A stretch of 64,000 nucleotides of DNA, from positions 62,001-126,000 of the IMG/VR virus record IMGVR_UViG_3300032308_002092; one strand, 5' to 3'. Positions 1-64,000 of the stretch are shown one piece after another (positions within the stretch are counted from its first letter, which is position 1; each line of letters starts with the position of its first letter). The notes below the pieces were generated by a model. That model did not search any database. It was not told the DNA's origin and worked only from the letters and a program-made list of their open reading frames with translations. The DNA comes from a virus. The translations under genes and the position numbers were made by a program.

Positions 1-187
1 CGGGTATCTTGTGAGGACCTTTGCGGATACAGGCTTGCACTTCCGAGTATAGCTCGTAGTTCTTCGAGCACCAGAATTCCTTATTTTCTTTTCCAATAGC
101 GCCAACGATAAGCATGCCAGATATGAGTCCAACTAAAAGAAATACGACCGCTATAAGGGTATAAGTCATTCCGTCCTGGTGGTTCAT
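1..187 (-). CDS. Small membrane protein, C-terminus beyond window
   Basis: An ATG at 187 opens a frame that runs off the left edge with no stop, giving about 62 visible codons. Residues 8-28 are strongly hydrophobic (one membrane segment), followed by a charged tail with two Cys. The start overlaps the stop of the upstream gene (ATGA), and a purine-rich AAGGGAGA lies 6-7 nt before it. Function unknown. Confidence 0.6.
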   Translation of the reverse strand, partial: MNHQDGMTYTLIAVVFLLVGLISGMLIVGAIGKENKEFWCSKNYELYSEVQACIRKGPHKIP

Positions 188-324
188 CTAAGCGTCTCCC
201 TTATTGCTACATATAGATAAGCTATTACCATAGCCCCAACTAAGGTGTATAAAAATAGATCCATCGGCTTAGCATCTAGTACACAAGCCTCTACGAAGTT
301 TCTGATCGTACACTCTGTTTTCAT
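184..324 (-). CDS. 46-aa single-span membrane protein
   Basis: ATG at 324 with GAGGGA just upstream, stop TGA overlapping the next start. The N-terminal third (MKTECTIRNFVEACVLDA) resembles the N-terminus of the small membrane protein at 1957-2124 (ENVGCTVHNFIDGCILN), and both continue into a hydrophobic helix, so the two look like paralogs. Function unknown; a holin-like role is possible but not shown. Confidence 0.6.
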   Translation of the reverse strand: MKTECTIRNFVEACVLDAKPMDLFLYTLVGAMVIAYLYVAIRETLR

Positions 325-331
325 TGGTCCC

Positions 332-523
332 TCACAAAGGTCTTTTGGAAATTAGCTTGTCAAGTCTTTCACACGATTCCTGTGCTCTGTCTAAAGAACC
401 CTGGATCCGCCCAAGGCTTTGCAGTAGCGACTCGACGTCCTCCCACTTAACCCAGTCGCCTTGGGGACGTTCATCGATGCTTTCCATGCGCCAGTTGATA
501 TCGTACCGCTTAATTTCAATCAT
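332..523 (-). CDS. Hypothetical protein, 63 aa
   Basis: The ATG at 523 is preferred over an upstream in-frame GTG (547), because it forms the usual short overlap with the stop of the preceding gene. The SD is weak. The protein is soluble, with a helical, Gln/Arg-rich C-terminal half. No family recognised. Confidence 0.5.
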   Translation of the reverse strand: MIEIKRYDINWRMESIDERPQGDWVKWEDVESLLQSLGRIQGSLDRAQESCERLDKLISKRPL

Positions 524-812
524 TGTCGTTAACCCACAACCTACCACTCTCAGGAATCATGACGGAGCCATTAGGCTGCGTACCTACTCTAAGGGTGGCC
601 TTCAGCCAAAGGTTCTGCGCCTCGGGATCTGATGTTAAGAATGGTACGAAGTAATCAGCAACTCGGATAAACTCAGGCACCAGCTCCCAGTCGTCTGCCA
701 TGACATCAATATAGTCGTCGTCGCTCGAATCAAACCACGCGTCTTTCGCCCAGCTTTTCCTTCTAGCTCTGCGGCCTTCGCGAATCTCTGGTAGTATTTC
801 TTCAAGTTTCAT
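516..812 (-). CDS. DUF2829/Tad2-like protein, short paralog
   Basis: 98 aa. The N-terminal half reads MKLEEILPEIREGRRARRKSW and then MADDWELV, the order seen in DUF2829 (small N-terminal helix, GkxxRRxxW, C-terminal DWE). DUF2829 includes Thoeris anti-defence protein Tad2, which sequesters the cyclic ADP-ribose-type signal. A C-terminal part of about 45 residues starting RVADYFVP is shared with the paralog at 1201-1557. It overlaps its upstream neighbour by 4 nt. Family membership rests on motif reading; anti-defence activity is inference. Confidence 0.55.
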   Translation of the reverse strand: MKLEEILPEIREGRRARRKSWAKDAWFDSSDDDYIDVMADDWELVPEFIRVADYFVPFLTSDPEAQNLWLKATLRVGTQPNGSVMIPESGRLWVNDND

Positions 813-1204
813 TCATCCACCTCCACTTCAATTTCATACGGTGTGTCGATGAGCCAGCGGAGAACATAAGGACCGAGTGCTTCATCCGCCTCTTTGCGGG
901 AACGGAACAGCTCACGGCTTATATGTATACCCCTGGAATCTGAGCAAAAAGCTGGCGCCATCTTAACCGTCTTGCGTTCCTTTGGCCGTTCTTTGCCGAG
1001 GTATTCTACGAGGTCTCTATTTACAGACTCATTACCATATACCTGATGAGTACCGTCTAAAGTCCATGAGAATTTGCCAGATTTAACAATATATCCAGTT
1101 ACGGGATACTGTGTGCCGAAGTCATTAGGGACGCAATCACTAACCACAACCTCAGCCAACCTGCCATCACGTGTCTTGTACCAGCCGCTTTGCTCAACTT
1201 TCAT
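809..1204 (-). CDS. Hypothetical protein, 131 aa
   Basis: Starts GWYKTRDGRLAEV, a Trp/Lys/Gly-rich N-terminus common in small phage proteins of unknown function; rich in charged residues, no membrane segment. It sits between the two Tad2-like paralogs and overlaps both by 4 nt, so the three are probably translated as one unit. Confidence 0.65.
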   Translation of the reverse strand: MKVEQSGWYKTRDGRLAEVVVSDCVPNDFGTQYPVTGYIVKSGKFSWTLDGTHQVYGNESVNRDLVEYLGKERPKERKTVKMAPAFCSDSRGIHISRELFRSRKEADEALGPYVLRWLIDTPYEIEVEVDE

Positions 1205-1557
1205 TTCTGCTCCCTCTCACTTCCCGGAACCATCACGCTGCCCTCTGGTTGCTGGCCGATGGGGAGTGTATTTCGAAAATATGTTGGGTATGTCCCAGTT
1301 TCATAAACATAAAGTTGACTGACAGTTGGAACCAGATAATCAGCAACCCGGACGGGCTCCGACTCCAGTTCCCAGTCATCTGCTAGGATATCGTCGTGGA
1401 GAGGTAGGTACATACGACCGTCCTCCGAAATCAGTTGGTCAGGGAACTCAGGATTTATGCATATGTAGCAGTCCCAGTCTACCTCGCCGGGCCAGCTGTT
1501 TCTTCTGGCCTTCTGGCCTTTACGAATCTCTGGTAGTATCTCTTCTAGCTTTGCCAT
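1201..1557 (-). CDS. DUF2829/Tad2-like protein, long paralog
   Basis: 118 aa from the ATG at 1557, chosen because GTGGGGA lies 5 nt upstream; a longer frame to 1656 has no such site. MAKLEEILPEIRKGQKARRNSW is followed by ISEDGRMY and DILADDWEL, which matches the DUF2829 layout better than the short paralog. The C-terminal RVADYLVP region is shared with that paralog. DUF2829 proteins include the Thoeris inhibitor Tad2; the role here is inferred. Confidence 0.6.
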   Translation of the reverse strand: MAKLEEILPEIRKGQKARRNSWPGEVDWDCYICINPEFPDQLISEDGRMYLPLHDDILADDWELESEPVRVADYLVPTVSQLYVYETGTYPTYFRNTLPIGQQPEGSVMVPGSEREQK

Positions 1558-1570
1558 CTTGTCCCCACTC

Positions 1571-1960
1571 TCACTTTCTAAAAACGCGCTTGCCAGACTT
1601 GGGCGGCAGGATTCCCAGGTGCAGCCATGTAGGTGCGTCCAGTCTGTCCTCTGCATACAAGTCGAACTGCTCCAATAGACGGTTGTCGTCCTTCGTCACC
1701 ATTGCATACAGCTTGCCATCCTTGTCAGCGATGTCGATGGCAGCAGCCTTGCAGTGCGCTGAGTTCTTCGAGCCGCCAATCTTGACGTTGTATGCAGGGC
1801 TACGGTATCCACTGTTGACCGTGAACGGCATGCCCAATAGGTCACGCAGCTTGTTGACCTGGACAAGCAGCTTGATAGCGTTCATATAGTCATCATGGTC
1901 CAGCTCAGTCAGGTCCTGGCCGCCAAAGTACTCTTCAGCTGATATTTTTATTTTACTCAT
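1571..1960 (-). CDS. M15-type peptidoglycan peptidase (endolysin or remodelling enzyme)
   Basis: 129 aa from ATG 1960 (AAGGATG upstream; overlaps the preceding stop). It contains VNSGYRSPAYN, then SAHCKAAAIDIAD and WLHLGI, which are the Zn-ligand blocks of the peptidase M15 / D-Ala-D-Ala carboxypeptidase fold (SxHxxxxAxDI and xHxG). The usual Gly of SxHxxGxA is Ala here. It probably cleaves peptide crosslinks of the host wall. The neighbouring small membrane proteins (1957-2124, 2112-2267) suggest a lysis cassette; a separate GH24 lysozyme lies at 47115. Confidence 0.8.
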   Translation of the reverse strand: MSKIKISAEEYFGGQDLTELDHDDYMNAIKLLVQVNKLRDLLGMPFTVNSGYRSPAYNVKIGGSKNSAHCKAAAIDIADKDGKLYAMVTKDDNRLLEQFDLYAEDRLDAPTWLHLGILPPKSGKRVFRK

Positions 1961-2124
1961 TTTTTTAAGACATCCTTCGTAATAGAAATTACTGTTAAAG
2001 CGGCTGAGACCAATAAACAAAAACCCACTAATCCCAGACCACCTACGATTAAAACAGTTACAGGATGAACATTGAGAATGCATCCGTCAATAAAGTTATG
2101 GACAGTACAGCCTACGTTTTCCAT
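1957..2124 (-). CDS. 55-aa membrane protein, candidate holin
   Basis: ATG 2124 preceded by GAGGTGGG; stop overlaps the peptidase start. A short polar N-terminus with two Cys precedes a hydrophobic helix of about 25 residues (residues 21-45) and a KDVLKK tail. Size, single span and position next to an M15 peptidase fit a holin or a holin accessory. It resembles the 46-aa protein at 184-324. No specific holin family is recognised. Confidence 0.55.
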   Translation of the reverse strand: MENVGCTVHNFIDGCILNVHPVTVLIVGGLGLVGFCLLVSAALTVISITKDVLKK

Positions 2125-2267
2125 ACACCCACCTCTGATGTGATTCTAATCTTGCTCATTTCTTTTTTCTTCCTATCTAGTTCTTCAATTTTTCTTTCCA
2201 GAAATTTAACTTTACGCCTGGGCTCGATAACGCCGGTAATCAGTAGCACGATTGTTAGTGTTCTAAT
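2112..2267 (-). CDS. Possible 51-aa membrane/coiled-coil protein with ATT start
   Basis: An open frame without ATG, GTG or TTG begins at an ATT directly after the TGA of the upstream gene, with GGGGAGG ideally placed 7 nt before it. The product would have a hydrophobic N-terminus (RTLTIVLLITGVI) and a charged, helical Lys/Glu stretch, a layout seen in small inner-membrane spanins. It overlaps the candidate holin. The start codon is unusual, so the call is tentative. Confidence 0.35.
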   Translation of the reverse strand: MRTLTIVLLITGVIEPRRKVKFLERKIEELDRKKKEMSKIRITSEVGVWKT

Positions 2268-2486
2268 TCATCGACCTCCCCTTGTTTCACCGCACGCCGG
2301 TAGCCTGGTGCCTATCACCCGCCACTCTCCCTGACCATCCGCCCAATTACCAGCGTAAAACTCTTCTATTGAGACGTAGTAGTCCAACCAGACCCACCAC
2401 CCAGCGACTCGGGTTGGGAGGTAGGCGAACCGCTCAACCTCTCGCACACCCCTATTCTCGTACTGCTTAGCGGCCTTCCATTTCAT
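2268..2486 (-). CDS. Trp/Tyr-rich hypothetical protein, 72 aa
   Basis: Starts at 2486 with GAAAGG upstream. It contains a VAGWWVWLDYY block and a GEWRVIG block, suggesting a small beta-rich fold. No family recognised. Its stop is directly abutted by the possible ATT-started frame downstream. Confidence 0.55.
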   Translation of the reverse strand: MKWKAAKQYENRGVREVERFAYLPTRVAGWWVWLDYYVSIEEFYAGNWADGQGEWRVIGTRLPACGETRGGR

Positions 2487-2540
2487 TTCCTAAACACCTT
2501 TCTAGTTTCTGTAAAATCAATAGGGCCAACATACCCACTC

Positions 2541-2987
2541 CTATTTGTGGAATTTCTCAACGACGCTGCGTATCAGCAGCTCTCTCGTTTTACGTGGTAG
2601 ATTTTGTACAAACAGTATCTCTATCGCGTAGTTGATCAACTCTTTCTCACAGCCTTTAACCCTGCTGCGGGTTCTAGTCATCTTGGTTGTCTTAGGGTCA
2701 CCTAGAACATCCAGTAGTTGGTTGGTCATCACGTGTGCTATTAGCTCTATGGTAAGAGAGTAGTCGATTTGGGAAGGAGCATTTATCCCAGGGTGGGAGC
2801 ATCGTATACAGTTTGTTATCAAGTCATTTAGCATCTCGTACTCAAACTCTTGTATCGGCTGTATTGCTATGTTTTGATGTGGTGCGTTGTAGGTTCTTTT
2901 GCTCGCACCTAGCTTAAACACCTTGATGTGTGGGTGGTGGGTATTGTTGCTGTTGAGTGCAGAGATGATTCTGTCGTAGTGGTTCAT
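2541..2987 (-). CDS. Hypothetical protein, 148 aa
   Basis: Helical, His/Asn-rich N-terminus, Lys/Arg-rich centre (TRTRSRVKG) and a helical C-terminus. It overlaps the preceding gene by 4 nt, so the two are probably co-translated. No motif recognised. Confidence 0.65.
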   Translation of the reverse strand: MNHYDRIISALNSNNTHHPHIKVFKLGASKRTYNAPHQNIAIQPIQEFEYEMLNDLITNCIRCSHPGINAPSQIDYSLTIELIAHVMTNQLLDVLGDPKTTKMTRTRSRVKGCEKELINYAIEILFVQNLPRKTRELLIRSVVEKFHK

Positions 2988-3634
2988 ACTAACTCCATCG
3001 AGTAGATAGGTTCTTTGTCGTTGGCTCTAGCTTTGAGTACCTTGAGCCAAACTATAGATTCTGAGTTGCCCCTTAGCGCTTCCTCGACGTGATCTCTGAA
3101 GTCTTCCACGAAGTCAATCGCCCTTATGTCTTGATTAATGATCCAACTTTGGCAAATGCCCATGACTTCACTCTTTACGCGGTCGCTTCTTCTAGCGCGT
3201 ATCTTCCTATCGCTGAAGATTCCAGCTATATTCTTAAGGTGATTACTCTCTTTGTTGGTGTAGACTTCTTTGCACATCAGGTGCCTGGCGTGTCTCTGAA
3301 TCGCATCTTGGTCTGTTACCAAGCGGATCCTAAAACTAAGGGTATCTACACTCAGCTTGCCGGTAGTGAGATCGAGCCTTATCTCGCTCGGCGTATCTAC
3401 GAACTCCACTTCCGCGTGGGTTAAGTGGGTTCTGCGTATCTTCTTTGCCAAGAGGTCCTTGGCATCGAGCACGTAGTCCCACCCGCCAAAAACCATATCC
3501 TTGGTCTCTAGCGTAACAACTTCTAGGTCGCCTAAAACCTCTAGCGTATGTCTGTTAGGGATGTAGGGTAGGATTCGCTTGGATATCTCATCCATCTCTT
3601 CGTAAACTGGATCGCGCCAAAGTGATCTGGTCAT
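2984..3634 (-). CDS. Hypothetical protein, 216 aa
   Basis: A very strong SD (AAGGAGG) 7 nt before the ATG, and a promoter-like TTCCCGAATATATAAA just upstream (3651-3668), mark this as the first gene of a transcript. Mixed charged protein with an Arg/Lys-rich segment near residue 145; no membrane span or known motif. Confidence 0.7.
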   Translation of the reverse strand: MTRSLWRDPVYEEMDEISKRILPYIPNRHTLEVLGDLEVVTLETKDMVFGGWDYVLDAKDLLAKKIRRTHLTHAEVEFVDTPSEIRLDLTTGKLSVDTLSFRIRLVTDQDAIQRHARHLMCKEVYTNKESNHLKNIAGIFSDRKIRARRSDRVKSEVMGICQSWIINQDIRAIDFVEDFRDHVEEALRGNSESIVWLKVLKARANDKEPIYSMELV

Positions 3635-3650
3635 AACAACCTCCTTGGTA

Positions 3651-3668
3651 TTTTTATATATTCGGGAA
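3651..3668 (-). promoter_or_regulatory. Promoter-like TTCCCGA-TATA element
   Basis: On the minus strand this reads TTCCCGAATATATAAAAA and sits about 15-35 nt before the ATG at 3634. The same arrangement (TTCCCGA or ATCCCGA followed within a few bases by an A/T-rich -10-like stretch) recurs before many minus-strand genes here, which suggests a phage-specific promoter class. Confidence 0.4.
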
Positions 3669-3679
3669 TCAAAACAGAG

Positions 3680-5086
3680 TTACTTGCCTGGGATCTTTAC
3701 TGTTTTAGACCAGGTGCGTTCTACGAACGGATGTTTTTCAGTACCGTCCTTCTCGATAACCCAAAGCACTTCTGGGAATCTTTGGTTTGGTCTTAGCCAG
3801 CTTTCTACACCTACGTCGCTGAAGTGTCCGTCAGTAAAAACTAGTGTCAAATCCGGGCTAGTCTTCAACACGTTCTTGAGTGTGTCTTCTAAGTCTGTGC
3901 CGCCCATCTTAACGTTGTTTCGTATGGTCTCTTGCCCTACTCGATCGCCCATCTTGTACGGTTGACTGTGGTACTCTTTATCAGAGAAGAGGTGTAGCGA
4001 GCACTTACGCGCGCCTGCTTTTAGGAACTCATCTACCACTTGTAGGAAGTTATTGAGCGTCTCTACGCTGATACTGCCGCTCGTATCGCACACTATGCGC
4101 AGCTTCGGCAACGGACCTTCCTTACTACCAGGGATCAGGTTTGGAAACCGCCTGCTCTTCCTAGTCCACGAATACCTACGGTCCTGCCCAGAAGCAGATT
4201 TCTTGATCGCAGCAAGTATGAGGGCTTTGTAGTTTAGTTCTGCTCGCCTAGACTTGATCTCTTCTAGCAGCTTGCTGACCATAGCGGGTAGTCTGTCATG
4301 ACCAGTAGATGACTTGATCATGGCTCGCTTCACCAGATCTTCCATGGCATCCAGCATCTCGTCTTCTTCTGCGTTGGCTTCCCAGCCGTGGCTGTCGAAC
4401 TCTTTTGGTATGCCCTTACCTTTACCCTTACCTTTGCTTTGGCCATCCCCATCACCATCTTCGCCGTCTTCGCCATCTTCTGGCTCTTTGTAGCGATCTT
4501 TTAGGCGTAGGAAGTACTGCTCCATGGTCTCGTTCTCTGGCCAAGGTGTCTTTTTGCCTTTGTCGTCTTCGTCGTGGAAGTTCTTGGCCAGCATGGCGTG
4601 ACCGGGACATAGTTCGTTTTGGCAAGCAGCGCCTTGCTGTAATTCTTCTATTGGCGGGCATTCCTTGCAGCCAGCCGGTAAGTCTCTGATGTAGTTGTTT
4701 ATTGCGAGATCTGCAGCGATATTTAGCAACTTACGGTTGTGGTTAGATATCTTGAAGAACGGCACACGTGTCAAATGTTTGTGCACTAAGTGAAACAACT
4801 CATGAAGTAGAACAGCTCTTCTATTTTCTTGACTTAGTTTCTTCACAAAAAACATAGGGTTAATGAGAAGCATATACTTCTTCTGATCAGCGCTAAAAGT
4901 AACACCAGCTGTATCTAGTTGAAAACTATAGGTAATGTCCATGCTTTGTAGCATAGAGCAATAGAAGGTGTTGTCCTTATAAATTTCATACAAAGCAGTC
5001 GCCAAAGCCTGAGAGCGTTCAGCCTCAGTTGTCGTGTCTTTAGCGGCTTTATCTGTAGATTTAAAAATAGTAGCAGGTGCGTTCAT
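3680..5086 (-). CDS. VWA-like / predicted metallopeptidase protein (DUF2201 type)
   Basis: 468 aa. Residues ~90-110 carry LLHELFHLVHKH (HExxH), typical of the N-terminal predicted metallopeptidase half of DUF2201. A Gly/Asp/Lys linker near residue 210 leads to a C-terminal von Willebrand A-like domain with a MIDAS signature: DTSGS near 345, GGTDLED and FTDGHF further on. Such proteins commonly pair with MoxR AAA ATPases; one lies at 11472-12596. Likely role: metal-dependent adaptor or substrate-binding partner of that ATPase. Strong SD (AAGGAGG). Confidence 0.8.
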   Translation of the reverse strand: MNAPATIFKSTDKAAKDTTTEAERSQALATALYEIYKDNTFYCSMLQSMDITYSFQLDTAGVTFSADQKKYMLLINPMFFVKKLSQENRRAVLLHELFHLVHKHLTRVPFFKISNHNRKLLNIAADLAINNYIRDLPAGCKECPPIEELQQGAACQNELCPGHAMLAKNFHDEDDKGKKTPWPENETMEQYFLRLKDRYKEPEDGEDGEDGDGDGQSKGKGKGKGIPKEFDSHGWEANAEEDEMLDAMEDLVKRAMIKSSTGHDRLPAMVSKLLEEIKSRRAELNYKALILAAIKKSASGQDRRYSWTRKSRRFPNLIPGSKEGPLPKLRIVCDTSGSISVETLNNFLQVVDEFLKAGARKCSLHLFSDKEYHSQPYKMGDRVGQETIRNNVKMGGTDLEDTLKNVLKTSPDLTLVFTDGHFSDVGVESWLRPNQRFPEVLWVIEKDGTEKHPFVERTWSKTVKIPGK

Positions 5087-5102
5087 GCTATCCTCCTTGT
5101 TG

Positions 5103-5121
5103 TTTATATTAGGATCGGGAT
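5103..5121 (-). promoter_or_regulatory. Promoter-like ATCCCGA-TAATAT element
   Basis: Reads ATCCCGATCCTAATATAAA on the minus strand, about 17-35 nt before the ATG at 5086. If TAATAT is the -10, the leader is only about 20 nt and carries the AAGGAGG site. Confidence 0.4.
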
Positions 5122-5142
5122 ATTACCTTGGACCGGTAGGGA

Positions 5143-5349
5143 CTATTGTCTTTCCCAAGGCTTTTCTGTCATGCACTCTGCGTGCCTAGGTGTGTCGCCA
5201 AATAACGCTCTGCAGAACGCAAAGGAGTGTTCGTACGTAGCTCGCACTCTACCTAGGTAGTATGAAGCAACTATGAGCATTATCAGTATAGATATGACGA
5301 ATATCATGTCTTTGTCGCTTCTTCGACTATCTATCACTCTGTTGCTCAT
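5143..5349 (-). CDS. Single-span membrane protein, 68 aa
   Basis: Residues 14-33 are hydrophobic (MIFVISILIMLIVASYYL); the C-terminal part has two Cys and many charges. ATGA overlap with the upstream gene. Function unknown. Confidence 0.6.
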   Translation of the reverse strand: MSNRVIDSRRSDKDMIFVISILIMLIVASYYLGRVRATYEHSFAFCRALFGDTPRHAECMTEKPWERQ

Positions 5350-5579
5350 AGGAACGTCCTCTTGAGCATGGCAGTCACATCCATGCCTTTCTCTCTACTA
5401 GCGGCTTCAGCAGCAGCCTTAAAGCGGTTCAGCAGTATGGCGGCAACTGCAACTGGGTCTGAGCCGTCTTGTATGGCGTTGGTTACCATTATATCGATGC
5501 TGTCGCTGAATAGCTTTAATCTAAGCGTCTCTGGATCCCGCTTGATCTTCTCCATGCCTAGATCTATTACGTCGGACAT
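5346..5579 (-). CDS. Hypothetical protein, 77 aa
   Basis: Soluble helical protein with an Ala-rich centre (AVAAILLNRFKAAAEAA). It overlaps both neighbours by a few nucleotides (ATGA at the 3' end). No family recognised. Confidence 0.6.
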   Translation of the reverse strand: MSDVIDLGMEKIKRDPETLRLKLFSDSIDIMVTNAIQDGSDPVAVAAILLNRFKAAAEAASREKGMDVTAMLKRTFL

Positions 5580-5881
5580 GTTTCTTCCTTGTCCTTTTCT
5601 GACCTTCTATAGGATCGGGATGGGGTCATTGCGAGCTTCTTCTCGTACCAAGTGGGAGGCGTTGGTGGTCTTTCTTGTGCGACTTTAGCGTGGGGCTCTA
5701 GGGGTGTTTCGTCGAACTTTTGGGGAAAGAGGGTCTTTTCTATGGCGTCCTCTTGGGCCTCTAACTGCTTCTCTTCTTGCTTCTTCTGTTTCGGAGTCTT
5801 TCGGTTAGATTTAATTTCCTTGTCTTTATCGTGTCTTCCGCGTTGCCTATGCCCAACTGGTATCCTGGGACCTGCGACCAT
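5567..5881 (-). CDS. Charged, low-complexity protein, 104 aa
   Basis: Rich in Lys, Glu, Arg and Pro, likely largely disordered. AAGGGG lies before the ATG at 5881. The upstream gene is thyX, separated by a hairpin at 5894-5924. No motif recognised. Confidence 0.55.
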   Translation of the reverse strand: MVAGPRIPVGHRQRGRHDKDKEIKSNRKTPKQKKQEEKQLEAQEDAIEKTLFPQKFDETPLEPHAKVAQERPPTPPTWYEKKLAMTPSRSYRRSEKDKEETCPT

Positions 5882-5893
5882 CCAGCACCCCTT

Positions 5894-5924
5894 ATAGTAG
5901 TTACGCTTTAAATGTAACTACTAT
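5894..5924 (-). promoter_or_regulatory. 11-bp perfect stem-loop after thyX
   Basis: ATAGTAGTTAC and GTAACTACTAT pair around a 9-nt loop, between the thyX stop and the start at 5881. The stem is A/T-rich with no T-run, so it may be a weak terminator, a processing site or an operator. TATAAT lies on its 5' side on the minus strand, so it could also be a promoter with an operator. Confidence 0.4.
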
Positions 5925-5950
5925 CATTATAATACGTGATGCTTGTAGGT

Positions 5951-6793
5951 CTATTTGGAGAGATCTTCTATTATTTTAGCGAGTAAGCTAGGATCTCTGT
6001 CTGAGATCCACCTAAGGTTCTTCCATGAGAAGAAATTATAGTAGTTCTGGCCTATCCCCGGGGTAGCCTGGTGCTCCAGCGGGGACGAGTGGGCTGGCTT
6101 AGAGGAAGTCAGCTGGGTAAATATGCGAATGTCGTTCGCTAGATCAGAGGAACCACCCTCTACGCGATCGTAGCTTACTCGGGCACATCTCGCTGCAGAT
6201 CGAATCAAGTTTGCGCCTAGGTCAGAGTTAGAGCGCTCCTCATCGGTGACGAAAGGTAAGTGCCACTCGTCCTCGCTCAGAGGCTTAGCGACACTGCTAC
6301 GTAGCGCCTCCTTCATGCACCTAGCCAGCTCTCTGATCTCTGGTTGGGCATCTGGGTGATCTCGTAGTCCGAAGAAGTTCTCGTAGGAGGTTCCGGTGCA
6401 GATAACCTTGATGTTGAGGTACGGTTCTAGTACGCGGTTAGAAATTTGTTTGTGCACCATCATGGAGCTCAGCATCTTGGCCGACTCCACGGCTCTATCT
6501 CTAGCTATAAGCCATACTATCTTCGCGTAGTGGATCTGGTCTTCGGTGAGTTCTTCGTTGGCCTGCATACCCTTCTGGTTCTTACCCCAGTGAACTGGCA
6601 TAGCTGGGTCGTCCATGACTTTTTGTATCATCTTCTCGATGGGTATGGCACGAGACGAGGCAGCGTTCCTGGAGAATACGCGGTGCGTCATAAATTCGGC
6701 ATGGATAAACCGCGGATATTCAAGAACAAACGTGGTGACTCTCTCGTTGAGGTCGTTTACAGAATCCTCTATTACGTTAGCGCTTATCGTCAT
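5951..6793 (-). CDS. thyX: Flavin-dependent thymidylate synthase
   Basis: 280 aa from ATG 6793, chosen for GGAG 6 nt upstream; in-frame ATGs further up (6805, 6808) lack an SD. The ThyX signature appears as THRVFSRNAASSRAIP, a variant of RHRxxSxNExSxR common in large phages. C-terminal blocks LIRSAARCARVSYDR and SSPLEHQA follow. The enzyme methylates dUMP to dTMP using methylene-tetrahydrofolate and FADH2; with the ribonucleotide reductase genes it would supply dNTPs. It overlaps the upstream gene by 17 nt. Confidence 0.9.
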   Translation of the reverse strand: MTISANVIEDSVNDLNERVTTFVLEYPRFIHAEFMTHRVFSRNAASSRAIPIEKMIQKVMDDPAMPVHWGKNQKGMQANEELTEDQIHYAKIVWLIARDRAVESAKMLSSMMVHKQISNRVLEPYLNIKVICTGTSYENFFGLRDHPDAQPEIRELARCMKEALRSSVAKPLSEDEWHLPFVTDEERSNSDLGANLIRSAARCARVSYDRVEGGSSDLANDIRIFTQLTSSKPAHSSPLEHQATPGIGQNYYNFFSWKNLRWISDRDPSLLAKIIEDLSK

Positions 6794-7073
6794 TGAATGC
6801 TCCATCATTGAAAGTGTCTCTGAGTCTGTCGAACGCGTGTGCCTTAAGGATGGTAATGGGGTCTGCACCTAGCACTGACAGTAGTTCGTCGATGGCTTTG
6901 TGCTCGTCACCGGGACTGTAGTCGGCAGAGTCTACCCACTCTATGTCATGCATAACATTTGCGAGTGCGTCGATAACTTTCTGCACGGCCAACCTGCGCA
7001 CATCTCTATCTCTGTTCTCGATAGCTAGGTCTTGCAGCTTGTGATAGAAGTAATCGTATGCTCCGCCGCTCAT
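6777..7073 (-). CDS. Hypothetical protein of the MSGG-start type, 98 aa
   Basis: Begins MSGGAYDYFYHKLQDLA, a start shared by many short phage proteins of unknown function. Helical and acidic throughout. Overlaps thyX by 17 nt at its 3' end. Confidence 0.65.
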   Translation of the reverse strand: MSGGAYDYFYHKLQDLAIENRDRDVRRLAVQKVIDALANVMHDIEWVDSADYSPGDEHKAIDELLSVLGADPITILKAHAFDRLRDTFNDGAFNDDKR

Positions 7074-7079
7074 AGTCGC

Positions 7080-7382
7080 TTACTCCTTGTACTCTTTGAT
7101 CTTGGCCTTAATCTCTTCTACGGCTTCTTCAGCATCCTTCAGGGAGTCCTTGACATCTACGTCATCAGGGTACTTGCGTGCTTGTTGGCGCCAGAAGATG
7201 AGCTCTTCCTGCGCTGCGCGTAGCTGGGCCTTAAGCTCGTTTAGCGAGACCCTCTTCTCTAGAGCGTCGACTTGCGCCGCCTTAGCGTACCTGCTATCCA
7301 CCCAAGTGATTCCGCCAAACACAGTACCTGCCACTGCTACAATCGCAGTGAATAGCGTTAAGTATCCTTTTGCCTTGTCCAT
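7080..7382 (-). CDS. Membrane-anchored coiled-coil protein, 100 aa
   Basis: One hydrophobic span (residues 8-26) followed by a long charged helix (VDALEKRV to the end) with heptad character. It could be a lysis accessory or a scaffold on the membrane; nothing specific is recognised. It lies just downstream of the Gly/Asp-rich gene cluster. Confidence 0.6.
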   Translation of the reverse strand: MDKAKGYLTLFTAIVAVAGTVFGGITWVDSRYAKAAQVDALEKRVSLNELKAQLRAAQEELIFWRQQARKYPDDVDVKDSLKDAEEAVEEIKAKIKEYKE

Positions 7383-7398
7383 AACGTATCTCCTTTAG

Positions 7399-7722
7399 TT
7401 AAAATTCTGAAGGCGTACCAACTGCGGTGCCGATACCATCGCCTTCGTCTTCGTTAAAAGTGTTGTCGCCATCGCCGTTCTCGTAGCCGTACATACTTCC
7501 AAAACCTTCTCCGTCGCCATCAGTAGAGCCAGTTAAGGGTCGTTTTGGAGATAATCTGATGATTGGGGAATCGTACTGATGGCCGCTACCCAACCCACCG
7601 CCAAAGACATACCCATATCGCTCTCCGTAGCCAGCGCCGTTGCCGTCTTGTGGGTATCCGTACTGACGATACCCATACCCGTTTATGGGTAGCACCTTCT
7701 CATTATCTTCGGTTTTACTCAT
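7399..7722 (-). CDS. GDG-family Gly/Asp/Tyr-rich protein (divergent, 107 aa)
   Basis: ATG 7722 preferred over an upstream TTG (7743). It has the family's GYGYRQYGY and DGDGEGFGSMYGY repeats but a longer N-terminus (MSKTEDNEKVLPINGYGY) and a TPSEF end instead of PSDW. It is the last member of an eight-gene run on this strand. Function unknown. Confidence 0.75.
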   Translation of the reverse strand: MSKTEDNEKVLPINGYGYRQYGYPQDGNGAGYGERYGYVFGGGLGSGHQYDSPIIRLSPKRPLTGSTDGDGEGFGSMYGYENGDGDNTFNEDEGDGIGTAVGTPSEF

Positions 7723-7736
7723 ATATTTATACTCAC

Positions 7737-8003
7737 TCACCAATCCGATGGGTTAAAATCGTCTCCATCGCCGCCACCATCCCCATCACCATCACCGCCG
7801 TCTCCGTCACCGAAGCCGTTTCCAAACGGATTGCCGTGCCCGTAGCCACAGTCATCGAAGCCGCGATTGCCATGGCCACAACCGTCACCACTCATGCTTC
7901 CATAGTCGTGGCCATAGCCGCAGCCAATGCCGTCACCCCCTATGTTTCCATAGGCTCCATCACCATAGCCATCTATATCGAACTCTTCCGTTAATACTTC
8001 CAT
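7737..8003 (-). CDS. GDG-family protein, 88 aa
   Basis: FDIDGYGDGAYG near the N-terminus, then alternating Gly with Asp, Tyr, Cys or His, an Asp-Gly run (GDGDGGDGDGDGG) and the terminal NPSDW. Four Cys. Asp-Gly periodicity resembles acidic metal-binding loops, but no complete EF-hand or RTX nonapeptide is present. The TGGTGA at its end contributes the SD of the next gene. Confidence 0.8.
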   Translation of the reverse strand: MEVLTEEFDIDGYGDGAYGNIGGDGIGCGYGHDYGSMSGDGCGHGNRGFDDCGYGHGNPFGNGFGDGDGGDGDGDGGGDGDDFNPSDW

Positions 8004-8006
8004 TAC

Positions 8007-8231
8007 TCACCACTCTGATGGCGGTATTTCTTCATCGCCGATACCGAAGCCATCTCCGTCGAATAGTCCATATACATCGCTACCGCTACCGTCCCCACCA
8101 CCAATGACATCCCCATATCGCGCTCCGTACCCATCGCCGTCGCCACGGCCATGGCCTGTACCGCCGCCGCGTTTATTGGTGTAAGGGTCTGCGTAACCGT
8201 AACCAATGCCATCTATCTCCAACTTATCCAT
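8007..8231 (-). CDS. GDG-family protein, 74 aa
   Basis: N-terminus MDKLEIDGIGYGY, central GDGDGYGARYGD, C-terminus IPPSEW. No Cys. Only 3 nt separate it from the next family member, so translation is almost certainly coupled. Confidence 0.8.
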   Translation of the reverse strand: MDKLEIDGIGYGYADPYTNKRGGGTGHGRGDGDGYGARYGDVIGGGDGSGSDVYGLFDGDGFGIGDEEIPPSEW

Positions 8232-8237
8232 GTCACC

Positions 8238-8483
8238 TCACCAGTCCGATGGAGAGTAACCGTTGCCATCGCTATAACCATGCCCATCGCCGTCGCTTTC
8301 TCCGATATCGCCCCATCCTTCTCCGTCGCCGTTGCTATAACCGCATCCGTAGCCGTTGCCGTAACCTTCATCGTCAAAGGCGTCATACCATTCATGGTTG
8401 AGTTCTCCGTAACCGATGCCGTCGCCGTATGCGCCACTATCGCCATGGCCAAAACCGTCTATTGCCAACAGATATACTTCCAT
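8238..8483 (-). CDS. GDG-family protein, 81 aa
   Basis: LLAIDGFGHGDSGAYGDG near the N-terminus, GYGNGYGCGYSNGDGEGWGD in the centre, YSPSDW at the end. Six nucleotides separate its stop from the next ATG, spanned by GAGGTGA. Confidence 0.8.
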   Translation of the reverse strand: MEVYLLAIDGFGHGDSGAYGDGIGYGELNHEWYDAFDDEGYGNGYGCGYSNGDGEGWGDIGESDGDGHGYSDGNGYSPSDW

Positions 8484-8487
8484 CTAC

Positions 8488-8733
8488 TTACCGCTCCGAG
8501 GGGTTGGTATTGAAATGGAGGTTACTGGCTGCGCCTTGGTAGCCGTATTCTTTATCGTACCCTCCGCCATCTAGCGCATGCTTCCAGTACGCGTCATCGT
8601 GGTAAGGGTGGCCACAACCGTCGCCATTGGATGCGAGAATATATCCTTCACCGTCTCCTCTGTTGTCACCGTTGTGCCAGCCATCGACTCCATCACCGTA
8701 CCCATCTATTTTTATCTCGTCTATTGTGGTCAT
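8488..8733 (-). CDS. GDG-family protein, 81 aa
   Basis: IKIDGYGDGVDGWHNGDN start and NTNPSER end. The C-terminal half is less repetitive (YWKHALDGGGYDKEYGYQG), suggesting divergence after duplication. Confidence 0.8.
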   Translation of the reverse strand: MTTIDEIKIDGYGDGVDGWHNGDNRGDGEGYILASNGDGCGHPYHDDAYWKHALDGGGYDKEYGYQGAASNLHFNTNPSER

Positions 8734-8737
8734 CTGC

Positions 8738-8977
8738 TCACCGGTCTGAGGGGTTTAAGTGGGTGTGGTCTTCATCGTCTTCTATCCCCACACCATCGCA
8801 CCAACCTCCGTAGCTATCTCCATATCCCAAACTGTAGCCGGCATGAATCCGTATGCCGCAGCCGTGGCCGTCGCCATTAAAATCACCACCTTCTCTACAC
8901 GTGCCAAAGCCTTCGCCATTCAAGCGGTTATCTTCCGTACCCCAACCATTTATGTCTATCTTCTCTGCTACGATCAT
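8738..8977 (-). CDS. GDG-family protein, 79 aa
   Basis: EKIDINGWGTEDN start, FNGDGHGCGIRIHAGYSLGYGD in two blocks, LNPSDR end. Three Cys. CGGTGAG at its stop lies in SD position for the next gene. Confidence 0.8.
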   Translation of the reverse strand: MIVAEKIDINGWGTEDNRLNGEGFGTCREGGDFNGDGHGCGIRIHAGYSLGYGDSYGGWCDGVGIEDDEDHTHLNPSDR

Positions 8978-8980
8978 TGC

Positions 8981-9199
8981 TCACCAGTCCGACGGGTCGT
9001 TAAGGAAGTAGTCTATCTCGCCAGAAGGCTCCAAATGACCGCTGTCTTGGCTGCCATCTTTGTACATAAAGTAGTAACCGAAGCCATCTCCGTTGAATAG
9101 TCCGTATATATCGCCGTAGCCAACGCCGTCGCCCACTTCGATCGTAGAAGACCAGCCGTCACCATAGCCATCTATTTCTAGGGTGTGCGTAGTTACCAA
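8981..9199 (-). CDS. GDG-family protein, 72 aa, TTG start
   Basis: No ATG is available. The best start is the TTG at 9199, which overlaps the Trp and stop codons of the preceding family member. HTLEIDGYGDGW start, VYG/IYGLFNGDGFGYYF block also seen in the 8007 member, NDPSDW end. Confidence 0.7.
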   Translation of the reverse strand: MVTTHTLEIDGYGDGWSSTIEVGDGVGYGDIYGLFNGDGFGYYFMYKDGSQDSGHLEPSGEIDYFLNDPSDW

Positions 9200-9462
9200 T
9201 CTGAGGGGTATCCTTCTGTTGAGCAGTAGCCTGTTATCTTTATAGGTGAACCGCTCCCGTCTCCAGTATGACTACCCCAACCATTAGAATAATCGTGGCC
9301 GCCACCATCGCCGTCGTCGTCTGTGTCAAAGTTAGTTGAGAACTGACCATAGTAGTGGCAGTACCCTTGTCCGTTGCCATTTTCAAACAACTTGTATCCG
9401 ATAAAGGATGCTGCGTCCTCTGATCCAATGCCAGTTATGGTTAGCGGTTCTGCCAACTCCAT
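9193..9462 (-). CDS. GDG-family protein, 89 aa
   Basis: The first of the eight-gene run. LTITGIGSED replaces the usual IDG start, followed by ENGNGQGYCHYYG, DDDGDGGGHDYSNGWG and EGYPSDW. AGGAAG lies before the ATG. Confidence 0.75.
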   Translation of the reverse strand: MELAEPLTITGIGSEDAASFIGYKLFENGNGQGYCHYYGQFSTNFDTDDDGDGGGHDYSNGWGSHTGDGSGSPIKITGYCSTEGYPSDW

Positions 9463-9855
9463 CTACTCAGCTTCCTGGTCCTTGGGTTGAGACTTCTTGG
9501 CGTGCTTGTTGCAAGTGTGTCTGATCCAGTAGCCTTCGTCTGGACCCACGTCCTCGCCAGTGCCGCACACTGAACATATGTTTCCAGTGATGATCTCGTA
9601 GGTGTCGGTTATACTGGTTATAACTTTGTCTACGTTGTCGCCATAGTCGTGCGTGTAGTAACACCGCAGTGTTCCAAACTTCTCTTTGATCTGAGAGAAC
9701 CTGATCCTGGGGAATAGCGAGACTAGTGTACCCACGTAGTTCTCGATTACTTGGTCCCAACCCTCAGGGGTCTCGATTGTCCTACCGCGTAGGTATTGAG
9801 AGAACTGCTCTGGGTACTTGTCGAATAGTTTTTTAGTAATGTCTTGGCTGCTCAT
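9463..9855 (-). CDS. Phage hypothetical protein with KEKFGTLR motif and zinc-ribbon-like C-terminus
   Basis: 130 aa from ATG 9855, chosen for GAGG 5 nt upstream. IRFSQIKEKFGTLRCYY is a block common to a widespread family of unknown phage proteins; CSVCG plus a later CNKH suggest a metal site. No function can be assigned. It lies directly upstream of the GDG cluster. Confidence 0.7.
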   Translation of the reverse strand: MSSQDITKKLFDKYPEQFSQYLRGRTIETPEGWDQVIENYVGTLVSLFPRIRFSQIKEKFGTLRCYYTHDYGDNVDKVITSITDTYEIITGNICSVCGTGEDVGPDEGYWIRHTCNKHAKKSQPKDQEAE

Positions 9856-9862
9856 TTTATCC

Positions 9863-10108
9863 TCACTCATACTCGTTGTGGAAACGGACTTCTTTGAGAA
9901 GAGGTCCCTGACCAAAGGCGTGGCCAAACTCGTCCACCTTGGTCACATTGATCGAGTCTGTATCCATGTGTTGCCAAACGACTACGTAAGCATGGAACGA
10001 CTCTGTCTGCGTAGGGTCTTGGAACAAGCCCAGGACCTTGTGCTTGCCATCAATCAGATAAGTCTTGCTTGCGTCGATTCTCTGTGATCTCTTTGATGAT
10101 GCGTACAT
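9863..10108 (-). CDS. Hypothetical protein, 81 aa
   Basis: ATG 10108 has a perfect AAGGAG, which lies inside the upstream gene; the two genes overlap by 59 nt in different frames. The product contains YLIDGKHKVLGLFQDP and a VVVWQHM strand, a likely small beta fold. No family recognised. Confidence 0.6.
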   Translation of the reverse strand: MYASSKRSQRIDASKTYLIDGKHKVLGLFQDPTQTESFHAYVVVWQHMDTDSINVTKVDEFGHAFGQGPLLKEVRFHNEYE

Positions 10109-10277
10109 TCTCTCTCCTTTTCTCGTCTTCGTTGATTATCTCTAACACTCTTTTGTTGTACTCTTCGGCCATAGACCTTATCTTTCGTATCCTATTTATA
10201 AGGTCTTCAGCTTCCTTATCCAAGGGAGATTTCCCTTTTGACTCTCGGTATGCCCTTAGGTCTATTACTTTAGTCAC
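10050..10277 (-). CDS. Helical charged protein, 75 aa
   Basis: Nearly continuous Lys/Arg/Glu helix (residues 18-70), probably coiled coil. Overlaps the lipoprotein gene by 4 nt upstream and the next gene by 59 nt downstream. Confidence 0.6.
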   Translation of the reverse strand: MTKVIDLRAYRESKGKSPLDKEAEDLINRIRKIRSMAEEYNKRVLEIINEDEKRRENVRIIKEITENRRKQDLSD

Positions 10278-10939
10278 TTGCTTTCTTCTTTATCGATCTC
10301 TATGTTGGTCTTCTCTTTTAGGAATAGCCACTTAGAGATGTAGCTACTAGTTTCGACCGTGGATAGGTTGCGCAGCTCTTGGAGTTGCTTGATCTGGTTG
10401 CTACTTGCACCGGCGTTGTAGGCTACCAGAGCAAGGCTGGTTTGGCCATTGAAGATCTCGAGTAGGTGTCTGAATCTACAAGCGCCGATCAACAGGTTAA
10501 TCTCAGCTATATCGAGATCGCTTGGGTCTAGCTTTTCGATGCCGCAAGCTTTAGCGAACTCAGGGGCATACTGAGGCATGAGTTGTGTCAACCCGGTAGC
10601 ACCTACGTGTGACTTGGCTTTAGAGTCGAACTTAGACTCGATAGCGATAAGCGTCACGAACTGCTTCCTTGCTTCTTGGTTGTCGAAGATCTCCATAGCC
10701 ACAGATACGATCTGCCTAGCGATCACTTGCCGCCTAACGTCAGTCATCTGCGCGTTGACTATCTTCATCTGCATTAGAACGTAGTTGCCCAACTCCACAG
10801 AGTTAGCTTCTGCGCCAGGCTGTGGTGAAGCCTGAGGTTCATTTATTTCAACGACACCTTGCACTTTGTTGTTTGAGCAAGCCGTGCTCAAAAGTACTGC
10901 GGCTACAAACATGCCGACTTTAGATCTATAGTTCTTCAT
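10274..10939 (-). CDS. Lipoprotein lytic transglycosylase (SLT family)
   Basis: 221 aa from ATG 10939 (AGGAGA upstream); an upstream ATG at 10960 has no SD. A signal peptide ends in LSTAC, a lipobox. The catalytic region reads IAIESKFDSKAKSHVGATGLTQLMP (Glu of the ES motif, GLTQLMP) and then ALVAYNAG, as in family 1 transglycosylases. It would cut glycan strands from the periplasmic face of a membrane. Virion transglycosylases usually lack a lipobox, so envelope remodelling of the infected cell or lysis are the better guesses. Confidence 0.85.
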   Translation of the reverse strand: MKNYRSKVGMFVAAVLLSTACSNNKVQGVVEINEPQASPQPGAEANSVELGNYVLMQMKIVNAQMTDVRRQVIARQIVSVAMEIFDNQEARKQFVTLIAIESKFDSKAKSHVGATGLTQLMPQYAPEFAKACGIEKLDPSDLDIAEINLLIGACRFRHLLEIFNGQTSLALVAYNAGASSNQIKQLQELRNLSTVETSSYISKWLFLKEKTNIEIDKEESK

Positions 10940-10960
10940 ATACTCTCCTAGTAGTAACAT

Positions 10961-11455
10961 CTACTGTTTATTATCGGATCGGGATTTCCCGCCTAGATGT
11001 AGTAGCTGCCTTTCAATCATGTTTGTTTCCATCTTTTTATGGTCTAACGATAGGTTTCTAAGGTTGCGAATATCCACATACAAGATCTGCTTCTCGCCTA
11101 CGTTTGAGGGGTGTCCATACTTTATATGGACCGCTAAGTAAGTCTTTGTGCGTGGTATTTTTGTTATGAAGTTCATCTGGCCTATGGTTAAAGACCTGGT
11201 TCTGCGCTTGCCCTTTTTAGCCTTATCTATTTGATTAGATAGGTATTTAGTGAAACCACGATGCATTTCACATAACCACTCTTCAATCTTCACTGGGTCT
11301 TTGTGAAGAGATAGCGACAGCATGTCAAAAACAAAGTCTCGCATAACTACGTCTGTTGGTATTTCCTTGATGTCGTACTCTTTTAACCCAATGCTTACGT
11401 ACGAGAAACCCATGAACCTATGGATAGATTTTTCTATGTAGTTTGAGTTACTCAT
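10961..11455 (-). CDS. Hypothetical protein, 164 aa
   Basis: Basic, soluble, with a KAKKGKRRTRS stretch near residue 80. Lies between the MoxR-like ATPase gene and the lipoprotein gene. No motif recognised. Confidence 0.6.
   Translation of the reverse strand: MSNSNYIEKSIHRFMGFSYVSIGLKEYDIKEIPTDVVMRDFVFDMLSLSLHKDPVKIEEWLCEMHRGFTKYLSNQIDKAKKGKRRTRSLTIGQMNFITKIPRTKTYLAVHIKYGHPSNVGEKQILYVDIRNLRNLSLDHKKMETNMIERQLLHLGGKSRSDNKQ
10966..10985 (-). promoter_or_regulatory. Promoter-like ATCCCGA-GATAAT element
   Basis: Reads ATCCCGATCCGATAATAAAC on the minus strand, 27-46 nt before the ATG at 10939. It overlaps the 3' end of the upstream gene. Confidence 0.4.
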
Positions 11456-11471
11456 AGCTACACTCGCTTAG

Positions 11472-12596
11472 TTACTTGGCCTTGTTGAGCTTGATGTTAG
11501 CTTTCAGAACTTCTACGAGCTGAGGGTGCTTGGCTGCGAGGTCTTTGAAGAAGGTAGCTACGTTAGTTCCCTTACCGCTTTGGCCGCAGCTTCGAAGTAG
11601 GTCGATCGCCAAATCGCTTGGGATGATGCTGGCTACTTCGACCATCAAGTCTTCGCTGATCTCATTCTCTTTAGGCTCGCGTCCACCGTAGTTCTTGGAG
11701 ATAGACTCAATGGTTACTGAGATGTAGTCGCCCTTGTAGTTACTTGGGTTGCTCTGCTCTTTCAGCTTCTTGAGCGAAGCGGATTTGCTAGTGAGCAGAT
11801 CTTGCGCTGTAACTGGAGCTTCAGTGTGAACATACTTCCAGAACTCGCTGCCAATGCCTTTACCCAAGATGCTGATGCACAGCTGTCGGTGCATGGTTCT
11901 ATCTTCTAGACCACCCGACTTGTGAGCTGCGTTCAGCCTACTCCATGTACGAGGAGAGATGTATACTGAGTCCTTGCCCAAGGAGCTAGGCTCTTTGTAG
12001 ATCCAAGCGCCAGACTTCACGAAGTTTTGGATATGGTCGCAGAACTTGTTTGTCTCCATGAAATCAACGAAGCCGTTGTGATCATAGTCGATATCGAAGT
12101 GAACGAATCTGTCTTTAAGCGCTGTGTCTGCGGAGTTCGTATCGTACTCTGAGGACTCTGGGTTGTTAGATGTAGCGATTACCCAACCACTCGGTAGCTT
12201 ATAGTTAGGGCCGACGCCTCGACTAGCGTCAGTGAGCTGCATCAAGCAGTTCATTACCGCAGACGTAGATCTGAGCGACTCGTCGAGAAAGATGAGTCCC
12301 TCTGAGTCTTTACCTCGTGGCCAGAACTCCGGAACATAGTGCGTCGTGACCTTACTACCATCTTCCAGTCTTTCCTGTTGCGGTAAGCCGATGAAGTCAG
12401 GTGCTTCCAAGAACGCACAGCGAAGCATCAAGAAACCGAAGTCAGGGTTTCGCTTTCTTTGCTTCTCAACCCACTGCATGACCTGCTCAGTCTTGGAAAG
12501 ACCGGCATGGCCAATGAAGGATGGGTTCAAGGTGTATCCTTGCTTGCGGGCATTGAGGGCTAGATCGAGAACATCTGAAATTTTACTAGGTTTCAT
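11472..12596 (-). CDS. MoxR-like AAA+ ATPase with altered Walker A
   Basis: 374 aa. GHAGLSKTEQV (residues ~30-40) is in Walker A position but has Ser where GxxxxGKT has Gly. GLIFLDES is Walker B, and ATSNNPE with LKDRFVHFDI are the sensor/arginine-finger region typical of MoxR proteins. It likely works with the DUF2201-type VWA protein at 3680-5086 as a chaperone- or remodelling-type pair. The altered P-loop may lower ATP affinity. Confidence 0.75.
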   Translation of the reverse strand: MKPSKISDVLDLALNARKQGYTLNPSFIGHAGLSKTEQVMQWVEKQRKRNPDFGFLMLRCAFLEAPDFIGLPQQERLEDGSKVTTHYVPEFWPRGKDSEGLIFLDESLRSTSAVMNCLMQLTDASRGVGPNYKLPSGWVIATSNNPESSEYDTNSADTALKDRFVHFDIDYDHNGFVDFMETNKFCDHIQNFVKSGAWIYKEPSSLGKDSVYISPRTWSRLNAAHKSGGLEDRTMHRQLCISILGKGIGSEFWKYVHTEAPVTAQDLLTSKSASLKKLKEQSNPSNYKGDYISVTIESISKNYGGREPKENEISEDLMVEVASIIPSDLAIDLLRSCGQSGKGTNVATFFKDLAAKHPQLVEVLKANIKLNKAK

Positions 12597-12620
12597 TTAA
12601 ACTCCTATTGTTGTTATGGT

Positions 12621-12638
12621 CGATATTATTTCGGGATC
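12621..12638 (-). promoter_or_regulatory. Promoter-like ATCCCGA-TAATAT element
   Basis: GATCCCGAAATAATATCG on the minus strand, 25-42 nt before the ATG at 12596. Confidence 0.4.
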
Positions 12639-12915
12639 ACATGAACTCTATGGAACTCTCGGGGTAACCTGGATCTGCGTCCATAGTTATTTTGTTTGCC
12701 ATGTCCATGGCCATATCTGCACTTTGTTTTGCAACATCTGCTTCTTTTTCATGACCTTGTTCTCTCATAATCTTTTCCGTAAGTTTGTACATCCTGTAGG
12801 CGTACTGCAAACTAGTTATGAGCGCTATGACTTCGTTATCGGTTAGGTTTAACGAGATGTATCCCTTGCTAAACTCATCATCATTAAAAAGTGAAGGCCT
12901 ACCTTTTTCGTCCAT
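12637..12915 (-). CDS. Hypothetical protein, 92 aa
   Basis: GTGGAGGAATC precedes the ATG (clear SD). Helical, Met/Ala-rich C-terminal half. Unknown. Confidence 0.6.
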   Translation of the reverse strand: MDEKGRPSLFNDDEFSKGYISLNLTDNEVIALITSLQYAYRMYKLTEKIMREQGHEKEADVAKQSADMAMDMANKITMDADPGYPESSIEFM

Positions 12916-12932
12916 GATTCCTCCACGGTTGC

Positions 12933-13169
12933 TTAATCTTCTTTTACCATCGTCTTCAGGAAATCAGGTAGTGCTGATACGTCTAGTTTTTTCTTACTTT
13001 TGGTTTTCTTAGGCTTGAACTCAGAGAAGAAGTGGGCACCCTCGTCTAGATCCATAAGTGAGACCTGCTTAGTCATGTAAGATATTTTCTGCTTAAAGTC
13101 GGGCTTAATAGCCTCTAGTTTCTCTACCTTACCGCCTCTGGCCAGGTATTGCTCTATGGTCTCTTTCAT
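12933..13169 (-). CDS. Small protein with YLARGGKV motif, 78 aa
   Basis: ATG 13169 is preferred (AAGGA 8 nt upstream) over 13178. The N-terminal TIEQYLARGGKV is a motif of many short phage proteins. The C-terminus (LDVSALPDFLKTMV) resembles the C-terminal SALPEHL block of the paralogs at 33313, 42126 and 45512. Function unknown. Confidence 0.65.
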   Translation of the reverse strand: MKETIEQYLARGGKVEKLEAIKPDFKQKISYMTKQVSLMDLDEGAHFFSEFKPKKTKSKKKLDVSALPDFLKTMVKED

Positions 13170-13238
13170 TCGTTCCATCCTTGTCTGTTGGGTATAAGAA
13201 CCTTGTCATCGTTCATCAGAAATAAGATCGGAGATTAT

Positions 13239-14015
13239 ATGGCAGCTGATAAGTCAGAATCACTAGAAGTGGTAAACTCTGGAATAGATTGGCAACTTAG
13301 GCGCATATACTGGGGGTCGTTAGACAAATCAGACTCCGAAGATAAAAGTGAGTTCTGCTGGGCTACAGTAGAGCACATGGTTAGAGCCATGCACAAGATG
13401 TATCAGATCAACAACAAGCCTATCGAGCTCCACTTCAACTCACCCGGTGGCGATGTCTATGATATGCTTAGGCTTATGGATGAGATTGAATCCGCTCCCT
13501 GTCAGATAAGGTTCATAGGATCGGGGATCATCGCTTCGGCCGCTACGTGGATCATGTGCGTAAGCGACCACAGATCACTGCACAAGAACACCGTAGTTAT
13601 GCTACACGACGGCCACGAAGGCTTCATCGGTAGCCATACCGACACGCAGATCGCCGCTAGCCACAACCGCCAACTGCAAGACCGACTGTATGAAGTTTTT
13701 GCAGCCAACTCTAGGATGCCTACCGTGTTCTGGCAAGACCTCATGCAGCGCGATTTATACCTTAGAGCAGACGAAGCCAAGATGCTAGGGCTGTGCGACG
13801 AAGTCATTGAGCCACGTAAGCGTGGTGGTGTTCGCAAATCCAGACAAGCGATCCTATCTAACCACCCTGATCCTTCTGAGTTGCAGAAGCTCACCAAAGA
13901 GCTGTATAAGCGCATTGATCGCAGGAAGCCATCTAAGTTGGATATCTCGTACAAGCAAGAAGAAGTGGAAGAAGCTCTGGTTGAGACCCACGTCGATGCG
14001 CCCGTAGAAGGCTGA
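13239..14015 (+). CDS. ClpP-like serine protease
   Basis: 258 aa from ATG 13239 (GGAGA upstream); an upstream frame start at 13149 lacks support. FNSPGGDVYDMLRLMDEI and GSGIIASAATWIM (nucleophile Ser) match the ClpP fold. VVMLHDGHEG supplies the His, and RDLYLRADEAKMLGLCDEVI is the Asp/terminal block. It is flanked by convergent minus-strand genes, so it has its own transcript. It may act as a prohead protease or as a general ClpP partner; no AAA partner with a ClpP-binding loop was identified. Confidence 0.8.
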   Translation: MAADKSESLEVVNSGIDWQLRRIYWGSLDKSDSEDKSEFCWATVEHMVRAMHKMYQINNKPIELHFNSPGGDVYDMLRLMDEIESAPCQIRFIGSGIIASAATWIMCVSDHRSLHKNTVVMLHDGHEGFIGSHTDTQIAASHNRQLQDRLYEVFAANSRMPTVFWQDLMQRDLYLRADEAKMLGLCDEVIEPRKRGGVRKSRQAILSNHPDPSELQKLTKELYKRIDRRKPSKLDISYKQEEVEEALVETHVDAPVEG

Positions 14016-14022
14016 TCAGCCT
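14009..14022. terminator. Bidirectional 14-bp palindrome at convergent gene ends
   Basis: AGGCTGATCAGCCT is a perfect palindrome containing the stop codon of the ClpP-like gene and touching the stop of the minus-strand gene at 14021. It is followed by a T-rich stretch on the plus side. Placement suits a shared terminator. Confidence 0.45.
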
Positions 14023-14197
14023 ATTTCTTGGTTTCTTTATTGATGTGGTGTAAGGTTTTAGCCTTTTCTTCGTTCCATTGCGTAGTGAACATCGTACGCT
14101 CGATCTCAACTATCCTGGCTGTTAGACCGTCTATCTTCTTTTGCAGATCTTCTACAGTTGGTTTTTTAACCTTACTAGCCTTAGTTTTATCAGTCAT
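14021..14197 (-). CDS. Small coiled-coil protein, 58 aa
   Basis: ATG 14197 is preferred because it overlaps the upstream stop (ATGACTGA). Lys-rich N-terminus, then VEDLQKKIDGLTARIVEIERT, a short coiled coil. Unknown. Confidence 0.5.
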   Translation of the reverse strand: MTDKTKASKVKKPTVEDLQKKIDGLTARIVEIERTMFTTQWNEEKAKTLHHINKETKK

Positions 14198-15164
14198 CGA
14201 AGCCGACTTTGCTTGGCTTAGTGAAGTTGTTTTTAACTTTCTTGTTGTGCTCGACAATATCTTTGACAATCTTTGCGACTGATTCGTCCTTGATTCTATG
14301 TCTGATTACGATTTCAGTTATGTGGGCTGCTGATAGGAAGTTCGCATTGCTGTCCAGTATAGCTTTCTTCTCTTCATCTGAGGCTTCTCTCTTGGCCACG
14401 AATTCAAATAGTCTAAGTCTTTCTTCTGCTTTGGGTGGTTGAAGTTCTAGCATGAGGTCGAAGCGACCAGGTCTGTCACTTAGGCTTGCCAACAGCCTTT
14501 CTGGGGTGTTGGTTGTGGCGACTATGAACGTAGGTAGCTTGAAGGTGTCGCCCATGCCATCGAGTAGGTTCAGCAACCCCGCGTCGACTGACCTAGCTCC
14601 TTCAGAGTCAGTGTTTCCGCCACCGATGTCTTCCATCACGAAGATAAGCCTAGTAGCAGACGCTGAATACTTAGAGTCTGTAGCAAGGAACTCCTGCATA
14701 TCATCTGCGTCTATCTTAGATGTAGGCCATATGATCACCACAGTGCCCTTGTCTTCTTCCACGGCTTGCTCACAGAACATGGAGATAGTTGCGGTCTTGC
14801 CATATCCAGGAGCGGAGTAAAGTAGCACACCTCTTTTGGGCTTTATGTTAAGTTCTTCGTACACAGCTAACTTAGAGAAGAAGCTGTTCGCCTCCTTCAG
14901 GATAGAGCTCGTGTTGACCAGATCTACCAGAAGTCGCTTACTGATGAGGTCGATCTGAGACAGCTCTACCTTGCCGCCTTTGTTAACGGCTTGCCAAATG
15001 CCTGGTTTTATCGAGTACTTTGGCGCTGCGCTCTTCTTTTGGTACTTGAATTGCCATAGTTTATCTTGGTATTGTAGCGCTAGGTCTGATTCACCTATAG
15101 CGTCGCCTTCACTTAGGGAATTGAGGTCTACTACTCTATGGACCTTAAATGCCTTTTTTCTCAT
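14190..15164 (-). CDS. AAA+ ATPase of the FtsH/Cdc48 (classic AAA) type
   Basis: 324 aa. Walker A is SAPGYGKTA (~residue 118), Walker B RLIFVMEDIGG, sensor 1 IVATTN, and the arginine-finger region LSDRPGRFD followed by the small lid domain. The N-terminal 100 residues are unrelated to known adaptor domains. It probably unfolds or remodels protein complexes during infection. 4-nt overlap with the upstream gene; GGAAAAAGGTG lies before the ATG. Confidence 0.85.
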   Translation of the reverse strand: MRKKAFKVHRVVDLNSLSEGDAIGESDLALQYQDKLWQFKYQKKSAAPKYSIKPGIWQAVNKGGKVELSQIDLISKRLLVDLVNTSSILKEANSFFSKLAVYEELNIKPKRGVLLYSAPGYGKTATISMFCEQAVEEDKGTVVIIWPTSKIDADDMQEFLATDSKYSASATRLIFVMEDIGGGNTDSEGARSVDAGLLNLLDGMGDTFKLPTFIVATTNTPERLLASLSDRPGRFDLMLELQPPKAEERLRLFEFVAKREASDEEKKAILDSNANFLSAAHITEIVIRHRIKDESVAKIVKDIVEHNKKVKNNFTKPSKVGFDD

Positions 15165-15538
15165 CTGTAATCACCTTTTTCCCTATTTATGTGCTTAGTT
15201 TTAGACTTAGCCCTGTATATGTATTTGTTTGTTTGATCTCTCTTGTCGTCGTGTCTAATCACTTCCCAGCCTTCTCCATCGCTGCTGAATATATGGAGGC
15301 TGTCTGAGTCTGGCTTTGTGATGGCTATCGAAGATCTGCTTAAGACGGTGTCGTTTACGTTTAGCTCGCCGACTGGTTCGAAGCCGAGATCGAAGCCGAA
15401 GCTGTTGGTGAGCTTACGGTCGCCGTTCTCTAGGGTGTGCGCATGGTTCGGCTTATCATCGCTGTGTCTAGAGCGAACATTGACTCTGATGAATCTATTG
15501 TTTCCTTTTTGCTTCACCCTTATCCAATTATTCGACAT
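15161..15538 (-). CDS. Hypothetical protein, 125 aa
   Basis: ATG 15538 has GGGAG 7 nt upstream; an in-frame TTG at 15544 is less likely. Basic N-terminus (NRFIRVNVRSR) and a C-terminal KSKTKHINREKG; mid-region beta-rich. Overlaps both neighbours. Confidence 0.6.
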   Translation of the reverse strand: MSNNWIRVKQKGNNRFIRVNVRSRHSDDKPNHAHTLENGDRKLTNSFGFDLGFEPVGELNVNDTVLSRSSIAITKPDSDSLHIFSSDGEGWEVIRHDDKRDQTNKYIYRAKSKTKHINREKGDYR

Positions 15539-15842
15539 ACTCAAACTCCCTCATCCCGGCTGGAGTTAGGACAGATATCTTGGCTTTTAGATCGGGCAGG
15601 ATAGCCCACTCGTAGTGTAGGAGGCCTATGGTGCCACCTTCTTTAGAGGCGTTTTCTATGGCTATTAGGAACGCGTCTTCGTGCTCAGAGTCGCGCTTGC
15701 CGTGTAGCTTCTCGTCCATTGCTTTCTTTGTGAACACACCATCTTCTATTAAGCGAAGTATGATGCTCTCAAGGGGTACTGTCCTCGTCACTAGGCGCAG
15801 GCACTCTAGCTTCCTCAGAATCAGTGGGGATGTTACACTCAC
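15528..15842 (-). CDS. Hypothetical protein with GTG start, 104 aa
   Basis: The GTG at 15842 has GGAGG 6 nt upstream, a strong start decision. It overlaps the upstream gene by 74 nt in another frame. The product looks like a small winged-helix-type fold (LILRKLECLRL, KISVLTPAGMREFEYV), but this is only an impression. Confidence 0.55.
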   Translation of the reverse strand: MSVTSPLILRKLECLRLVTRTVPLESIILRLIEDGVFTKKAMDEKLHGKRDSEHEDAFLIAIENASKEGGTIGLLHYEWAILPDLKAKISVLTPAGMREFEYVE

Positions 15843-16011
15843 TTGGAACCTCCAGATCTACATATAGATATGCGAAAGAAGATAGCCAATTCTCTGCGAA
15901 CCTTACGGCCTCTATCTGGTCTAGGACCGAGAACTCTACCAAGAGTAGCTTCTCGTGCTTAAGCCGCCAGACGTTGCCTATCTTTCTCTCTAATTTAAGC
16001 TTCTTACGCAT
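15769..16011 (-). CDS. Hypothetical protein, 80 aa
   Basis: Basic N-terminus (MRKKLKLERKIGNVWRLKH), then a helical region and an acidic Pro-rich tail. The SD is weak (AGGA, far upstream). A sigma70-like promoter lies at 16048-16077. Confidence 0.5.
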   Translation of the reverse strand: MRKKLKLERKIGNVWRLKHEKLLLVEFSVLDQIEAVRFAENWLSSFAYLYVDLEVPSECNIPTDSEEARVPAPSDEDSTP

Positions 16012-16047
16012 TGGTTACCATGGTCCTAAGTTTAGATCACTAAGTCT

Positions 16048-16077
16048 ATAGTACCACTTGTTTGACCAATCAGTCAA
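16048..16077 (-). promoter_or_regulatory. Sigma70-like promoter
   Basis: TTGACT, 18-bp spacer, TACTAT on the minus strand, directly after the ligase stop codon and before the gene starting at 16011. The -35 is part of an inverted repeat (TTGAC/GTCAA), which could bind a regulator. Confidence 0.45.
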
Positions 16078-16965
16078 TTACATGTCGTCTGGGTGTCTTA
16101 TACCTAGAAAGGACTGAAAAACAGGGAACCTAGGCTTGTCTTTCTTGCCTGCTTCTTGACTTTTAACCTTGGCTATCTGGCCGAGGTACTTGTCGCGGTT
16201 GCTCCATATCTGTTTGCGTAGGGCGTCGTCGAAACCGGTCCCACATTTGAAGATAACGCCATCCTCGGATTGTAGGATCAGACTCCCTAATGTCTCCATC
16301 GGTACCATATTCTCTTTGTGGGAGGATCTCTTCGTGTGACCTAGCTCATCTAAAGTAGCCTCATTCGCGTTGTGTAATCTCTCTTCAAAGCCGATGATCT
16401 TAGCCTCGAAGTCCGTGAACTGCTTGACCTTACCCAGCAGACCTTCCTTAAGGGTAGACCTACCGTTCTTGTATCGACCACTTGGTTTTCTAACCATGAC
16501 GCCTTCGTAGCCCTCAGATAAGGACTTGGCCTCATACTCTAGCAGCTCATCTACGGAGTGTATCAGCTTATGCTCGACTATCTTGATCCTGGGTAACCCT
16601 AGTCGCCTAACGAACTCGCTGGCTTTGTGATATCTGCTCTCGAAGGGTTCGTTCAGGTCGTTGCCGATGAGGTCGAAGATATGGTAGCTGAAGTCCGGGA
16701 TACCAGACTCTGACATGACTCCAGATGAAGATGAGTGGAAGGTGTTGCCAACGGTTAGCTCACCGTCGAAGTTCAGATCATACTCACAGATCTCTTCTAG
16801 GAATTGTCTGATGTATCCGTTTGGAATAGGTTTGAACTTACGAGATAGTACTTGCTTGTTTAGGACTAGGCACCTTATGCCGTCCAATTTAGGAGATGCG
16901 AGAACAGGGAAGAGTAGAGAACTTACGTCCTCTACTGTATCTGCTAACATAGGTTTTGTTATCAT
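16078..16965 (-). CDS. ATP-dependent DNA ligase
   Basis: 295 aa. Motif I is SPKLDGIRC with the adenylated Lys at about residue 26. LNFDGEL (motif III), EGYEGVMVRKP (motif IV) and GLLGKVKQF (motif V) follow. The C-terminal ~90 residues are the OB domain. Length suits a compact T7-like phage ligase. It seals nicks in replicating phage DNA. It stands alone between a protease gene and small hypotheticals; the leader (16966-17006) has a TTTCCGAT promoter-like motif and GAGGTG. Confidence 0.9.
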   Translation of the reverse strand: MITKPMLADTVEDVSSLLFPVLASPKLDGIRCLVLNKQVLSRKFKPIPNGYIRQFLEEICEYDLNFDGELTVGNTFHSSSSGVMSESGIPDFSYHIFDLIGNDLNEPFESRYHKASEFVRRLGLPRIKIVEHKLIHSVDELLEYEAKSLSEGYEGVMVRKPSGRYKNGRSTLKEGLLGKVKQFTDFEAKIIGFEERLHNANEATLDELGHTKRSSHKENMVPMETLGSLILQSEDGVIFKCGTGFDDALRKQIWSNRDKYLGQIAKVKSQEAGKKDKPRFPVFQSFLGIRHPDDM

Positions 16966-17006
16966 TAGACACCTCGTTTGATATACGAGATGGGATCGGA
17001 AAGATC

Positions 17007-17735
17007 TTACTTAGTCTCTTCTTGAATTACTTCTAGTGGCACCATAGAACCAAAACCAGGGGTTCTGGTGTCAAGGTAGGAAACTACACCAGTGACTTCG
17101 CCCTTGGCGTTGATCATCGGCGACCCTGAACTACCGGGTGCTACGCCGATAGTAGTGTCAGTACTTACGCCGCTGAATACGCATGCCTCTACATCGCCGA
17201 AGATGGTCTCAATGGTTTTCCAAGAGAACACTTCTCCTTTGCAGTCTTCTTTGCTTTTCTGCATCGGTATCTCTACTTTACCCTTACCCACGATCATTCC
17301 GCTAGTGACGGACAAAGCGCGTCCAGCTGGGAACCCTACGACCCATGCTTCTTCTCTGGCTTGCTTATCTTGGGATAGCTTAAACGCTGGAGCATCACTC
17401 GGTAGCTTGTCCATGATGCAGAGATCACCCTTACCAGATAGCTTAAACTCTGAGAGAGTAAAGCCAACGCCATCGCTGTTGACAGCGGACTTACCCAGGG
17501 GAACCACTTGCTTGATCTTAAAGACGTCGCAGATATGTCCAGCGGTAACCAAGGTTGGCTCGCCGCCAATTTCCATGGCAAAAGCACTGCCAACGAATTG
17601 TCCGTTGATCTCAACTCGGTAAACTTTGTCTTCTGATCTCTCAGCGATTGAGATTGGGTCTAGCTTAGCAGAGCTAACCGATAGTGCCGTGATAGCTGCG
17701 ATAAACGCGCCCACTAGTAGGGAGATTGGGTCCAT
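17007..17735 (-). CDS. Exported or membrane-anchored trypsin-like serine protease
   Basis: 242 aa. The N-terminal 23 residues are hydrophobic (signal peptide or anchor). The catalytic triad blocks are LVTAGHI (His), GDLCIM (Asp) and APGSSGSPM (Ser), in the order of chymotrypsin/HtrA-type proteases. No PDZ domain. SD AAAGGAG. Likely acts in the periplasm. The substrate is unknown. Confidence 0.85.
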   Translation of the reverse strand: MDPISLLVGAFIAAITALSVSSAKLDPISIAERSEDKVYRVEINGQFVGSAFAMEIGGEPTLVTAGHICDVFKIKQVVPLGKSAVNSDGVGFTLSEFKLSGKGDLCIMDKLPSDAPAFKLSQDKQAREEAWVVGFPAGRALSVTSGMIVGKGKVEIPMQKSKEDCKGEVFSWKTIETIFGDVEACVFSGVSTDTTIGVAPGSSGSPMINAKGEVTGVVSYLDTRTPGFGSMVPLEVIQEETK

Positions 17736-17832
17736 GAATCACTCCTTTAGAGGGAGCACCACTTACCTACGAACGTGTAGCTGGGTCCTGCCCTTAGTTT
17801 ATAGACCATTGCCTCAGCCACAGCCATACTTA

Positions 17833-17863
17833 ATTATACTACGTATTTTGTCCGACTGGTCAA
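17833..17863 (-). promoter_or_regulatory. Sigma70-like promoter for the serine protease
   Basis: TTGACC, 19-bp spacer, TATAAT on the minus strand, about 100 nt before the protease start. The rest of 17736-17902 holds only a possible 26-codon frame without an SD. Confidence 0.45.
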
Positions 17864-17902
17864 TAAGCTGATGAATAGAGTGGCTAAATAGATAAACACT
17901 TA

Positions 17903-18220
17903 TTATCGCTCACCTATTTGGTCTTCTAGCTGCTCTAGGAATTGATAGTTGAATAGGACTTTGTCTGAGTTTTGCCTTATGGCCTTAAAAAGGTCATCTT
18001 GGAAGACATCTTCTTTTCCTTCGTGGAGGGCTTTACAAAGTGCACCCCTGAACGTGTCTTGGGTGTCTACGTTGGGGTTTTGCTCGAAGTTATCTGCTGC
18101 TTTTTGTAGGTAGTCTGGTAGATGTAGGTCAAAATGTAGCCAAAAGTCAAGAACACCCTTGGCATCAGATGGGTCGATCTTCAGGTTCGTAAGCTTGTGT
18201 ACATTTACTTCGCTGCTCAT
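17903..18220 (-). CDS. Hypothetical protein, 105 aa
   Basis: ATG 18220 has GGAGA 8-9 nt upstream and is preferred to 18250. Helical acidic protein; no motif recognised. It is divergent from the ribonucleotide reductase operon. Confidence 0.6.
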   Translation of the reverse strand: MSSEVNVHKLTNLKIDPSDAKGVLDFWLHFDLHLPDYLQKAADNFEQNPNVDTQDTFRGALCKALHEGKEDVFQDDLFKAIRQNSDKVLFNYQFLEQLEDQIGER

Positions 18221-18366
18221 TTCTTGATCTCCATTCTTTATTCTCATCAAGGGTTATACGATGATTGACCGTCCAGACAGTCGAACGTAGTTGCATCAAA
18301 TACTTACGCAAAGCCCCTTGCTTGAGGTACAATTATCCTTACCACTGCTCATCAACGGAGGCTGCA

Positions 18367-18453
18367 ATGAATTTCTGTATTCCACAATCCAATCAGCATA
18401 TTGGCGTTCGCCTTACATATATTATGGGCTACTACCAAGCCACCTCTGTTTAG
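18367..18453 (+). CDS. 28-codon ORF upstream of nrdB (possible leader peptide)
   Basis: ATG 18367 has GGAGG at good distance; the frame encodes a 28-aa peptide rich in Gln, Tyr and Ile and ends 43 nt before nrdB. It could be a leader peptide controlling the operon or simply a small gene. The rest of the 18221-18496 spacer holds a TACAAT -10-like box near 18335 and no other gene. Confidence 0.4.
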   Translation: MNFCIPQSNQHIGVRLTYIMGYYQATSV

Positions 18454-18496
18454 TACAAATTAACATCTCCCATGAGAACAAAGGACGCGGAAAGCT

Positions 18497-19486
18497 ATGC
18501 TTACCGATAAGCGACTTGTCTATAGACCGTTTCACTACCCACAGGCCTTCGAGTACTTCACGAAGCAGCAACAGGCACACTGGCTACCTACTGAAGTCAA
18601 GATGTCGGGCGACATAAAAGACTACAACGAGAATCTAACTGAAGCCGAGAAATCAGTGGTCATCAAGATCCTTCGTTTATTCACCAGCATTGAAGTGGAT
18701 GCTGAAGACTATTGGAACCAGGTATCCAAGTGGTTTGGCGGTCACCCAGAGATAGCTCAGATGGCAGCCTCGAACGCTTCGATGGAGGCAATTCATATTT
18801 GGGCCTATGACTACTTGAACACGAGCCTTAACTTGCCTCTGTCAGAGTACGAAGCATTCCTCAAAGATCCAGCGATGATGGCCAAGAAGGAGCGTCTGGG
18901 GCAAGTTTTGGGCAAGGTCAAGACACTTGAGGATAAGGCTGTTAGTTTAGCTGTCTTCTCTGCCTTCACTGAAGGGGTGTCTCTGTTCTCAAGCTTCGCG
19001 GTGCTTATGAGCTTCTCCAAGGCCAACAAGCTAAAGGGCGTAGCTAACGTCGTGGCATGGTCCGTGCGTGATGAGTCGCTCCATAGCGATGCTGGCTGCT
19101 GGCTGTTTCGTACCTTGGTAGAAGAGAGGCCACATCTGCTCACGGACGACGTCAAAGAGCGCGTCATCGACGCCGCTCGTGTAGCAGTGTCGTTAGAGGA
19201 CGACTACATTGATGCCGTGTTCTCTAATGGCGAGATAGAGCACATCTCTAGCAAAGACCTCAAAGCCTACATTAGGTTTAGGGCCAACACGAAGCTGAAT
19301 GACCTTGGCCTCAAGAAGAACTGGAAATCAATTGATATGGAAGCCGTCAAGCGCATCACATCTTGGTTTGATGTAATGGTTTCCGGTAACGAGCACGCAG
19401 ACTTTTTCGCTGTTAAAAGCACTGCGTACTCCAAGGGCAACGTAAACTGGGATACTCTGGACTTCGACGCGGAGAAATACAAATGA
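18497..19486 (+). CDS. nrdB: Class I ribonucleotide reductase, small subunit
   Basis: 329 aa. Di-iron ligands appear in IEVDAEDYW, MEAIHIWAY (ExxH, with a Tyr four residues after the His, where the radical Tyr lies in class Ia), FTEGVSLF and RDESLHSDAG (ExxH). It generates the radical needed for ribonucleotide reduction. It precedes and overlaps nrdA by 4 nt, the reverse of the usual A-B order. AAGGA lies before the ATG. Confidence 0.9.
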   Translation: MLTDKRLVYRPFHYPQAFEYFTKQQQAHWLPTEVKMSGDIKDYNENLTEAEKSVVIKILRLFTSIEVDAEDYWNQVSKWFGGHPEIAQMAASNASMEAIHIWAYDYLNTSLNLPLSEYEAFLKDPAMMAKKERLGQVLGKVKTLEDKAVSLAVFSAFTEGVSLFSSFAVLMSFSKANKLKGVANVVAWSVRDESLHSDAGCWLFRTLVEERPHLLTDDVKERVIDAARVAVSLEDDYIDAVFSNGEIEHISSKDLKAYIRFRANTKLNDLGLKKNWKSIDMEAVKRITSWFDVMVSGNEHADFFAVKSTAYSKGNVNWDTLDFDAEKYK

Positions 19487-21174
19487 AAACCCTAGAAGAA
19501 CTTAAAGCAGAAGGTTCCGCCCCAAGCTGGCTCAATGACCCAGGGCTTCAGACTTTGCGTGGCGGGTATCTACAGAAAGATGAGACGCCAAAGGAAATGT
19601 GGCTCAGAGTGTCTAACGCCTCTGCCGACAGACTAGGTAAGCCTGAGCTTGCTCCTCGATTCTTTGAGCTGTTCTGGAATGGATGGCTTTGTGGTAGCAC
19701 CCCCGTCCTGGCTAATATGGGGACCCAACGTGGTCTACCCATCTCTTGCTTCGCGAACCACGTACCAGACACCACTACAGGTATCTGGCAAGGCGCCCAT
19801 GAGATCGCTATGTTGAGTAAGTTCGGCGGAGGCGTAGCTTCGTACTGGGGCGACGTCAGAGCTAAAGGCTCGCCTATATCTACTGGTGGTACTACGGAAG
19901 GCATAGTCCCCTTCCTAAAGGTATACGACTCTACTATCGTGGGTGTCAGCCAAGGCTCTACTAGACGTGGCAGCATGGCGGTTTACCTACCATGGGACCA
20001 CGGCGACGCCCTGGACTTCCTCAGGATTCGCCGCCCAGAGGGAGACGTCAATCGTCAGTGCTTGAACCTACACCATGGTATTTGCTTAGACGACAACTTC
20101 TTTGACCTGCTAGCAGCAGGGGATAAGAAGGCGCGTGAGTTTGCCTCAGAACTATACAAAGCTCGTTTAGAAACCGGTGAGCCTTACGTCTTCTTCACCG
20201 ACAACGTGGCTAGGAACAGACCACAAGCCTACAAAGATCTAGGGCTAGAGGTTAAGACCAGTAATTTGTGCTCAGAGATAATGCTCTATACCGATCCAGA
20301 GCACACCTTCGTATGCTGCTTGTCGTCCATGAACCTCACCAGATGGGAAGAATGGAAGAACACCGACGCGGTCTACTTGGCTACGTGGTTCCTAGAAGGC
20401 GTCATGTCGGAGTTCATCGCTAAGGCAGAAGGTCTTCCAGGCATGGAAGCTGCGGTTAGGCACGCCAAGAAGGGCAGAGCTTTAGGTCTTGGCGTACTAG
20501 GCTTTCACTCTATGCTGCAAGACAAAGGACTAGCGTTCGGCGACTTCGGAGCTAATATCTTGAACAAAGCTATCTTCAAGAAGATGCGTGAGGAAGCCAC
20601 TAGAGCAAGTCAAGAAATGGCCAAGGAGTACGGTAAGCCAGAGTGGTGCAAGACTACGGACCAAAGGCACACTCACCTACTTGCAGTCGCGCCAACTGCG
20701 TCGAACAGCGTAATTTCTGGCGACTGCAGCCCTGGGATAGAGCCGTTCAACGCCAACGTGTTCGTGAAGAAGACTGCCAAAGGTACGTTCATCACCTACA
20801 ACCATAGTCTAAAGAAGCTACTGGCAGACAAAGGTAAGGACACCGAAGAAGTATGGCGACAGATATCTGGGGACTCTGGTTCCGTTAGGAGTTTGGAGTT
20901 CTTATCTGAGCAAGAGAAGGCTACGTTTCATACCGCTTTTGAGATCGACCAAAGAGATGTAGTAGATCTAGCAGCGGACAGACAGAAGTATATCGATCAA
21001 GGTGCTTCGAATAACTTATTCTTTGCAGCAGACGTAGATCCAAACTACTTCCACGCGGTTCACTTGAGAGCATACAAGAAAGGTATAAACACCTTGTATT
21101 ATTGCAGAAGCAGCTCGGTTCTGAGAGCGGATATCAGCTCAAGAGATGGAGATTGTAAGGCCTGTGAGGGATGA
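19483..21174 (+). CDS. nrdA: Class I ribonucleotide reductase, large subunit, with rebuilt C-terminus
   Basis: 563 aa, no ATP cone. Active-site blocks: LPISCF (first Cys), TSNLCSEIM (Asn/Cys/Glu), VCCLSSMN (second Cys), PTASNSVISGDCSPGIEP and TLYYCRSSSVLRAD. The tail ends RDGDCKACEG, carrying the CxxC-type redox pair that exchanges electrons with thioredoxin/glutaredoxin. A second, out-of-place copy of that tail (DSDCKACEG) follows the homing endonuclease gene, so the insertion seems to have replaced the original C-terminus with a short equivalent. Confidence 0.9.
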   Translation: MKTLEELKAEGSAPSWLNDPGLQTLRGGYLQKDETPKEMWLRVSNASADRLGKPELAPRFFELFWNGWLCGSTPVLANMGTQRGLPISCFANHVPDTTTGIWQGAHEIAMLSKFGGGVASYWGDVRAKGSPISTGGTTEGIVPFLKVYDSTIVGVSQGSTRRGSMAVYLPWDHGDALDFLRIRRPEGDVNRQCLNLHHGICLDDNFFDLLAAGDKKAREFASELYKARLETGEPYVFFTDNVARNRPQAYKDLGLEVKTSNLCSEIMLYTDPEHTFVCCLSSMNLTRWEEWKNTDAVYLATWFLEGVMSEFIAKAEGLPGMEAAVRHAKKGRALGLGVLGFHSMLQDKGLAFGDFGANILNKAIFKKMREEATRASQEMAKEYGKPEWCKTTDQRHTHLLAVAPTASNSVISGDCSPGIEPFNANVFVKKTAKGTFITYNHSLKKLLADKGKDTEEVWRQISGDSGSVRSLEFLSEQEKATFHTAFEIDQRDVVDLAADRQKYIDQGASNNLFFAADVDPNYFHAVHLRAYKKGINTLYYCRSSSVLRADISSRDGDCKACEG

Positions 21175-21928
21175 AATAAAAGTTAAAATTTGCACAAAAT
21201 GTAATCAAAGCAAGTCTGTTTCTATGTTTTCTAAAAATAACGTAAAGCAAGATAATTTAATGCCTTCTTGCAAGGACTGCAATAGGAAGTATTATGTTGA
21301 TAACAAAGAAAAAATTAAAGAAAGAGTTGCTAATTATTACGAAAAGAACAAAAAGGAAATAATTAACAAACAGAATGAGAAATTAAAACTAAATGAAAAT
21401 AGGCAGAAGTATAGAGATTATCAGCGAACATATCAGAGAGAATACCGTCGACTTAATAAAAAGACTCTCAAAAAGAAGCCACTAAGCGATCGACAAAAGG
21501 CGATGCGCCGCCAGAATTTTATAGAGTGGGCTATACGCAATAAGGATGCGCTACGCTCATATAAAAGAAAAAGGCTGTCTAGCAGCTTGTTATTTCAATT
21601 AAGAAACAGACTGTCTTCTAGACTAAGGCATATCCTATGTGGAAACACCCATAAGAGTAAAAGTACTGAAAAAATAATAGGATGTACAATGGATTTTTTA
21701 TTTCAGTATCTGGGTGTCGACAGTTTGGGAAATATTACAGATCTACATTTAGATCATATATGTCCTTGCTCACAAGCACAAGATCAAGAAGAATTACTTA
21801 AACTGCAACACTATTTAAACTTACGGCTAATTAAGGCTTCAGAAAATCTAAGTAAGTCTGATAAAAGAACCCCTGAAGCAGAAGAGAAGTGTCTTCAACT
21901 GCTAAGTAGGGAGTGGATAAACGCATAA
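21146..21928 (+). CDS. HNH-type homing endonuclease inserted at the end of nrdA
   Basis: About 260 aa. The N-terminus has a zinc finger (CTKCNQSKSVSMF then CKDCNRKYY). A long Lys/Arg/Tyr-rich middle follows, then LHLDHICPCSQ and NLRLIKASENLSKSDK, typical of HNH endonucleases. The gene is clearly more A/T-rich than nrdA, a sign of recent transfer. The ATG at 21146 overlaps nrdA and has no good SD; a GTG at 21164 is possible. It probably cuts the uninterrupted nrdA of related phages to spread. Confidence 0.8.
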   Translation: MEIVRPVRDEIKVKICTKCNQSKSVSMFSKNNVKQDNLMPSCKDCNRKYYVDNKEKIKERVANYYEKNKKEIINKQNEKLKLNENRQKYRDYQRTYQREYRRLNKKTLKKKPLSDRQKAMRRQNFIEWAIRNKDALRSYKRKRLSSSLLFQLRNRLSSRLRHILCGNTHKSKSTEKIIGCTMDFLFQYLGVDSLGNITDLHLDHICPCSQAQDQEELLKLQHYLNLRLIKASENLSKSDKRTPEAEEKCLQLLSREWINA

Positions 21929-21931
21929 CAC

Positions 21932-21994
21932 AATGGTGTTGACAATACCAAAACTCGCTTATATGACTCAGACTGCAAAGCGTGTGAGGGGTGA
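21932..21994 (+). pseudogene. nrdA: Displaced original 3' end of nrdA
   Basis: In one frame this reads NGVDNTKTRLYDSDCKACEG followed by TGA. The last eight codons encode the same peptide as the present nrdA end with different codons, so this is the original tail left behind the endonuclease insertion. It has no start of its own. Confidence 0.7.
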
Positions 21995-21995
21995 G

Positions 21996-22295
21996 CTACC
22001 CACCGTAGTAGAACGGTGAGTCGGGTAGGTAACTGAGTAGGTGTATGGTTTTATTGAGTCCAGTGTACGAATCGACTATAGTTTTTGTTCCCCATCGGTT
22101 TATATTACCTCTGTTGATAATAATCTTGCCAAGTTCTTTACCGTTAGAGTCGATGACTATCAGCAACACGTGTGTATCGAAATTAACAATACCGGGTAAA
22201 ATGAAGTTGATCTGACTTGAATCCAAAGATAGGTTGCCACTGTAAGCGTTTTCTTGTTTTACTACGTATTTTCCTAGATAAACTGTCTCTTTCAT
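21996..22295 (-). CDS. Hypothetical protein, 99 aa
   Basis: ATG 22295 with AAGGAG. Contains NRGNINRWGTKTIVDSYTGLN, an RWGT block reminiscent of the protein at 36409. Probably a small beta fold. Convergent with the nrd operon. Confidence 0.6.
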   Translation of the reverse strand: MKETVYLGKYVVKQENAYSGNLSLDSSQINFILPGIVNFDTHVLLIVIDSNGKELGKIIINRGNINRWGTKTIVDSYTGLNKTIHLLSYLPDSPFYYGG

Positions 22296-22308
22296 GCGTT
22301 CTCCTTTA

Positions 22309-22917
22309 TTACTTCTTGGTTCTCTCGATATACGCTTCGATCTCACTTAGTGGCACCGGGGTGAAGTTCCAGGCATCGACACCCACGTGGATCTGCTGTC
22401 CGCGGAATCTTTGTGCGTTGTGGGTATGTCCATGGATCAGATACTGCCCGTGCTGCTCTGGTCTACGGTCTAGGTACCTAAGGTCGTTCCTAGAGCTTGT
22501 CATCCTAAAGAGCTGTTTGAACCAGCCCACCGCTTTCTGCTTCTTACTGGGGGCGAACGGGTAGTGCTTGATCTGTACGTCTTCGCCTGCTATGTTTAGC
22601 CATAGGTCCTCAAGCACATACTCAAAGCCGAAGCTGAGCATCTTTCGAGGTGAGAAGTCGTGGTTACCACGAACTAGTATCTTCCTGCCGTTTAGCCTAT
22701 CCATTATCTTAGTGCAAGAGATTATGTTCTTTACGAAGAAGCAGTCTCCGACCCACACGCAGATGTCTTCTGGTCCGACTACGGAATTGTAGTTCTTGAT
22801 CAGAGTCTCGTGCATCTCAGTGAGATCCGCAAACGGTCGGTTGCAGAGTCGAATCACGTTCTTGTGGAAGAAGTGTGGGTCTGACCAGAAGAATACTCTA
22901 GCATTTCCAAGATTCAT
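22309..22917 (-). CDS. Calcineurin-like metallophosphoesterase
   Basis: 202 aa. Metal-binding blocks in order: FFWSDPHFFHKNVI, VWVGDCFF, LVRGNHDF, IKHYPF and IHGHTHN, as in small phage phosphoesterases. It hydrolyses phosphoesters with two bound metals; the substrate (nucleotide, 2',3'-cyclic end or protein phosphate) cannot be told. Confidence 0.9.
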   Translation of the reverse strand: MNLGNARVFFWSDPHFFHKNVIRLCNRPFADLTEMHETLIKNYNSVVGPEDICVWVGDCFFVKNIISCTKIMDRLNGRKILVRGNHDFSPRKMLSFGFEYVLEDLWLNIAGEDVQIKHYPFAPSKKQKAVGWFKQLFRMTSSRNDLRYLDRRPEQHGQYLIHGHTHNAQRFRGQQIHVGVDAWNFTPVPLSEIEAYIERTKK

Positions 22918-22982
22918 GTGACCCTCCGTATTTTGTTATTATGATCGGGTATAACTACCTAGTAACCCAAGGAGGATATACT

Positions 22983-23249
22983 ATGCCTATCGTAGCTGCT
23001 AGTCTTAAAGCCAAGATGGAAACTAGGATTCTAAACGAATTGAAGAAAGCATTCTCAGCCGATGGCGCAGCTAGTCCAGATGCGCAGAAGAACTGGGCAG
23101 CTATCGCTAAAGCGGTATCCGCTAGTGCAGAGGACATCTGCGCTATGTTGCTCACAGAGGCTCAGGTTGCGCCGGGTATCCCGGTCGCGACTGCAGGCTC
23201 ACCGGCTGCCCAAACTGGAGCAACAACTTCCCCGGGAAAGCTACTTTAG
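22983..23249 (+). CDS. Probable virion structural protein, 88 aa
   Basis: ATG 22983 preceded by AAGGAGG; TATTAT lies 40 nt upstream. MPIVAASLKAKMETRILNEL and AEDICAMLLTEAQVAPGI, with a TTSPGKLL end, are blocks seen in small late proteins of large phages. It is an isolated plus-strand gene, same strand as the late module. Structural role is inferred. Confidence 0.55.
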   Translation: MPIVAASLKAKMETRILNELKKAFSADGAASPDAQKNWAAIAKAVSASAEDICAMLLTEAQVAPGIPVATAGSPAAQTGATTSPGKLL

Positions 23250-23477
23250 TCTATAAGACCTAATCACGTTCTTGTTGTTCTTCTTTCTCTCTTCTTCGAC
23301 CTTCTTGCGAGTATCTTGGTTCTTCTGTTCGATCTCATCGAACGCGGTTACCTCTATCTTAGGCTTGTTCTTTAGCTTCTCTTGAGTTAGGTTCTTGAAT
23401 ATAGAGACAACGTTCTCTTCAGGTGCTTGCTCTGTGGTCTCTTCGCTAAGGTCTTCTACTAGTTCTTTTTCGTTCAT
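23241..23477 (-). CDS. Acidic/charged helical protein, 78 aa
   Basis: Acidic N-terminus, Lys/Glu-rich helical C-terminus. Its 3' end overlaps the convergent gene at 22983 by 9 nt. Unknown. Confidence 0.55.
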   Translation of the reverse strand: MNEKELVEDLSEETTEQAPEENVVSIFKNLTQEKLKNKPKIEVTAFDEIEQKNQDTRKKVEEERKKNNKNVIRSYRLK

Positions 23478-23519
23478 CTCTGTCTCCTAAGTCTTATCTA
23501 TTATAAGCCAGCCCCTCAG

Positions 23520-23852
23520 TTACTTCCAGTTCCTTCCTTGAAAGGAGTTGGTCTGACGTTGCTCATCTAAATCAGTAGGTTGCGCGTAAATGGCCGCAAT
23601 GTAGTGGCTTAGATCGCCATGCTCTTGCACACTAGTGTACCACTTAGATACCGAGTAGTCTAGTAAATGAGCCGTGATATCATCAGCTTTTGAGTCAATG
23701 CTGTACCAGTGATGGCCATCTTTGATATACCTAGTGGACTCTGTGACCCTAGAGTTACGGTCAGTAAAGAATAGCACCACGCAGGTACTAGACTTCACAT
23801 GGGAAGAGATCTCTTGGTTGCCTATAGTAATAAGACTCTTGATCATCATGTC
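23520..23852 (-). CDS. Hypothetical protein, 110 aa
   Basis: ATG 23852 with GGGAGGG 6 nt upstream. The longer open frame to 24056 is the opposite-register shadow of the GDG-family gene upstream. Beta-rich (TCVVLFFTDR, HHWYSID). Unknown. Confidence 0.6.
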   Translation of the reverse strand, partial: DMMIKSLITIGNQEISSHVKSSTCVVLFFTDRNSRVTESTRYIKDGHHWYSIDSKADDITAHLLDYSVSKWYTSVQEHGDLSHYIAAIYAQPTDLDEQRQTNSFQGRNWK

Positions 23853-23870
23853 TAACCCTCCCGTTTCATA

Positions 23871-23890
23871 AGATATATTATATCGGGAAT
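23871..23890 (-). promoter_or_regulatory. Promoter-like ATTCCCGA-TATAAT element
   Basis: ATTCCCGATATAATATATCT on the minus strand, 19-38 nt before the ATG at 23852; here TATAAT follows TTCCCGA with no gap, the clearest example of the motif. Confidence 0.45.
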
Positions 23891-24186
23891 TACGCTTCGG
23901 ATGGATACTCACTATCGTCGCCGTCACCGCGACCATCGCTATTTCCGGTATTGCCATCGCCGTCGGTGTGGCCATAATTAGTGCCAAAGCCGTAGCCATC
24001 CCCGTGGGTAAGTATGAACTGCTCGTCTGCATCTCTGTGACCAGACGCATACCCATCCCCTTCTAGGCAGAAGAAGTAGAAACAATGGTGCTGATCATTT
24101 CCATAGCCGTTTCCACTCATATATTTACTCATATACATAGAGTGGGGTGATCCGCTACCATCTATTTCTAGCTTGCCTGTGATCAT
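23890..24186 (-). CDS. GDG-family protein, solitary copy, 98 aa
   Basis: GKLEIDGSGSPHSMY start, LEGDGYASGHRD, HGDGYGFGTNYGHTDGDGN and DGRGDGDDSEYPSEA end. It is the only member outside the two tandem clusters and contains a non-repetitive CFYFFC insert. Overlaps the lipoprotein gene by 4 nt. Confidence 0.75.
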   Translation of the reverse strand: MITGKLEIDGSGSPHSMYMSKYMSGNGYGNDQHHCFYFFCLEGDGYASGHRDADEQFILTHGDGYGFGTNYGHTDGDGNTGNSDGRGDGDDSEYPSEA

Positions 24187-24677
24187 TTATCATACTTCCT
24201 AAACCTAGGTTTAGTGAATAATTCTTTGACACAGTAGTCCCATTTGTCTTTTGCCATATTGATCTTGTTTCGATCGATGTAGGTGCTGATCAAACAACTA
24301 TCGTCATCGTGGTCCTGGTCTATAGCGTGGCCTAGCTCGTGGTACATGGTCATCCTAAGATCGGGCGTCTGCGGGTCGATCACTATAGATCTGATCACGC
24401 CATACTGTGGGGTAGCTTTGTCTTTGAATGAGTTAGATTCCCTCATCCACCCCCACCTACTACGGTGGACACCGATAGTGTTGTCTTCTAAGTCGCCCCA
24501 TCGAATACTAGTTATGGTCTCTTTGGCTACGTTGCACTCTTTGCGGTAGTCGGTATTCTCGCAATCTGCAAAGAACTGCTCTACGTATGGTCTGAGATCA
24601 GGGTCTATGTCCATGTCGTCGACCAACGTAGAGCCGCAAGAGGATAGTAGTGGCAGCAAAACAAGTAGCTTTTTCAC
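24183..24677 (-). CDS. Lipoprotein zinc metallopeptidase
   Basis: 164 aa. Signal peptide ending LLSSCG (lipobox, Cys at 14). MTMYHELGHAIDQDHDDDS contains HExxH with a downstream His/Asp, a zincin-type site. Acts on the periplasmic face of a membrane. A second lipoprotein with a similar site is at 31373. Substrate unknown. Confidence 0.8.
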   Translation of the reverse strand: MKKLLVLLPLLSSCGSTLVDDMDIDPDLRPYVEQFFADCENTDYRKECNVAKETITSIRWGDLEDNTIGVHRSRWGWMRESNSFKDKATPQYGVIRSIVIDPQTPDLRMTMYHELGHAIDQDHDDDSCLISTYIDRNKINMAKDKWDYCVKELFTKPRFRKYDK

Positions 24678-24700
24678 GCGAACACCTCACTGACACTGCT

Positions 24701-25819
24701 TCACTTTACTTGGAACTTATACTCATCTTGAGTTACAAGTCGGAACGTAGACCCGCCGTCTACAGAGATCTCAAGAGCGAGAGCGATCTGTGTTGCTGGG
24801 CCTTGGAAGTAATCGATCGAGAAGGAATGCCATCCTGGTAATGCCCATGCGGTACCGTTCTTGGATTGCGGAGGATGTAGACCGTCGTTGTCGATGATCG
24901 TGATCTCGCAATCGCCAAGGCGGAATCTTGCACCGTCGTCGCTGGTCAATCTGAAAACACACTTGTCGTCTTTGCAAGCAGGTAGCTCGATGAATCCTCG
25001 GTATTGGATGCCGTACCATGTTGTCTTCGTAAATGCCGGCGTAAAGGTGCCTGGGTAGCCCAAGCTTGACTGCCTGTTGAATATAGACAGATCGTTGACC
25101 TTAACCGAGGAGACGGGCGTCATGGAGCTGTAGTTGGGTATCGAAGGCGTGTTGACTGCAAGGTCGTATACGTTGCCCTTGAGACCGAATGACCAGCAGC
25201 CGCCAGCGCAGCCATCGTTGATCACAGTCGTGCCGTTAGCGCAAGTGATAGTGGTCTGACCCAGCGAGTTAGTGCCTAGCGTACAGCCGACGCCATCTTT
25301 TCCGTCTTTACCATCCTTACCAGCAACACCTGTGTTACCAGTATCGCCTTTGTCACCCTTAGGGCCTTGGAGGAGTTTGTAAGCAGTCGAGTCGGTACAG
25401 CGAACCCATCCGTCTGACGTGACTGTGCAAGACGTTCCGTTAGTTCCATTGGTTCCGTTAGTTCCATTAGCACCCTTGTCGCCTTTATCTCCCTTATCTC
25501 CTTTGTCACCCTTAACGGAGACAAACTCAAATGCCAATCCATTAGGACACTTAACCTTAACCATGCCGCTCTCTACTTTGGAGATGCACTGGTTACAGTC
25601 TTTTGAGTTAGGAAAGGCAGGTGGCAGAGCAACTGTTTGACCGCCAGTACATGTAAGCGATGCGCCATCTGGTGTGACTGTGCAAAGCCCGAGTTCTTGG
25701 TCCTGCATGTCTACTGAGCCTTGTGGTGCTTCCTCACCCGGAAGAGGGACAGTCATTGTGGGCTCGCCACCACATGCGGAAATCAACAACGGAACTATAA
25801 AAACAAACCTCTTAAGCAT
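24701..25819 (-). CDS. Lipoprotein with collagen-like repeats and PA14-like C-terminus
   Basis: 372 aa from ATG 25819 (AAGGAGAGAG upstream). Lipobox LISACG. Two Gly-X-Y stretches (GDKGDKGDKGDKGANGTNG near 112 and GPKGDKGDTGNTG near 165) flank a Cys-containing domain. The C-terminal ~150 residues (VFRLTSDDGARFRLGDC, then DNDGLHP and WHSFSIDYFQG) look like a PA14/GLEYA carbohydrate-binding fold. It may decorate the host outer membrane, for example in superinfection exclusion or cell aggregation; this is inference. Confidence 0.8.
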   Translation of the reverse strand: MLKRFVFIVPLLISACGGEPTMTVPLPGEEAPQGSVDMQDQELGLCTVTPDGASLTCTGGQTVALPPAFPNSKDCNQCISKVESGMVKVKCPNGLAFEFVSVKGDKGDKGDKGDKGANGTNGTNGTNGTSCTVTSDGWVRCTDSTAYKLLQGPKGDKGDTGNTGVAGKDGKDGKDGVGCTLGTNSLGQTTITCANGTTVINDGCAGGCWSFGLKGNVYDLAVNTPSIPNYSSMTPVSSVKVNDLSIFNRQSSLGYPGTFTPAFTKTTWYGIQYRGFIELPACKDDKCVFRLTSDDGARFRLGDCEITIIDNDGLHPPQSKNGTAWALPGWHSFSIDYFQGPATQIALALEISVDGGSTFRLVTQDEYKFQVK

Positions 25820-25832
25820 ACTCTCTCCTTGT

Positions 25833-26414
25833 TTAGAAATTAAATCCACCGGTTACATAGAAGCTTTGTTGTAAAGTAAAAGCAGCACCAAGCGACAAAG
25901 AACTGAAGTCCCTGATATACATAAGCCCGACATCTGGCTCGTACTTGGCTTTAGCGGTTGCGGTACAGCACGAGTCAACCGTGGCATATGGTTGAGTCTT
26001 AGACATACCGAGCAAGAACATCAGTCTGTTTGGGTCAGACACAGTTACCTTCTTGATCTCGGTGCGGATGCGGACGCGTTCGATGTAACGCACTGGAGCT
26101 TCCTTCCTAGATCCAGAAGTATCGCCAACGTTGATATTGAAACGGTTCACGTTGATGTTGTTAACATCTGTTTGAACACCGTCTTTGTCACAGCAAGGAT
26201 CTACCTTATCTACGACCTTAATCTCAGGCTTAGCAACCACTGGCTTGACAACCGCAGGCTTAGTAACTACAATGGTCTTCTTTGGCTTAGGCTTTGTCGC
26301 TTTTTTAAGCGGACACGGAGCCTCTGTTTTAGCTTTCTGCTCTGTTGCTTCGCAGACAGAACCCAAAGCAATACTGGGTAAAACCATTAGATACAAAATA
26401 CCAAGACGCTTCAT
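25833..26414 (-). CDS. Exported Lys/Pro/Val-rich protein with possible outer-membrane C-terminus
   Basis: 193 aa. N-terminal signal peptide (about 18 residues). A KPKPKKTIVVTKPAVVKPVV region could span the periplasm or bind peptidoglycan. The end LQQSFYVTGGFNF resembles a beta-strand outer-membrane insertion signal. It lies in one run with two lipoproteins. Confidence 0.6.
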   Translation of the reverse strand: MKRLGILYLMVLPSIALGSVCEATEQKAKTEAPCPLKKATKPKPKKTIVVTKPAVVKPVVAKPEIKVVDKVDPCCDKDGVQTDVNNINVNRFNINVGDTSGSRKEAPVRYIERVRIRTEIKKVTVSDPNRLMFLLGMSKTQPYATVDSCCTATAKAKYEPDVGLMYIRDFSSLSLGAAFTLQQSFYVTGGFNF

Positions 26415-26424
26415 ACTATCTCCT

Positions 26425-26700
26425 TTACTTGATTTTCCTAAGACGCAACCTAGTACCTGATGGATTGATTCTCTCGTCTTTCGTTAGCGCACTAGACACA
26501 GCAGAGCTGCAGTACTGTGCAAGCTCTTCCTCGCTAGAGTTCTTCTTCGTTGTCAGCTCGCCTGACTTAAAGACATCAAACAGCTTTTGTGCCACTTGGC
26601 TTTTAAAGCTCTTGTTCTTTAAGAGCTCTTCGTCAATACTAAGCTTGAGCTCTTCTGCTAGCTGGCATACGATTTGATAAATAGCTTCTTTTTGCGACAT
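26425..26700 (-). CDS. Hypothetical protein, distant relative of the NPGSR paralog family, 91 aa
   Basis: FKSGELTTKKNSSEEELAQYCSSAV and RINPSGTRLR echo the Y(A/C)SS and NPGSR blocks of the proteins at 33313, 42126 and 45512, but it lacks their C-terminal EHL block. Relationship is tentative. Confidence 0.5.
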   Translation of the reverse strand: MSQKEAIYQIVCQLAEELKLSIDEELLKNKSFKSQVAQKLFDVFKSGELTTKKNSSEEELAQYCSSAVSSALTKDERINPSGTRLRLRKIK

Positions 26701-26733
26701 GGCAATCTCCTTTGAGGAATGATAAGATCGGAA

Positions 26734-27021
26734 TCATTCGATGTTGTACCCTAGTTCCTTCGCTCGCTTTACGGAAAGGGTTCCTCTCTCTTCTCCAGGT
26801 CGCTTGGTTCGATCTACGCCGTAGCGTTCGAAGTTAACCCACTTGCCATCTAGCTCAGCTAACTGATAAACGATCTGCTGATCGTCGATGAACGAGTGGC
26901 CAACGCCATGCTGTTTAACCAGAGCCTCTACGGTTTCTTTGTATTCCTCGAAGAACCGCTTAACCTCTGCTTTCTTGCGGTCTAGCTCGACTAATTTAAG
27001 ATGCAGTTGTGTTAGTGACAT
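26734..27021 (-). CDS. Hypothetical protein, 95 aa
   Basis: N-terminal helix (LHLKLVELDRKKAEVKRFFEEY), then a small beta region. Overlaps the upstream gene by 26 nt. Unknown. Confidence 0.6.
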   Translation of the reverse strand: MSLTQLHLKLVELDRKKAEVKRFFEEYKETVEALVKQHGVGHSFIDDQQIVYQLAELDGKWVNFERYGVDRTKRPGEERGTLSVKRAKELGYNIE

Positions 27022-27412
27022 GATCTTCTCCTTTTAGTAGTGTTTCTATAGCTTTCTCGGTCTCGTAGATGTCTATGAACTTCTGGAAGTCTTTTCTGTA
27101 GATTGCAGAGTCGTGCAAGATGAACCAGGAGTATCCCATTGAGCGATCCGAGGATAGCTTGAAAGGACTACCCAAGCACTTGCGTGCGATTCTAACTGTG
27201 CTCAACCAATCTGCGGTAATATTCCTGCACATCCTACCAGCATCTGAGTACTCGCGAAGGGTACAGTTAGATCTAGATCTAATAGTGTTTCTTTTAGCCG
27301 AGGCCTTGTTCTTGACAACTGCATAGCGAAGCATGGTGATGATGTGTTCGCATGTTGTGTCATTATAGAGATTACGCAGATTACAGGGCTGCAAACCGCA
27401 AGACTTGTGCAT
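26996..27412 (-). CDS. Hypothetical protein, 138 aa
   Basis: ATG 27412 with CGGAGG. Arg- and Cys-rich (five Cys in the first 63 residues), basic. Contains MGYSWFILHDSAIYRKDFQKFI. Unknown. Confidence 0.6.
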   Translation of the reverse strand: MHKSCGLQPCNLRNLYNDTTCEHIITMLRYAVVKNKASAKRNTIRSRSNCTLREYSDAGRMCRNITADWLSTVRIARKCLGSPFKLSSDRSMGYSWFILHDSAIYRKDFQKFIDIYETEKAIETLLKGEDHVTNTTAS

Positions 27413-27452
27413 AACACCTCCGATAGATACTGATGTCTATCGGATCGGGATC

Positions 27453-28016
27453 TTAATCTTTGATTACTGAGAGGTGTCGTGGCTTGGCTAGCTTGGTGGG
27501 CTCTGGCTTCACTTTGGCTTTAGTGGGTTCTTGCTTTGGCTTGGGCTGAACACGTGGCTTAGTTCCATCCATCACGGACATCGCTTGCTTTAGCTGTGCA
27601 GCTATGACCTCTGACATCTTGGTTGGCTCGCCGTTGAACTGAATCATTGGGTTGTACCCGGAATCGACTGCACGCTGAAGGTGCTCTAATCTCTCTACGT
27701 TAAGATTCATCAGCCTATCTCTAAGGTCGTTCTTATAGAGCGCATGCGAAGCATTTTTGTTAGGTTGCTCTATCTGAGCTAAAAGTTCTTTCATCTCGCT
27801 GTGGCTCTTGTTGGCTGCCTTCATATGTATCTGTGCAGCCTTGGGAACCTCTAGCTCTGCTAGGTGCTCTTTGTAAAAAGCTAGGATGTTGGTCATCATC
27901 CTTAGTACGTATCTGTGCTTGCTTATCTTGCTAGATAGGTAGTACCAGGCTGTGAGAAAACCTAAAGCAAATGAACCAGAGATTAGTAGTGTAACGGCTA
28001 CGGCGGTCTTATCCAT
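27453..28016 (-). CDS. N-terminally anchored membrane protein, 187 aa
   Basis: ATG 28016 preferred over a TTG at 28028. A hydrophobic span (residues 7-27) is followed by a helical cytoplasmic or periplasmic region and a Lys/Pro-rich tail (KPRVQPKPKQEP). Unknown. Confidence 0.6.
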   Translation of the reverse strand: MDKTAVAVTLLISGSFALGFLTAWYYLSSKISKHRYVLRMMTNILAFYKEHLAELEVPKAAQIHMKAANKSHSEMKELLAQIEQPNKNASHALYKNDLRDRLMNLNVERLEHLQRAVDSGYNPMIQFNGEPTKMSEVIAAQLKQAMSVMDGTKPRVQPKPKQEPTKAKVKPEPTKLAKPRHLSVIKD

Positions 28017-28036
28017 GGTTGTGTCCAATCACAACT

Positions 28037-28561
28037 TCAATCGTTGTTCTGCTCATCTTCTTGAACCTTAGAGTACACTAGTGCTGCTAACTCAGCTGTT
28101 GTTAAGCCTGTTTTCTTAAGTCTATCCCTGAATTCTTTTAGCTTCTTGGGGTCGGCATTGTGGCGACCTCTGTTCGCCTTCTCTGGGATATGTCTTGTGT
28201 TATCAGCAGCGTACCCATTTGAGTTTTTCTTACGATCTGGGCTCAGCTTTTCTCCCGCTTTCTTCTCTGCGTTCTCGAAGCTACTTGCCAACTTAGCATT
28301 AGACTCTGATTTGCCTTTGGACTTTGGCGTCGCGGTGCCGTTGCCGTGGTTCTCACGGCGGCGCGCCTGTTGCGCCTTATTCTGGGCCCTTTCCGGGTGT
28401 CCCACTGTCTGCCTGGCTGAGTTGAGCTTCTTCCTACATGCCCCGCATCTGACACCAGGTCCACCACCTGGGACGTCGGTATTGCATCTAACGCACTTAG
28501 ATTTCTCAAGTATTTCGTTTGCCATCTTGTTTATTTTCTCTGAGAGATCTAAGTCGTCCAC
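28037..28561 (-). CDS. Zinc-ribbon protein with GTG start, 174 aa
   Basis: GTG 28561 with CGGAGG. CVRCNTD and VRCGACRK form a four-Cys zinc ribbon near the N-terminus; the middle is basic and disordered, and the C-terminal helix reads LKEFRDRLKKTGLTTAELAALV. Possibly nucleic-acid binding. Confidence 0.65.
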   Translation of the reverse strand: MDDLDLSEKINKMANEILEKSKCVRCNTDVPGGGPGVRCGACRKKLNSARQTVGHPERAQNKAQQARRRENHGNGTATPKSKGKSESNAKLASSFENAEKKAGEKLSPDRKKNSNGYAADNTRHIPEKANRGRHNADPKKLKEFRDRLKKTGLTTAELAALVYSKVQEDEQNND

Positions 28562-28610
28562 GTGAAACCTCCGATAATAGCTATACTATTATACCACCGA
28601 CACTGCCTCG

Positions 28611-28793
28611 TCAGTCTTGCTCTAAATGCTTGTATTTATTGAGAGTATAAGTTAGGCGCTTCATGATCTCTGTTATCACGGTCTTGAACTCTGAACTAGA
28701 AGATACATCCGCCAATACGTCATAGTATAGGTCAGATTGGTTCTCTATGTGCTTCATCGCTTCTTTCTTTAGTTCTTGCTTTGTTGCGTTCAT
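28611..28793 (-). CDS. Small helical protein, 60 aa
   Basis: GAGGA before the ATG. Starts within the upstream gene (62-nt overlap, different frame). Charged helices only. Unknown. Confidence 0.55.
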   Translation of the reverse strand: MNATKQELKKEAMKHIENQSDLYYDVLADVSSSSEFKTVITEIMKRLTYTLNKYKHLEQD

Positions 28794-28956
28794 TCATTAT
28801 CCTCGCGTATAGGTAGTACTCTAAGTATAGAACTCTGTCGAAGTTGTAGCCAAAGGTGTTCTCAAATATCGTCTCTGGCTCTATCAGCTCGAGATCTTTT
28901 AGCATGATGATTAGGGCCATTAATAGGCTTCTGGGTTCGTCTCTATTTAGAACCAT
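28732..28956 (-). CDS. Hypothetical protein, 74 aa
   Basis: Helical, with EYYLYARIMNERNKART. Weak SD. Overlaps the next gene by 62 nt. Confidence 0.55.
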   Translation of the reverse strand: MVLNRDEPRSLLMALIIMLKDLELIEPETIFENTFGYNFDRVLYLEYYLYARIMNERNKARTKERSDEAHREPI

Positions 28957-28959
28957 TGG

Positions 28960-29235
28960 TTATCCAAGTTTCATGGACAGATCATCTACTGACTTAAATG
29001 GGATTATACTTCTCTGATCTTGGTCCCAGGTGCATTCGTACACGCGACCGTTGCGAGTCACTACGCCCACCATGAAGCCATTGTCCTCTATATCGGTTAC
29101 TATAGCAATTCGATCGTCTTTCGTGTACCACATGCCTAGCAAATCAAACTCGTCAGGCTCGGTCGGCATGTCTTCAATCACTACATCTAATTCGACTAAC
29201 TTCAGGTGTGAGTACTTCGTGTCTCTCAGATTCAT
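28960..29235 (-). CDS. Hypothetical protein, 91 aa
   Basis: TAGGAG before the ATG. Beta-rich, acidic (VVIEDMPTEPDEFDLLGMWY, NGFMVGVVTRNGRVYECTW). Starts within the upstream gene (62-nt overlap). Confidence 0.6.
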   Translation of the reverse strand: MNLRDTKYSHLKLVELDVVIEDMPTEPDEFDLLGMWYTKDDRIAIVTDIEDNGFMVGVVTRNGRVYECTWDQDQRSIIPFKSVDDLSMKLG

Positions 29236-29419
29236 CTAAAACTCCTAGTGGTTTACAAACGTCTTCTAGGAGAAACAACCCACGATACAACATCGACCAT
29301 CCGGTCTCGGTACGGAACTTAAACCAGACGAAGTCATTGACCTCTCCGCCTAGTGGTAGCACTATCTGCTTACCATTCAACTCATAGAGAGACATCGGCT
29401 CCAACATTAAGCCGCTCAT
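29174..29419 (-). CDS. Hypothetical protein, 81 aa
   Basis: Small beta-rich protein (KQIVLPLGGEVNDFVWFKF). Starts 38 nt inside the RNase H gene and overlaps the next gene by 62 nt. Confidence 0.55.
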   Translation of the reverse strand: MSGLMLEPMSLYELNGKQIVLPLGGEVNDFVWFKFRTETGWSMLYRGLFLLEDVCKPLGVLDESERHEVLTPEVSRIRCSD

Positions 29420-29870
29420 ACTCCCTCCTCTTCCTCTCGTTGACTATAGCCATGGTTGCTAACTTGTCTGCCATCTCGTTGTACTGGTCACCAGAGTGAC
29501 CCTTAACCCACTTAAACACCAGATCTCTTTGATCTATCATCGATAGGATTTTTACCCAGATATCTTTATGGGCTATTGGATTTCCGTTGGCGGTCTTCCA
29601 GTTTCTCTTGATCCACCCGTCGGTCCAACCTTTGTTTATAGAGTTCACGATGTACTGCGAGTCGGTGTAGACCGTAGTTTTAGTCTTAGGGTCGACACGC
29701 TTTAGGCCTTCGTGTACCGCAGAAAGTTCGCAAAAGTTGTTGGTAGTGTTCTCTGAAACGTATCCGCAGTGTTGAGCCACTTGCCCACTAGGGTAGATTA
29801 TTACACAACCCCACGAGCCCTCTCCGGGATTCGGAGAGCAGGCGCCGTCGGTGTAAAGCAGTATCGTCAT
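29382..29870 (-). CDS. rnhA: Ribonuclease HI
   Basis: 162 aa. Catalytic carboxylates in order: LLYTDGACSPNPG (Asp), NNFCELSAV (Glu), VYTDSQYIVN (Asp) and WVKGHSGDQYNEMADKLA (His and Asp). It degrades RNA in RNA-DNA hybrids, for example primers during phage replication. 4-nt overlap with the upstream gene. Confidence 0.95.
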   Translation of the reverse strand: MTILLYTDGACSPNPGEGSWGCVIIYPSGQVAQHCGYVSENTTNNFCELSAVHEGLKRVDPKTKTTVYTDSQYIVNSINKGWTDGWIKRNWKTANGNPIAHKDIWVKILSMIDQRDLVFKWVKGHSGDQYNEMADKLATMAIVNERKRREYERLNVGADVSL

Positions 29871-30082
29871 ACTTGTTTTGCTTTGATGTAACCTAAGAGC
29901 ATCTTGTCATACTCGCTTAGGTTAAAGGTTACCTTGATCTTTTGAGAGATGAGCATTAACTCGTACGCTAATCTCTCTTGCTCTCTTTGTCTTTGCAGTC
30001 TTTCGCCACTGTACTCGTTGTCGTAGTTACCATAATACTCAGGCTCTTCGTACGTGCCGTAGCCTTGGTAAGTACTATACAT
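29867..30082 (-). CDS. Tyr/Gly-rich start, helical protein, 71 aa
   Basis: MYSTYQGYGTYEEPEYYGN then a charged helix. The N-terminus is Tyr-rich but lacks the Asp-Gly pattern of the GDG family. Overlaps neighbours by 4-8 nt. Confidence 0.55.
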   Translation of the reverse strand: MYSTYQGYGTYEEPEYYGNYDNEYSGERLQRQREQERLAYELMLISQKIKVTFNLSEYDKMLLGYIKAKQV

Positions 30083-30521
30083 TTTGCTTAGCCAGTGGTT
30101 TGTAAGAGAACTTATCTTTCCACGCTAGTCGTTGAGCTTCCGACCATGGTCCGCCACCTTCTTCGATGATCTTGGCTCTTTGCGCAAGCCATCGATCGCC
30201 ATCCGAGGACTTATTGACTTGCTTTATGAACGGAGAGTCCTCAATTGGGACTAGGTAACCTTCCTTACCCTTCCTTAGAGTGATCTCTAGCGATTCGCTT
30301 GTTTCCACGAAGAGCCTTAGATCTTCTAGACTGCACTCATAGTAGGTACTGCCACCAGCTTGGTGACCTAGTCTGATCTTAGTCACAGAGGCGTTCTCGT
30401 CTGCAATCTCTTCGATGTCATCCATGCACAGAAAAAGAGTATTCTTGGTTGTATGTAACTTAGATGTCATAAATAGAATGTTACCGGTAACTTCGTATCC
30501 GCTTTTCAAAACTTTCTCCAA
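30075..30521 (-). CDS. Hypothetical protein, 148 aa
   Basis: Mixed alpha/beta; LRKGKEGYLVPIEDSPF in the middle and WSEAQRLAWKDKFSYK near the end. Promoter-like TTCCGATATCAT lies upstream (~30553). Unknown. Confidence 0.6.
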   Translation of the reverse strand: MEKVLKSGYEVTGNILFMTSKLHTTKNTLFLCMDDIEEIADENASVTKIRLGHQAGGSTYYECSLEDLRLFVETSESLEITLRKGKEGYLVPIEDSPFIKQVNKSSDGDRWLAQRAKIIEEGGGPWSEAQRLAWKDKFSYKPLAKQNV

Positions 30522-30565
30522 TGCTGTTACTATTCGGTCTGGATGATATGATATCGGAATCGATA

Positions 30566-30910
30566 CTAATCTGGTGGTAGTTTGACTTTATACGCCGTAT
30601 ATGTGATCGTTGGGAACCTGTAGGGGAACAAGAAACTCGAGAAGAAAGGATCTTGAGAATGGTCGCGGACTTTAAACGGTACTGGCTCGACAATGAAGCC
30701 ATTGTCATTGAGGTCTTCTAAGCAACCGTCGTAGTAAGACAGACCCTCTTTTCCTGACCATGTTAGAGACTTGTCCCGGGGAAATATTACTGGTGTCTTG
30801 CCCTCCAATAGGACAGTCTCTACGTCTTTGAGTAGCTTCTCTCTAACTTCTTTATTTCGCTCTAACCTATTATTTTCAATCTGACTTTTAATCTTCTGAG
30901 CAAGATTCAT
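30566..30910 (-). CDS. Hypothetical protein, 114 aa
   Basis: GGAGG before the ATG. Helical N-terminus, then beta-rich. Shares the phrase DNGFIVEPVPF with no other gene here. Unknown. Confidence 0.6.
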   Translation of the reverse strand: MNLAQKIKSQIENNRLERNKEVREKLLKDVETVLLEGKTPVIFPRDKSLTWSGKEGLSYYDGCLEDLNDNGFIVEPVPFKVRDHSQDPFFSSFLFPYRFPTITYTAYKVKLPPD

Positions 30911-30973
30911 ATTTACCTCCTTCTTTCTTGCTGTAGGTAAAATAAGCTACCTATGAATTTGTAAACCCCCACC

Positions 30974-31174
30974 TTAATCTTTTGTATCTTTGCCTCTGAA
31001 GATATCTCTGTAGTACTTAATGTCCTGCAGCTGACGCATGCGGTTAATATCATCTGCCATCCTGCGTCTGTCTTGCTCTTCGGAAGAGCCGTAGCTGCCG
31101 CGACCTAGGAATATAGGTATCATGCCAATCAATATAAAAACTGCCAACAATATAAAAAATACGTCCGTGCTCAT
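30974..31174 (-). CDS. Single-span membrane protein, 66 aa
   Basis: Hydrophobic residues 5-23 (VFFILLAVFILIGMIPIFL), then a charged tail. It is the first gene after the structured spacer at 31190-31372. Confidence 0.6.
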   Translation of the reverse strand: MSTDVFFILLAVFILIGMIPIFLGRGSYGSSEEQDRRRMADDINRMRQLQDIKYYRDIFRGKDTKD

Positions 31175-31189
31175 TAATCCTCTAATTGA

Positions 31190-31372
31190 GATGGGTGAAG
31201 GGTGGGAACCGCGTAGCCCAAGCTTCGAACTTGAAGGTACCGTTCCCTCTACGCAACTTAGGCGCGCGTAGCCTATCTAAGAACAACCCGGGGTTTTAAG
31301 TCCTTCGATTCTTAGGGACAGCCTATGCTTTCTTCTCCCCTCACATATTTGGGGCTTGCACGGACGCATCCG
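31190..31372 (-). ncRNA. Structured intergenic RNA with two possible H-type pseudoknots
   Basis: This 183-nt spacer has no credible ORF. Minus strand, 5' to 3': a small hairpin CGGA/TCCG follows the upstream stop. GTCC and CTAAGAA then interleave with GGAC and TTCTTAG (first pseudoknot). Further on GCGTAG and GGGAAC interleave with CTACGC and GTTCCC (second pseudoknot), with CTTC/GAAG and GGTACC in the loop. A second CTACGC at about 31267-31272 could compete for GCGTAG, giving a switchable fold. It could be a riboswitch-like leader, a ribozyme or a stability element for the gene at 31174. Confidence 0.5.
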
Positions 31373-31879
31373 TCAAAGAGTCTTAAAGAGATTCTTATTG
31401 GATTTATACTCGTAAAAGAAATCATTAAGTAATTTCTCAACACCCCCTGCTTCACGTATTTCACTTAGTGTTAGTGTATATGTTCTCATTATGTGAGGTG
31501 CTGGACCTTCATTATGGTCTATGAAGAAGTAACAATGTATTAACTCATGATAAACTATTTGTTTAACCTCCTCCTCAGAGAGGTTTAGAGCATCAACAAA
31601 GCTTACTATTATTAACGGCATTATGTATATGCCCATCACGCCTATGGCTTGACACGTGCCTACTGCGGTTTTGTCCGGCATATTTCCAAAGACTATTTGC
31701 GGTCTCTCTTTAGTAGAGCAGCTTAAGCCGTGACTATCGCATGTGGTGATAAAGCGGTCTACCAAGTCTTCTAGAAAGACATCAGATTTTCTTGGCCCAT
31801 CATACCTAGTGGTGCAGCAAGATGCTAAGATAGAGTAGAGTATGATAAGTATTTTTATTCGATAGTGCAGTCTATACAA
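31373..31879 (-). CDS. Lipoprotein with zinc-peptidase-like motif
   Basis: 168 aa. Signal peptide ending LASCC (lipobox). VYHELIHCYFFIDHNEG has HExxH followed by a His nine residues on; a second His-rich block (PAPHIMR) follows. It resembles the lipoprotein metallopeptidase at 24183 in layout. Overlaps the upstream gene by 8 nt. Confidence 0.7.
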   Translation of the reverse strand: MYRLHYRIKILIILYSILASCCTTRYDGPRKSDVFLEDLVDRFITTCDSHGLSCSTKERPQIVFGNMPDKTAVGTCQAIGVMGIYIMPLIIVSFVDALNLSEEEVKQIVYHELIHCYFFIDHNEGPAPHIMRTYTLTLSEIREAGGVEKLLNDFFYEYKSNKNLFKTL

Positions 31880-32231
31880 GGAGCGTCCTTCTTATTATCT
31901 CGTCTGTTATTAGTTTTGCTGCCTCTTTGTGTATCACAGAGTTGTCGCGTGGCACAGTGGTTACCCTATCTATGGACCCACTGGAACTCAATAGCAACAC
32001 ATTCACCTGATCTCCATTGGAGCTTAGTTGTATTACTTTAGCGTAATGGTTTCCGTAGCTGCAGTAAACAAACGGAGAATCTCCATAGCCTTCGCACAAC
32101 CAGAAGTGCCAGTCGTCGCGAAGAAGAGAATTAGGAGGCATAGACACGTCAGGTTTGGTCTTAGGACGAGTGAACACTATTGTGTCTTCACCGTCTAGTC
32201 CTTTGATTGTCTTAATCGATGAATTTGCCAT
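31872..32231 (-). CDS. Hypothetical protein, 119 aa
   Basis: Beta-rich soluble protein (DWHFWLCEGYGDSPFVYCSYG). Unknown. Overlaps the small membrane gene upstream by 20 nt. Confidence 0.6.
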   Translation of the reverse strand: MANSSIKTIKGLDGEDTIVFTRPKTKPDVSMPPNSLLRDDWHFWLCEGYGDSPFVYCSYGNHYAKVIQLSSNGDQVNVLLLSSSGSIDRVTTVPRDNSVIHKEAAKLITDEIIRRTLLV

Positions 32232-32391
32232 CTTTTATACAATGCCCCCTGAAGTAGTAGCCTTGTTTATCTAGGCACTCTTTTCTGTCTTGATCGATAC
32301 ACGACTTCACCATAAATAGAAACATCACAGAAACTAAGATCGTCAGCGCCAAGCTGTATGCAAACCTTGTCACGTAATTGTCCTTATCCAT
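32212..32391 (-). CDS. 59-aa single-span membrane protein
   Basis: ATG 32391, stop TAA at 32212. One hydrophobic helix (residues 12-28), then a Cys-containing charged tail (CIDQDRKECLDKQGYYF). It lies 3 nt after the stop of the 262-aa gene. Confidence 0.55.
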   Translation of the reverse strand: MDKDNYVTRFAYSLALTILVSVMFLFMVKSCIDQDRKECLDKQGYYFRGHCIKDGKFID

Positions 32392-32394
32392 AGC

Positions 32395-33183
32395 CTACTC
32401 TTGTTGTGCTTTATTGAGATGGTCGGCAGCTGCTCTAGTCCACTCCACGTAGATTTGATCAGGGTACAGTCTGCCGAACCACGTTATGTCGCAGCCCGGA
32501 GTCCAGAAGTACCAGTTCCAGGTAGGGTGGTCGTTTAGCGCGTTGTTCCTAGCTGCTTTAGATCTGTTTGCTTCTTCTTGTAGCTTTTGCAGATCACCTT
32601 TTAGGTAGTAAAGTACTGCGTCTTCCATGCCTCTTATTGTTTCAAAGGCTTTGAGAACGTGTTTCTCCCATAGTTTACCAACGCCGTGTTGTCTATTGAG
32701 CATCAGCGTAGCATAAACTAAGTTCAACTGGTAGTGCTTGTAGACTGTAAGTGCCTCAATCAAAGCAAGTGGGCCTCTCAACCAATTGAGCAAGAAGTAC
32801 CATATGATGCGCCAGCCAGCAAAGTGCATCTTTAGCTTAAGGGTTGGGATACAGGCTATCAGCTGAGCAAACCCCAGTACTCCCAGCTTGTTTCGGCCAT
32901 CTGTGGACGACGGTGTTATCAGCCCACCAGTTTTAACTACGTATCTAAGCATAAGGATGTGGTCGATGGTTGACCCGCCAAGCATAGCACCTAGGAACAT
33001 GTCCCTGCTAGATGAGTTTGGGTAATCCTTTTGCGCTATTGCCGCTTCTGGGTTGCGCCAGACTCTGCCGTCTCGGTCAATGCACTGAGACACGTATAGA
33101 GATGCTTCGTAGTCGCCAACATGAGAAAACATCCCTGCGTATAGGGTGCTGTCGCCATGTACTTCTTTGTATTTTGGGTTCAT
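32395..33183 (-). CDS. Phage protein of unknown function, 262 aa
   Basis: IDRDGRVWRNPEAAIAQ, SSRDMFLGAML and a hydrophobic centre recall a family of unknown proteins in large phages that share DGxxxRxP and SRDM blocks. AGGAGG precedes the ATG, and a hammerhead ribozyme (33254-33311) sits upstream in its leader. Confidence 0.65.
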   Translation of the reverse strand: MNPKYKEVHGDSTLYAGMFSHVGDYEASLYVSQCIDRDGRVWRNPEAAIAQKDYPNSSSRDMFLGAMLGGSTIDHILMLRYVVKTGGLITPSSTDGRNKLGVLGFAQLIACIPTLKLKMHFAGWRIIWYFLLNWLRGPLALIEALTVYKHYQLNLVYATLMLNRQHGVGKLWEKHVLKAFETIRGMEDAVLYYLKGDLQKLQEEANRSKAARNNALNDHPTWNWYFWTPGCDITWFGRLYPDQIYVEWTRAAADHLNKAQQE

Positions 33184-33234
33184 ATATCCTCCTACTCAGG
33201 GTTATACCGAGAGGGTGGGGTGGTGTGGGCGCGC

Positions 33235-33247
33235 CGTAGCAGTGTCA
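33235..33247 (+). repeat. 13-bp repeat CGTAGCAGTGTCA, copy 1
   Basis: First of five near-identical copies in the window, in the leader between the ribozyme at 33254-33311 and the gene at 33183. Confidence 0.6.
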
Positions 33248-33253
33248 GGTGTA

Positions 33254-33311
33254 GACTCGTCAGTCGCGTATACAACGCGAGACCAAGAGCGTGGCTACTC
33301 TTGGTTTCGTC
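33254..33311 (-). ncRNA. Type II hammerhead ribozyme, CUGACGA variant
   Basis: Minus strand: GAC-GAAA, stem III CCAAGAG/CUCUUGG with loop UAGCCACG, UC before the cleavage site, stem I UCGCG/CGCGA with loop UUGUAUA, CUGACGA core, GUC closing the open stem II with the first GAC. All core positions of CUGANGA, GAAA and UH are present. It starts 1 nt after the stop of the gene at 33313. Confidence 0.85.
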
Positions 33312-33312
33312 T

Positions 33313-33819
33313 TTAGCCAACCAAAGCCCTAAGGTGCTCTGGGATTGAGGAGAGGTCGAGTTGCTTTGCTTTGTTTTGGCGAGGGGTCTTAGCTGGCTTG
33401 CTAGCTACCATCTCAGCCCTAACATTAGCAATGAAGTTTTTCACTTCAACGATCTTAGTTTCTTCTGCGCCTGAAGCAATAAGATTCTTGAGTACCTCAG
33501 TTGCTTGCTTGATCTGTGGGTTAGTACGGCTACCAGGGTTTTTAGCTTCATACTTGCCGCCGCCGTTGATCTGAGGTGCCTTATTGAACCAGTTAGCTAC
33601 GACGCTAGAAGCGTAAGACCTGAGTGCTTTGTCGTCATCTAGCTTACCAGCCGAGCGCTGTGCCAAGACGACTTCGCCAGAAATGAAGCCTTCAAGCATA
33701 AGGCTAACGATCTCACGACGTTGCTCTTCAGTTACGTACGAAGAAATGGGGGCACTACTATTAAAACTAGAACCAAGGACCTGCTTAGTATACGTTACGA
33801 CCGCTTCATTTTGTTTCAT
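33313..33819 (-). CDS. NPGSR-family paralog A, 168 aa
   Basis: ATG 33819 with AGGAG. Shares with 42126 and 45512: MKQxxAVV start, MLEGFISGEV, LRSYASSVVANWFNKAP, NGGGKYEAKNPGSR and SIPEHLRALVG end. It is bracketed by hammerhead ribozymes on both sides. Soluble, helical; function unknown. Among the three paralogs this one has the longest middle. Confidence 0.75.
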   Translation of the reverse strand: MKQNEAVVTYTKQVLGSSFNSSAPISSYVTEEQRREIVSLMLEGFISGEVVLAQRSAGKLDDDKALRSYASSVVANWFNKAPQINGGGKYEAKNPGSRTNPQIKQATEVLKNLIASGAEETKIVEVKNFIANVRAEMVASKPAKTPRQNKAKQLDLSSIPEHLRALVG

Positions 33820-33844
33820 GGTAAAACTCCTATATAGAAACATT

Positions 33845-33899
33845 GACTCATCAGTGCTGGAACCTACCAGCAGATACCCTTGGTATCGGGTATTTCGTC
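33845..33899 (-). ncRNA. Type II hammerhead ribozyme
   Basis: GAC-GAAA, stem III UACCC/GGGUA, UC, stem I UGCUGG/CCAGCA with loop UAGGUU, CUGAUGA, GUC. Predicted cleavage between 33873 and 33872 on the minus strand. It starts directly after the stop of 33901 and ends about 25 nt before the ATG of paralog A. Confidence 0.9.
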
Positions 33900-33900
33900 A

Positions 33901-34116
33901 TTAGTCTATTGCTGCGTAGTCATCTGGGAAGAAGGTTTCTTCTTCCATCTGACGGCTATTGAAGTCTAGCTGCTCATACACATCGTCTTCATAGTCGGAC
34001 AAATAGATATAATCTTGGTTGATTTGCACCGTGTTCACGACCATACCATCGGGCATAACCACGGTTGAATTAGGATCTTGTTGCGAAAGAATCTTAATGA
34101 GTTCTGAAACCAGCAT
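33901..34116 (-). CDS. Small acidic protein with SELIxxLxxxDP motif, 71 aa
   Basis: MLVSELIKILSQQDPNSTVVMPDG resembles a widespread small phage/bacterial family of unknown function that starts VxELIxxLxxxDPxxxV. Acidic C-terminal half. Confidence 0.65.
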   Translation of the reverse strand: MLVSELIKILSQQDPNSTVVMPDGMVVNTVQINQDYIYLSDYEDDVYEQLDFNSRQMEEETFFPDDYAAID

Positions 34117-34140
34117 ATCAAACCTCCTTTATTTACTTGT

Positions 34141-34158
34141 GCATATTGATTCGGGAAT
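34141..34158 (-). promoter_or_regulatory. Promoter-like ATTCCCGA-CAATAT element
   Basis: ATTCCCGAATCAATATGC on the minus strand, 25-42 nt before the ATG at 34116, which has AAAGGAGG. Confidence 0.4.
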
Positions 34159-34562
34159 CATGACCTGAGTGTTAGTCTAGTTCCATCTGGCATCGTCGTA
34201 TAGCTTACGTCGGATGGTAAGGCACTGGTCACTCTAGTGAAGGTTTCTAGTTGCTTGCCTTTACCATCGAACGATCGCGCGCAGCCTGTGCCATCACACA
34301 AGATGAATGAGTCTTGGTTGTAAGTCTGAGCCATGCTCTTCATCAAGTCAAACAACGACCAGCCTATGGTGTTAGGCGAACCACTTACAAGCCAAACATT
34401 CTCCATCTGATCTTTGTAAGATCCTCTGACGTACGTAGTTTTAAACCCATTCATCCTAATGAAGAAGCCTAGCTGCTCATGATCCTGCATATTTCTAATG
34501 TCGTCTTTGTCGCTTTTGTCTGCGGAGATCAGAGCGAAGATAGTATCTAAATCTAGTTTCAT
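34158..34562 (-). CDS. Hypothetical protein, 134 aa
   Basis: Mixed fold; SFILCDGTGCARSFDGKGKQ contains a short Cys pair. Unknown. Confidence 0.6.
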   Translation of the reverse strand: MKLDLDTIFALISADKSDKDDIRNMQDHEQLGFFIRMNGFKTTYVRGSYKDQMENVWLVSGSPNTIGWSLFDLMKSMAQTYNQDSFILCDGTGCARSFDGKGKQLETFTRVTSALPSDVSYTTMPDGTRLTLRS

Positions 34563-34563
34563 G

Positions 34564-34725
34564 TTAACCCCACTTTCGTTTGTTTGCTAAAACACAAAGT
34601 ACACCAAAGAATAAAGATATTAAGAACTTGAAAAAAGCATACTCAAGATTGCCGTTAATCAAATCAAACCATCCAAATACCTGTAGGAAGATACTTACGA
34701 TAAACAGCGCGATGGCTAAGTTCAC
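34564..34725 (-). CDS. 53-aa membrane protein, GTG start
   Basis: GTG 34725 with AAGGAGAGG. Two hydrophobic segments (residues 3-17 and 30-48) separated by FDLINGNLEY; a KRKWG tail. Third of three overlapping small membrane genes. Confidence 0.5.
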   Translation of the reverse strand: MNLAIALFIVSIFLQVFGWFDLINGNLEYAFFKFLISLFFGVLCVLANKRKWG

Positions 34726-34784
34726 TTGCCTCTCCTTACGATCAGGAGGATCGCGGTAATTATTTTCTTAAAAAAGTCAATCAT
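34722..34784 (-). CDS. 20-aa hydrophobic peptide
   Basis: ATG 34784 with AAGGAGAGA; overlaps both neighbours by 4-8 nt. Basic/hydrophobic single helix (FFKKIITAILLIVRRGK). Translation is likely given the strong SD; role unknown. Confidence 0.45.
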   Translation of the reverse strand: MIDFFKKIITAILLIVRRGK

Positions 34785-34926
34785 CTTTCTCTCCTTCTTT
34801 TTCTGGGTGAAATTTATCGAGCACCTTAGCGAAGATCATCAGCAGCAGTACTGTTACTGCGAGCCCACCGATTATTGATATCGGTATCGCGACTCCAATA
34901 GCTATAACGTAAAGCAATATACTCAT
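34777..34926 (-). CDS. 49-aa membrane protein
   Basis: ATG 34926 overlaps the upstream stop (TAATG). Residues 3-34 are hydrophobic, tail KFHPEKEGEKDD. Holin-like in size but not in a lysis context. Confidence 0.5.
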   Translation of the reverse strand: MSILLYVIAIGVAIPISIIGGLAVTVLLLMIFAKVLDKFHPEKEGEKDD

Positions 34927-35120
34927 TAGCTAACTTCCTCGCTTTCCTCGTAGATGTACCAGTCATTGGGCTTAAGACTAGCTGTCTTCTGCTCATACTC
35001 GTGTTTGCCGTATGAATACGCGAAGGCTCTGCCGTTCCAAACTATGAACGGAGCTGGGTGATCTTTGTGTGAGATCTTAGCTCCCTTGAGGGCCTCAATC
35101 AATGCTTCTTCTAGAGTCAT
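34926..35120 (-). CDS. Hypothetical protein, 64 aa
   Basis: ATG 35120 with GGAG 6 nt upstream, preferred over a TTG at 35132. Contains HPAPFIVWNGRAFAYSYGKHE. Resembles small phage proteins of unknown function. Confidence 0.6.
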   Translation of the reverse strand: MTLEEALIEALKGAKISHKDHPAPFIVWNGRAFAYSYGKHEYEQKTASLKPNDWYIYEESEEVS

Positions 35121-35122
35121 GA

Positions 35123-35263
35123 TCAGCTCCAATCGTTAGGGTCTTTGTTTTTGCCCTTGACTTCTTCGTAGAAGATAATACAAAGCAATCCCACCATGAA
35201 GATGCCACCAAAGAAACCCGCTATAGAAATTGCAGCCATGAATCCTGTTAATGCTGAGTCCAC
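35123..35263 (-). CDS. 46-aa membrane protein, GTG start
   Basis: GTG 35263 with AGGAG. One long hydrophobic helix (residues 8-32) and a KGKNKDPNDWS tail. The spacing to 35120 implies coupled translation. Confidence 0.5.
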   Translation of the reverse strand: MDSALTGFMAAISIAGFFGGIFMVGLLCIIFYEEVKGKNKDPNDWS

Positions 35264-35267
35264 GATA

Positions 35268-35618
35268 TTACTCTCCTAGTATTTGTTGCTCTATTTGTTG
35301 CGTCATATATTTGTCTAACGTGAACTGAATAACATGGTTGTGAACATCTTTTACCTTTAGATAAACCGAATGAGGTGTTAGATCGCCTCTTGAATTCAGA
35401 TAGCAGTTCGCTACTAGCTTAAAGGAATAAGGGGTTTTTGGATGTTTTATGGTCTTAGATACTGTGGTGTACGACTTACCTTTTCGCTTAGCACACTCTT
35501 TAACAGCATAATGGTAGTGAGAGATAAGGGCGTCTAGGGTAAATTCGCTGCCTTCTACTGGACCCAGGCTTAGGTCTATGATTGTTCTATGCTCTCCAGT
35601 AACCGTAAATAAACACAT
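35268..35618 (-). CDS. Hypothetical protein, 116 aa
   Basis: Basic, beta-rich (HSVYLKVKDVHNHVIQF). Unknown. Downstream small membrane genes follow at short spacing. Confidence 0.6.
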   Translation of the reverse strand: MCLFTVTGEHRTIIDLSLGPVEGSEFTLDALISHYHYAVKECAKRKGKSYTTVSKTIKHPKTPYSFKLVANCYLNSRGDLTPHSVYLKVKDVHNHVIQFTLDKYMTQQIEQQILGE

Positions 35619-35666
35619 GTTGCTAACCCCTACTCGTTATCGTTGAATAGTATTGGTTTCGGATAC

Positions 35667-35903
35667 TCACTTAAGGTCTTGTGTCTCTGAGTAGAGAAGG
35701 TGTGACATAGAGTCCATCACCACAAGAGTACTCTGCTTGCCATACTTAGACACCATGTCTGCCTTGAGGGAGCGAAACTCAGCTCTACACTTCTCTCGCT
35801 CTGCGACTTCTCTGAAGTATTGTCTACCCTCGGCGGCCTCGTAGTAAGAGAGATCAGCTATGGATACTATAAATTTTTTGATTAGCTCGCAATTGTAGTT
35901 CAT
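35667..35903 (-). CDS. Hypothetical protein, 78 aa
   Basis: ATG 35903 with GGAGG. Helical, charged; ends LLYSETQDLK. Unknown. Confidence 0.6.
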   Translation of the reverse strand: MNYNCELIKKFIVSIADLSYYEAAEGRQYFREVAEREKCRAEFRSLKADMVSKYGKQSTLVVMDSMSHLLYSETQDLK

Positions 35904-35915
35904 GCAACCTCCAAT

Positions 35916-35933
35916 AAGATATTGGATCGGGAT
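35916..35933 (-). promoter_or_regulatory. Promoter-like ATCCCGA-AATATC element
   Basis: ATCCCGATCCAATATCTT on the minus strand, 13-30 nt before the ATG at 35903, directly after a GDG-family stop codon. Confidence 0.4.
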
Positions 35934-36163
35934 CACCTATCGGATGGGTTGCCGTGGCCGTTATCGCATAAGTCTTCTCCACAGCCAGCGCCACCGCCAC
36001 ACCCATCACCATAACCGTTGCCATCGCCATAGCCATCACCACTAGGGCTGCAATTACTTAAACCACAGCCATAACCATCGCCGCTTTTCTTAATATAGTT
36101 GTCACCATTGGGTCTACCGTAATGGTAACCGTAGCTAAAACCATCTATTTCTAGAGATTCCAC
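35933..36163 (-). CDS. GDG-family protein, 76 aa, GTG start
   Basis: ESLEIDGFSYGYHYGR start, SGDGYGDGNGYGDGCGGGAGCG repeat block, GNPSDR end. Five Cys. The upstream member's TGGTGAG is its SD. Confidence 0.8.
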   Translation of the reverse strand: MESLEIDGFSYGYHYGRPNGDNYIKKSGDGYGCGLSNCSPSGDGYGDGNGYGDGCGGGAGCGEDLCDNGHGNPSDR

Positions 36164-36169
36164 GATAGC

Positions 36170-36388
36170 TCACCAATCAGATGGGTAGTGATCGAACCGA
36201 TCTTCGGTGCCACTACCGCAACCATCACCATACTCATCGCTATGTCCATCACCTCTGCCATAACCGTCGCCGTCAGCAGTGCCACCACTTAAACCCCAAC
36301 CATCACCATCGCTGTAAGTATGACTATCGCCGTTGGCCATGCCGTAACGATCGCCGTAACCAAAAGCATCTATTTTTAGAGATTTCAT
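36170..36388 (-). CDS. GDG-family protein, 72 aa
   Basis: KSLKIDAFGYGDRYG start, ADGDGYGRGDGHSDEYGDG block, DHYPSDW end. One Cys. First of a two-gene pair. Confidence 0.8.
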   Translation of the reverse strand: MKSLKIDAFGYGDRYGMANGDSHTYSDGDGWGLSGGTADGDGYGRGDGHSDEYGDGCGSGTEDRFDHYPSDW

Positions 36389-36408
36389 GGTTTATTCTCA
36401 GTCTGAGA

Positions 36409-36744
36409 TTAAAGCCACTTATTCAAGTCAGCTTTCATCACAAAGATATCCTTACCGAAGATCGTACCAGCTTCGTTTAGCACAGTCTCAGCCTGAGGAC
36501 CTTCGACGCACAGCTGGCCGAGACCCTTGGTCGTACCCCATCGGTGGATGTTGTAGGCGTTGTCAAGCCTGATTCTCTCGCTGGAGAGGCGAGTAACGAA
36601 GCCGATGAATACCCAACCGCGATCCATGACTGCGATGACTAGATCGCCGTTCTCATAGTCAAGCTTAGGCTGAGGTGCGCCTCGCAAAGACTCCTCAACC
36701 TGACTGTTGATTACATAATTACCGAATAACTTACTCTTAGCCAT
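36409..36744 (-). CDS. Hypothetical protein with RWGTTKGLGQL motif, 111 aa
   Basis: YNIHRWGTTKGLGQLCVEGP and GDLVIAVMDRGWVFIGFV suggest a small beta-barrel-type protein of a family common in large phages. AAAGGAGG precedes the ATG. Confidence 0.65.
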   Translation of the reverse strand: MAKSKLFGNYVINSQVEESLRGAPQPKLDYENGDLVIAVMDRGWVFIGFVTRLSSERIRLDNAYNIHRWGTTKGLGQLCVEGPQAETVLNEAGTIFGKDIFVMKADLNKWL

Positions 36745-36770
36745 AATAAACCTCCTTTGTTTCTGTCTAT

Positions 36771-36785
36771 ATTTATATCGGAAAT
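36771..36785 (-). promoter_or_regulatory. Promoter-like TTTCCGA-TATAAA element
   Basis: ATTTCCGATATAAAT on the minus strand, 27-41 nt before the ATG at 36744. Confidence 0.4.
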
Positions 36786-36801
36786 GATACTCTGTGGACC
36801 G

Positions 36802-36882
36802 TTACAATCCTCTTTCGCTGTTATACATCAGAAATACAATCGCAACAGTGAAACCAAGTATAAGTAGCGCAAATACACTCAT
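36802..36882 (-). CDS. 26-aa membrane peptide
   Basis: ATG 36882 overlaps the upstream stop (TAATG). Hydrophobic residues 2-19, tail MYNSERGL. No own SD; re-initiation expected. Confidence 0.4.
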   Translation of the reverse strand: MSVFALLILGFTVAIVFLMYNSERGL

Positions 36883-37097
36883 TAAGAAATCTCGCTTGCT
36901 TCTACGTATTGGCTGAAGATTTCTGGGTATCTTTGTACGTAACCGTTGTCTTCTAGGAAGTAGTACAGAGCTACACCAGGTGGTACTTCGTCATCGAAGT
37001 TGCTCCGCCAAGCGTAGTCTTCGAAGTCACTCGTAGTTAATCCCGTGACCTTAACACACAGCTTATCTACTTTGTTCATGTAAGACTTGAAAGACAT
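36882..37097 (-). CDS. Hypothetical protein, 71 aa
   Basis: SYMNKVDKLCVKVTGLTTSDFEDYAWRSNFDDEVPPG matches the style of a small acidic phage family (GLTtxDxxD). Function unknown. Confidence 0.6.
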   Translation of the reverse strand: MSFKSYMNKVDKLCVKVTGLTTSDFEDYAWRSNFDDEVPPGVALYYFLEDNGYVQRYPEIFSQYVEASEIS

Positions 37098-37155
37098 ACA
37101 AACCCCTTATTGAAGACACCCCATCGTTGGGATATATAATCTGGTTTCGGGATTC

Positions 37156-37350
37156 TCACCAGTCTGATAGATCATCGTAGCCATAACAGTCACCGTAGCT
37201 CTCTCCATCACCATTTCCATAGCCGTATCCGCTACCACTACCGTCGTATTCTGTAATGATGATGATATTAGGGCCTTCAGAGCCGCTGTCGCCGTCACCG
37301 TTATAGTGGCCGTCACCACAACCCCAGCCATCTATTTCTAGCTTGTCCAT
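37156..37350 (-). CDS. GDG-family protein, 64 aa
   Basis: DKLEIDGWGCGDGHYNGDGD start, an unusual hydrophobic NIIIITEYD insert, GSGYGYGNGDGESYGDCYGYD block and DLSDW end (Leu for Pro). Shortest member. Confidence 0.8.
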   Translation of the reverse strand: MDKLEIDGWGCGDGHYNGDGDSGSEGPNIIIITEYDGSGSGYGYGNGDGESYGDCYGYDDLSDW

Positions 37351-37356
37351 TGCTCT

Positions 37357-37596
37357 TCACTTATCTGACGGGCCGTGATGGCCCTTGCCACTGCCATCTC
37401 CAACAACGAGATCTTGCCCCAGACAATTTAGATCATAACCATAGCCATCGCCATTAGGGAGGCTGTCTCCGTAGCCACAGCCATACCTCTCTCCATCGTA
37501 GCCATAACCATAGTTCCCATGGACACCACTGCCATCGCCGCAGAAGTAACCGTGAAAGCGTCCATAACCTAAGCCGTCTATGTCTAGCTTGTCCAT
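37357..37596 (-). CDS. GDG-family protein, 79 aa
   Basis: DKLDIDGLGYGRFHGYF start, GYGYDGERYGCGYGDS block, LGQDLVVGDGSGKGHHGPSDK end. Spacing of 6 nt to the next member. Confidence 0.8.
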   Translation of the reverse strand: MDKLDIDGLGYGRFHGYFCGDGSGVHGNYGYGYDGERYGCGYGDSLPNGDGYGYDLNCLGQDLVVGDGSGKGHHGPSDK

Positions 37597-37599
37597 GGT

Positions 37600-37896
37600 T
37601 TATGCTTTACGCTTCTTCTTTTGGCCGTCTTTGATGGCCTGAACCTCTGCTTGGTCAAGCGGGACACCGTGGCGGTACCAGCTATCACCCCACACCGCGC
37701 CGTCTTCCCAGTAGGTTATAGCAGGGCTACCCTCACGATGTAACCTACCTTGGCAATACCAATACTCGGTGTCTACCTTGCCGTCTTCGCTATAGTAGAC
37801 AATGGCAGGGCCATCCACACGATGTGGAACACCCTCCTCCAGGTATCGCTCGGACTCTACCTTACCGTTTTCGTAGTGTTTCTTAACGCACTCCAT
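37600..37896 (-). CDS. MORN/YwqK-like repeat protein, 98 aa
   Basis: Three repeats of the type HRxDGPAxxYxxDGxxxxxxWYxxG (PHRVDGPAIVYYSEDG, LHREGSPAITYWEDG). These resemble the YwqK/MORN_2 repeats found in some antitoxin-type and phage proteins. It lies inside the GDG cluster and may be acquired. Function unknown. Confidence 0.7.
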   Translation of the reverse strand: MECVKKHYENGKVESERYLEEGVPHRVDGPAIVYYSEDGKVDTEYWYCQGRLHREGSPAITYWEDGAVWGDSWYRHGVPLDQAEVQAIKDGQKKKRKA

Positions 37897-37908
37897 AAAT
37901 CTCCTTGA

Positions 37909-38148
37909 TTACCAATCTGAAGGCATGTCATGATCATCACCTGAACCCCAGCCGTTGCCGTGGTTGTAGGACGTATCACCATAGCCAACACCATCGCGAT
38001 AAATTGGGTGATAGCCACGACCATGGAGATCACTGCCACCATTGCCCCAGCCATCCCCACTCGCCATGGAGTATTCACCTTCTCCCTCGCCGTTACCATC
38101 CCACCAACAGTCTGGTGAGCCGTCGCCATCTATGTCTAGCTTTTCCAT
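37909..38148 (-). CDS. GDG-family protein, 79 aa
   Basis: EKLDIDGDGSPDCWWDGNG start, SGDGWGNGGSDLHGRGYH centre, DDHDMPSDW end. It is the least Tyr-rich member. Confidence 0.8.
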   Translation of the reverse strand: MEKLDIDGDGSPDCWWDGNGEGEGEYSMASGDGWGNGGSDLHGRGYHPIYRDGVGYGDTSYNHGNGWGSGDDHDMPSDW

Positions 38149-38155
38149 AAGTTAG

Positions 38156-38422
38156 TTACCAATCTGAGGGTTCTAAATCTTCCCCATCACCAGCACCATC
38201 TCCACCGGTGTCGCCACCAGAACCGTCGCAATAACCATCACCGCCGAGGGTGGTATAACCGCTGCCTCTTCCGTCGCCGGTTCCAGTGCCGCAGTCGCCG
38301 TCGCCATAGCGATCGTCTGGTATAGAGGGGCTATAGCAACCTATACCGCCGTCCCCATTAGGGGACGTTCTGTCTACACCACAACCAAATCCATCCACAG
38401 CGAGCTTGCTTTCTAATATCAC
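38156..38422 (-). CDS. GDG-family protein, 88 aa, GTG start
   Basis: SKLAVDGFGCGVDRTSPNGDG start, GDGDCGTGTGDGRGSGY centre, GDGEDLEPSDW end. GTG 38422 with AGAGGA. Four Cys. Confidence 0.8.
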   Translation of the reverse strand: MILESKLAVDGFGCGVDRTSPNGDGGIGCYSPSIPDDRYGDGDCGTGTGDGRGSGYTTLGGDGYCDGSGGDTGGDGAGDGEDLEPSDW

Positions 38423-38434
38423 TTAATATGTCCT

Positions 38435-38668
38435 CTACCAGTCAGAAGGGTCACCCTCAGGCTGTATCTCATGGAATTGGATGAATGTCATAGAATCGGA
38501 TTTTGTGAGTTCGTGTTCGCCGTAGCCATAGCCGTCACCATTTGGTTTGGTTCTGCCTATGAAGCTATCTGGCGTTTTTACGCCCTCTCCAAAGCCGTCG
38601 CCATGTATCCTACCGTATTGACCATAGCCGTAGCCAACTCCGTCTACGATCGTCTCGCCTATCTTCAT
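38435..38668 (-). CDS. GDG-family protein, 77 aa
   Basis: GETIVDGVGYGYGQYGRIHGDG start, PNGDGYGYGEHELTKSD, then a non-repetitive MTFIQFHEIQPEG and DPSDW. Its 5' end lies in a ~37-bp direct repeat that recurs at 39092-39129. Confidence 0.8.
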   Translation of the reverse strand: MKIGETIVDGVGYGYGQYGRIHGDGFGEGVKTPDSFIGRTKPNGDGYGYGEHELTKSDSMTFIQFHEIQPEGDPSDW

Positions 38669-38687
38669 GGGTCCTCATATCCATTAA
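38650..38687. repeat. ~37-bp direct repeat, copy 1
   Basis: The shared core is GGTCCTCATATCCATTAAAG with CCTATCTTCAT before it and CTGCC after it; one mismatch to the second copy at 39092-39129. It spans the junction of the GDG gene at 38435 and the gene at 38665. Confidence 0.7.
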
Positions 38688-39069
38688 AGCTGCCCGCCAA
38701 GAAAAGCCGCCCGCCAAGAACGCTATTGAGCTTAACGTAGTTAAACTCTTCTTTTGAGGTTCGCTTAAGTGTTTCAAGCATAAATAGCTTCTTGGCTTCC
38801 TCTGATTCCATCACTTTGATACCATCTACCCAGATGCTGCATTCCGGACTACATATCTCTTCATACCCAGCCTTATATCCAGCAGCGGACACCTCTTCTA
38901 AAGTGAGAGGCTGGTCTTTGATGGCCTCATACATTTCTCGCACCTGTTCATACGACACTTCTGTTTTGCGATGAGGACCCCCAGTTTGTTGAGAGCCGTT
39001 CTCACTACCTCCTTGACCATTATGGGAAACCATTAGGCCCATCACTATAAACGCCGCCGCCGCACCCAT
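38665..39069 (-). CDS. Exported or anchored protein, 134 aa
   Basis: N-terminal hydrophobic stretch (AAAAFIVMGLMV), Gly/Ser/Gln linker, then a soluble domain with CSPECSIWVDG. 4-nt overlap with the GDG gene downstream. Unknown. Confidence 0.6.
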   Translation of the reverse strand: MGAAAAFIVMGLMVSHNGQGGSENGSQQTGGPHRKTEVSYEQVREMYEAIKDQPLTLEEVSAAGYKAGYEEICSPECSIWVDGIKVMESEEAKKLFMLETLKRTSKEEFNYVKLNSVLGGRLFLAGSFNGYEDP

Positions 39070-39091
39070 TACTTACCCTCCTCTTTCTTAC

Positions 39092-39129
39092 ACAACACCT
39101 ATCTTCATAGGTCCTCATATCCATTAAAG
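39092..39129. repeat. ~37-bp direct repeat, copy 2
   Basis: Second copy of the repeat at 38650-38687. On the minus strand it recreates the end of the 38665 gene (GSFNGYED) and a GDG-type start (ATGAAGATAGG), then stops. It looks like a scar of duplication and deletion in the GDG cluster. Confidence 0.6.
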
Positions 39130-39405
39130 CTGCCACCATTTACGTGGGGTGCGTGGGACACTTGCATGAGGATGCGGCTTTTCTATCTCAAGGTGCCGAA
39201 TGGCTACAACATCAAATAGCTCTATCCCATTCGTGTTGCGACCCTCTTTATCAACGTAAACACAGGAAGCAACCCCCGGAGCAAACAGCACCATTAAATA
39301 AAACGCCGGTGACCAATCAGCGCGTTCGTTGAATTCAACAAACGAACCCACTAGTCCGTTTCTAAGTGTGATCTCGTCCCAAGCCTTTAGTTTTGTAATA
39401 TCCAT
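39124..39405 (-). CDS. Hypothetical protein, 93 aa
   Basis: AAGGAGG before the ATG. Beta-rich (FYLMVLFAPGVASCVYVDKEGR). Basic C-terminus. Unknown. Confidence 0.6.
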   Translation of the reverse strand: MDITKLKAWDEITLRNGLVGSFVEFNERADWSPAFYLMVLFAPGVASCVYVDKEGRNTNGIELFDVVAIRHLEIEKPHPHASVPRTPRKWWQL

Positions 39406-39476
39406 AATGGCCTCCTTTTTATAGTAATTTTAATACACTAATCATTCCCAAACTTCAATCTCACCAGTCAGCTCAA

Positions 39477-39722
39477 CTACCTGAACCGGCTCACCTTAGG
39501 TATCTCAAATACAGAAACATCCTCGTCCCTTAGATTTTCAGTCTTGCCTATGGGAATTCTTATCTCATACAAAACCCCATCGCTACCTGTCACGCGAGTG
39601 TATCCACGTTCTTTCAAGCTTGAGAGCTGCTCCCTCGTGAGGTCCTCAAAGATTTCTATGGGCACAGGTCCTTTGTCTGTCAAGAACCCTTCTTCAATTA
39701 ACCGGTCAATTACTTTAGACAT
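39477..39722 (-). CDS. Hypothetical protein, 81 aa
   Basis: ATG 39722 (1 nt after the stop of the small upstream gene). MSKVIDRLIEEGFLTDKGPVPIE and EQLSSLKERGYTRVT; helical N-terminus then beta. Unknown. Confidence 0.55.
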   Translation of the reverse strand: MSKVIDRLIEEGFLTDKGPVPIEIFEDLTREQLSSLKERGYTRVTGSDGVLYEIRIPIGKTENLRDEDVSVFEIPKVSRFR

Positions 39723-39723
39723 A

Positions 39724-39876
39724 TTACAAACTACTCCCAAACTTCAATCTCACCACTCCGAAGGGGTCTCCCTTAGTATCCCTGTCTCTTGTACCTGCAA
39801 AATGGGCACCGAACAACAGTCTAACATTACCTTGAGAACCGAAGTCCTCATCAAAGACTGGCAGGCTTCGTCCCAT
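39724..39876 (-). CDS. 50-aa hypothetical protein
   Basis: ATG 39876 with GGAG 8-9 nt upstream, stop TAA immediately before the next ATG. FGSQGNVRLLFGAHFAGTRDRD. In another frame its 3' part reads TPSEW then TGA, the ending of GDG proteins, so it may overlie a degraded family member. Confidence 0.45.
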   Translation of the reverse strand: MGRSLPVFDEDFGSQGNVRLLFGAHFAGTRDRDTKGDPFGVVRLKFGSSL

Positions 39877-39879
39877 GCC

Positions 39880-39951
39880 TCACACTCCAACTACATACAG
39901 AACGAAGATCCCTATCAGGATGGCAGCCCAAACCCCAATTAGTATCTCCAT
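39880..39951 (-). CDS. 23-aa membrane peptide
   Basis: ATG 39951 preceded by AAGGGGATAGGG. Almost entirely hydrophobic (EILIGVWAAILIGIFVLYVV). Role unknown. Confidence 0.45.
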   Translation of the reverse strand: MEILIGVWAAILIGIFVLYVVGV

Positions 39952-39964
39952 AGTCCCTATCCCC

Positions 39965-40159
39965 TTAAAGCAGGCTCAGTATGAAGCCTAGCACCACCAA
40001 GAACACCCAAAGCACCACAGAGTACAAAACAACAGTCAAGTACCATAGCCACAAAGCGGTCATCCCGACTATCTCTCTGAAGCCGGGGATAGACATCAAA
40101 CCGCATACTGCAGCTATAGCCAACACCAGTACGACCACCCTTGCCAGTAAGCGCCGCAT
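39965..40159 (-). CDS. 64-aa membrane protein
   Basis: ATG 40159 with GGGAGGGG. Two or three hydrophobic helices covering most of the protein; no charged tail. Followed closely by the 23-aa peptide. Unknown. Confidence 0.55.
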   Translation of the reverse strand: MRRLLARVVVLVLAIAAVCGLMSIPGFREIVGMTALWLWYLTVVLYSVVLWVFLVVLGFILSLL

Positions 40160-40230
40160 AACCCCTCCCCATATCGTGATTCATATACCTTCGGAATATA
40201 ACTCAAGGGTCTGATGCCCACTTCCCACCC

Positions 40231-40440
40231 CTACTTAAACTTACAGCTCAAACCAGCTTTATTCAGGCCGTTATATCTATAGCAAATCACTTCGCTATTC
40301 TCTAGTCTGTACACACCAAAACCAACCGCCTTAGCTTCGCTAAAGCCATACTCACCGTCAACACCTCCATCAACGTTAGGCTCAGATACCCTAAAAGTAC
40401 ATCCGCTCAATACAATCAATCCAACCACTAGCACCTTCAT
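40231..40440 (-). CDS. Small lipoprotein, 69 aa
   Basis: MKVLVVGLIVLSGC is a lipoprotein signal peptide with lipobox LSGC. The mature part is about 55 residues with two Cys. GGGAGGGG precedes the ATG. Last gene before the non-coding region. Confidence 0.65.
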   Translation of the reverse strand: MKVLVVGLIVLSGCTFRVSEPNVDGGVDGEYGFSEAKAVGFGVYRLENSEVICYRYNGLNKAGLSCKFK

Positions 40441-41470
40441 AAACCCCTCCCCACAATTACCCTACAACTATCCATTATCAATTCGGAATCCCATACCTTA
40501 CCTTCCCCAAACCCTGGGTGGAAGATATAGTAACCGCCGTAACTAACTTATAAACCCCTAAAATAACCTCTTATAACAACCTATACCCACCTATACCCAG
40601 TTATAACTACCTACTAATCCCTATACCCTCAAATACCCTAATCCCCTACGTAACTACTACTATTAGATACACTTAAGTGCCAAAACCTACCGTAACTAAC
40701 ACGTACGTATCACCTTAACCCCATACCATTCCCAACCAACCACCTATACCAGTTAGTAGCACGAAAGGGATAGGGAGTGGACTGGTAGAGTTATAGTGAT
40801 AATGATCCTCACCATTACTATAGGAAAGACATAAAAACTATAGTGATTTAACTAGCCTAGGGCGAGCCTATAGGCAGGTTGTTTCCGCCCACAACTATCC
40901 CTACTCTCGCAACAACATCTCTCACTTGTGGCCACGCCGCGGTAACCTATAGGGTTACAAATCACCACGGTTTTGCCCACCTATAGGTTTACAGGTCGGG
41001 TATCCTGCTCCCTCCTACCCTATCCCTACAGATACCTCCCGGGTGGTTTGCGTGTTGTCCTAGGGGTAAATCGGGTGTCGAGGAAATCATTAGGCTTTTT
41101 GGTAGTTGGGTTGGGAATGGTGCTTTCCCCTAGGGGTAAAATGAGATAGGTGGGTGGCTTTGTTGATATTGCTAGAGATTTTAGTTTCGGGATGATAGGA
41201 GTGAGAGAAGTCCTAGGGAGTTTTGCTCGTTTTAGGGCTTCGGGTGTGGGGCGTAGCAGTGTCAGGTGGTTTGGTGGGGTTGTTGGGCTACGGGGTGGGA
41301 TAATGATATCAGTGAGTTACGGGTGTTTTGGTGGCGCGAGTTGGTGCGCTTAGGGCTGGGGGTTTATATACACTTTTATTTTGTGGTCTTGAGTTGTAGT
41401 TGGGAGAGTAGGATAAGTAGGGTGCGAATTCAAGTTGTTTGGGGGTGGCTATGATAAGCCCGTAGCCCAA
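40441..41470. other. Non-coding region with strand-composition switch (candidate origin or packaging region)
   Basis: No credible gene is seen in about 1 kb. Up to about 40,990 the plus strand is rich in C, A and T with repeats like CCTATACCC and ACTACCTA; from about 41,030 it becomes G/T-rich. Around the switch are three copies of the palindrome CCTATAGG (40867, 40946, 40980), the inverted repeat GTAACCTATAGGGTTAC and two copies of CCTAGGGGTAAA (41059, 41129). A copy of CGTAGCAGTGTCA lies at 41252. These features suit a replication origin, a terminus or a pac/cos region. Confidence 0.45.
41252..41264 (+). repeat. 13-bp repeat CGTAGCAGTGTCA, copy 2
   Basis: Exact copy, in the G/T-rich half of the non-coding region; not next to a ribozyme. 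Confidence 0.6.
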
Positions 41471-41713
41471 TCAGACTATATACTCTTCGTCTAGTGGCTC
41501 ATCGTATAGGTGAGCTATGGAGTGCCATGGTCCTGGGACTGTGAAGAGGTCTAAGTTGCCAGAGCGTATAGCGTGAGCCTTAGCCATAGCTTCGTCCATG
41601 TCAGAGTGAGAGGAAACTACCCACGTCACTAGGTTGTGGACTTCGGAATCCACCTTCACGATAGTGTCGAAAGTAGAGTGGTCGTACATCACGAAGTACC
41701 TAATAGGTTGCAT
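41471..41713 (-). CDS. Hypothetical protein, 80 aa
   Basis: AAGGAG before the ATG. Contains HNLVTWVVSSHSDMDEAMAKAH; acidic C-terminus EPLDEEYIV. Unknown. Confidence 0.6.
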   Translation of the reverse strand: MQPIRYFVMYDHSTFDTIVKVDSEVHNLVTWVVSSHSDMDEAMAKAHAIRSGNLDLFTVPGPWHSIAHLYDEPLDEEYIV

Positions 41714-41725
41714 AACATAGTCTCC

Positions 41726-41797
41726 TTACTTAATGGACAAGTTAATGAAGATGAGAGTCATTATCAACAAGAATATAGCCGCTGTGCCTGGATCCAT
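41726..41797 (-). CDS. 23-aa membrane peptide
   Basis: ATG overlaps the upstream stop (TGATG). MDPGTAAIFLLIMTLIFINL, one hydrophobic helix. The SD of the next gene follows its stop directly. Confidence 0.4.
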   Translation of the reverse strand: MDPGTAAIFLLIMTLIFINLSIK

Positions 41798-42012
41798 CAC
41801 TCTGTCTCTTCCACGGTTATGGTGTAGGACTTGTCGTACTGGTCCTTCACTATGATGGTGCGCTTAGGTGACCTAAAGCTACCGTCTTCGTTTAAGTCCA
41901 TCTTTATCTCTACGTTCCTGAGCTTTATCTCAGTCGCCTTAGGTATGGCCGCAGTGATCACATGAGTGATATAGTCGCAGTATGCTAATCTCAACCCGCT
42001 TGACTTAAACAT
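41797..42012 (-). CDS. Hypothetical protein, 71 aa
   Basis: AAGGAGG before the ATG. Beta-rich (KLRNVEIKMDLNEDGSF, RTIIVKDQYDKSYTITVEE). Lies downstream of the hammerhead at 42052-42112. Confidence 0.6.
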   Translation of the reverse strand: MFKSSGLRLAYCDYITHVITAAIPKATEIKLRNVEIKMDLNEDGSFRSPKRTIIVKDQYDKSYTITVEETE

Positions 42013-42051
42013 AGTCGTTCCTCCTTATATAGGGGATGGTATCGGAAACCG

Positions 42052-42112
42052 GACTCATCAGCATGGCTATCAGCCATGGACCTAGGATCTCGAGCGAGTC
42101 CTAGGTTTCGTC
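42052..42112 (-). ncRNA. Type II hammerhead ribozyme, long stem III
   Basis: GAC-GAAA, stem III CCUAGGA/UCCUAGG with an 11-nt loop, UC, stem I CAUGGC/GCCAUG with loop UGAUA, CUGAUGA, GUC (stem II extends to GGAC/GUCC). Lies 13 nt after the stop of paralog B (42126). Confidence 0.9.
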
Positions 42113-42125
42113 CTCGGTTACGGAC

Positions 42126-42572
42126 TTATCCCACCAGGGATCTCAAGTGCTCGGGTAGTGCGGAGAGGTCCACAGTCTTGGCAGCAGACTTAGGCTGTGG
42201 GCGGTTAGCTTCAATGAACGCTTCGAGCTCAGCTGTAACTTCAGATCCCTTAGCGATCAGAGCCGCTTTGAGAGCTAGAGCTTGCTTGAACTCTGGGCTA
42301 CCAGATCGGCTACCAGGGTTCTTGACTTCGTGCTTGACCCCACCGTTGAGGGCAGGTGACTTACGGAGCCAGTTGCTGAGCAGACCTGAAGCGTAGCTTC
42401 GCGCCTTAGCTTCGCTGTACTCCTTGCTCAAGCTGATCTCTCCGTTCATGAGTCCCGCTACGAGCATACCGATTGCTTCCTTGCGTTGCTCACTAGTTAG
42501 GGTGACTGCTTCCGCAGTTACTCCAACGATTGACTGTACGATCTCTACGACTGCCTTTGATTGTGACTTCAT
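42126..42572 (-). CDS. NPGSR-family paralog B, 148 aa
   Basis: ATG 42572 with AAGGAG. MLVAGLMNGEISLSKEYSEAK, RSYASGLLSNWLRKSPALNGG, KNPGSRSGSPEFKQALALK and SALPEHLRSLVG. It is closest to paralog C (45512). Hammerheads on both sides. Unknown function. Confidence 0.75.
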   Translation of the reverse strand: MKSQSKAVVEIVQSIVGVTAEAVTLTSEQRKEAIGMLVAGLMNGEISLSKEYSEAKARSYASGLLSNWLRKSPALNGGVKHEVKNPGSRSGSPEFKQALALKAALIAKGSEVTAELEAFIEANRPQPKSAAKTVDLSALPEHLRSLVG

Positions 42573-42591
42573 ATGTAACACTCCTTAATTA

Positions 42592-42646
42592 GACTCATCA
42601 GTGCCAGAACCTACTGGCAGATACCCTTGCTATCGGGTATTTCGTC
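42592..42646 (-). ncRNA. Type II hammerhead ribozyme
   Basis: GAC-GAAA, stem III UACCC/GGGUA, UC, stem I UGCCAG/CUGGCA with loop UAGGUU, CUGAUGA, GUC. Stem III and loop nearly match the copies at 33845 and 45981, while stem I has compensatory changes, strong evidence for a conserved RNA fold. Confidence 0.9.
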
Positions 42647-42651
42647 TTAAG

Positions 42652-42801
42652 TTACCGACAGTAGTGATCGGCGTAGTTGCAGTAGAAGTCATAGACTTCG
42701 TCGTCAGTCCACGAGTCACAAGAGTAGTCTACGTCATCGTTTCCCGCTGCGATCATCTGAGCGAGGATGATGTTCACCGTAGTGCGAAGCGAACCTCTCA
42801 T
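42652..42801 (-). CDS. 49-aa acidic Cys/Tyr-rich protein
   Basis: ATG 42801 with AAGGAG. DDVDYSCDSWTDDEVYDFYCNYADHYC: three Cys and many Asp/Tyr. Its stop is 5 nt before the hammerhead. Confidence 0.55.
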   Translation of the reverse strand: MRGSLRTTVNIILAQMIAAGNDDVDYSCDSWTDDEVYDFYCNYADHYCR

Positions 42802-42840
42802 ATGAAGCACTCCTTGGTTAATCAACCTTGGTTGGTTGAT

Positions 42841-42862
42841 AGTTATATATGGTATCGGGAAA
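42841..42862 (-). promoter_or_regulatory. Promoter-like TTTCCCGA-TATATA element
   Basis: TTTCCCGATACCATATATAACT on the minus strand; about 40-60 nt before the ATG at 42801. Confidence 0.4.
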
Positions 42863-42911
42863 CTGGGGCTGCATCGGATCGTGGGGCCGAGGTGTGGGTT
42901 CGGGTGCTGGG

Positions 42912-42924
42912 CGTAGCAGTGTCG
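42912..42924 (+). repeat. 13-bp repeat, copy 3 (last base G)
   Basis: CGTAGCAGTGTCG, one mismatch. Lies just after the stop of the gene at 42949, about 50 nt upstream (minus strand) of a TTTCCCGA element. Confidence 0.55.
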
Positions 42925-42948
42925 GGCTTCACGCAGACACCCTCGGTA

Positions 42949-43131
42949 TCACTCCAGACCCTTGCAGGAGCTAGCGTCGTTGCTCTCGTTGGCCTGACAA
43001 GCCACGTACTTCTCGCTGCTTTCCTTGGAGTTAGCCACCGAGATCTCACCTACTACGTTGATGGAGGTGTTGACTACAACTCCGCCCACGATAGCGTACA
43101 CACAGTACAAGACCACTAGTTCGATGCCCAT
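42949..43131 (-). CDS. Small exported or membrane protein, 60 aa
   Basis: Hydrophobic residues 4-22, then a soluble Cys-containing part (YVACQANESNDASSCKG) that could form a disulfide outside the cytoplasm. AAGGGG before the ATG. Confidence 0.6.
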   Translation of the reverse strand: MGIELVVLYCVYAIVGGVVVNTSINVVGEISVANSKESSEKYVACQANESNDASSCKGLE

Positions 43132-43170
43132 TATAATGCCCCTTATAAACCTTAAAGCCCACTTAAACTG

Positions 43171-43191
43171 CCATTCTAATAGCTAGAATGG
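43171..43191 (-). promoter_or_regulatory. Inverted repeat in leader
   Basis: CCATTCTA and TAGAATGG, 8-bp arms around 5 nt, in the 92-nt spacer upstream of the gene at 43131. Related half-sites (TATTCTAAAATCTAGTATG) follow, suggesting an operator. Confidence 0.35.
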
Positions 43192-43223
43192 TATTCTAAA
43201 ATCTAGTATGTTATACTTTGCCC

Positions 43224-43541
43224 TTACCCCGGCAAGTTCTGCTTGTAGTACAAGTCACCCCAGTCGATGTAGAAGTCCTCGACCTTAGCGTGATCCCAAG
43301 CGTCGGACCACAGCTTGATATCCTCGTAGCTATCCATGCTCATCTCCCTGCCAGTCACCAACTTAAAGGCATCGTTCATGAACATATTAGCGTCTACGTA
43401 GTCATGCGAAGCGCACTCATGCTTATGGTTGTGCTTGTTAGCTTCGCATATATCAACCATAGTGGCTAGACCAAGCTCAGCCATCAGTAACTCGGAGAAC
43501 TTTTCTGCTATCTGTTCGTGTAGCTCTACTTCGAAATCCAT
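43224..43541 (-). CDS. Hypothetical protein, 105 aa
   Basis: Acidic, helical, His-rich centre (ANKHNHKHECASHD). Ends NLPG like its upstream neighbour. Unknown. Confidence 0.6.
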   Translation of the reverse strand: MDFEVELHEQIAEKFSELLMAELGLATMVDICEANKHNHKHECASHDYVDANMFMNDAFKLVTGREMSMDSYEDIKLWSDAWDHAKVEDFYIDWGDLYYKQNLPG

Positions 43542-43544
43542 CGT

Positions 43545-43700
43545 TCACCCCGGTAAGTTGTCTAGTATAAAGTTAAGCTCTTCTACTACTTCGTCGGAAA
43601 CAGGTTGATCTAGTGCCTCATCAGGTACATCTGGGTAGTATTCCAGCTTGAATTCGTCCCAAGCGAACTGCATTAACTGTCTAAGCGTAAGTTCGTTCAT
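43545..43700 (-). CDS. 51-aa acidic protein
   Basis: ATG 43700 with GAGGTGG, stop TGA at 43545. Helical and acidic (DEFKLEYYPDVPDEALDQP), ending NLPG like its downstream neighbour. Overlaps the upstream stop by 4 nt. Confidence 0.55.
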   Translation of the reverse strand: MNELTLRQLMQFAWDEFKLEYYPDVPDEALDQPVSDEVVEELNFILDNLPG

Positions 43701-43906
43701 TGTCCACCTCTTTCTTCTAAGGCTTGATACACTCGCTTCAGTAGCTCTGTGGGTTCGGTATAGAAATCATCCTTATCTAACTGCACCATATCCAGGTTTA
43801 TCAGCGCCTGACTGAACCTCATATCGGGATAGGTCCTCAAGTAGGTCTCTAGTATCCGTAGTAGCTCCAAGTTAGCATGTAGTCGGACGCTCGTTGGTTG
43901 ACTCAT
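43697..43906 (-). CDS. Hypothetical protein, 69 aa
   Basis: TAGGAGG before the ATG. Starts MSQPTSVRLHANLELLRIL, the look of a small ribbon-helix-helix protein, but too short to be sure. Confidence 0.55.
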   Translation of the reverse strand: MSQPTSVRLHANLELLRILETYLRTYPDMRFSQALINLDMVQLDKDDFYTEPTELLKRVYQALEERGGQ

Positions 43907-43950
43907 AATAACCTCCTAGTTACATATAGATATAGATTCGGATACGACTA

Positions 43951-44127
43951 TCAGAACCACTCACCCTTTCTTACAATCACCACTCTACTCGCTGTATTGA
44001 CTATCATCGCTCTTCTCCTTCTGCCATCGGAGAAGTATCTCATAGCCTCTTGTAAAGCAGAGAATGAGTGTATAGTCATGAAAGACCGTGCATCAGTTGA
44101 GCCGTGCCAAACCTGAACTTGATACAT
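43951..44127 (-). CDS. Basic protein, 58 aa
   Basis: ATG 44127 with GGAG, preferred to 44139. GRRRRAMIVNTASRVVIVRKG at the end. Unknown. Confidence 0.55.
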   Translation of the reverse strand: MYQVQVWHGSTDARSFMTIHSFSALQEAMRYFSDGRRRRAMIVNTASRVVIVRKGEWF

Positions 44128-44166
44128 AATAAACTCCAATGTGTAAGAGAACTTTGTTATTCTCTT

Positions 44167-44218
44167 ATTAATAATATATAGTTACGGGAATTAAATTCCC
44201 CTGGGCGTAGCAGTGTCA
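44167..44218. repeat. ~50-bp repeated leader module, copy 1
   Basis: TTATTAATAATATATAGTTACGG, a hairpin GGGAATTAAATTCCC and CTGGGCGTAGCAGTGTCA; nearly the same module occurs at 45427-45477. It contains a TTCCCG promoter-like motif (minus strand) and copy 4 of the 13-bp repeat (44206-44218). Confidence 0.6.
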
Positions 44219-44226
44219 GATAGTGG

Positions 44227-44232
44227 TATAAT
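44227..44232 (+). promoter_or_regulatory. TATAAT -10 box for the 44255 gene
   Basis: GTGGTATAAT lies 22 nt before the ATG on the plus strand; no good -35. The 13-bp repeat occupies the -15 to -30 region. Similar TATAAT boxes precede plus-strand late genes (48751, 51924, 56501, 62977). Confidence 0.4.
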
Positions 44233-44254
44233 ACCCTTAGGTTAAGGAGAACAC

Positions 44255-44731
44255 ATGGAAAAGCTAATCAAGCATAGCAACGGGCAGTGGACACTAGTTA
44301 AGGCCAAGGACACTAGTAAGCACGGCAACTTCGGTGGTGGTAACTCCTTTGACGGAGGAGACCAGTATGTCCCCTCTAAAGAGGGTATTGCAGCAAACGC
44401 GGCTAGAGCAGCGGAGCAGAAACGCCTAGAAGCAGAAGCGAGCGCAGTATCGGCTGCACACAAAGATGTAGCCGACAGAGGCGAAGTTCGCCGACGCACC
44501 GAGCCGCCGAAAACCGTAGAAGATCACCCACTACACGGCGAGTTAGTTAATCACTTCAAGAACAAGCATGGGTTGGACCATCACGCTGCGTTTGCTGCGG
44601 CTACTCATGTCATGACTTCGGGCCTCGGCGAAAAGACTCATGAAAGTGACTCAGATAAAGCAGCTACTGGTTCTGGAGCAGCCGAGGCCAAGAAGATCCT
44701 GGCTGGTAAGGTTAAGACCAAGATCTCTTAG
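44255..44731 (+). CDS. Probable late protein, 158 aa
   Basis: AAGGAG before the ATG. MEKLIKHSNGQWTLVKAKD start, Ala-rich helix with VPSKEGIAANAARAAEQKR, then HGLDHHAAFAAATHVM. It is on the late strand, isolated among minus genes; an internal virion or head-associated protein is possible. Confidence 0.55.
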   Translation: MEKLIKHSNGQWTLVKAKDTSKHGNFGGGNSFDGGDQYVPSKEGIAANAARAAEQKRLEAEASAVSAAHKDVADRGEVRRRTEPPKTVEDHPLHGELVNHFKNKHGLDHHAAFAAATHVMTSGLGEKTHESDSDKAATGSGAAEAKKILAGKVKTKIS

Positions 44732-44733
44732 TC

Positions 44734-44747
44734 GTCTTATATAAGAC
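44734..44747. terminator. Palindrome between convergent genes
   Basis: GTCTTATATAAGAC, a perfect 14-bp palindrome, covers the stop of the minus-strand gene (44737) and abuts the stop of the 44255 gene. Likely bidirectional terminator. Confidence 0.45.
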
Positions 44748-45003
44748 CTTGTTCACTCAGTTGCTTCATCAGTGAATCATCATTCTTAGACCCAAAGACT
44801 CTCACTACATCCTCATAATCACATAGTTCATCGGGGTCGTCGTGACATACGAACGCTAGTCCTTCGACTGTCTTCCACACTGAGAACTCATATATGCAGT
44901 GAACTCCTGTCTCTACGTAACCATCAGGTTCAGTGATTGAGCCATCGAACATCTTCCCCGCTTCTAACTCTGCAACAAGTTGATCGACTGTGAACTTACT
45001 CAT
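44737..45003 (-). CDS. TGVHxIYxFxVW-family paralog 1, 88 aa
   Basis: MSKFTVDQLVAELEAGKM, TGVHCIYEFSVWKTVEGLAFVC and DPDELCDYEDVVRVF; co-linear with the protein at 45080. The pair is separated by a hammerhead ribozyme. Function unknown. Confidence 0.7.
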   Translation of the reverse strand: MSKFTVDQLVAELEAGKMFDGSITEPDGYVETGVHCIYEFSVWKTVEGLAFVCHDDPDELCDYEDVVRVFGSKNDDSLMKQLSEQGLI

Positions 45004-45021
45004 AGTGACTCCTTAAAGTTA

Positions 45022-45079
45022 GACTCATCAGTGTGACTCTTAGTCACAGACTATCTTCGTTTCGGAAGATAGTTTCGTC
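45022..45079 (-). ncRNA. Type II hammerhead ribozyme between tandem paralogs
   Basis: GAC-GAAA, stem III CUAUCUUC/GAAGAUAG with loop CGAAAC, UC, stem I UGUGAC/GUCACA with loop UAAGA, CUGAUGA, GUC. The first G follows the TAA stop of 45080 directly. Confidence 0.9.
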
Positions 45080-45346
45080 TTATGCGAGACCTACTGCACT
45101 CAGCTGCTGATCAAGAGTGTCGTCTTCCTTATCCTCCTCGAAGAACCGCTTGACATCGTCGTAAGTTAGTATCTCATCGGGGTCTTCAGTGCATATGAAC
45201 CTCAAACCTTCGTCAGTGTCCCACACCTCGAAGTCGTATATGGAGTGAACACCGGTGCTCACGCCTCCGTGTGACAGGAACTCACCTGCAGTTAGTCTAC
45301 CATCGGCGATCGCTTCTTCTAACTCTCTGACTGTGATCTTACTCAT
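45080..45346 (-). CDS. TGVHxIYxFxVW-family paralog 2, 88 aa
   Basis: MSKITVRELEEAIADGRL, TGVHSIYDFEVWDTDEGLRFIC and DPDEILTYDDVKRFFEED. Same length as paralog 1 and clearly homologous. GAGGAG before the ATG. Confidence 0.7.
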   Translation of the reverse strand: MSKITVRELEEAIADGRLTAGEFLSHGGVSTGVHSIYDFEVWDTDEGLRFICTEDPDEILTYDDVKRFFEEDKEDDTLDQQLSAVGLA

Positions 45347-45426
45347 GACTTCTCCTCATGTTGTTCACACATTAATAGAATCGGAAAACACACTAATAAA
45401 TATTTAAGTTTTTCAACTCATTTATT

Positions 45427-45477
45427 TATTAATAATATATAGTTTCGGAAACTATATCCCTGGGCGTAGCAGTGTCA
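45427..45477. repeat. ~50-bp repeated leader module, copy 2
   Basis: Second copy of the module at 44167-44218, with a hairpin ATATAGTTTCCGAAACTATAT instead of the GGGAATT one and copy 5 of the 13-bp repeat at 45465-45477. It lies between paralog C (45512) and the gene at 45346. Confidence 0.6.
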
Positions 45478-45511
45478 GTGGGTACGGGCACCACGCCCGC
45501 ACCCAACTCAC

Positions 45512-45961
45512 TTAGCCAACCAACTTCTGGAGGTGCTCGGGAAGCGCTGAGATATCCACGGTCTTCTCGGTCTTCACCGGAGCGTTGGCTGCGATGAACA
45601 TCAGGAGCCCAGTAGGAATCTCCTTGCCTTGCTCAGCCAAGTACTTCTTAAGCGCGATCGCTTGCTTGTACTCATTGCTCCCACTTCGTGAGCCTGGGTT
45701 CTTAGCTACGTACTTCACTCCGCCATTCAACTCGGGCGACTTACGTACCCAGTTGTCCAGCAGTCCCACCGAGTAACTCCTCATCTTCTCGGGAGTGTCG
45801 TGCTTAGCCCGAGCACCCGCGCTCATATCAATCTCACCATCAACCAAGCCTTGTGTGATCAGAGTCAAGCACTCTTCTTTCTGCTCCTTGGTCAACTTAA
45901 CTCCGGGAGTAAATCCCTCGATCCCACTCACGATCGCTACGACTGCATCTACTTGCTTCAT
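45512..45961 (-). CDS. NPGSR-family paralog C, 149 aa
   Basis: MKQVDAVVAIVSGIEG start, LITQGLVDGEIDMSAGARAK, RSYSVGLLDNWVRKSPELNGG, KNPGSRSGSNEYKQAIALK, SALPEHLQKLVG end. Hammerhead just upstream (45981-46035). Unknown function. Confidence 0.75.
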   Translation of the reverse strand: MKQVDAVVAIVSGIEGFTPGVKLTKEQKEECLTLITQGLVDGEIDMSAGARAKHDTPEKMRSYSVGLLDNWVRKSPELNGGVKYVAKNPGSRSGSNEYKQAIALKKYLAEQGKEIPTGLLMFIAANAPVKTEKTVDISALPEHLQKLVG

Positions 45962-45980
45962 GTAACACTCCTTAAAGTTA

Positions 45981-46035
45981 GACTCATCAGTGCAACCACT
46001 TAGTTGCAGATACCCTTGCTATCGGGTATTTCGTC
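45981..46035 (-). ncRNA. Type II hammerhead ribozyme
   Basis: GAC-GAAA, stem III UACCC/GGGUA, UC, stem I UGCAAC/GUUGCA with loop UAAGUG, CUGAUGA, GUC. It starts 1 nt after the stop of the 41-aa gene upstream and ends 19 nt before the ATG of paralog C. Confidence 0.9.
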
Positions 46036-46036
46036 C

Positions 46037-46162
46037 TCACTTCTTCTTGAACACTAGTTCCTTAATCACATCGGATACAGTCAGAACTGCGAATCCCCCG
46101 ACTAGAACAACCATCAACATCCACGAGAGTTGCCAGAGATAGATCAGGTAAATCAATTCCAT
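46037..46162 (-). CDS. 41-aa membrane protein
   Basis: ATG 46162 with AAGGAGG. Hydrophobic residues 4-30 and a KELVFKKK tail. Unknown. The 46163-46380 spacer upstream holds two TCCCGAT-type motifs (46191, 46237) and no gene. Confidence 0.5.
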   Translation of the reverse strand: MELIYLIYLWQLSWMLMVVLVGGFAVLTVSDVIKELVFKKK

Positions 46163-46380
46163 CGGATCCTCCTTGTAGAGATAGTTAGAATCGGGGAGGT
46201 TATTCTCACCCGTTTCCTTCAGTAAGGGGAGGTAATATCGGGAAGTATACCCGCTAGCCTCTGCTTACAGGGAACCCCTTGTTTCGGAAGTACCGATGAG
46301 GGTGCCTAAACACTCTCTACATACTACTTTTACAACTATTGCCATAAGGGATAAACAACCATACCCACCGCCCTTACCCT

Positions 46381-47043
46381 CTATAGACGCCCACTAGCCT
46401 TAAAACGACTCTTGGGTACTGGTACCCCAAGCTCCTTACATGCCTTCTCAGTTATCTCCCGCTTCCTGAGCCACTCCTTAAGCCTTGCCTTCTCCGCTTC
46501 CACTTCTAGCGCTACCTCACGAGCTTCCCTCTCCCTCGCCTCTCTGTACTTAGCCTCGCCCTTAGCACGAGCCACGGCTATCATCTTAGCCTTTGCCTCT
46601 TCTCTCGTCATCCCGCTGTAGTCGGGTCTAGGCTCGGCCGGCTTAGGCGGCACCGCGTTTGCCACAACGGCGACACCGGATATCTCCGCATCTAGGTAAC
46701 GAGCCTTGGCCCAGATCGCATCGATCTTGTCTTGGCTCAGCCATACCGATGCAGGCTTCTGGTTCTTGTCACGGTTGCAGGTCATGCACAAAGGAACCAC
46801 GTTTAGGCGCTTGGTGCCGGTAGTCTCGACGAGGACGAAGTCACCGCCGTTGCACTTCGGCACGAAGAAGTGGTCTAGCTCCATGCCGTTGTCGTTGGCA
46901 CCGCAGTTGGCACAGGCGCAGTCAAAGGCCTTTAGCAGCTTTAGGGTGTAGCTGCGGCGGAAGCCTTGCTCCCTAGCCGAGTAGCGCTTGTACGAGTTCT
47001 GATCTGTTTTGTATAGGGATGGGTCTTCACTTGGTCTTGTCAC
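46381..47043 (-). CDS. HNH endonuclease, 220 aa, GTG start
   Basis: GTG 47043 with GAGGAG. CANCGANDNGMELDHFF, then NVVPLCMTCNRDKN form an HNH fold with two Cys pairs. A long Ala/Glu/Arg-rich helix follows. It may be a free-standing homing endonuclease or a packaging/repair nuclease. Confidence 0.8.
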   Translation of the reverse strand: MTRPSEDPSLYKTDQNSYKRYSAREQGFRRSYTLKLLKAFDCACANCGANDNGMELDHFFVPKCNGGDFVLVETTGTKRLNVVPLCMTCNRDKNQKPASVWLSQDKIDAIWAKARYLDAEISGVAVVANAVPPKPAEPRPDYSGMTREEAKAKMIAVARAKGEAKYREAREREAREVALEVEAEKARLKEWLRKREITEKACKELGVPVPKSRFKASGRL

Positions 47044-47114
47044 GATTGTCTCCTCATATCACGTAGACGAGGAGGGTATGGGATCGGGGAATATTGGGGG
47101 TAGGGCCGATCGAC

Positions 47115-47714
47115 TTACTTCAGGAACAAGGCTCTTTCTGCTTGGCGGCGCCTAGTTAGGCCAGCCATCACTTGGCCTTTTGCTTTATCCCACTTTAAGA
47201 ACTCATCTGCGGCTTCTTGGAACTTACCCTCGTTGACTCGCTTAAGTAGGGTGGATCCACTTAAGTTACCGACGCCGCAATTGTATGCGAAGCTAACTAG
47301 CGCGGAGAACTGGTTGTCGTTTATGTTCGAGGTGACTAGATCATTTACTTGTTTGCAGAACCTCTCTAGGTCTGTTGTCTTTCTCTGGTCCGCTTGGACT
47401 TGGGTCCACTGCGTGTTTGGTCCGATCTTCGTGGGCTTGCCCTGCGCATCTAGGTTGAAGTAGTCTAAGCCGGTTGATCCCCAGCCGACTGTCCAAGGGT
47501 CGCCTGACATATTTTCCCAACCCTTGACCCTCTTACTTAAAATCTTTCTTAGTTGTTGGGCTAGGGCTGAGGCCGGGTCCGCATAGGCCTTTAGGACGCA
47601 AGACTCGTAGGACTTTATCAAGTCCATGCCTTCTTTAGTTATAGTTCTCACTTTGTCGTCTCCTTCTTTTGGAGGTTCAGGGATAATATTCTTCACCATA
47701 TCGAATACGTTCAT
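47115..47714 (-). CDS. GH24 lysozyme-type endolysin
   Basis: 199 aa. KSYESCVLKAYADP (catalytic Glu in place of fEGxxLxxY), DPWTVGWGSTG, and FSALVSFAYNCGVG with a C-terminal GLTRRRQAERALFL are the GH24 blocks. It cleaves peptidoglycan glycan chains at lysis. The middle (residues ~50-75) is longer than in T4-like enzymes. No signal sequence. Confidence 0.9.
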   Translation of the reverse strand: MNVFDMVKNIIPEPPKEGDDKVRTITKEGMDLIKSYESCVLKAYADPASALAQQLRKILSKRVKGWENMSGDPWTVGWGSTGLDYFNLDAQGKPTKIGPNTQWTQVQADQRKTTDLERFCKQVNDLVTSNINDNQFSALVSFAYNCGVGNLSGSTLLKRVNEGKFQEAADEFLKWDKAKGQVMAGLTRRRQAERALFLK

Positions 47715-47929
47715 CTTTGCTCAACCTCTATTAGCTTATCTATTATGGCAGATACTGCGGCCCTAGAGTAGGAGCCATCCCCGGTTCGCTTAAAACCAAC
47801 CGCGTCTGCGCAGCTAGTATAAGTTCCGTCTGCCCTCTTCTTCATCTTTGCTAGAGGGCAGGTTTCACAAACCGACTGTGAAAAACTGTTGCATGAGTCC
47901 GTGTCTGCTATGATATATAAGTGTTCCAT
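47711..47929 (-). CDS. Cys-rich protein, 72 aa
   Basis: Starts MEHLYIIADTDSCNSFSQSVCETCP; four Cys in the first 42 residues. No clear SD, and TATAAT lies 6 nt before the ATG, so the start may be wrong or the message leaderless. 4-nt overlap with the endolysin. Confidence 0.5.
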   Translation of the reverse strand: MEHLYIIADTDSCNSFSQSVCETCPLAKMKKRADGTYTSCADAVGFKRTGDGSYSRAAVSAIIDKLIEVEQR

Positions 47930-47953
47930 GTTTGTATTATAACAGGAAATGAG

Positions 47954-48736
47954 ATGACGAACCCAATAGATAAGCCAAACGCCCCTACTCCTGTATCGCC
48001 CCAATCCTATAATAGTTATATGCCACCCAATATACACGACTTTAGTGTAAAGAGGGATTCCTTTAATGAGCTTATACAGAACAGAGGGATCAGGTTCCTT
48101 CACTCTAAGGCTTACCCGTGCTCAAACATGAAGAGCCTGAGTGACAACAACCACGATCCGCTTTGTCCCCACTGCGATGGAAGCGGCATACTATACTACG
48201 ATACAAAAGAGATATTTGGTTTCTTCTCGTCTAATTCAATCGAACGTCAGTTCGAGAAACAAGGCGTCTGGGAGATCGGTACCGTAGTGGTCACGTTCCC
48301 AACTGAGTATCCAGATGGCGTCGAAGCAGACTTTTCTATGTTCGATAAGGTACAAGTTACTGATTTTACAGTAAGATTATGGGAACTAAAGGAGTTTGAG
48401 ACTAGGGTCGGGCTTATACAAAAACTAAGATATCCAATAGTTAAAACAGCTAGGATTGAAGCCGCCAATAACTCCACTAGAAAAGAATACATTGAGGGAC
48501 AAGACTTTAATATAGTTGATGGAAGTATAGCCTGGATTCAAGGAAGACAGCCTCCCGAAGGACAGGTGTACTCTGCTAATTATTACTGTAAGCCAGTGTA
48601 TATAGTGCTGAATCCGATGAGAGAACTAAGGGTGACACAAGAGATGTCAGGAACGGAGAAGACAGCTAGGAGAATGCCGCAGCAGGTTGTTCTTCGTAGG
48701 GACTTCTTTGTTAATGGCCCAGAAACACTGAAGTAA
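47954..48736 (+). CDS. Virion structural protein, first gene of late module, 260 aa
   Basis: ATG 47954 with AGGAAA. CPHCDGSGILYYD near residue 76 is a small Zn/Cys motif; the rest is beta-rich. First of the collinear tail block. It may be a neck or connector protein, inferred from position only. Confidence 0.55.
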   Translation: MTNPIDKPNAPTPVSPQSYNSYMPPNIHDFSVKRDSFNELIQNRGIRFLHSKAYPCSNMKSLSDNNHDPLCPHCDGSGILYYDTKEIFGFFSSNSIERQFEKQGVWEIGTVVVTFPTEYPDGVEADFSMFDKVQVTDFTVRLWELKEFETRVGLIQKLRYPIVKTARIEAANNSTRKEYIEGQDFNIVDGSIAWIQGRQPPEGQVYSANYYCKPVYIVLNPMRELRVTQEMSGTEKTARRMPQQVVLRRDFFVNGPETLK

Positions 48737-48750
48737 GCCCCTTGAGACCG

Positions 48751-48756
48751 TATAAT
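48751..48756 (+). promoter_or_regulatory. TATAAT box inside a hairpin
   Basis: AGACC-GTATAAT-GGTCT, with flanking CCC/GGG, forms a stem-loop with TATAAT in the loop, 28 nt before the next ATG. Could be a promoter or a processing hairpin. Confidence 0.35.
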
Positions 48757-48784
48757 GGTCTATAGGGAATACGGAGATTAGCCA

Positions 48785-50248
48785 ATGCCACAGTTCGCGT
48801 CTAAGAAGCAGTACAGGATGATGATGGCTATCATGCACGGTGGCAAGGGCAAAACATCGCGTGGCGATAGTGGTCCACCAAAATCTGTAGCTGAGAAATA
48901 CTCTGGGGGCGGCAAAGATCTGACCGAGTCTAAGGGTAAAGAAGACAGGGGTGGACGATGGGACAAAGAAAAGAAGGCCAAGCACTCCGAGAAGGCTAAG
49001 TTTAAAAAAGCAGACATCAAGGGTGTTGGAGTCATCGTTCAGAACGACGAAGGTGCTATCCTTATAGGCACCAACCCCGAAAACGGCCAGAAGATGCTTC
49101 CAGGTGGCGGTGTCGACGATGGCGAGCTTCCGATGGAAGCAGCTATTAGAGAGCTATCTGAAGAGTCTGGCTTAGAGGCTCAAGAGGCCAAAGAATTAGA
49201 CGCTGACGAATATGGCGCGGTGTTTCTGGTTAGGAAGTTTTCTGGTTCACTAAAAGATACTAAAGAGATGGTTGATGCCAAGTTCGTATCCGTTAAGGAT
49301 ATCCCCTGGCACAAACTAAGGGAATGCTGTATCCCTGGGCTTAGCAGATTTGTGTCAGAGCAAATGAAGAAGTCTAAGAAGCTCGACGACATGCTTTATC
49401 TAGAGAAGCTAGAGAAGAATATTATTCGCTCATCTCAAGTAGCTCATGCTGTGTACGAGATGACTCATGGCGATGCCTTAAAGCTGATTGGCAATAAAAC
49501 ATTTCGCATACTTCGAGATGGCATCAAGGGCATGGGCGACGATGAAGTCAAAGAGATCGAGATGGGACCATATACGATGGTCGTCAGAAAGCACGTCAAC
49601 GACGTGTACTCTGGGCACATACGCGACGGACACAAAACAATCCATAATTTTGTAAACAGATCTCTCCCTGCTCTCACAGGTGAGCTGATGAGCGTGTTCG
49701 AGTGGTACCTACCAGAAGATATCCCAGATCTAGAGATAGAAGAAGACGACAAGCTTTCTGACGATACCCTAGATAGTGGTATCGAAAAAATGATCCACAA
49801 CTATAGAAACTACAATTTAGCAGATGTCTACGATGAGATGGAGTCAATCAGGCAAGAAGTCAGGCACGGCGTTGCGGTTGACCTACAGCAGATCGAAGAT
49901 AGGGTTGGCAAGCTCATAGATAAGCTCGAGTCTAAGTTGGATGACATGTCTGATAAGCACAACTCTCTAGCGCGAGAGCTTGGCTCTGACATAGACGAGT
50001 TGGAATCTAAGTTAAGGGAACTTAGAAGCAAAGTGCCCGATAAAGACGATAAGACGGTTGTCAACGCTGTTTCTCAAGAAACACCTAATGTAGGTAGGGT
50101 TCTAGACACGTTTTACAACTATCTGTCAAAACCAACTGTGACGATAGAACCCAATGGAAGGATTCAGATATCCTTTTCTTCAGACTGGTCAACCCTGGAT
50201 CAGGGTAATTTCTTAACCGATCTGAAGGCGAAAGTTGCTAAAAAATGA
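48785..50248 (+). CDS. Structural protein with embedded Nudix hydrolase domain, 487 aa
   Basis: The N-terminus (MPQFASKKQYRMMMAIMHGG) resembles head-associated phage proteins. Residues ~80-200 are a Nudix domain: GGGVDDGELPMEAAIRELSE then ESGL fits Gx5Ex7REUxEExGU. The C-terminal ~170 residues are acidic coiled coil (DRVGKLIDKLESKLDDMSD). A Nudix domain in a late gene is unusual; it might act on nucleotides in the virion or infected cell. Confidence 0.75.
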   Translation: MPQFASKKQYRMMMAIMHGGKGKTSRGDSGPPKSVAEKYSGGGKDLTESKGKEDRGGRWDKEKKAKHSEKAKFKKADIKGVGVIVQNDEGAILIGTNPENGQKMLPGGGVDDGELPMEAAIRELSEESGLEAQEAKELDADEYGAVFLVRKFSGSLKDTKEMVDAKFVSVKDIPWHKLRECCIPGLSRFVSEQMKKSKKLDDMLYLEKLEKNIIRSSQVAHAVYEMTHGDALKLIGNKTFRILRDGIKGMGDDEVKEIEMGPYTMVVRKHVNDVYSGHIRDGHKTIHNFVNRSLPALTGELMSVFEWYLPEDIPDLEIEEDDKLSDDTLDSGIEKMIHNYRNYNLADVYDEMESIRQEVRHGVAVDLQQIEDRVGKLIDKLESKLDDMSDKHNSLARELGSDIDELESKLRELRSKVPDKDDKTVVNAVSQETPNVGRVLDTFYNYLSKPTVTIEPNGRIQISFSSDWSTLDQGNFLTDLKAKVAKK

Positions 50249-50955
50249 TAGACTACAAGGTGAGTCAACTCAGACTCTACTTGTCGAGTAGAGGTGTCTC
50301 TCAAGATACGATCGAGACCATAATCGATAGTATTAACTCCTCAGCTCAAAGTCAGATAGCCTCAATACTTGAGAACAATGTATTCGCCGCCTCTCAAAGA
50401 GCAGAGGAGATGAGGGCAAAAGGCTTTATATCCGAGATCGTCGTCAGACCTACCGGGAGTGGTCTGGAGATAACGACCGATAGTGGTAATCATGATTTTA
50501 GTAAACAACCCTTTCCAATGCTAGATAGGTTGCTCGCTAAGGGTAAGGTCTCTAAAGACGGATCTATGTATAAGACCATACCTATCGGCTCCAATAATAA
50601 AAATATGACAACTGTGGTTAAGGATGTTGCTGCGGGTGTGAGTTCTATAAGGGACTCCAATGACAAGCCAAGATCTTTGACTGAAGCGGTTAATAGCATG
50701 GCCCAATCTTTTGGACTGGGTGCTAGACCTATGATTAAGACGTCGGAGTCAAAACCCCAATCTCAAGTACAATTTAGAACAGCGAGCAGTAAGCAGGATA
50801 GAAACACCCAGTGGGTTCAACCTGGCATAGATGCTGATATGACTCCTATCTTGAATGAGATAAATGCAACGATGGCAGCCGATATAGAAAACGCAATAGA
50901 CTCTGCTATTAGAGAGCACCAGATGGAGATAGACTATGCCATTCGCAATGCCTGA
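50245..50955 (+). CDS. Tail/neck structural protein, 236 aa
   Basis: Helical N-terminus (LRLYLSSRGVSQDTIETII), a central beta region and a helical end. Its position before the completion-type gene suggests a head-tail joining or tail completion role (HK97 gp10-like by context only). 4-nt overlap upstream. Confidence 0.5.
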   Translation: MIDYKVSQLRLYLSSRGVSQDTIETIIDSINSSAQSQIASILENNVFAASQRAEEMRAKGFISEIVVRPTGSGLEITTDSGNHDFSKQPFPMLDRLLAKGKVSKDGSMYKTIPIGSNNKNMTTVVKDVAAGVSSIRDSNDKPRSLTEAVNSMAQSFGLGARPMIKTSESKPQSQVQFRTASSKQDRNTQWVQPGIDADMTPILNEINATMAADIENAIDSAIREHQMEIDYAIRNA

Positions 50956-51586
50956 GATAGCTGTCTCTAAGTTAATAAGCCATGGATTACAACAACTTAG
51001 GGCGGACGAAGAATCCTTTAGAGATCTTTTTTGCTACTTAAGTCACGACCCATTTATGATCGATGCTTACGGACCAGCCTACGTAGATAGGTTGTGGGAA
51101 TGGTTTAACACCGATAAAATAAGGGTTATTCAGGGCTGGTCTCTAAATATGCAGAGCGTGCCATGCTACTCTATAACTCTATCTTCTGAGGTTGAAGATG
51201 AGTCTACGGCAGCTCTGAGCGACTACTATGGTGACGCTGAGTGCAGCGAGCTACTTGTATACCCAAAGATAGTGAATCTTGATATAGGGTGTCACGCAAG
51301 TAAATCCCCAGATCAAGTACTTTGGCTTTACTACATACTTTCATACCTTCTGTTTAAAAATAAAAGGTATGCAGAATCAATGGGTTTGGAGCTACAGACA
51401 GCTACAGCATCAGACTGGGCTAGGGAAAACGGCAAGACCCCAGAGAACATCTACACTAGATGGGTAAGAATGCGAGTAAAATCATGGGATACACTAATAG
51501 GAGATAGGTTCTCAGGACCTTACGATTTGGAAATAGAATTAGACGTAGAAAGGCTTAACAATGAGCAAGAAAACACAGAAGAATAA
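50936..51586 (+). CDS. Tail terminator/neck-type protein, 216 aa
   Basis: ATG 50936 with GGAG. Contains VPCYSITLSSEVEDE and WVRMRVKSWDTLIGD, an alpha/beta pattern common in tail terminators of contractile phages. Overlaps the upstream gene by 20 nt. Role inferred from context. Confidence 0.5.
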   Translation: MPFAMPEIAVSKLISHGLQQLRADEESFRDLFCYLSHDPFMIDAYGPAYVDRLWEWFNTDKIRVIQGWSLNMQSVPCYSITLSSEVEDESTAALSDYYGDAECSELLVYPKIVNLDIGCHASKSPDQVLWLYYILSYLLFKNKRYAESMGLELQTATASDWARENGKTPENIYTRWVRMRVKSWDTLIGDRFSGPYDLEIELDVERLNNEQENTEE

Positions 51587-51875
51587 CCCGCAACCTGCAC
51601 CAGTGAGTCCAGAGCCTGCAGTGGTTGATTGGGCTGCTATTGCCGCTCTAGAGAAGCAGGCTCTAGAAGCCGCTAGAAAGATTGAGCCAATCGTAAGCAG
51701 TGAGCCAGAGGCTTTATCGTTTGAAGACTGGTGGTTACTCCGCGAAGTCCTCATCAATAAGCCCGGCCATTATAAAGAGATACTCAAGGCTGACTTCAAT
51801 GCCCGCGGCCTGAGTAAGAAAGAGCCGCTTGAGCGGTGGGACTGGGCTGGTAAGCAGTTTGGACTTAAGTGGTGA
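51561..51875 (+). CDS. Hypothetical late protein, 104 aa
   Basis: Pro-rich N-terminus, then helical with EDWWLLREVLINKPGHYKE. Overlaps the upstream gene by 26 nt. Unknown. Confidence 0.55.
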   Translation: MSKKTQKNNPQPAPVSPEPAVVDWAAIAALEKQALEAARKIEPIVSSEPEALSFEDWWLLREVLINKPGHYKEILKADFNARGLSKKEPLERWDWAGKQFGLKW

Positions 51876-51923
51876 GCTAAGTAGGGTTTTTGAGTTAGAT
51901 AATCCTCAACTACCCACATAGGT

Positions 51924-51929
51924 TATAAT
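51924..51929 (+). promoter_or_regulatory. TATAAT box for the sheath transcript
   Basis: GGTTATAATG lies 41 nt before the sheath ATG; no good -35. The SD is TTGGAGG. Confidence 0.45.
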
Positions 51930-51969
51930 GAAGAGTGATCTTTTAGGACTAGGATTGGAGGTCAAATAA

Positions 51970-54528
51970 ATGGCTATTAGTGTAAGTTTCAACGGTGCGA
52001 CGATTTTTAAGCCGGGCGCATATTCTCGTCGTTTCATCGACTTAGGCGGAAACCTGCCACTCGGACCTGCTGGTCTTATCGCTATCCTCGGGGAAGCAGA
52101 TGCTGGTACGCCAGGTGATGCAGAGGTTGACATCAAGGACAATTTCTTCACCGCAGACTCTATCTCTGTTGCTCGCGACAAGTATAGGTCGGGTCCGATT
52201 CTCGACGCTCTCAACTTCTTGTTCTCGCCTGCATCTGACGGCGCCATCCCAAATGGTGCCCAGGTAGTTTGGGTTTACAAGACGAACTCCTCTAGCAGAG
52301 CATCGCTTGCTTTAGCAAATAGCTACGGCACAGCAAGGGCTCGCGAATGGGGCGTTGGTGGTAACAGGGTTACTGCTCGCGTAACGCTCTCTGGTGCAGG
52401 TCAGGCAGAAGCGGCAAGCGCAGCACTCAACTTTAACGCTGAAGAGCTCCAACTCGGCGGCGGCACGCCAGTCGACGGATCTGTTCTTGCAGTTCCTCCT
52501 ACTGGTTACTACTTCGACGTTTCTTCTGCAACCACCAACTACAGAGTGTGGTTCGATGCTGGTTCACAGACCGCTCCTGCTGCTGCGAGTAAGACTCTTG
52601 TTCAAGTTGTTGTTGGGCCATCTGATACAACTGCTCAAGTTCTTACTGCACTTAAGGCTGCTCTTGAAGGCTTAAGTGGAAATCCATTCTGGGCAACCAT
52701 CAATGGGACCCATATCTTCATCAAGATTAGGTCGTTCGGTGCAGCTCTGCTTCCATCGAGTATCGGCACCATCCCAGCTACAGCAAGTATCTCTACTGAT
52801 TCTGGCAGCGGTCATTGGCTCAACTCTAGGTCTTTCTCTTTCAGAGCAAACGGCGGATCAGTCGTAGGACCAGTAACGCTTTCTGGTGCAGAAGCGAACC
52901 ATGACACACTCGCTGAGATCGCAAGTGAACTAAATGCTCTTCCAGCATTTAACGGCGACTTGGTTGCATCCGTATCTGGTCAAACAATCGTATTTAAGTC
53001 AATCGCTGTTGCCAACAAGCATCGCGACGGTTTCTCTGAGACCTTCGAGCTCGTTGACTCTACTGCTGGTGATTTGGCTGCTCTTGGTCAAACTGCTGGT
53101 CTCAAGCTTCCTTCTGCTGAGCCACGCGCTAGCATCAAGATCGACCAGAAGCGCGACCTGCTCGTCGAAGAGTCTACTCTCGGCGGAAACGCAGTTCTTA
53201 CTTTTGGTCACGACGGCTCTGGCGGTGTAACTTCTGCAAGCGTGTCTGTGACAGCAAGCCAGGTTACTATCACTACGAACCTTGGATCTGAGTCTTTTGA
53301 CAAGGCTGCATTCACAACCGTTAAGCAGCTAGCTGATGCAGTTGAGCTTCTTCCTGGTTGGGAAGCTGCTGTTTCGAACACTGTGTACAACTCCCTACCT
53401 CTTTCCGTACTTGACGTAGTTTCTACTGTCGGCGCTCTTAAGACAGCTGCTGGCGCTAAGCCTGCTCGTATCAAGAAAGATGCGTTTGAAGTTGCTCAGT
53501 TCTTCGCTCAATCCCAAAGCGTTGAAGCCGTCGGACAATCCGTAACTGGTCTTCCAGAGGCTCTGATTGAAACATTCCTTGCTGGCGGAGCAAAGGGCGC
53601 ATCGCTCTCTAGCGACATCGTTGACGGTCTAGCTAAGTTCGAGAAGTTCCACGTTAACTTCGTTGTTCCTCTCTTTAGCCGCGACGCTACTGCTGATATT
53701 GCTGACAGCCTTACTGACGCTGGATCTACATACACGATCGACGGTATTCACCAAGCGGTTAAGACACACATCTCTTTGATGAAGACAACTAAGAGACGCA
53801 GTGAGCGCCAAGGCGTTCTCTCACTCAAGAAGAGCTACGATGACTGTAAGACTTCTGCTGGGACACTTGCAGATGCCAGACTCCAGTTGGTAATCCAAGA
53901 TGCTCGTCAGATCGATGCAGCTGGTAACATCAAGTGGTTCCAACCATGGGCTCTTGCCTGCTTGGTCGCTGGCGCTCGTGGTGGAGCTCCTATCGGTCTA
54001 CCTCTGACGTTCAAGTTCTTGAACCTCTCTGGTATCCGTCAGACAGCTCAACCTATGACGACTGCAGAAGCAGATATCGTAGTCGACTTCGATCCAGATG
54101 TCCAGTATGATGACGCAATCCAAAGCGGTATCACCTTCTTGGAAGCTCCTCAGACTGGCGGATTCCGCGTAGTTGTTGATAACACAACTTACGGCATCGA
54201 CAACAACTGGGTATACAATCGTGCCAACGTTCTGTATGCTGCTGACATCATTGAGTTCAACTTCCGTAATGCGATGGAATCGCGCTACGTAGGTGTTAAG
54301 AATACTGTTAGGGCTTCTGAAGTCAAATCGACTGCTGAATCCGTAATGGCTACGTTCTTGGCTCAAGGGATCACAGTTAGTACGAATGATGCCCCTCAAG
54401 GCTTCCGCGATATGAGCGTACGTATTGAAGGCAATACGATCTACATCACGGTAACCGTGAAGTTGGTCGAAGGAATTGACTTCGTACTCAACGACATCAC
54501 TCTCCAGAGAGCTACTCAGCAAGCCTAA
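51970..54528 (+). CDS. Tail sheath protein, 852 aa
   Basis: The N-terminus (SFNGATIFKPGAYSRRFID) and C-terminal blocks (NNWVYNRANVLYAADIIEF, SRYVGVKN, then MSVRIEGNTIYITVTVKLVEGIDFVLNDI) are typical of contractile sheaths, which polymerise around the tube and contract. At 852 aa it is larger than T4 gp18; the extra mass is Ala/Thr/Ser-rich and probably surface domains. Strong terminator follows. Confidence 0.9.
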   Translation: MAISVSFNGATIFKPGAYSRRFIDLGGNLPLGPAGLIAILGEADAGTPGDAEVDIKDNFFTADSISVARDKYRSGPILDALNFLFSPASDGAIPNGAQVVWVYKTNSSSRASLALANSYGTARAREWGVGGNRVTARVTLSGAGQAEAASAALNFNAEELQLGGGTPVDGSVLAVPPTGYYFDVSSATTNYRVWFDAGSQTAPAAASKTLVQVVVGPSDTTAQVLTALKAALEGLSGNPFWATINGTHIFIKIRSFGAALLPSSIGTIPATASISTDSGSGHWLNSRSFSFRANGGSVVGPVTLSGAEANHDTLAEIASELNALPAFNGDLVASVSGQTIVFKSIAVANKHRDGFSETFELVDSTAGDLAALGQTAGLKLPSAEPRASIKIDQKRDLLVEESTLGGNAVLTFGHDGSGGVTSASVSVTASQVTITTNLGSESFDKAAFTTVKQLADAVELLPGWEAAVSNTVYNSLPLSVLDVVSTVGALKTAAGAKPARIKKDAFEVAQFFAQSQSVEAVGQSVTGLPEALIETFLAGGAKGASLSSDIVDGLAKFEKFHVNFVVPLFSRDATADIADSLTDAGSTYTIDGIHQAVKTHISLMKTTKRRSERQGVLSLKKSYDDCKTSAGTLADARLQLVIQDARQIDAAGNIKWFQPWALACLVAGARGGAPIGLPLTFKFLNLSGIRQTAQPMTTAEADIVVDFDPDVQYDDAIQSGITFLEAPQTGGFRVVVDNTTYGIDNNWVYNRANVLYAADIIEFNFRNAMESRYVGVKNTVRASEVKSTAESVMATFLAQGITVSTNDAPQGFRDMSVRIEGNTIYITVTVKLVEGIDFVLNDITLQRATQQA

Positions 54529-54554
54529 TAGCCAACCTAAACAGTAGGTGAGTT

Positions 54555-54582
54555 AAACCCCATATCCTAGGATATGGGGTTT
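54555..54582 (+). terminator. Rho-independent terminator after sheath
   Basis: A 28-nt perfect palindrome (AAACCCCATATCC/GGATATGGGGTTT) followed by TACTTTAT. Strong terminator; TACAAT for the next gene lies downstream at 54597. Confidence 0.75.
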
Positions 54583-54596
54583 TACTTTATGCGTGA

Positions 54597-54602
54597 TACA
54601 AT
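54597..54602 (+). promoter_or_regulatory. TACAAT box for the first tube gene
   Basis: GTGATACAATATG, about 70 nt before the ATG at 54675. Suggests separate transcription of the tube genes after the sheath terminator. Confidence 0.35.
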
Positions 54603-54674
54603 ATGAAAGTGATGTGCCATTGTGGCCTTCACTCTAAGTATTATGGGTTCTAGAGTCCCAAGGGAGATTATACA

Positions 54675-55253
54675 ATGGCAGGGAAGAAAACCTCTTTAAT
54701 TACAGGCAGTAACGCCAAGATCAAGATCAATGGCGTTACGTTGGCTTATGCAACCGATGTGAGTTTTGACGTAACAGTCCAAACCATCCCAGTAGAGACA
54801 ATGGGTCGCTACGAAGTTCTGAGCAATGAGCCAATTGCTACTACAGTTCAGGGTTCTTTCTCGGTGGTTCGATACACTAATCGCGCTAAGGCAAACAACA
54901 TCTCAGGTGCTGCTGCAAACGGGAACGGTATTGGTCGCTGGGGAACTCGAGCTGGTGGCGAAGGCGGTGCAATTGCTGGTCAAAACAGCGGTATGTCTAC
55001 GCATGTAAACCCTGGTGACATCTTGACATCGACAACTGTAGATATCGAGATCTATCAGAAGTTTGTAAACGATCCTAACGACCCAACTGGTCAGACTAGA
55101 TTTAAGCGTCTTACGGACTGCCGAGTAACCAGACAGTCTGGCTCTGTAAACAAGCGCGGAATCCTTACAGAATCCTATCAGTTTGTTGGCGAGCTCGCGG
55201 ATGACGACAGCTTCACACAGAAGATCTCTGGTGAGGAAGACCTCAGTAACTAA
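54675..55253 (+). CDS. Tail tube protein 1, 192 aa
   Basis: IKINGVTLAYATDVSFDVTVQ, VETMGRYEVLSNEP, GSFSVVRYT and the C-terminal RGILTESYQFVGELADDDS are tube-protein blocks of sheath-bearing phages. It probably forms the main tube under the sheath. AAGGGAG precedes the ATG. Confidence 0.8.
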   Translation: MAGKKTSLITGSNAKIKINGVTLAYATDVSFDVTVQTIPVETMGRYEVLSNEPIATTVQGSFSVVRYTNRAKANNISGAAANGNGIGRWGTRAGGEGGAIAGQNSGMSTHVNPGDILTSTTVDIEIYQKFVNDPNDPTGQTRFKRLTDCRVTRQSGSVNKRGILTESYQFVGELADDDSFTQKISGEEDLSN

Positions 55254-55265
55254 GTTCGCTTACAG

Positions 55266-55311
55266 CCCAATATAGCCTATCACTACGTAGAGTAGAATAG
55301 GCTATATTGGG
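55266..55311 (+). promoter_or_regulatory. 15-bp hairpin partly covering the SD of tube gene 2
   Basis: CCCAATATAGCCTAT pairs with ATAGGCTATATTGGG around a 16-nt loop (with CTACGTAG inside). The 3' arm contains the first Gs of GGGAGG, the SD of the gene at 55319. It may attenuate transcription or hold tube gene 2 at lower translation than tube gene 1. Confidence 0.6.
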
Positions 55312-55318
55312 AGGTTTC

Positions 55319-55909
55319 ATGGCCAACAAAGCTCCATTCTTCATTAGTGGTGGAAATGCGAAGTTACGCGTAAACGGCGTAACCTTAGCGTATGTTACCG
55401 ATTTCAAATACTCTATTAAGATCAATCATACAGATGTCAGAATACTCGGCGTGTACGAACATGACACAGCAGAACCTATGTCTTACGACGTAGACGGAAG
55501 CTTTACTATAATCCGTTACGTAGAGGGCATGGTCAAGAGAGCCAAAGACAAACGTCAAGCAGTACCCAACGGTGCCAGCAATGCCGGTAACGGTGTTGGC
55601 AGCTGGACTAGGGGTTCGAGCACAGCTATTGGTAGACTTAAGGCGGGTCAGTTCAATGACGGTCGCGCCAATGAAGCTTTAGATCCGAGCACATTCCAAA
55701 ACTCTACGTGGTTCGATATAGAGTTCTATCAGAAGATCGGCAACGGCCAAACCGGCGTGGCTCGCATACGCAACTGTAAAATTACCAGTGCCGAGTCCCA
55801 AGTGGGTAAGCGAGGTCTCATGACCCAGACCTTCACGTTTATCGCGAATGCAGTAGATGAAGACTCCTTTATTGCAAACTCATCGGGCGTTGGTCAAACT
55901 ACGGCGTAA
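55319..55909 (+). CDS. Tail tube-like protein 2, 196 aa
   Basis: RVNGVTLAYVTDFKYSIKIN, GVYEHDTAEPMSYDVDGSF and GLMTQTFTFIANAVDEDSF align with tube protein 1 along its length. GGGAGG precedes the ATG at 55319. Possibly a minor tube, tube initiator or terminator variant. Confidence 0.7.
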   Translation: MANKAPFFISGGNAKLRVNGVTLAYVTDFKYSIKINHTDVRILGVYEHDTAEPMSYDVDGSFTIIRYVEGMVKRAKDKRQAVPNGASNAGNGVGSWTRGSSTAIGRLKAGQFNDGRANEALDPSTFQNSTWFDIEFYQKIGNGQTGVARIRNCKITSAESQVGKRGLMTQTFTFIANAVDEDSFIANSSGVGQTTA

Positions 55910-55918
55910 GGATATCTA

Positions 55919-56500
55919 ATGTCTAGATCTGGTTTTGATAGAAGCGGCGGCAAAATAGTAGATAGGGTTGCCAATAACCTACTCTCTAATATAGGCAACA
56001 TATCAACCAAGCCTGAAGCTAAGTACCACACGGGTGCGCGGTGTGTAGTTAAGGTGAATGGTGTACTAGTCGGTTTTGCATTCTCAGTATCCTGGTCTAT
56101 CCAAACAGAGAACCAAGAGATACGCACCATAGATGAGTATCTACCAGTAGAGCTAGCGCCCAGCATGGTCTCTGTAAGTGGGACAATGGGGACGTTTGTT
56201 ATACCGGGCCGTAGTGCTACTTCAGAGCGACTACAGTCTAACGCGTTGTCTTTTATGCAAAACAAATACATCACCATAGAGATCTCAGACTCTGCTACTG
56301 GCACCCTGTTATTCAAGACTAACAAGGCGGTCATAACTGGACAGTCGACCAGCATTCAGTCAGAGCAGATGTCTGTGACACAGCTAACCTGGAAGGCAAT
56401 CGGTTGGCAACATGAGTTTGCCCCAGAAGAGCCCACCGAATCCGGTGGCGATAGACTAGTCTCTGGTGTTAAGAATTTCGCTAAAACTTTGGGCTTTTAG
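55919..56500 (+). CDS. Tail tube-like protein 3, 193 aa
   Basis: VKVNGVLVGFAFSVSWSIQTE, RTIDEYLPVELAPSMVSVSG and SVTQLTWKAIGWQ keep the tube-fold pattern but are more divergent. Nine nucleotides separate it from tube 2. It may be the tube initiator or adapter to the baseplate. Confidence 0.65.
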   Translation: MSRSGFDRSGGKIVDRVANNLLSNIGNISTKPEAKYHTGARCVVKVNGVLVGFAFSVSWSIQTENQEIRTIDEYLPVELAPSMVSVSGTMGTFVIPGRSATSERLQSNALSFMQNKYITIEISDSATGTLLFKTNKAVITGQSTSIQSEQMSVTQLTWKAIGWQHEFAPEEPTESGGDRLVSGVKNFAKTLGF

Positions 56501-56506
56501 TATAAT
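56501..56506 (+). promoter_or_regulatory. TATAAT box before the tail chaperone
   Basis: TAGTATAATCC directly after the tube 3 stop, 20 nt before the chaperone ATG. Confidence 0.35.
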
Positions 56507-56525
56507 CCATTGATGGAGGATAATC

Positions 56526-56906
56526 ATGGAACTACCATCACGCGAGAAGACTTTCTACTTTGATCACACAGGTGAATCTGGCTTTAGGTATGAGGGTCAC
56601 TTCACTATTAAGTGTAGGCTGAATACAGCAGAGAAAATTTCTAGAGAGAACGAGATCTCTAGGCTACTTGGGGATTCAACCAACCCAACCAGGGAACTAC
56701 AGTCCCTGGCACTATGCCTTGCGACGTGCCGCGTACATGTTATCGATGCCCCCGAGTGGTTTAAGCAGACTAGAGGTCTTTTAGAAGACGACTCTGCACT
56801 TGCTGAACTATATATTAAGATTATGGACACCACCGACGAGTGGCGCAAAGAGGTGTCTAAGAACGCCTCTAAGACAGATAAAAAAGAAGAGCAAGTGGGA
56901 AACTAG
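56526..56906 (+). CDS. Tail assembly chaperone (gpG-like)
   Basis: 126 aa between tube and tape-measure genes, where the lambda gpG-type chaperone sits. GGAGG precedes the ATG. The last sense codons contain the slippery heptamer G_GGA_AAC (56897-56903), just before the stop. Frameshifting makes a longer chaperone that binds the tape measure. Confidence 0.75.
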   Translation: MELPSREKTFYFDHTGESGFRYEGHFTIKCRLNTAEKISRENEISRLLGDSTNPTRELQSLALCLATCRVHVIDAPEWFKQTRGLLEDDSALAELYIKIMDTTDEWRKEVSKNASKTDKKEEQVGN

Positions 56907-57367
56907 ACGCGGATAGGGAAGATGATTCCCTCTCCGCTTTAGAAGCCATAGATAAACTCACCTACAACATAGCTCGTGCTGCTCTAAGCACCGAGCAATC
57001 ACAACTATTATTCCTACGCTCCTGGTGGTCTAAGTACTATAATCGTCCATTAAAAGATCCGCTATTACAAGAGTATACGCTAGAAGACCTGTATTACGAG
57101 TACAGGGACAAGGTTGAGCGCGAAGAGGCTGCTCAAGAAGCCTCTGAAGAAGCTACTGATAATATAGAACAGAAGAAGATAGACGAAGCCATGGCTTGGG
57201 CGGAAGAGGAAGAGCTGAGAGAGCAAGAAGCGCTAGCTCAGGAGCCAACTGACACCGACACCTTATCTGAGGACGACAAGGCCTGGATGGAGGACCAGCT
57301 CGAGCAGGCTAAGGCTATCTACGGTGAAGACTTTGGCGAAGATATAGTAGAGGACTTCGATGGCTGA
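56897..57367 (+). CDS. -1 frameshift extension of the tail chaperone (gpGT-like)
   Basis: In the -1 frame the sequence is open from GGG-AAA-CTA for about 156 codons to TGA at 57365, with no start codon or SD of its own. It is acidic and helical (LEAIDKLTYNIARAALS, EQKKIDEAMAWAEEEE). It overlaps the tape-measure start by 8 nt. Expected product is the fusion 56526 to 57367 with slippage at 56897-56903. Confidence 0.75.
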   Translation, partial: GKLDADREDDSLSALEAIDKLTYNIARAALSTEQSQLLFLRSWWSKYYNRPLKDPLLQEYTLEDLYYEYRDKVEREEAAQEASEEATDNIEQKKIDEAMAWAEEEELREQEALAQEPTDTDTLSEDDKAWMEDQLEQAKAIYGEDFGEDIVEDFDG

Positions 57368-60245
57368 CAACGACGATATCAATAGCCGTAAAGACAAGAA
57401 GCATATCAACGAGCGCACCGACAGCTTCATGAAGCCGTATGTAGAGGCTGTCGATAAGTTCAATAGATTGAAAAATCTAGAAACCAAAGGACTTAGAGAC
57501 CAAGAGCGCGACTGGCACGAAGAGCAGGAATATTACGATACACTTCAAAAACGCTATGGCCACATATACGAAGACGCACTAGGCACTCCAGAAGGCTCTA
57601 AAGAAAGAGTCGCTCTAAATAGGATGGAGAATCGTCTAACTCAAACAAAAGAGAGAGTGTCTACTCTTGGCGATAATTATGTTCAAAATCTAACTGAACA
57701 CGACCTGATGCTTCGCGAGCGTATGGCTAACCAGGTGCGCGAGCATGCCAATAAGGACATGTCGCTAAAGTCCTTGCCTTTCGCTGCAAGAGCTCACGCC
57801 ATGCATCGAGCAAAAATCCTGGTCGAGAGCGGTGGTATTAATGAATCAAGGATACAAGAGGGTAAGGAACAGCTAGCAGCTAAAGCAGATACTCAGCGAG
57901 CTTCGTTGTTTGAAACCATCAGCAATATGAGCAATACCGATGAGCTTGATAAGGAGTTTCTAGGCAAGGCAAAAAAGTTAGAGACAACTAAGAGAAGAGC
58001 TGTAACGCTAGAGGCCGCAGAGCAAGTAATAAAGAGCAAGGGCTTAGATACCGAGAGCGTACTAAAGTCAAGCGAAGCCAAGAGAGAAAAGATACTCGCC
58101 CAGAGAGACAATCTAGCTCTACAATACAAGGTCTCGCAGGGTAAGACTGGTACCATGGACGAAGAGTCTAGTAAGCTTAATGATTTAACCAATAAGTTTC
58201 TAGATGCTCAGCAGAAATTTATCGACGCGCTCGACGAGTCACCAGAGGCCCTGGAAGATTTCAAGAAATCAGTGGTCGATGCTGGCAAAGCCATGGATGA
58301 TCAGAATAAGATCGTCAAGGAGATGAATAGGCAAGGCAAGGATAGCGGGAATCGTGGAAGCATGATTTCTGTCCTTGACGCGGCATCTGCTGGGATACAA
58401 GCAGCGGGTAAGTTGTATACTTACGGAGCAGTTACTTCTGAGAATCAACAGATGGCGCAAAGAGCGCAGTTTGCTAGAATACAAAACCAGACATTCATGG
58501 AGCACTATGGTGCATCCCAAGGCGACATGATGGCGTTGGCAATGGTACAGTCGCAAGCCGCAGGTCGATCTACAGAGAAGGGCAACGAACAAGGCAAAGA
58601 CATGTTAATCGGTCAGACTATAGACGCAGCAGGTGCGGGTATTAGTGCTGGCCTAGATATATCTGCTGCGTCTGGTAGTACTTTAAATCCAGTAGGTATT
58701 GCTGCTAAGGCCGCAAAAGAAGCCGCAAGGCATGCAGAAGCGCTTGGTATGCGAGGCATAGATGTGACTCGAGGCATTTCTGTAAACCAAGCAAGCATAG
58801 AAGGCTACCAAAACCGATACGATTTATCTAGAGCTACAAATGAGATCAAGGGCTCTGCGATGCAAGAGTTCTACAATCAGTCCGCAACCAACTTTGCTGC
58901 GTCTTCTGGTTTTGGCCAAAGAAGAAGCGACGTTTTCTCTGAGATGCAGAAGAGCAGACTAGGGATGGCAGGTCTAGGAGTTAGCACCGAAGAACAAGCA
59001 GCGATGTACCAGACTGCGGCTCGCTCAATGGGTGACGTGTTCACGAAACGCGGCGCAGCAGGCATGCAGGCTGCGGTCAGTAGAGCTGCTGAGGTTGGAG
59101 TCTCTGGCGTAACTTCTGGACAAGATTACCTCGCTAGAATCGGCCAAGTAGCTCAGGTTGGTGGTAGCGATAAGCAGATAGAAGACATCTTGGCCAACGC
59201 TGTCGCAAGAGGCGTAGATGATGCTAAGTCATTTGGCGACATGGTAGACTCCCTAACTCAACTATCTGGATCGTCAGCTGCATCTGGTATAGATGTTACC
59301 GGAGCCACTAACGCAGGCATGCTTCGTAGTTTGGACTCTACTAGAGGCAATGGTCTCGATCAGAGATTGAACTTAAATGCGGTAGAGAAAGGCATGCAAG
59401 CTGTAAAAGCAATGTCCTCCGATACTGGGCTGACATTTGCATCTCTGATAGAGCAGGCTGACCTGTCCAATAAGTTCTCAGATATGTCTATGCCTGGTAG
59501 GGCTAACGCAGCTGCTGTGAGTACAGAGGAAGCAAGGACCGTTCAAGGACTATTGAAGGCCGGCGAAACGAAGCTAGCGAAGACCACTGCAGAGAGACTC
59601 GGTATCTCAGAGATGTTCTTTGATCAATCTGGGGAGCTGCGCGAAGACGCACAGAAAAGAGCTTCTGATTTTGTAGAGACGAAACGCTCTAAGATCATGT
59701 CGAATTTGTCAGCGCTGACGACCGATAAAGATCAAATTGAAAGAATAAAGAGCGGTAATCTAATACCGGGCGACGATGCGATAGTAAAGGCCAGTGGTTT
59801 AAATAGAGAGGGGCTTGCTTCACTTGGTAATGGCGAATTCTCTAAAGAGGAATTGAAACAAATAACAGGTGACGCAGCCGCAGCTCAGATGAGCACTAAA
59901 GTAGCTCCAGCTACCGGTAAGGCTAGGATGTCTGGTGCCGGGGAGGAAGTTGGTGGTGGTCTAGGCAAGATAGCAGCGGAGATGAGCAGGATAGCTACGT
60001 CACTCGAGCCACTAAAGGCAATGACTAAAGCTACTACAGCCGCAGGCGAGATGAAGTTGGATACAGGAGCATTCGATGGCTCTGTCGCCAACTTTACCGC
60101 AGCAGTGGATAAATTTATCGCAGCTATAGGCGAAAAAGGCGGACCTGGTTCTTCAGTAAAACCGGCAACATCGACGACCACAGTACAACCAGCTAGTGAT
60201 ATTCGGCCGAATATGAGGAAAAGCTCACCTAAGGCTTTACAATAA
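57360..60245 (+). CDS. Tape measure protein, 961 aa
   Basis: Long helical protein with an acidic/charged N-terminus, Ala-rich middle (GAGISAGLDISAASGSTLNP) and a coiled C-terminus. Position after the frameshift chaperone and before the hub fixes its identity. Length suggests a tail of roughly 140 nm by the usual ~0.15 nm per residue rule. No peptidase or lysozyme motif seen. Confidence 0.75.
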   Translation: MADNDDINSRKDKKHINERTDSFMKPYVEAVDKFNRLKNLETKGLRDQERDWHEEQEYYDTLQKRYGHIYEDALGTPEGSKERVALNRMENRLTQTKERVSTLGDNYVQNLTEHDLMLRERMANQVREHANKDMSLKSLPFAARAHAMHRAKILVESGGINESRIQEGKEQLAAKADTQRASLFETISNMSNTDELDKEFLGKAKKLETTKRRAVTLEAAEQVIKSKGLDTESVLKSSEAKREKILAQRDNLALQYKVSQGKTGTMDEESSKLNDLTNKFLDAQQKFIDALDESPEALEDFKKSVVDAGKAMDDQNKIVKEMNRQGKDSGNRGSMISVLDAASAGIQAAGKLYTYGAVTSENQQMAQRAQFARIQNQTFMEHYGASQGDMMALAMVQSQAAGRSTEKGNEQGKDMLIGQTIDAAGAGISAGLDISAASGSTLNPVGIAAKAAKEAARHAEALGMRGIDVTRGISVNQASIEGYQNRYDLSRATNEIKGSAMQEFYNQSATNFAASSGFGQRRSDVFSEMQKSRLGMAGLGVSTEEQAAMYQTAARSMGDVFTKRGAAGMQAAVSRAAEVGVSGVTSGQDYLARIGQVAQVGGSDKQIEDILANAVARGVDDAKSFGDMVDSLTQLSGSSAASGIDVTGATNAGMLRSLDSTRGNGLDQRLNLNAVEKGMQAVKAMSSDTGLTFASLIEQADLSNKFSDMSMPGRANAAAVSTEEARTVQGLLKAGETKLAKTTAERLGISEMFFDQSGELREDAQKRASDFVETKRSKIMSNLSALTTDKDQIERIKSGNLIPGDDAIVKASGLNREGLASLGNGEFSKEELKQITGDAAAAQMSTKVAPATGKARMSGAGEEVGGGLGKIAAEMSRIATSLEPLKAMTKATTAAGEMKLDTGAFDGSVANFTAAVDKFIAAIGEKGGPGSSVKPATSTTTVQPASDIRPNMRKSSPKALQ

Positions 60246-60258
60246 GATGGGTCCATGA

Positions 60259-61986
60259 ATGACTATTAAACAACCAGACTGTAGAGTTATAGTTTTTAAT
60301 CTCGATGAGAGAGAGGGCTCTAATTTAAAAAATTCTGCAGTAGCGCCAATCGGGTCTACCGAGATAGATATCAGTTCTAATGTGATATCTGTAAAAACAA
60401 GTAAAGCCAAGTCTTCCGCATCCGGCACATTTGCCATACAACTCGACTCATCCAGCAACTGGGTATCGCTGATAAGCGTCGGTAGCTGGATCTCTATTTT
60501 TATTGACGAGAAACAAATCCCAGACCTCTCTCTTGTCCAATGGGAGCAAGACTCACTTAAATGGATTGGGCGCATAGATACGGTTAGAGCAACTCGTCAA
60601 GTCGATCAAACCACGGGTGCGTGGATAACGACCTACACCATATCTGGTAGAGACTGGGCTTCTGCCTTAGAAGCAATGATATACATCGATACTATTGCCT
60701 CAGAGTCTCCAAAGGCATTGGCGGCTGCACCGGGCAACTCTGGTGTTGGTCAGGCTACTCGTTTTGTTTTTGACGATAAGGTTAGAGGTCTGTACAACAA
60801 GGGCGTCGTAAGTTCAAGCGACATCGCAGAGATGCTGTTGGATATATGGGGCAAGCAAGGAAGCGCTTTCAATATAACATCTAGCCTAAGCGCAGAGATG
60901 GCAGAGCGCTTTATGCCATTCGCCCCATTTTACCTACCGGGTAGCATCCCACTATACATGGGTAAGACACCAGAGTTTCGCCTGTCATCTATTGTTGAGC
61001 GCAAGTACGGTAAGCTCGTTAGAGAAGGTGAGTACGAGAATAATGTGGAAGCGGCTGGGGCATTTGACTACACGACCATATTAGGCGTGAACTCCATATG
61101 GCAGGTTCTTAACGCTACCACTACTGTTGGCGGTATCAACGAAATACTCGCTGATCTTGATTTTTCAGATGGGTCACCAAACATGACCATATTTAAGCGG
61201 ATCAGGCCGTTCTCTCTGAAAAGAGAAGGGTTGTCGCTTTCTTCTTTGCTGCCTTTTTCTTCGCCATCTGTGTCTGTGCTTGGATCTGATCACAAATCTG
61301 AAATAACATCCTCCTTCTTCCTACTGCCTAAGACCTACATAGATACCGCGAACATCCTTTACGTTGACGTCGGCGGCAACTGGGGTGATGTGATTAACTT
61401 TATTGAGGTAATGCCGGTTCTATCGCTGTGGCCAAGCTTAGAAGTACCTAAGGCGGTATTCAAGGGCAATAACGCTATCTACAGTATACCCAGCTATACA
61501 ATCAGTGGTTTTAAACCTATACGCATAGAAGTCACTATGTTCCCACTAAAGAGCGACGGAGCTCCTGACATAGTAGGAATCAGAGATTGGCTCGAAGTGC
61601 TACAAGAGTGGTACTTCGACACGCATAAAATGTTAAATGGTACTGTTGTATTCTCTGGTCAGAGTGGCTACATATCCGTTGGAAACAACATCTTGTTTTC
61701 AGCAAACTCTATATCGGATGCTAGCTTCGTATCGACTAGTGGGATACCTAATTTTGGAAGCGGTAATGATCCGCACATCTTGGCCCACGTAGAGAGCGTT
61801 TCCCACTCAGTAGAAAAGAACCCAAATGGTGCACTAAACTACACAACTACGGTTCAGTTCGTTAGAGGTATTATTGTCGACAATGAAGGGTCTTCTAAGA
61901 TAGCGAGCGGAAACAGTGGTTTTGGAGTTGATTCAAAGGCGCCGAGCGATCCTAAAAACAACAAAAATGTCTTGGTGACTAAGTGA
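60259..61986 (+). CDS. Baseplate hub protein, 575 aa
   Basis: Beta-rich, with WIGRIDTVRATRQVDQTTGAW near residue 115 and SGRDWASALEAMIYIDT, as in hub proteins with a gp27/late-control-D type fold. Position between tape measure and spike-type gene supports this. 4-nt overlap downstream. Confidence 0.6.
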   Translation: MTIKQPDCRVIVFNLDEREGSNLKNSAVAPIGSTEIDISSNVISVKTSKAKSSASGTFAIQLDSSSNWVSLISVGSWISIFIDEKQIPDLSLVQWEQDSLKWIGRIDTVRATRQVDQTTGAWITTYTISGRDWASALEAMIYIDTIASESPKALAAAPGNSGVGQATRFVFDDKVRGLYNKGVVSSSDIAEMLLDIWGKQGSAFNITSSLSAEMAERFMPFAPFYLPGSIPLYMGKTPEFRLSSIVERKYGKLVREGEYENNVEAAGAFDYTTILGVNSIWQVLNATTTVGGINEILADLDFSDGSPNMTIFKRIRPFSLKREGLSLSSLLPFSSPSVSVLGSDHKSEITSSFFLLPKTYIDTANILYVDVGGNWGDVINFIEVMPVLSLWPSLEVPKAVFKGNNAIYSIPSYTISGFKPIRIEVTMFPLKSDGAPDIVGIRDWLEVLQEWYFDTHKMLNGTVVFSGQSGYISVGNNILFSANSISDASFVSTSGIPNFGSGNDPHILAHVESVSHSVEKNPNGALNYTTTVQFVRGIIVDNEGSSKIASGNSGFGVDSKAPSDPKNNKNVLVTK

Positions 61987-62981
61987 TAAAAGACTCCTCC
62001 ATATGGCGTGATATAAGCAGTATCGCAGTAGTGCCGAACAACCCTATTGTTACTGGGGTTGTAGTGGATAAAACGGACGATAAAGAGCTCGGTAGCGTCA
62101 GATACTTTGTCGATGTGGCATCTAATGGTAGACGCTATCAGATACAATGCATTCAAATGGTTCGCTTCGGTAGCCCGTACAACTACGAGCAGTACACTTA
62201 CACCAAGATGGAGAACATAATCCCTCCGGCTTTGCCTGATGTCAACCCACTAGACTACGGTTTAAAATCTGGGGACACAGTTATAGTTGCTCAGTTGTCT
62301 GGCTCTGAGGGGGTGATACTCGGCGCTGTCAAACACCCTAAGCGTAAAAGCCAAGTGCCAGCCGATGACGTTGGCTACGAGTCTTGCTACAATGGCATTA
62401 AGACCCAGATAAAGAAAGATGGTAGCTACAAAATTACCTTTCAAGGCAAGCCGTTGCCCACAGTTGATGCGCAACTAAAGCTACCAATCATGACGCCAAC
62501 CCTACCAGACGCATTAGCATATAACCCGCTCATATCGGGTAGTAGCTTTGGTTTCGACGAGAAGGGTGGCTACGAGGTTACTGATGCCTCCGTCGTCTTG
62601 CCGCAGAGCATCAAGATCGACAAAGCTGGCGGCACAACTACTATCACCTCTGGCTTGGTGACTATAGCGATCGACAAGAAGACTCAGAAGATAGATGTGT
62701 CTTGTATCGACGCTGCAATATCTGCGAAGAAGTCAGTGAAGATAGATACAACTCAGCTCGAGATGTCTGGCCTTGCTGGAGTAAAGATCAAGGGTGCCAA
62801 GATAGCCATTGGCTTCGGTGGCGTCGAGCTCATCGACTCTATCATACAACTAATCGACAACATTGGCCTTTTGGTCATACCACACCACTTGGGTCCCTGC
62901 TCACCTGTGTCTGCCTCTCCTACGTGGGCGCAGATACTGGCACTGAAGGTTAAACTATCCCTGATCAAAGGCAGTCTATAA
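61983..62981 (+). CDS. Baseplate spike/gpV-like protein, 332 aa
   Basis: An OB-like N-terminal region (ITGVVVDKTDDKELGSVRY, LKSGDTVIVAQLSGSEGVIL) and repetitive beta region (KIDKAGGTTTITSGLVTIAID) resemble gp5/gpV spikes. Ends GPCSPVSASPTW before a helix. Its position supports spike. Confidence 0.65.
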   Translation: MIKDSSIWRDISSIAVVPNNPIVTGVVVDKTDDKELGSVRYFVDVASNGRRYQIQCIQMVRFGSPYNYEQYTYTKMENIIPPALPDVNPLDYGLKSGDTVIVAQLSGSEGVILGAVKHPKRKSQVPADDVGYESCYNGIKTQIKKDGSYKITFQGKPLPTVDAQLKLPIMTPTLPDALAYNPLISGSSFGFDEKGGYEVTDASVVLPQSIKIDKAGGTTTITSGLVTIAIDKKTQKIDVSCIDAAISAKKSVKIDTTQLEMSGLAGVKIKGAKIAIGFGGVELIDSIIQLIDNIGLLVIPHHLGPCSPVSASPTWAQILALKVKLSLIKGSL

Positions 62982-62982
62982 T
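62977..62982 (+). promoter_or_regulatory. TATAAT box before the 63002 gene
   Basis: GTCTATAATAG overlaps the stop of the spike gene; 19 nt before the ATG. Confidence 0.3.
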
Positions 62983-63001
62983 AGTCGAGGGGGTGTTGTA
63001 G

Positions 63002-63943
63002 ATGCCAATAAGAGAAGCAAGTAAAGCCGTAAATGATGCTGCACAAGCACAATTAGGAGGGCTAGTAACTTCTATTGCAAAATCTATTAATTCCAGAAAA
63101 AGCCCATACGAGCCAATAGTAGAGAACTGGTATAAGTCGCTCCCGTATGCCTTTATTGCTACTGACTCTAGTGGCGCACAAAAATCATTCAACCTCCCAC
63201 TAAACCCCAACAACATCAGTATAACTACGCATTTTGCCACCAACGTTATTGCAACCATCGGTGGGACCGTAGAAGAGCATGCGCCACAGCGCTACTTCGA
63301 TATCTCGATATCTGGCACGACCGGTATAGCTCCTCAGCACATCGAGGAGTCGCCGGTAGTGTCTAGGCCTAACACGGCGATCGATGGCAGAACAGCCTAT
63401 ACGCCAGAGTTCAATCTAGGTGCGCTAACTGGTGGGTTCTTCGCCAAGACTACTGGACAGTTGGATAACGCTCTAAATAAAGCACGTGACATTCTTGGCG
63501 GATCTAAGAAGCACGAGTCTGGAGTTGCAGCTGCGTCTAGTGGGTACGCAGCGTTCCACAATTTCTATAAATTCTTACTAGCAAACAAGAACCAGCTGTC
63601 AGGCGGCGGCTCTTCTATTGCTGGGTTTGGCTCATCTAGCAAGGCGCAACCACTTAGGTTCCTTTCGTACAAAGACAACCAAGAGTATAAGTGTGCAATT
63701 TTGCGCTTTGAGCTGATTCGCTCAGCGGACAACCCAATGCTCTACAACTACAATATACAGCTTAGGGCTTACAGCCTTAGCAGCACTGGTTTTAGCGATT
63801 TTAAGGAGCTGGGAAACTTGCGTCTACAAGTACTTGGCTTGGGTGGTGACTCTTCTACGCTCTCTAGTTTTAAGAACAAAATATCGGGTGCGAAGGCAGG
63901 AATAGCTGCAGTGTCTGGCGCCTTTAAATCGTTTGGTAGGTAA
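63002..63943 (+). CDS. Baseplate/tail protein, 313 aa
   Basis: LNPNNISITTHFATNVI, VEEHAPQRYFDISISGTTG and LRFELIRSADNPMLYNY are blocks seen in baseplate proteins of contractile phages. Exact role (wedge or hub cap) uncertain. Confidence 0.6.
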   Translation: MPIREASKAVNDAAQAQLGGLVTSIAKSINSRKSPYEPIVENWYKSLPYAFIATDSSGAQKSFNLPLNPNNISITTHFATNVIATIGGTVEEHAPQRYFDISISGTTGIAPQHIEESPVVSRPNTAIDGRTAYTPEFNLGALTGGFFAKTTGQLDNALNKARDILGGSKKHESGVAAASSGYAAFHNFYKFLLANKNQLSGGGSSIAGFGSSSKAQPLRFLSYKDNQEYKCAILRFELIRSADNPMLYNYNIQLRAYSLSSTGFSDFKELGNLRLQVLGLGGDSSTLSSFKNKISGAKAGIAAVSGAFKSFGR

Positions 63944-63946
63944 CCG

Positions 63947-64000
63947 ATGACTAGTGCGATCGAGACTGGCTTCTCACAGATGTCAGACCTAAACCTCTGG
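63947..64000 (+). CDS. Partial late gene at right edge
   Basis: ATG 63947, 4 nt after the previous stop; only 18 codons visible (MTSAIETGFSQMSDLNLW). Probably the next baseplate gene. Function unknown. Confidence 0.5.
   Translation, partial: MTSAIETGFSQMSDLNLW

Follow-up and report, generated by a model that had tools for sequence, protein, structure and literature searches.

Perreault et al. (2011; PMC3088659) described type II hammerhead ribozymes from bacteria and prophages. They reported clusters flanking prophage genes, showed that tandem hammerheads cleave in vitro and, for one set, in E. coli, and proposed that their role is the cutting of long phage transcripts. In the majority of type II hammerheads, loop I is described as forming a pseudoknot with the 3' tail (PMC3088659), a contact that is common, not universal. 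A review in 2017 noted the link to phages and treated the role of hammerheads in prokaryotes as open (PMC6155905). The function of hammerheads in phages has been a standing question ever since they were discovered there, and three of the copies described here, which are linked to paralogous genes, bear on it.

We analyzed a stretch of 64,000 nucleotides (the window; positions 62001-126000 of the 151,207-bp IMG/VR record IMGVR_UViG_3300032308_002092) that carries six elements, HH1 to HH6 (Table 1). Judged from the sequence, all six are genuine type II hammerhead ribozymes by fold, intact core and covariation, with catalysis predicted. They share with the published type II hammerheads (PMC3088659, RF02276) the core, the circular order, a short open stem II, copies that flank genes and the proposed role, but they differ in that all six score below the RF02276 cut-off, that the pseudoknot would have at most 3-4 pairs and is absent in HH3, and that one family of paralogous genes is linked to three of the copies. 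The triple hammerhead near ardA in Agrobacterium tumefaciens likewise places several copies between the genes of one transcript (PMC3088659); it has three copies and other genes, whereas the window has six, and its self-cleavage was observed in vitro and also in E. coli once cloned there, whereas cleavage of the window's six is predicted. Retrozymes and viroid-like circular RNAs also carry more than one self-cleaving hammerhead per RNA, but these are mostly of types I and III and belong to non-coding circles, whereas those of the window are type II and lie between the protein genes of a DNA phage. The segments between them hold protein genes, not the non-coding unit between direct-repeat hammerheads that is expected of a retrozyme or viroid-like circular RNA. 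As in the clustered prophage hammerheads, several same-strand copies flank genes of one phage region.

Larger clusters occur elsewhere. Five other IMG/VR viral contigs (G084, G044, G054, G067 and G086) carry 7, 8, 8, 9 and 11 copies (counts in ascending order), all belonging to the subtype of the window (with a stem II of GAC or GGUC type), on one strand and at cistron junctions. The original prediction had regarded six copies in one region as exceptional; given these arrays and the prophage clusters published in 2011 (PMC3088659), that view finds no support, and the locus is a new example of a known phenomenon.

Table 1. Hammerhead elements and neighbouring genes in the window; cut sites are predictions derived from the structure.
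Feature	Position	Strand	Predicted cut	R1 score (bits)	E value	Remarks
HH1	33254..33311	-	33281/33280	40.8	9.6e-12	core intact
HH2	33845..33899	-	33873/33872	45.0	3.1e-13	
HH3	42052..42112	-	42079/42078	43.4	1.2e-12	
HH4	42592..42646	-	42620/42619	44.2	6e-13	
HH5	45022..45079	-	45049/45048	44.0	7.2e-13	
HH6	45981..46035	-	46009/46008	50.0	5.3e-15	
Gene A1	33313..33819	-				168 aa; HH2 before, HH1 after
Gene A2	42126..42572	-				148 aa; paralogue of A1; HH4 before, HH3 after
Gene A3	45512..45961	-				149 aa; paralogue of A1 and A2; HH6 before, no hammerhead after
Gene upstream of HH5	45080..45346	-				88 aa; stop codon abuts HH5 (0 nt)
Gene downstream of HH5	44737..45003	-				88 aa; start 18 nt after HH5; Shine-Dalgarno AAGGAG

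Identification and fold of the six elements

The pattern GACGAAA-N{15,40}-TC-N{10,40}-CTGANGAGTC matched the window exactly six times, always on the minus strand, and there were again exactly six matches when the whole 151,207-bp record was searched; 100 dinucleotide-preserving shuffles of the window gave none. An independent descriptor that scores the three helices returned the same six elements and nothing in reversed or complemented sequence. Eight hammerheads of other IMG/VR contigs served to build a covariance model, R1, from which the six of the window were left out to avoid circularity. R1 recovered all six at 41-50 bits (E 5.3e-15 to 9.6e-12) and found no further hammerhead in the window or in the whole record. 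The agreement of pattern, helix descriptor and R1 shows that the six elements had been predicted at the correct coordinates and on the correct strand.

A search with the Rfam type II covariance model had been suggested as a check on the prediction, and it gave no above-threshold match. RF02276 reported only HH4, at 29.4 bits against a gathering cut-off of 37, and at the gathering score, which is a curation threshold and not a biological feature, it matched none of the six. Nor did any of the hammerheads in nine other hammerhead-bearing loci, whose cores are intact, pass this cut-off. Because it also misses comparable phage hammerheads, the negative Rfam result reflects a narrow model and carries little weight; phage annotation that relies on this cut-off will overlook the present subtype.

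Each element consists, in order, of GAC-GAAA, the stem III hairpin, UC, the stem I hairpin, CUGANGA and GUC. Both the descriptor and the covariance model found three helices, of which I and III are closed by loops and II is open. No copy lacks any part of the catalytic core: each has CUGANGA, GAAA, the A-U pair that precedes the cleavage site, and a C at that site. When 88 matches were aligned (86 distinct sequences), 99.6% of cells were paired and all three helices covaried, with a covariation score of 0.83 versus 0.17 when partners were shuffled and at most 0.16 when they were slid; this alignment was fitted to the structure, and the cleaner evidence of covariation comes from the window's own copies. 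HH2, HH4 and HH6 align without gaps and are 84-91% identical overall, with 36-37 of 37 positions identical in the core, stem II and stem III. Their stem I sequences differ by 2-3 double changes, which always compensate, and by no single change. These compensatory changes suggest that the fold has been under selection within a single genome. Together with the independent R1 model and the 86-sequence covariation, they uphold the assignment to the type II hammerheads. The claim that both stem I and stem III vary in a compensatory manner between copies was borne out for stem I, but the stem III hairpins of HH2, HH4 and HH6 are identical save for one loop base. The identity of stem III and its loop could have its source in recent copying.

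In five copies loop I could form 3-4 pairs with the 3' tail; HH3 offers no such pairing. Across 110 elements, the mean score for pairing of loop I with the tail was 6.78 compared with 6.36 for shuffled tails, and none of 200 shuffles reached as high a value. Stem II of HH3 could instead be extended by ACCG/CGGU, as read from its flanks.

Placement between cistrons and gene family A

All six hammerheads lie between cistrons on the coding (minus) strand. The distances from the preceding stop codon to HH1-HH6 were 1, 1, 13, 5, 0 and 1 nt, as the predicted range of 0-13 nt requires, although the upstream frames of two elements are short, at 41 and 57 aa, and their stops less certain. The distances from element to next start were 70, 25, 39, 19, 18 and 19 nt. 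The expected closeness to the next gene was thus found for five elements (18-39 nt) and not for HH1. The two 88-aa genes on either side of HH5 resemble each other.

We compared this arrangement with a survey set of 109 distinct viral type II hammerheads, in which the six of the window and two from kin phages were included. Of the 109, 81% began no more than 20 nt from a stop codon on the same strand, compared with 12% of random positions in the same loci, the commonest distance being 0 nt (29 of 109), and a nearby stop combined with a Shine-Dalgarno-bearing start within 80 nt was found for 66% compared with 3%. Placement between cistrons is general in viral contigs, and the survey yields a placement rule across many viruses: right after a stop codon and shortly before the next start. 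In loci with several copies, the copies lay on one strand in 18 of 18 cases, and in the 11-copy array (G084) most cistron junctions over 5 kb were occupied. ORF cover, a noisy measure, favoured the ribozyme strand 82 to 31. A shared function of the genes that follow hammerheads in other phages was considered and rejected, as the 79 proteins scanned were heterogeneous; DUF932 was found in 5 of them, and helicases, HNH endonucleases and AAA proteins were also present.

In the window, HH2, HH4 and HH6 precede the paralogues A1, A2 and A3, respectively, and HH1 and HH3 follow A1 and A2. The three genes are 51-58% identical in nucleotide sequence (40-46% at third codon positions) and 37-59% identical in amino acid sequence. 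Protein A matched no PHROG or Pfam family. The AlphaFold model of A3 is helical and fairly confident (pLDDT 83), and a search of the PDB with this model gave no significant match. Relatives were found with an alignment of all three genes (A1-A3); single A genes used as queries against viral contigs gave no match or returned this phage alone. The family is conserved across a large group of uncultured, tail-sheath-related myoviruses, where it is often multi-copy, and in the family tree the three genes of the window form a branch of their own. For the larger arrays of other contigs, gene family A was not found in the scanned loci L007-L126.

Outside this phage, a confident hammerhead was present in 2 of 42 kin contigs, L143 and L171. 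The one in L143, with stem II GGUC/GACC, precedes an A gene, and the one in L171 directly follows an A gene. Because the A genes of both contigs are on other branches of the tree than A1-A3, family A probably became linked to hammerheads on more than one occasion. In most kin phages gene A occurs with no hammerhead, so the device is dispensable.

Transcript cleavage and alternative explanations

The best explanation for these data is probably that the six hammerheads are catalytically competent and would cut polycistronic phage transcripts of the minus strand in cis in the cell. During transcription, each cistron junction would fold and self-cleave between stems III and I. Stem III would stay with the upstream mRNA as a 3' hairpin with a 2',3'-cyclic phosphate end, and the downstream mRNA would start with the stem I hairpin and a 5'-OH. 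Cleavage would yield shorter messages whose new ends all carry a hairpin, and neighbouring genes, notably A1-A3, could then differ in mRNA lifetime and yield. Folding gave, in most copies, a stable hairpin at the newly formed end of both predicted products; that such ends would affect stability, and that the phage would benefit, we infer. In some bacteria a 5'-OH end can target an mRNA for degradation, as for the glmS ribozyme in Bacillus, and the effect of cleavage could therefore be destabilizing.

This explanation draws on the recovery by R1 of all six elements and nothing else, on the intact cores and on the placement between cistrons, in the window as in the survey. A1-A3 have diverged, yet HH2, HH4 and HH6 were kept, with compensating changes in stem I. 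Multi-copy loci all have their copies on one strand, the 11-copy array sits at junctions, and related tandem hammerheads do cleave (PMC3088659). Against a role in mRNA cutting are the 70 nt between HH1 and the next start, the lack of a hammerhead after A3 and the dispensability of the device. The near-identical copies before three paralogues constitute a useful natural experiment and, with the placement rule from the survey, make the idea of mRNA cutting directly testable.

A special form of mRNA cutting is a switch gated by translation, in which a terminating ribosome would sit on stem II and GAAA and prevent folding, so that translation of the upstream gene would decide whether the messages separate. 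Stop-to-element distances of up to 20 nt fall well inside the ribosome footprint, and both the peak at 0 nt in the survey and the 0-13 nt of the window would agree with such a switch. The short distances may, however, merely reflect compact phage genomes, and folding gave no consistent unmasking of the Shine-Dalgarno sequence by cleavage across the six, for which reason unmasking was also rejected as a general mechanism. Attractive as the idea is, we regard it as doubtful. The same doubt applies to a broader proposal, that stop-abutting type II hammerheads might be a general phage device for separating cistrons, ribosome-gated, with end hairpins setting separate lifetimes, and attached repeatedly to one multi-copy gene family in this clade. 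The elements might instead be selfish or hitch-hiking, copying themselves within genomes and persisting between genes as harmless passengers that cleave but serve no phage function. Their patchy distribution among the kin contigs would be expected of such elements, as would the identical copies found within the single contigs L065 and L086, where matching flanks reach only a few tens of bases, and the greater likeness of the variable parts within a contig than between contigs (0.63 versus 0.39). But selection on the fold is needed to explain the compensating stem I changes that followed duplication, the spacing to stop and start is tighter than expected from mere avoidance of coding sequence, and the linkage to family A recurs in kin phages; we consider a purely selfish origin unlikely.

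A1 and A2 are each flanked on both sides by a hammerhead, and the chemistry of the ends suits ligation, so that hammerhead pairs could free a single-gene RNA that is then circularized, as in retrozymes and viroid-like RNAs. We consider this very unlikely, as A3 and the gene pair at HH5 are without a second copy, no ligase was identified here, and the earlier study of prophage hammerheads sought circles and spliced products and detected neither (PMC3088659). It is extremely improbable that the six are not ribozymes at all, that is, ordinary terminators or chance hairpins resembling the motif. The absence of an Rfam match at the gathering score would fit such a reading, but that model misses all comparable phage elements tested; the cores are complete in six of six, shuffled sequence contains none, R1 scores reach 41-50 bits, and no U-tract follows stem III.

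Nearest relatives and host

A Blast search of HH6 against sequenced phages returned nothing relevant. In the nearest sequenced phages the tail sheath matched only weakly, with identity no higher than 28% along part of the protein. Relatives by tail sheath were present in contigs binned as Cytophagales and Saprospiraceae, and this metagenome binning hints at a Bacteroidota host.

Intergenic motif and promoter-like motif

We found that a motif of 13-15 nt, GACACTGCTACGCC, recurs in the gaps between genes of this phage, with 0.38 copies expected. The same motif was present in 30 of 42 contigs outside this phage that belong to an uncultured myovirus group related by tail sheath (G001-G040 listed), mostly as clusters on one strand, and the reversed pattern, used as a control, gave counts near zero. 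Of the 63 distinct copies, 52% come immediately after a hairpin with 6 bp or more, compared with 5% of random positions; in locus L136, the motif comes after a hairpin and a T-run. One possibility is that GACACTGCTACGCC forms part of a transcription terminator or mRNA 3'-end signal specific to this clade. Frequently downstream of it is TTCCGANNCTAT, for which 11 matches were counted with one mismatch allowed vs. 4.0 expected, and which may be a phage promoter.

Features in the window
Feature	Positions	Strand
GACACTGCTACGCC copies	33232-33246, 41249-41263, 42909-42923, 44203-44217, 45462-45476	minus
TTCCGANNCTAT copies	45375-45386, 45439-45450, 42036-42047, 43932-43943, plus others	minus
Gene family A (motif NGGxKYxxKNPGSR)	33313-33819, 42126-42572, 45512-45961	minus
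Imperfect repeats	7622-9318, 35976-38647	

Gene family A and repeat regions

Gene family A, whose three paralogues in this phage are each preceded by a hammerhead, matched no known family, function or fold in our searches. Across a large uncultured myovirus group (loci L128-L144 and others), the family is conserved and present in several copies. Two regions of the window, both of them clusters of small genes, contain numerous imperfect repeats, each roughly 23-35 nt long (e.g. CCGTAGCCAACGCCGTCGCC).

Type II hammerheads in other viral contigs

The Rfam type II hammerhead model RF02276, applied at its gathering score, recovered none of the hammerheads in nine hammerhead-bearing loci, and annotation that relies on this model therefore overlooks the present subtype. 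A 39-kb viral contig, G084, carries 11 type II hammerheads, all on one strand, at 13800-19800 (locus L266), where they divide most genes across 5 kb and several have a GGUC/GACC stem II. Directly downstream of phage type II hammerheads in the survey loci (L007-L126), the most frequent identified family was DUF932, with 5 of 79 proteins.
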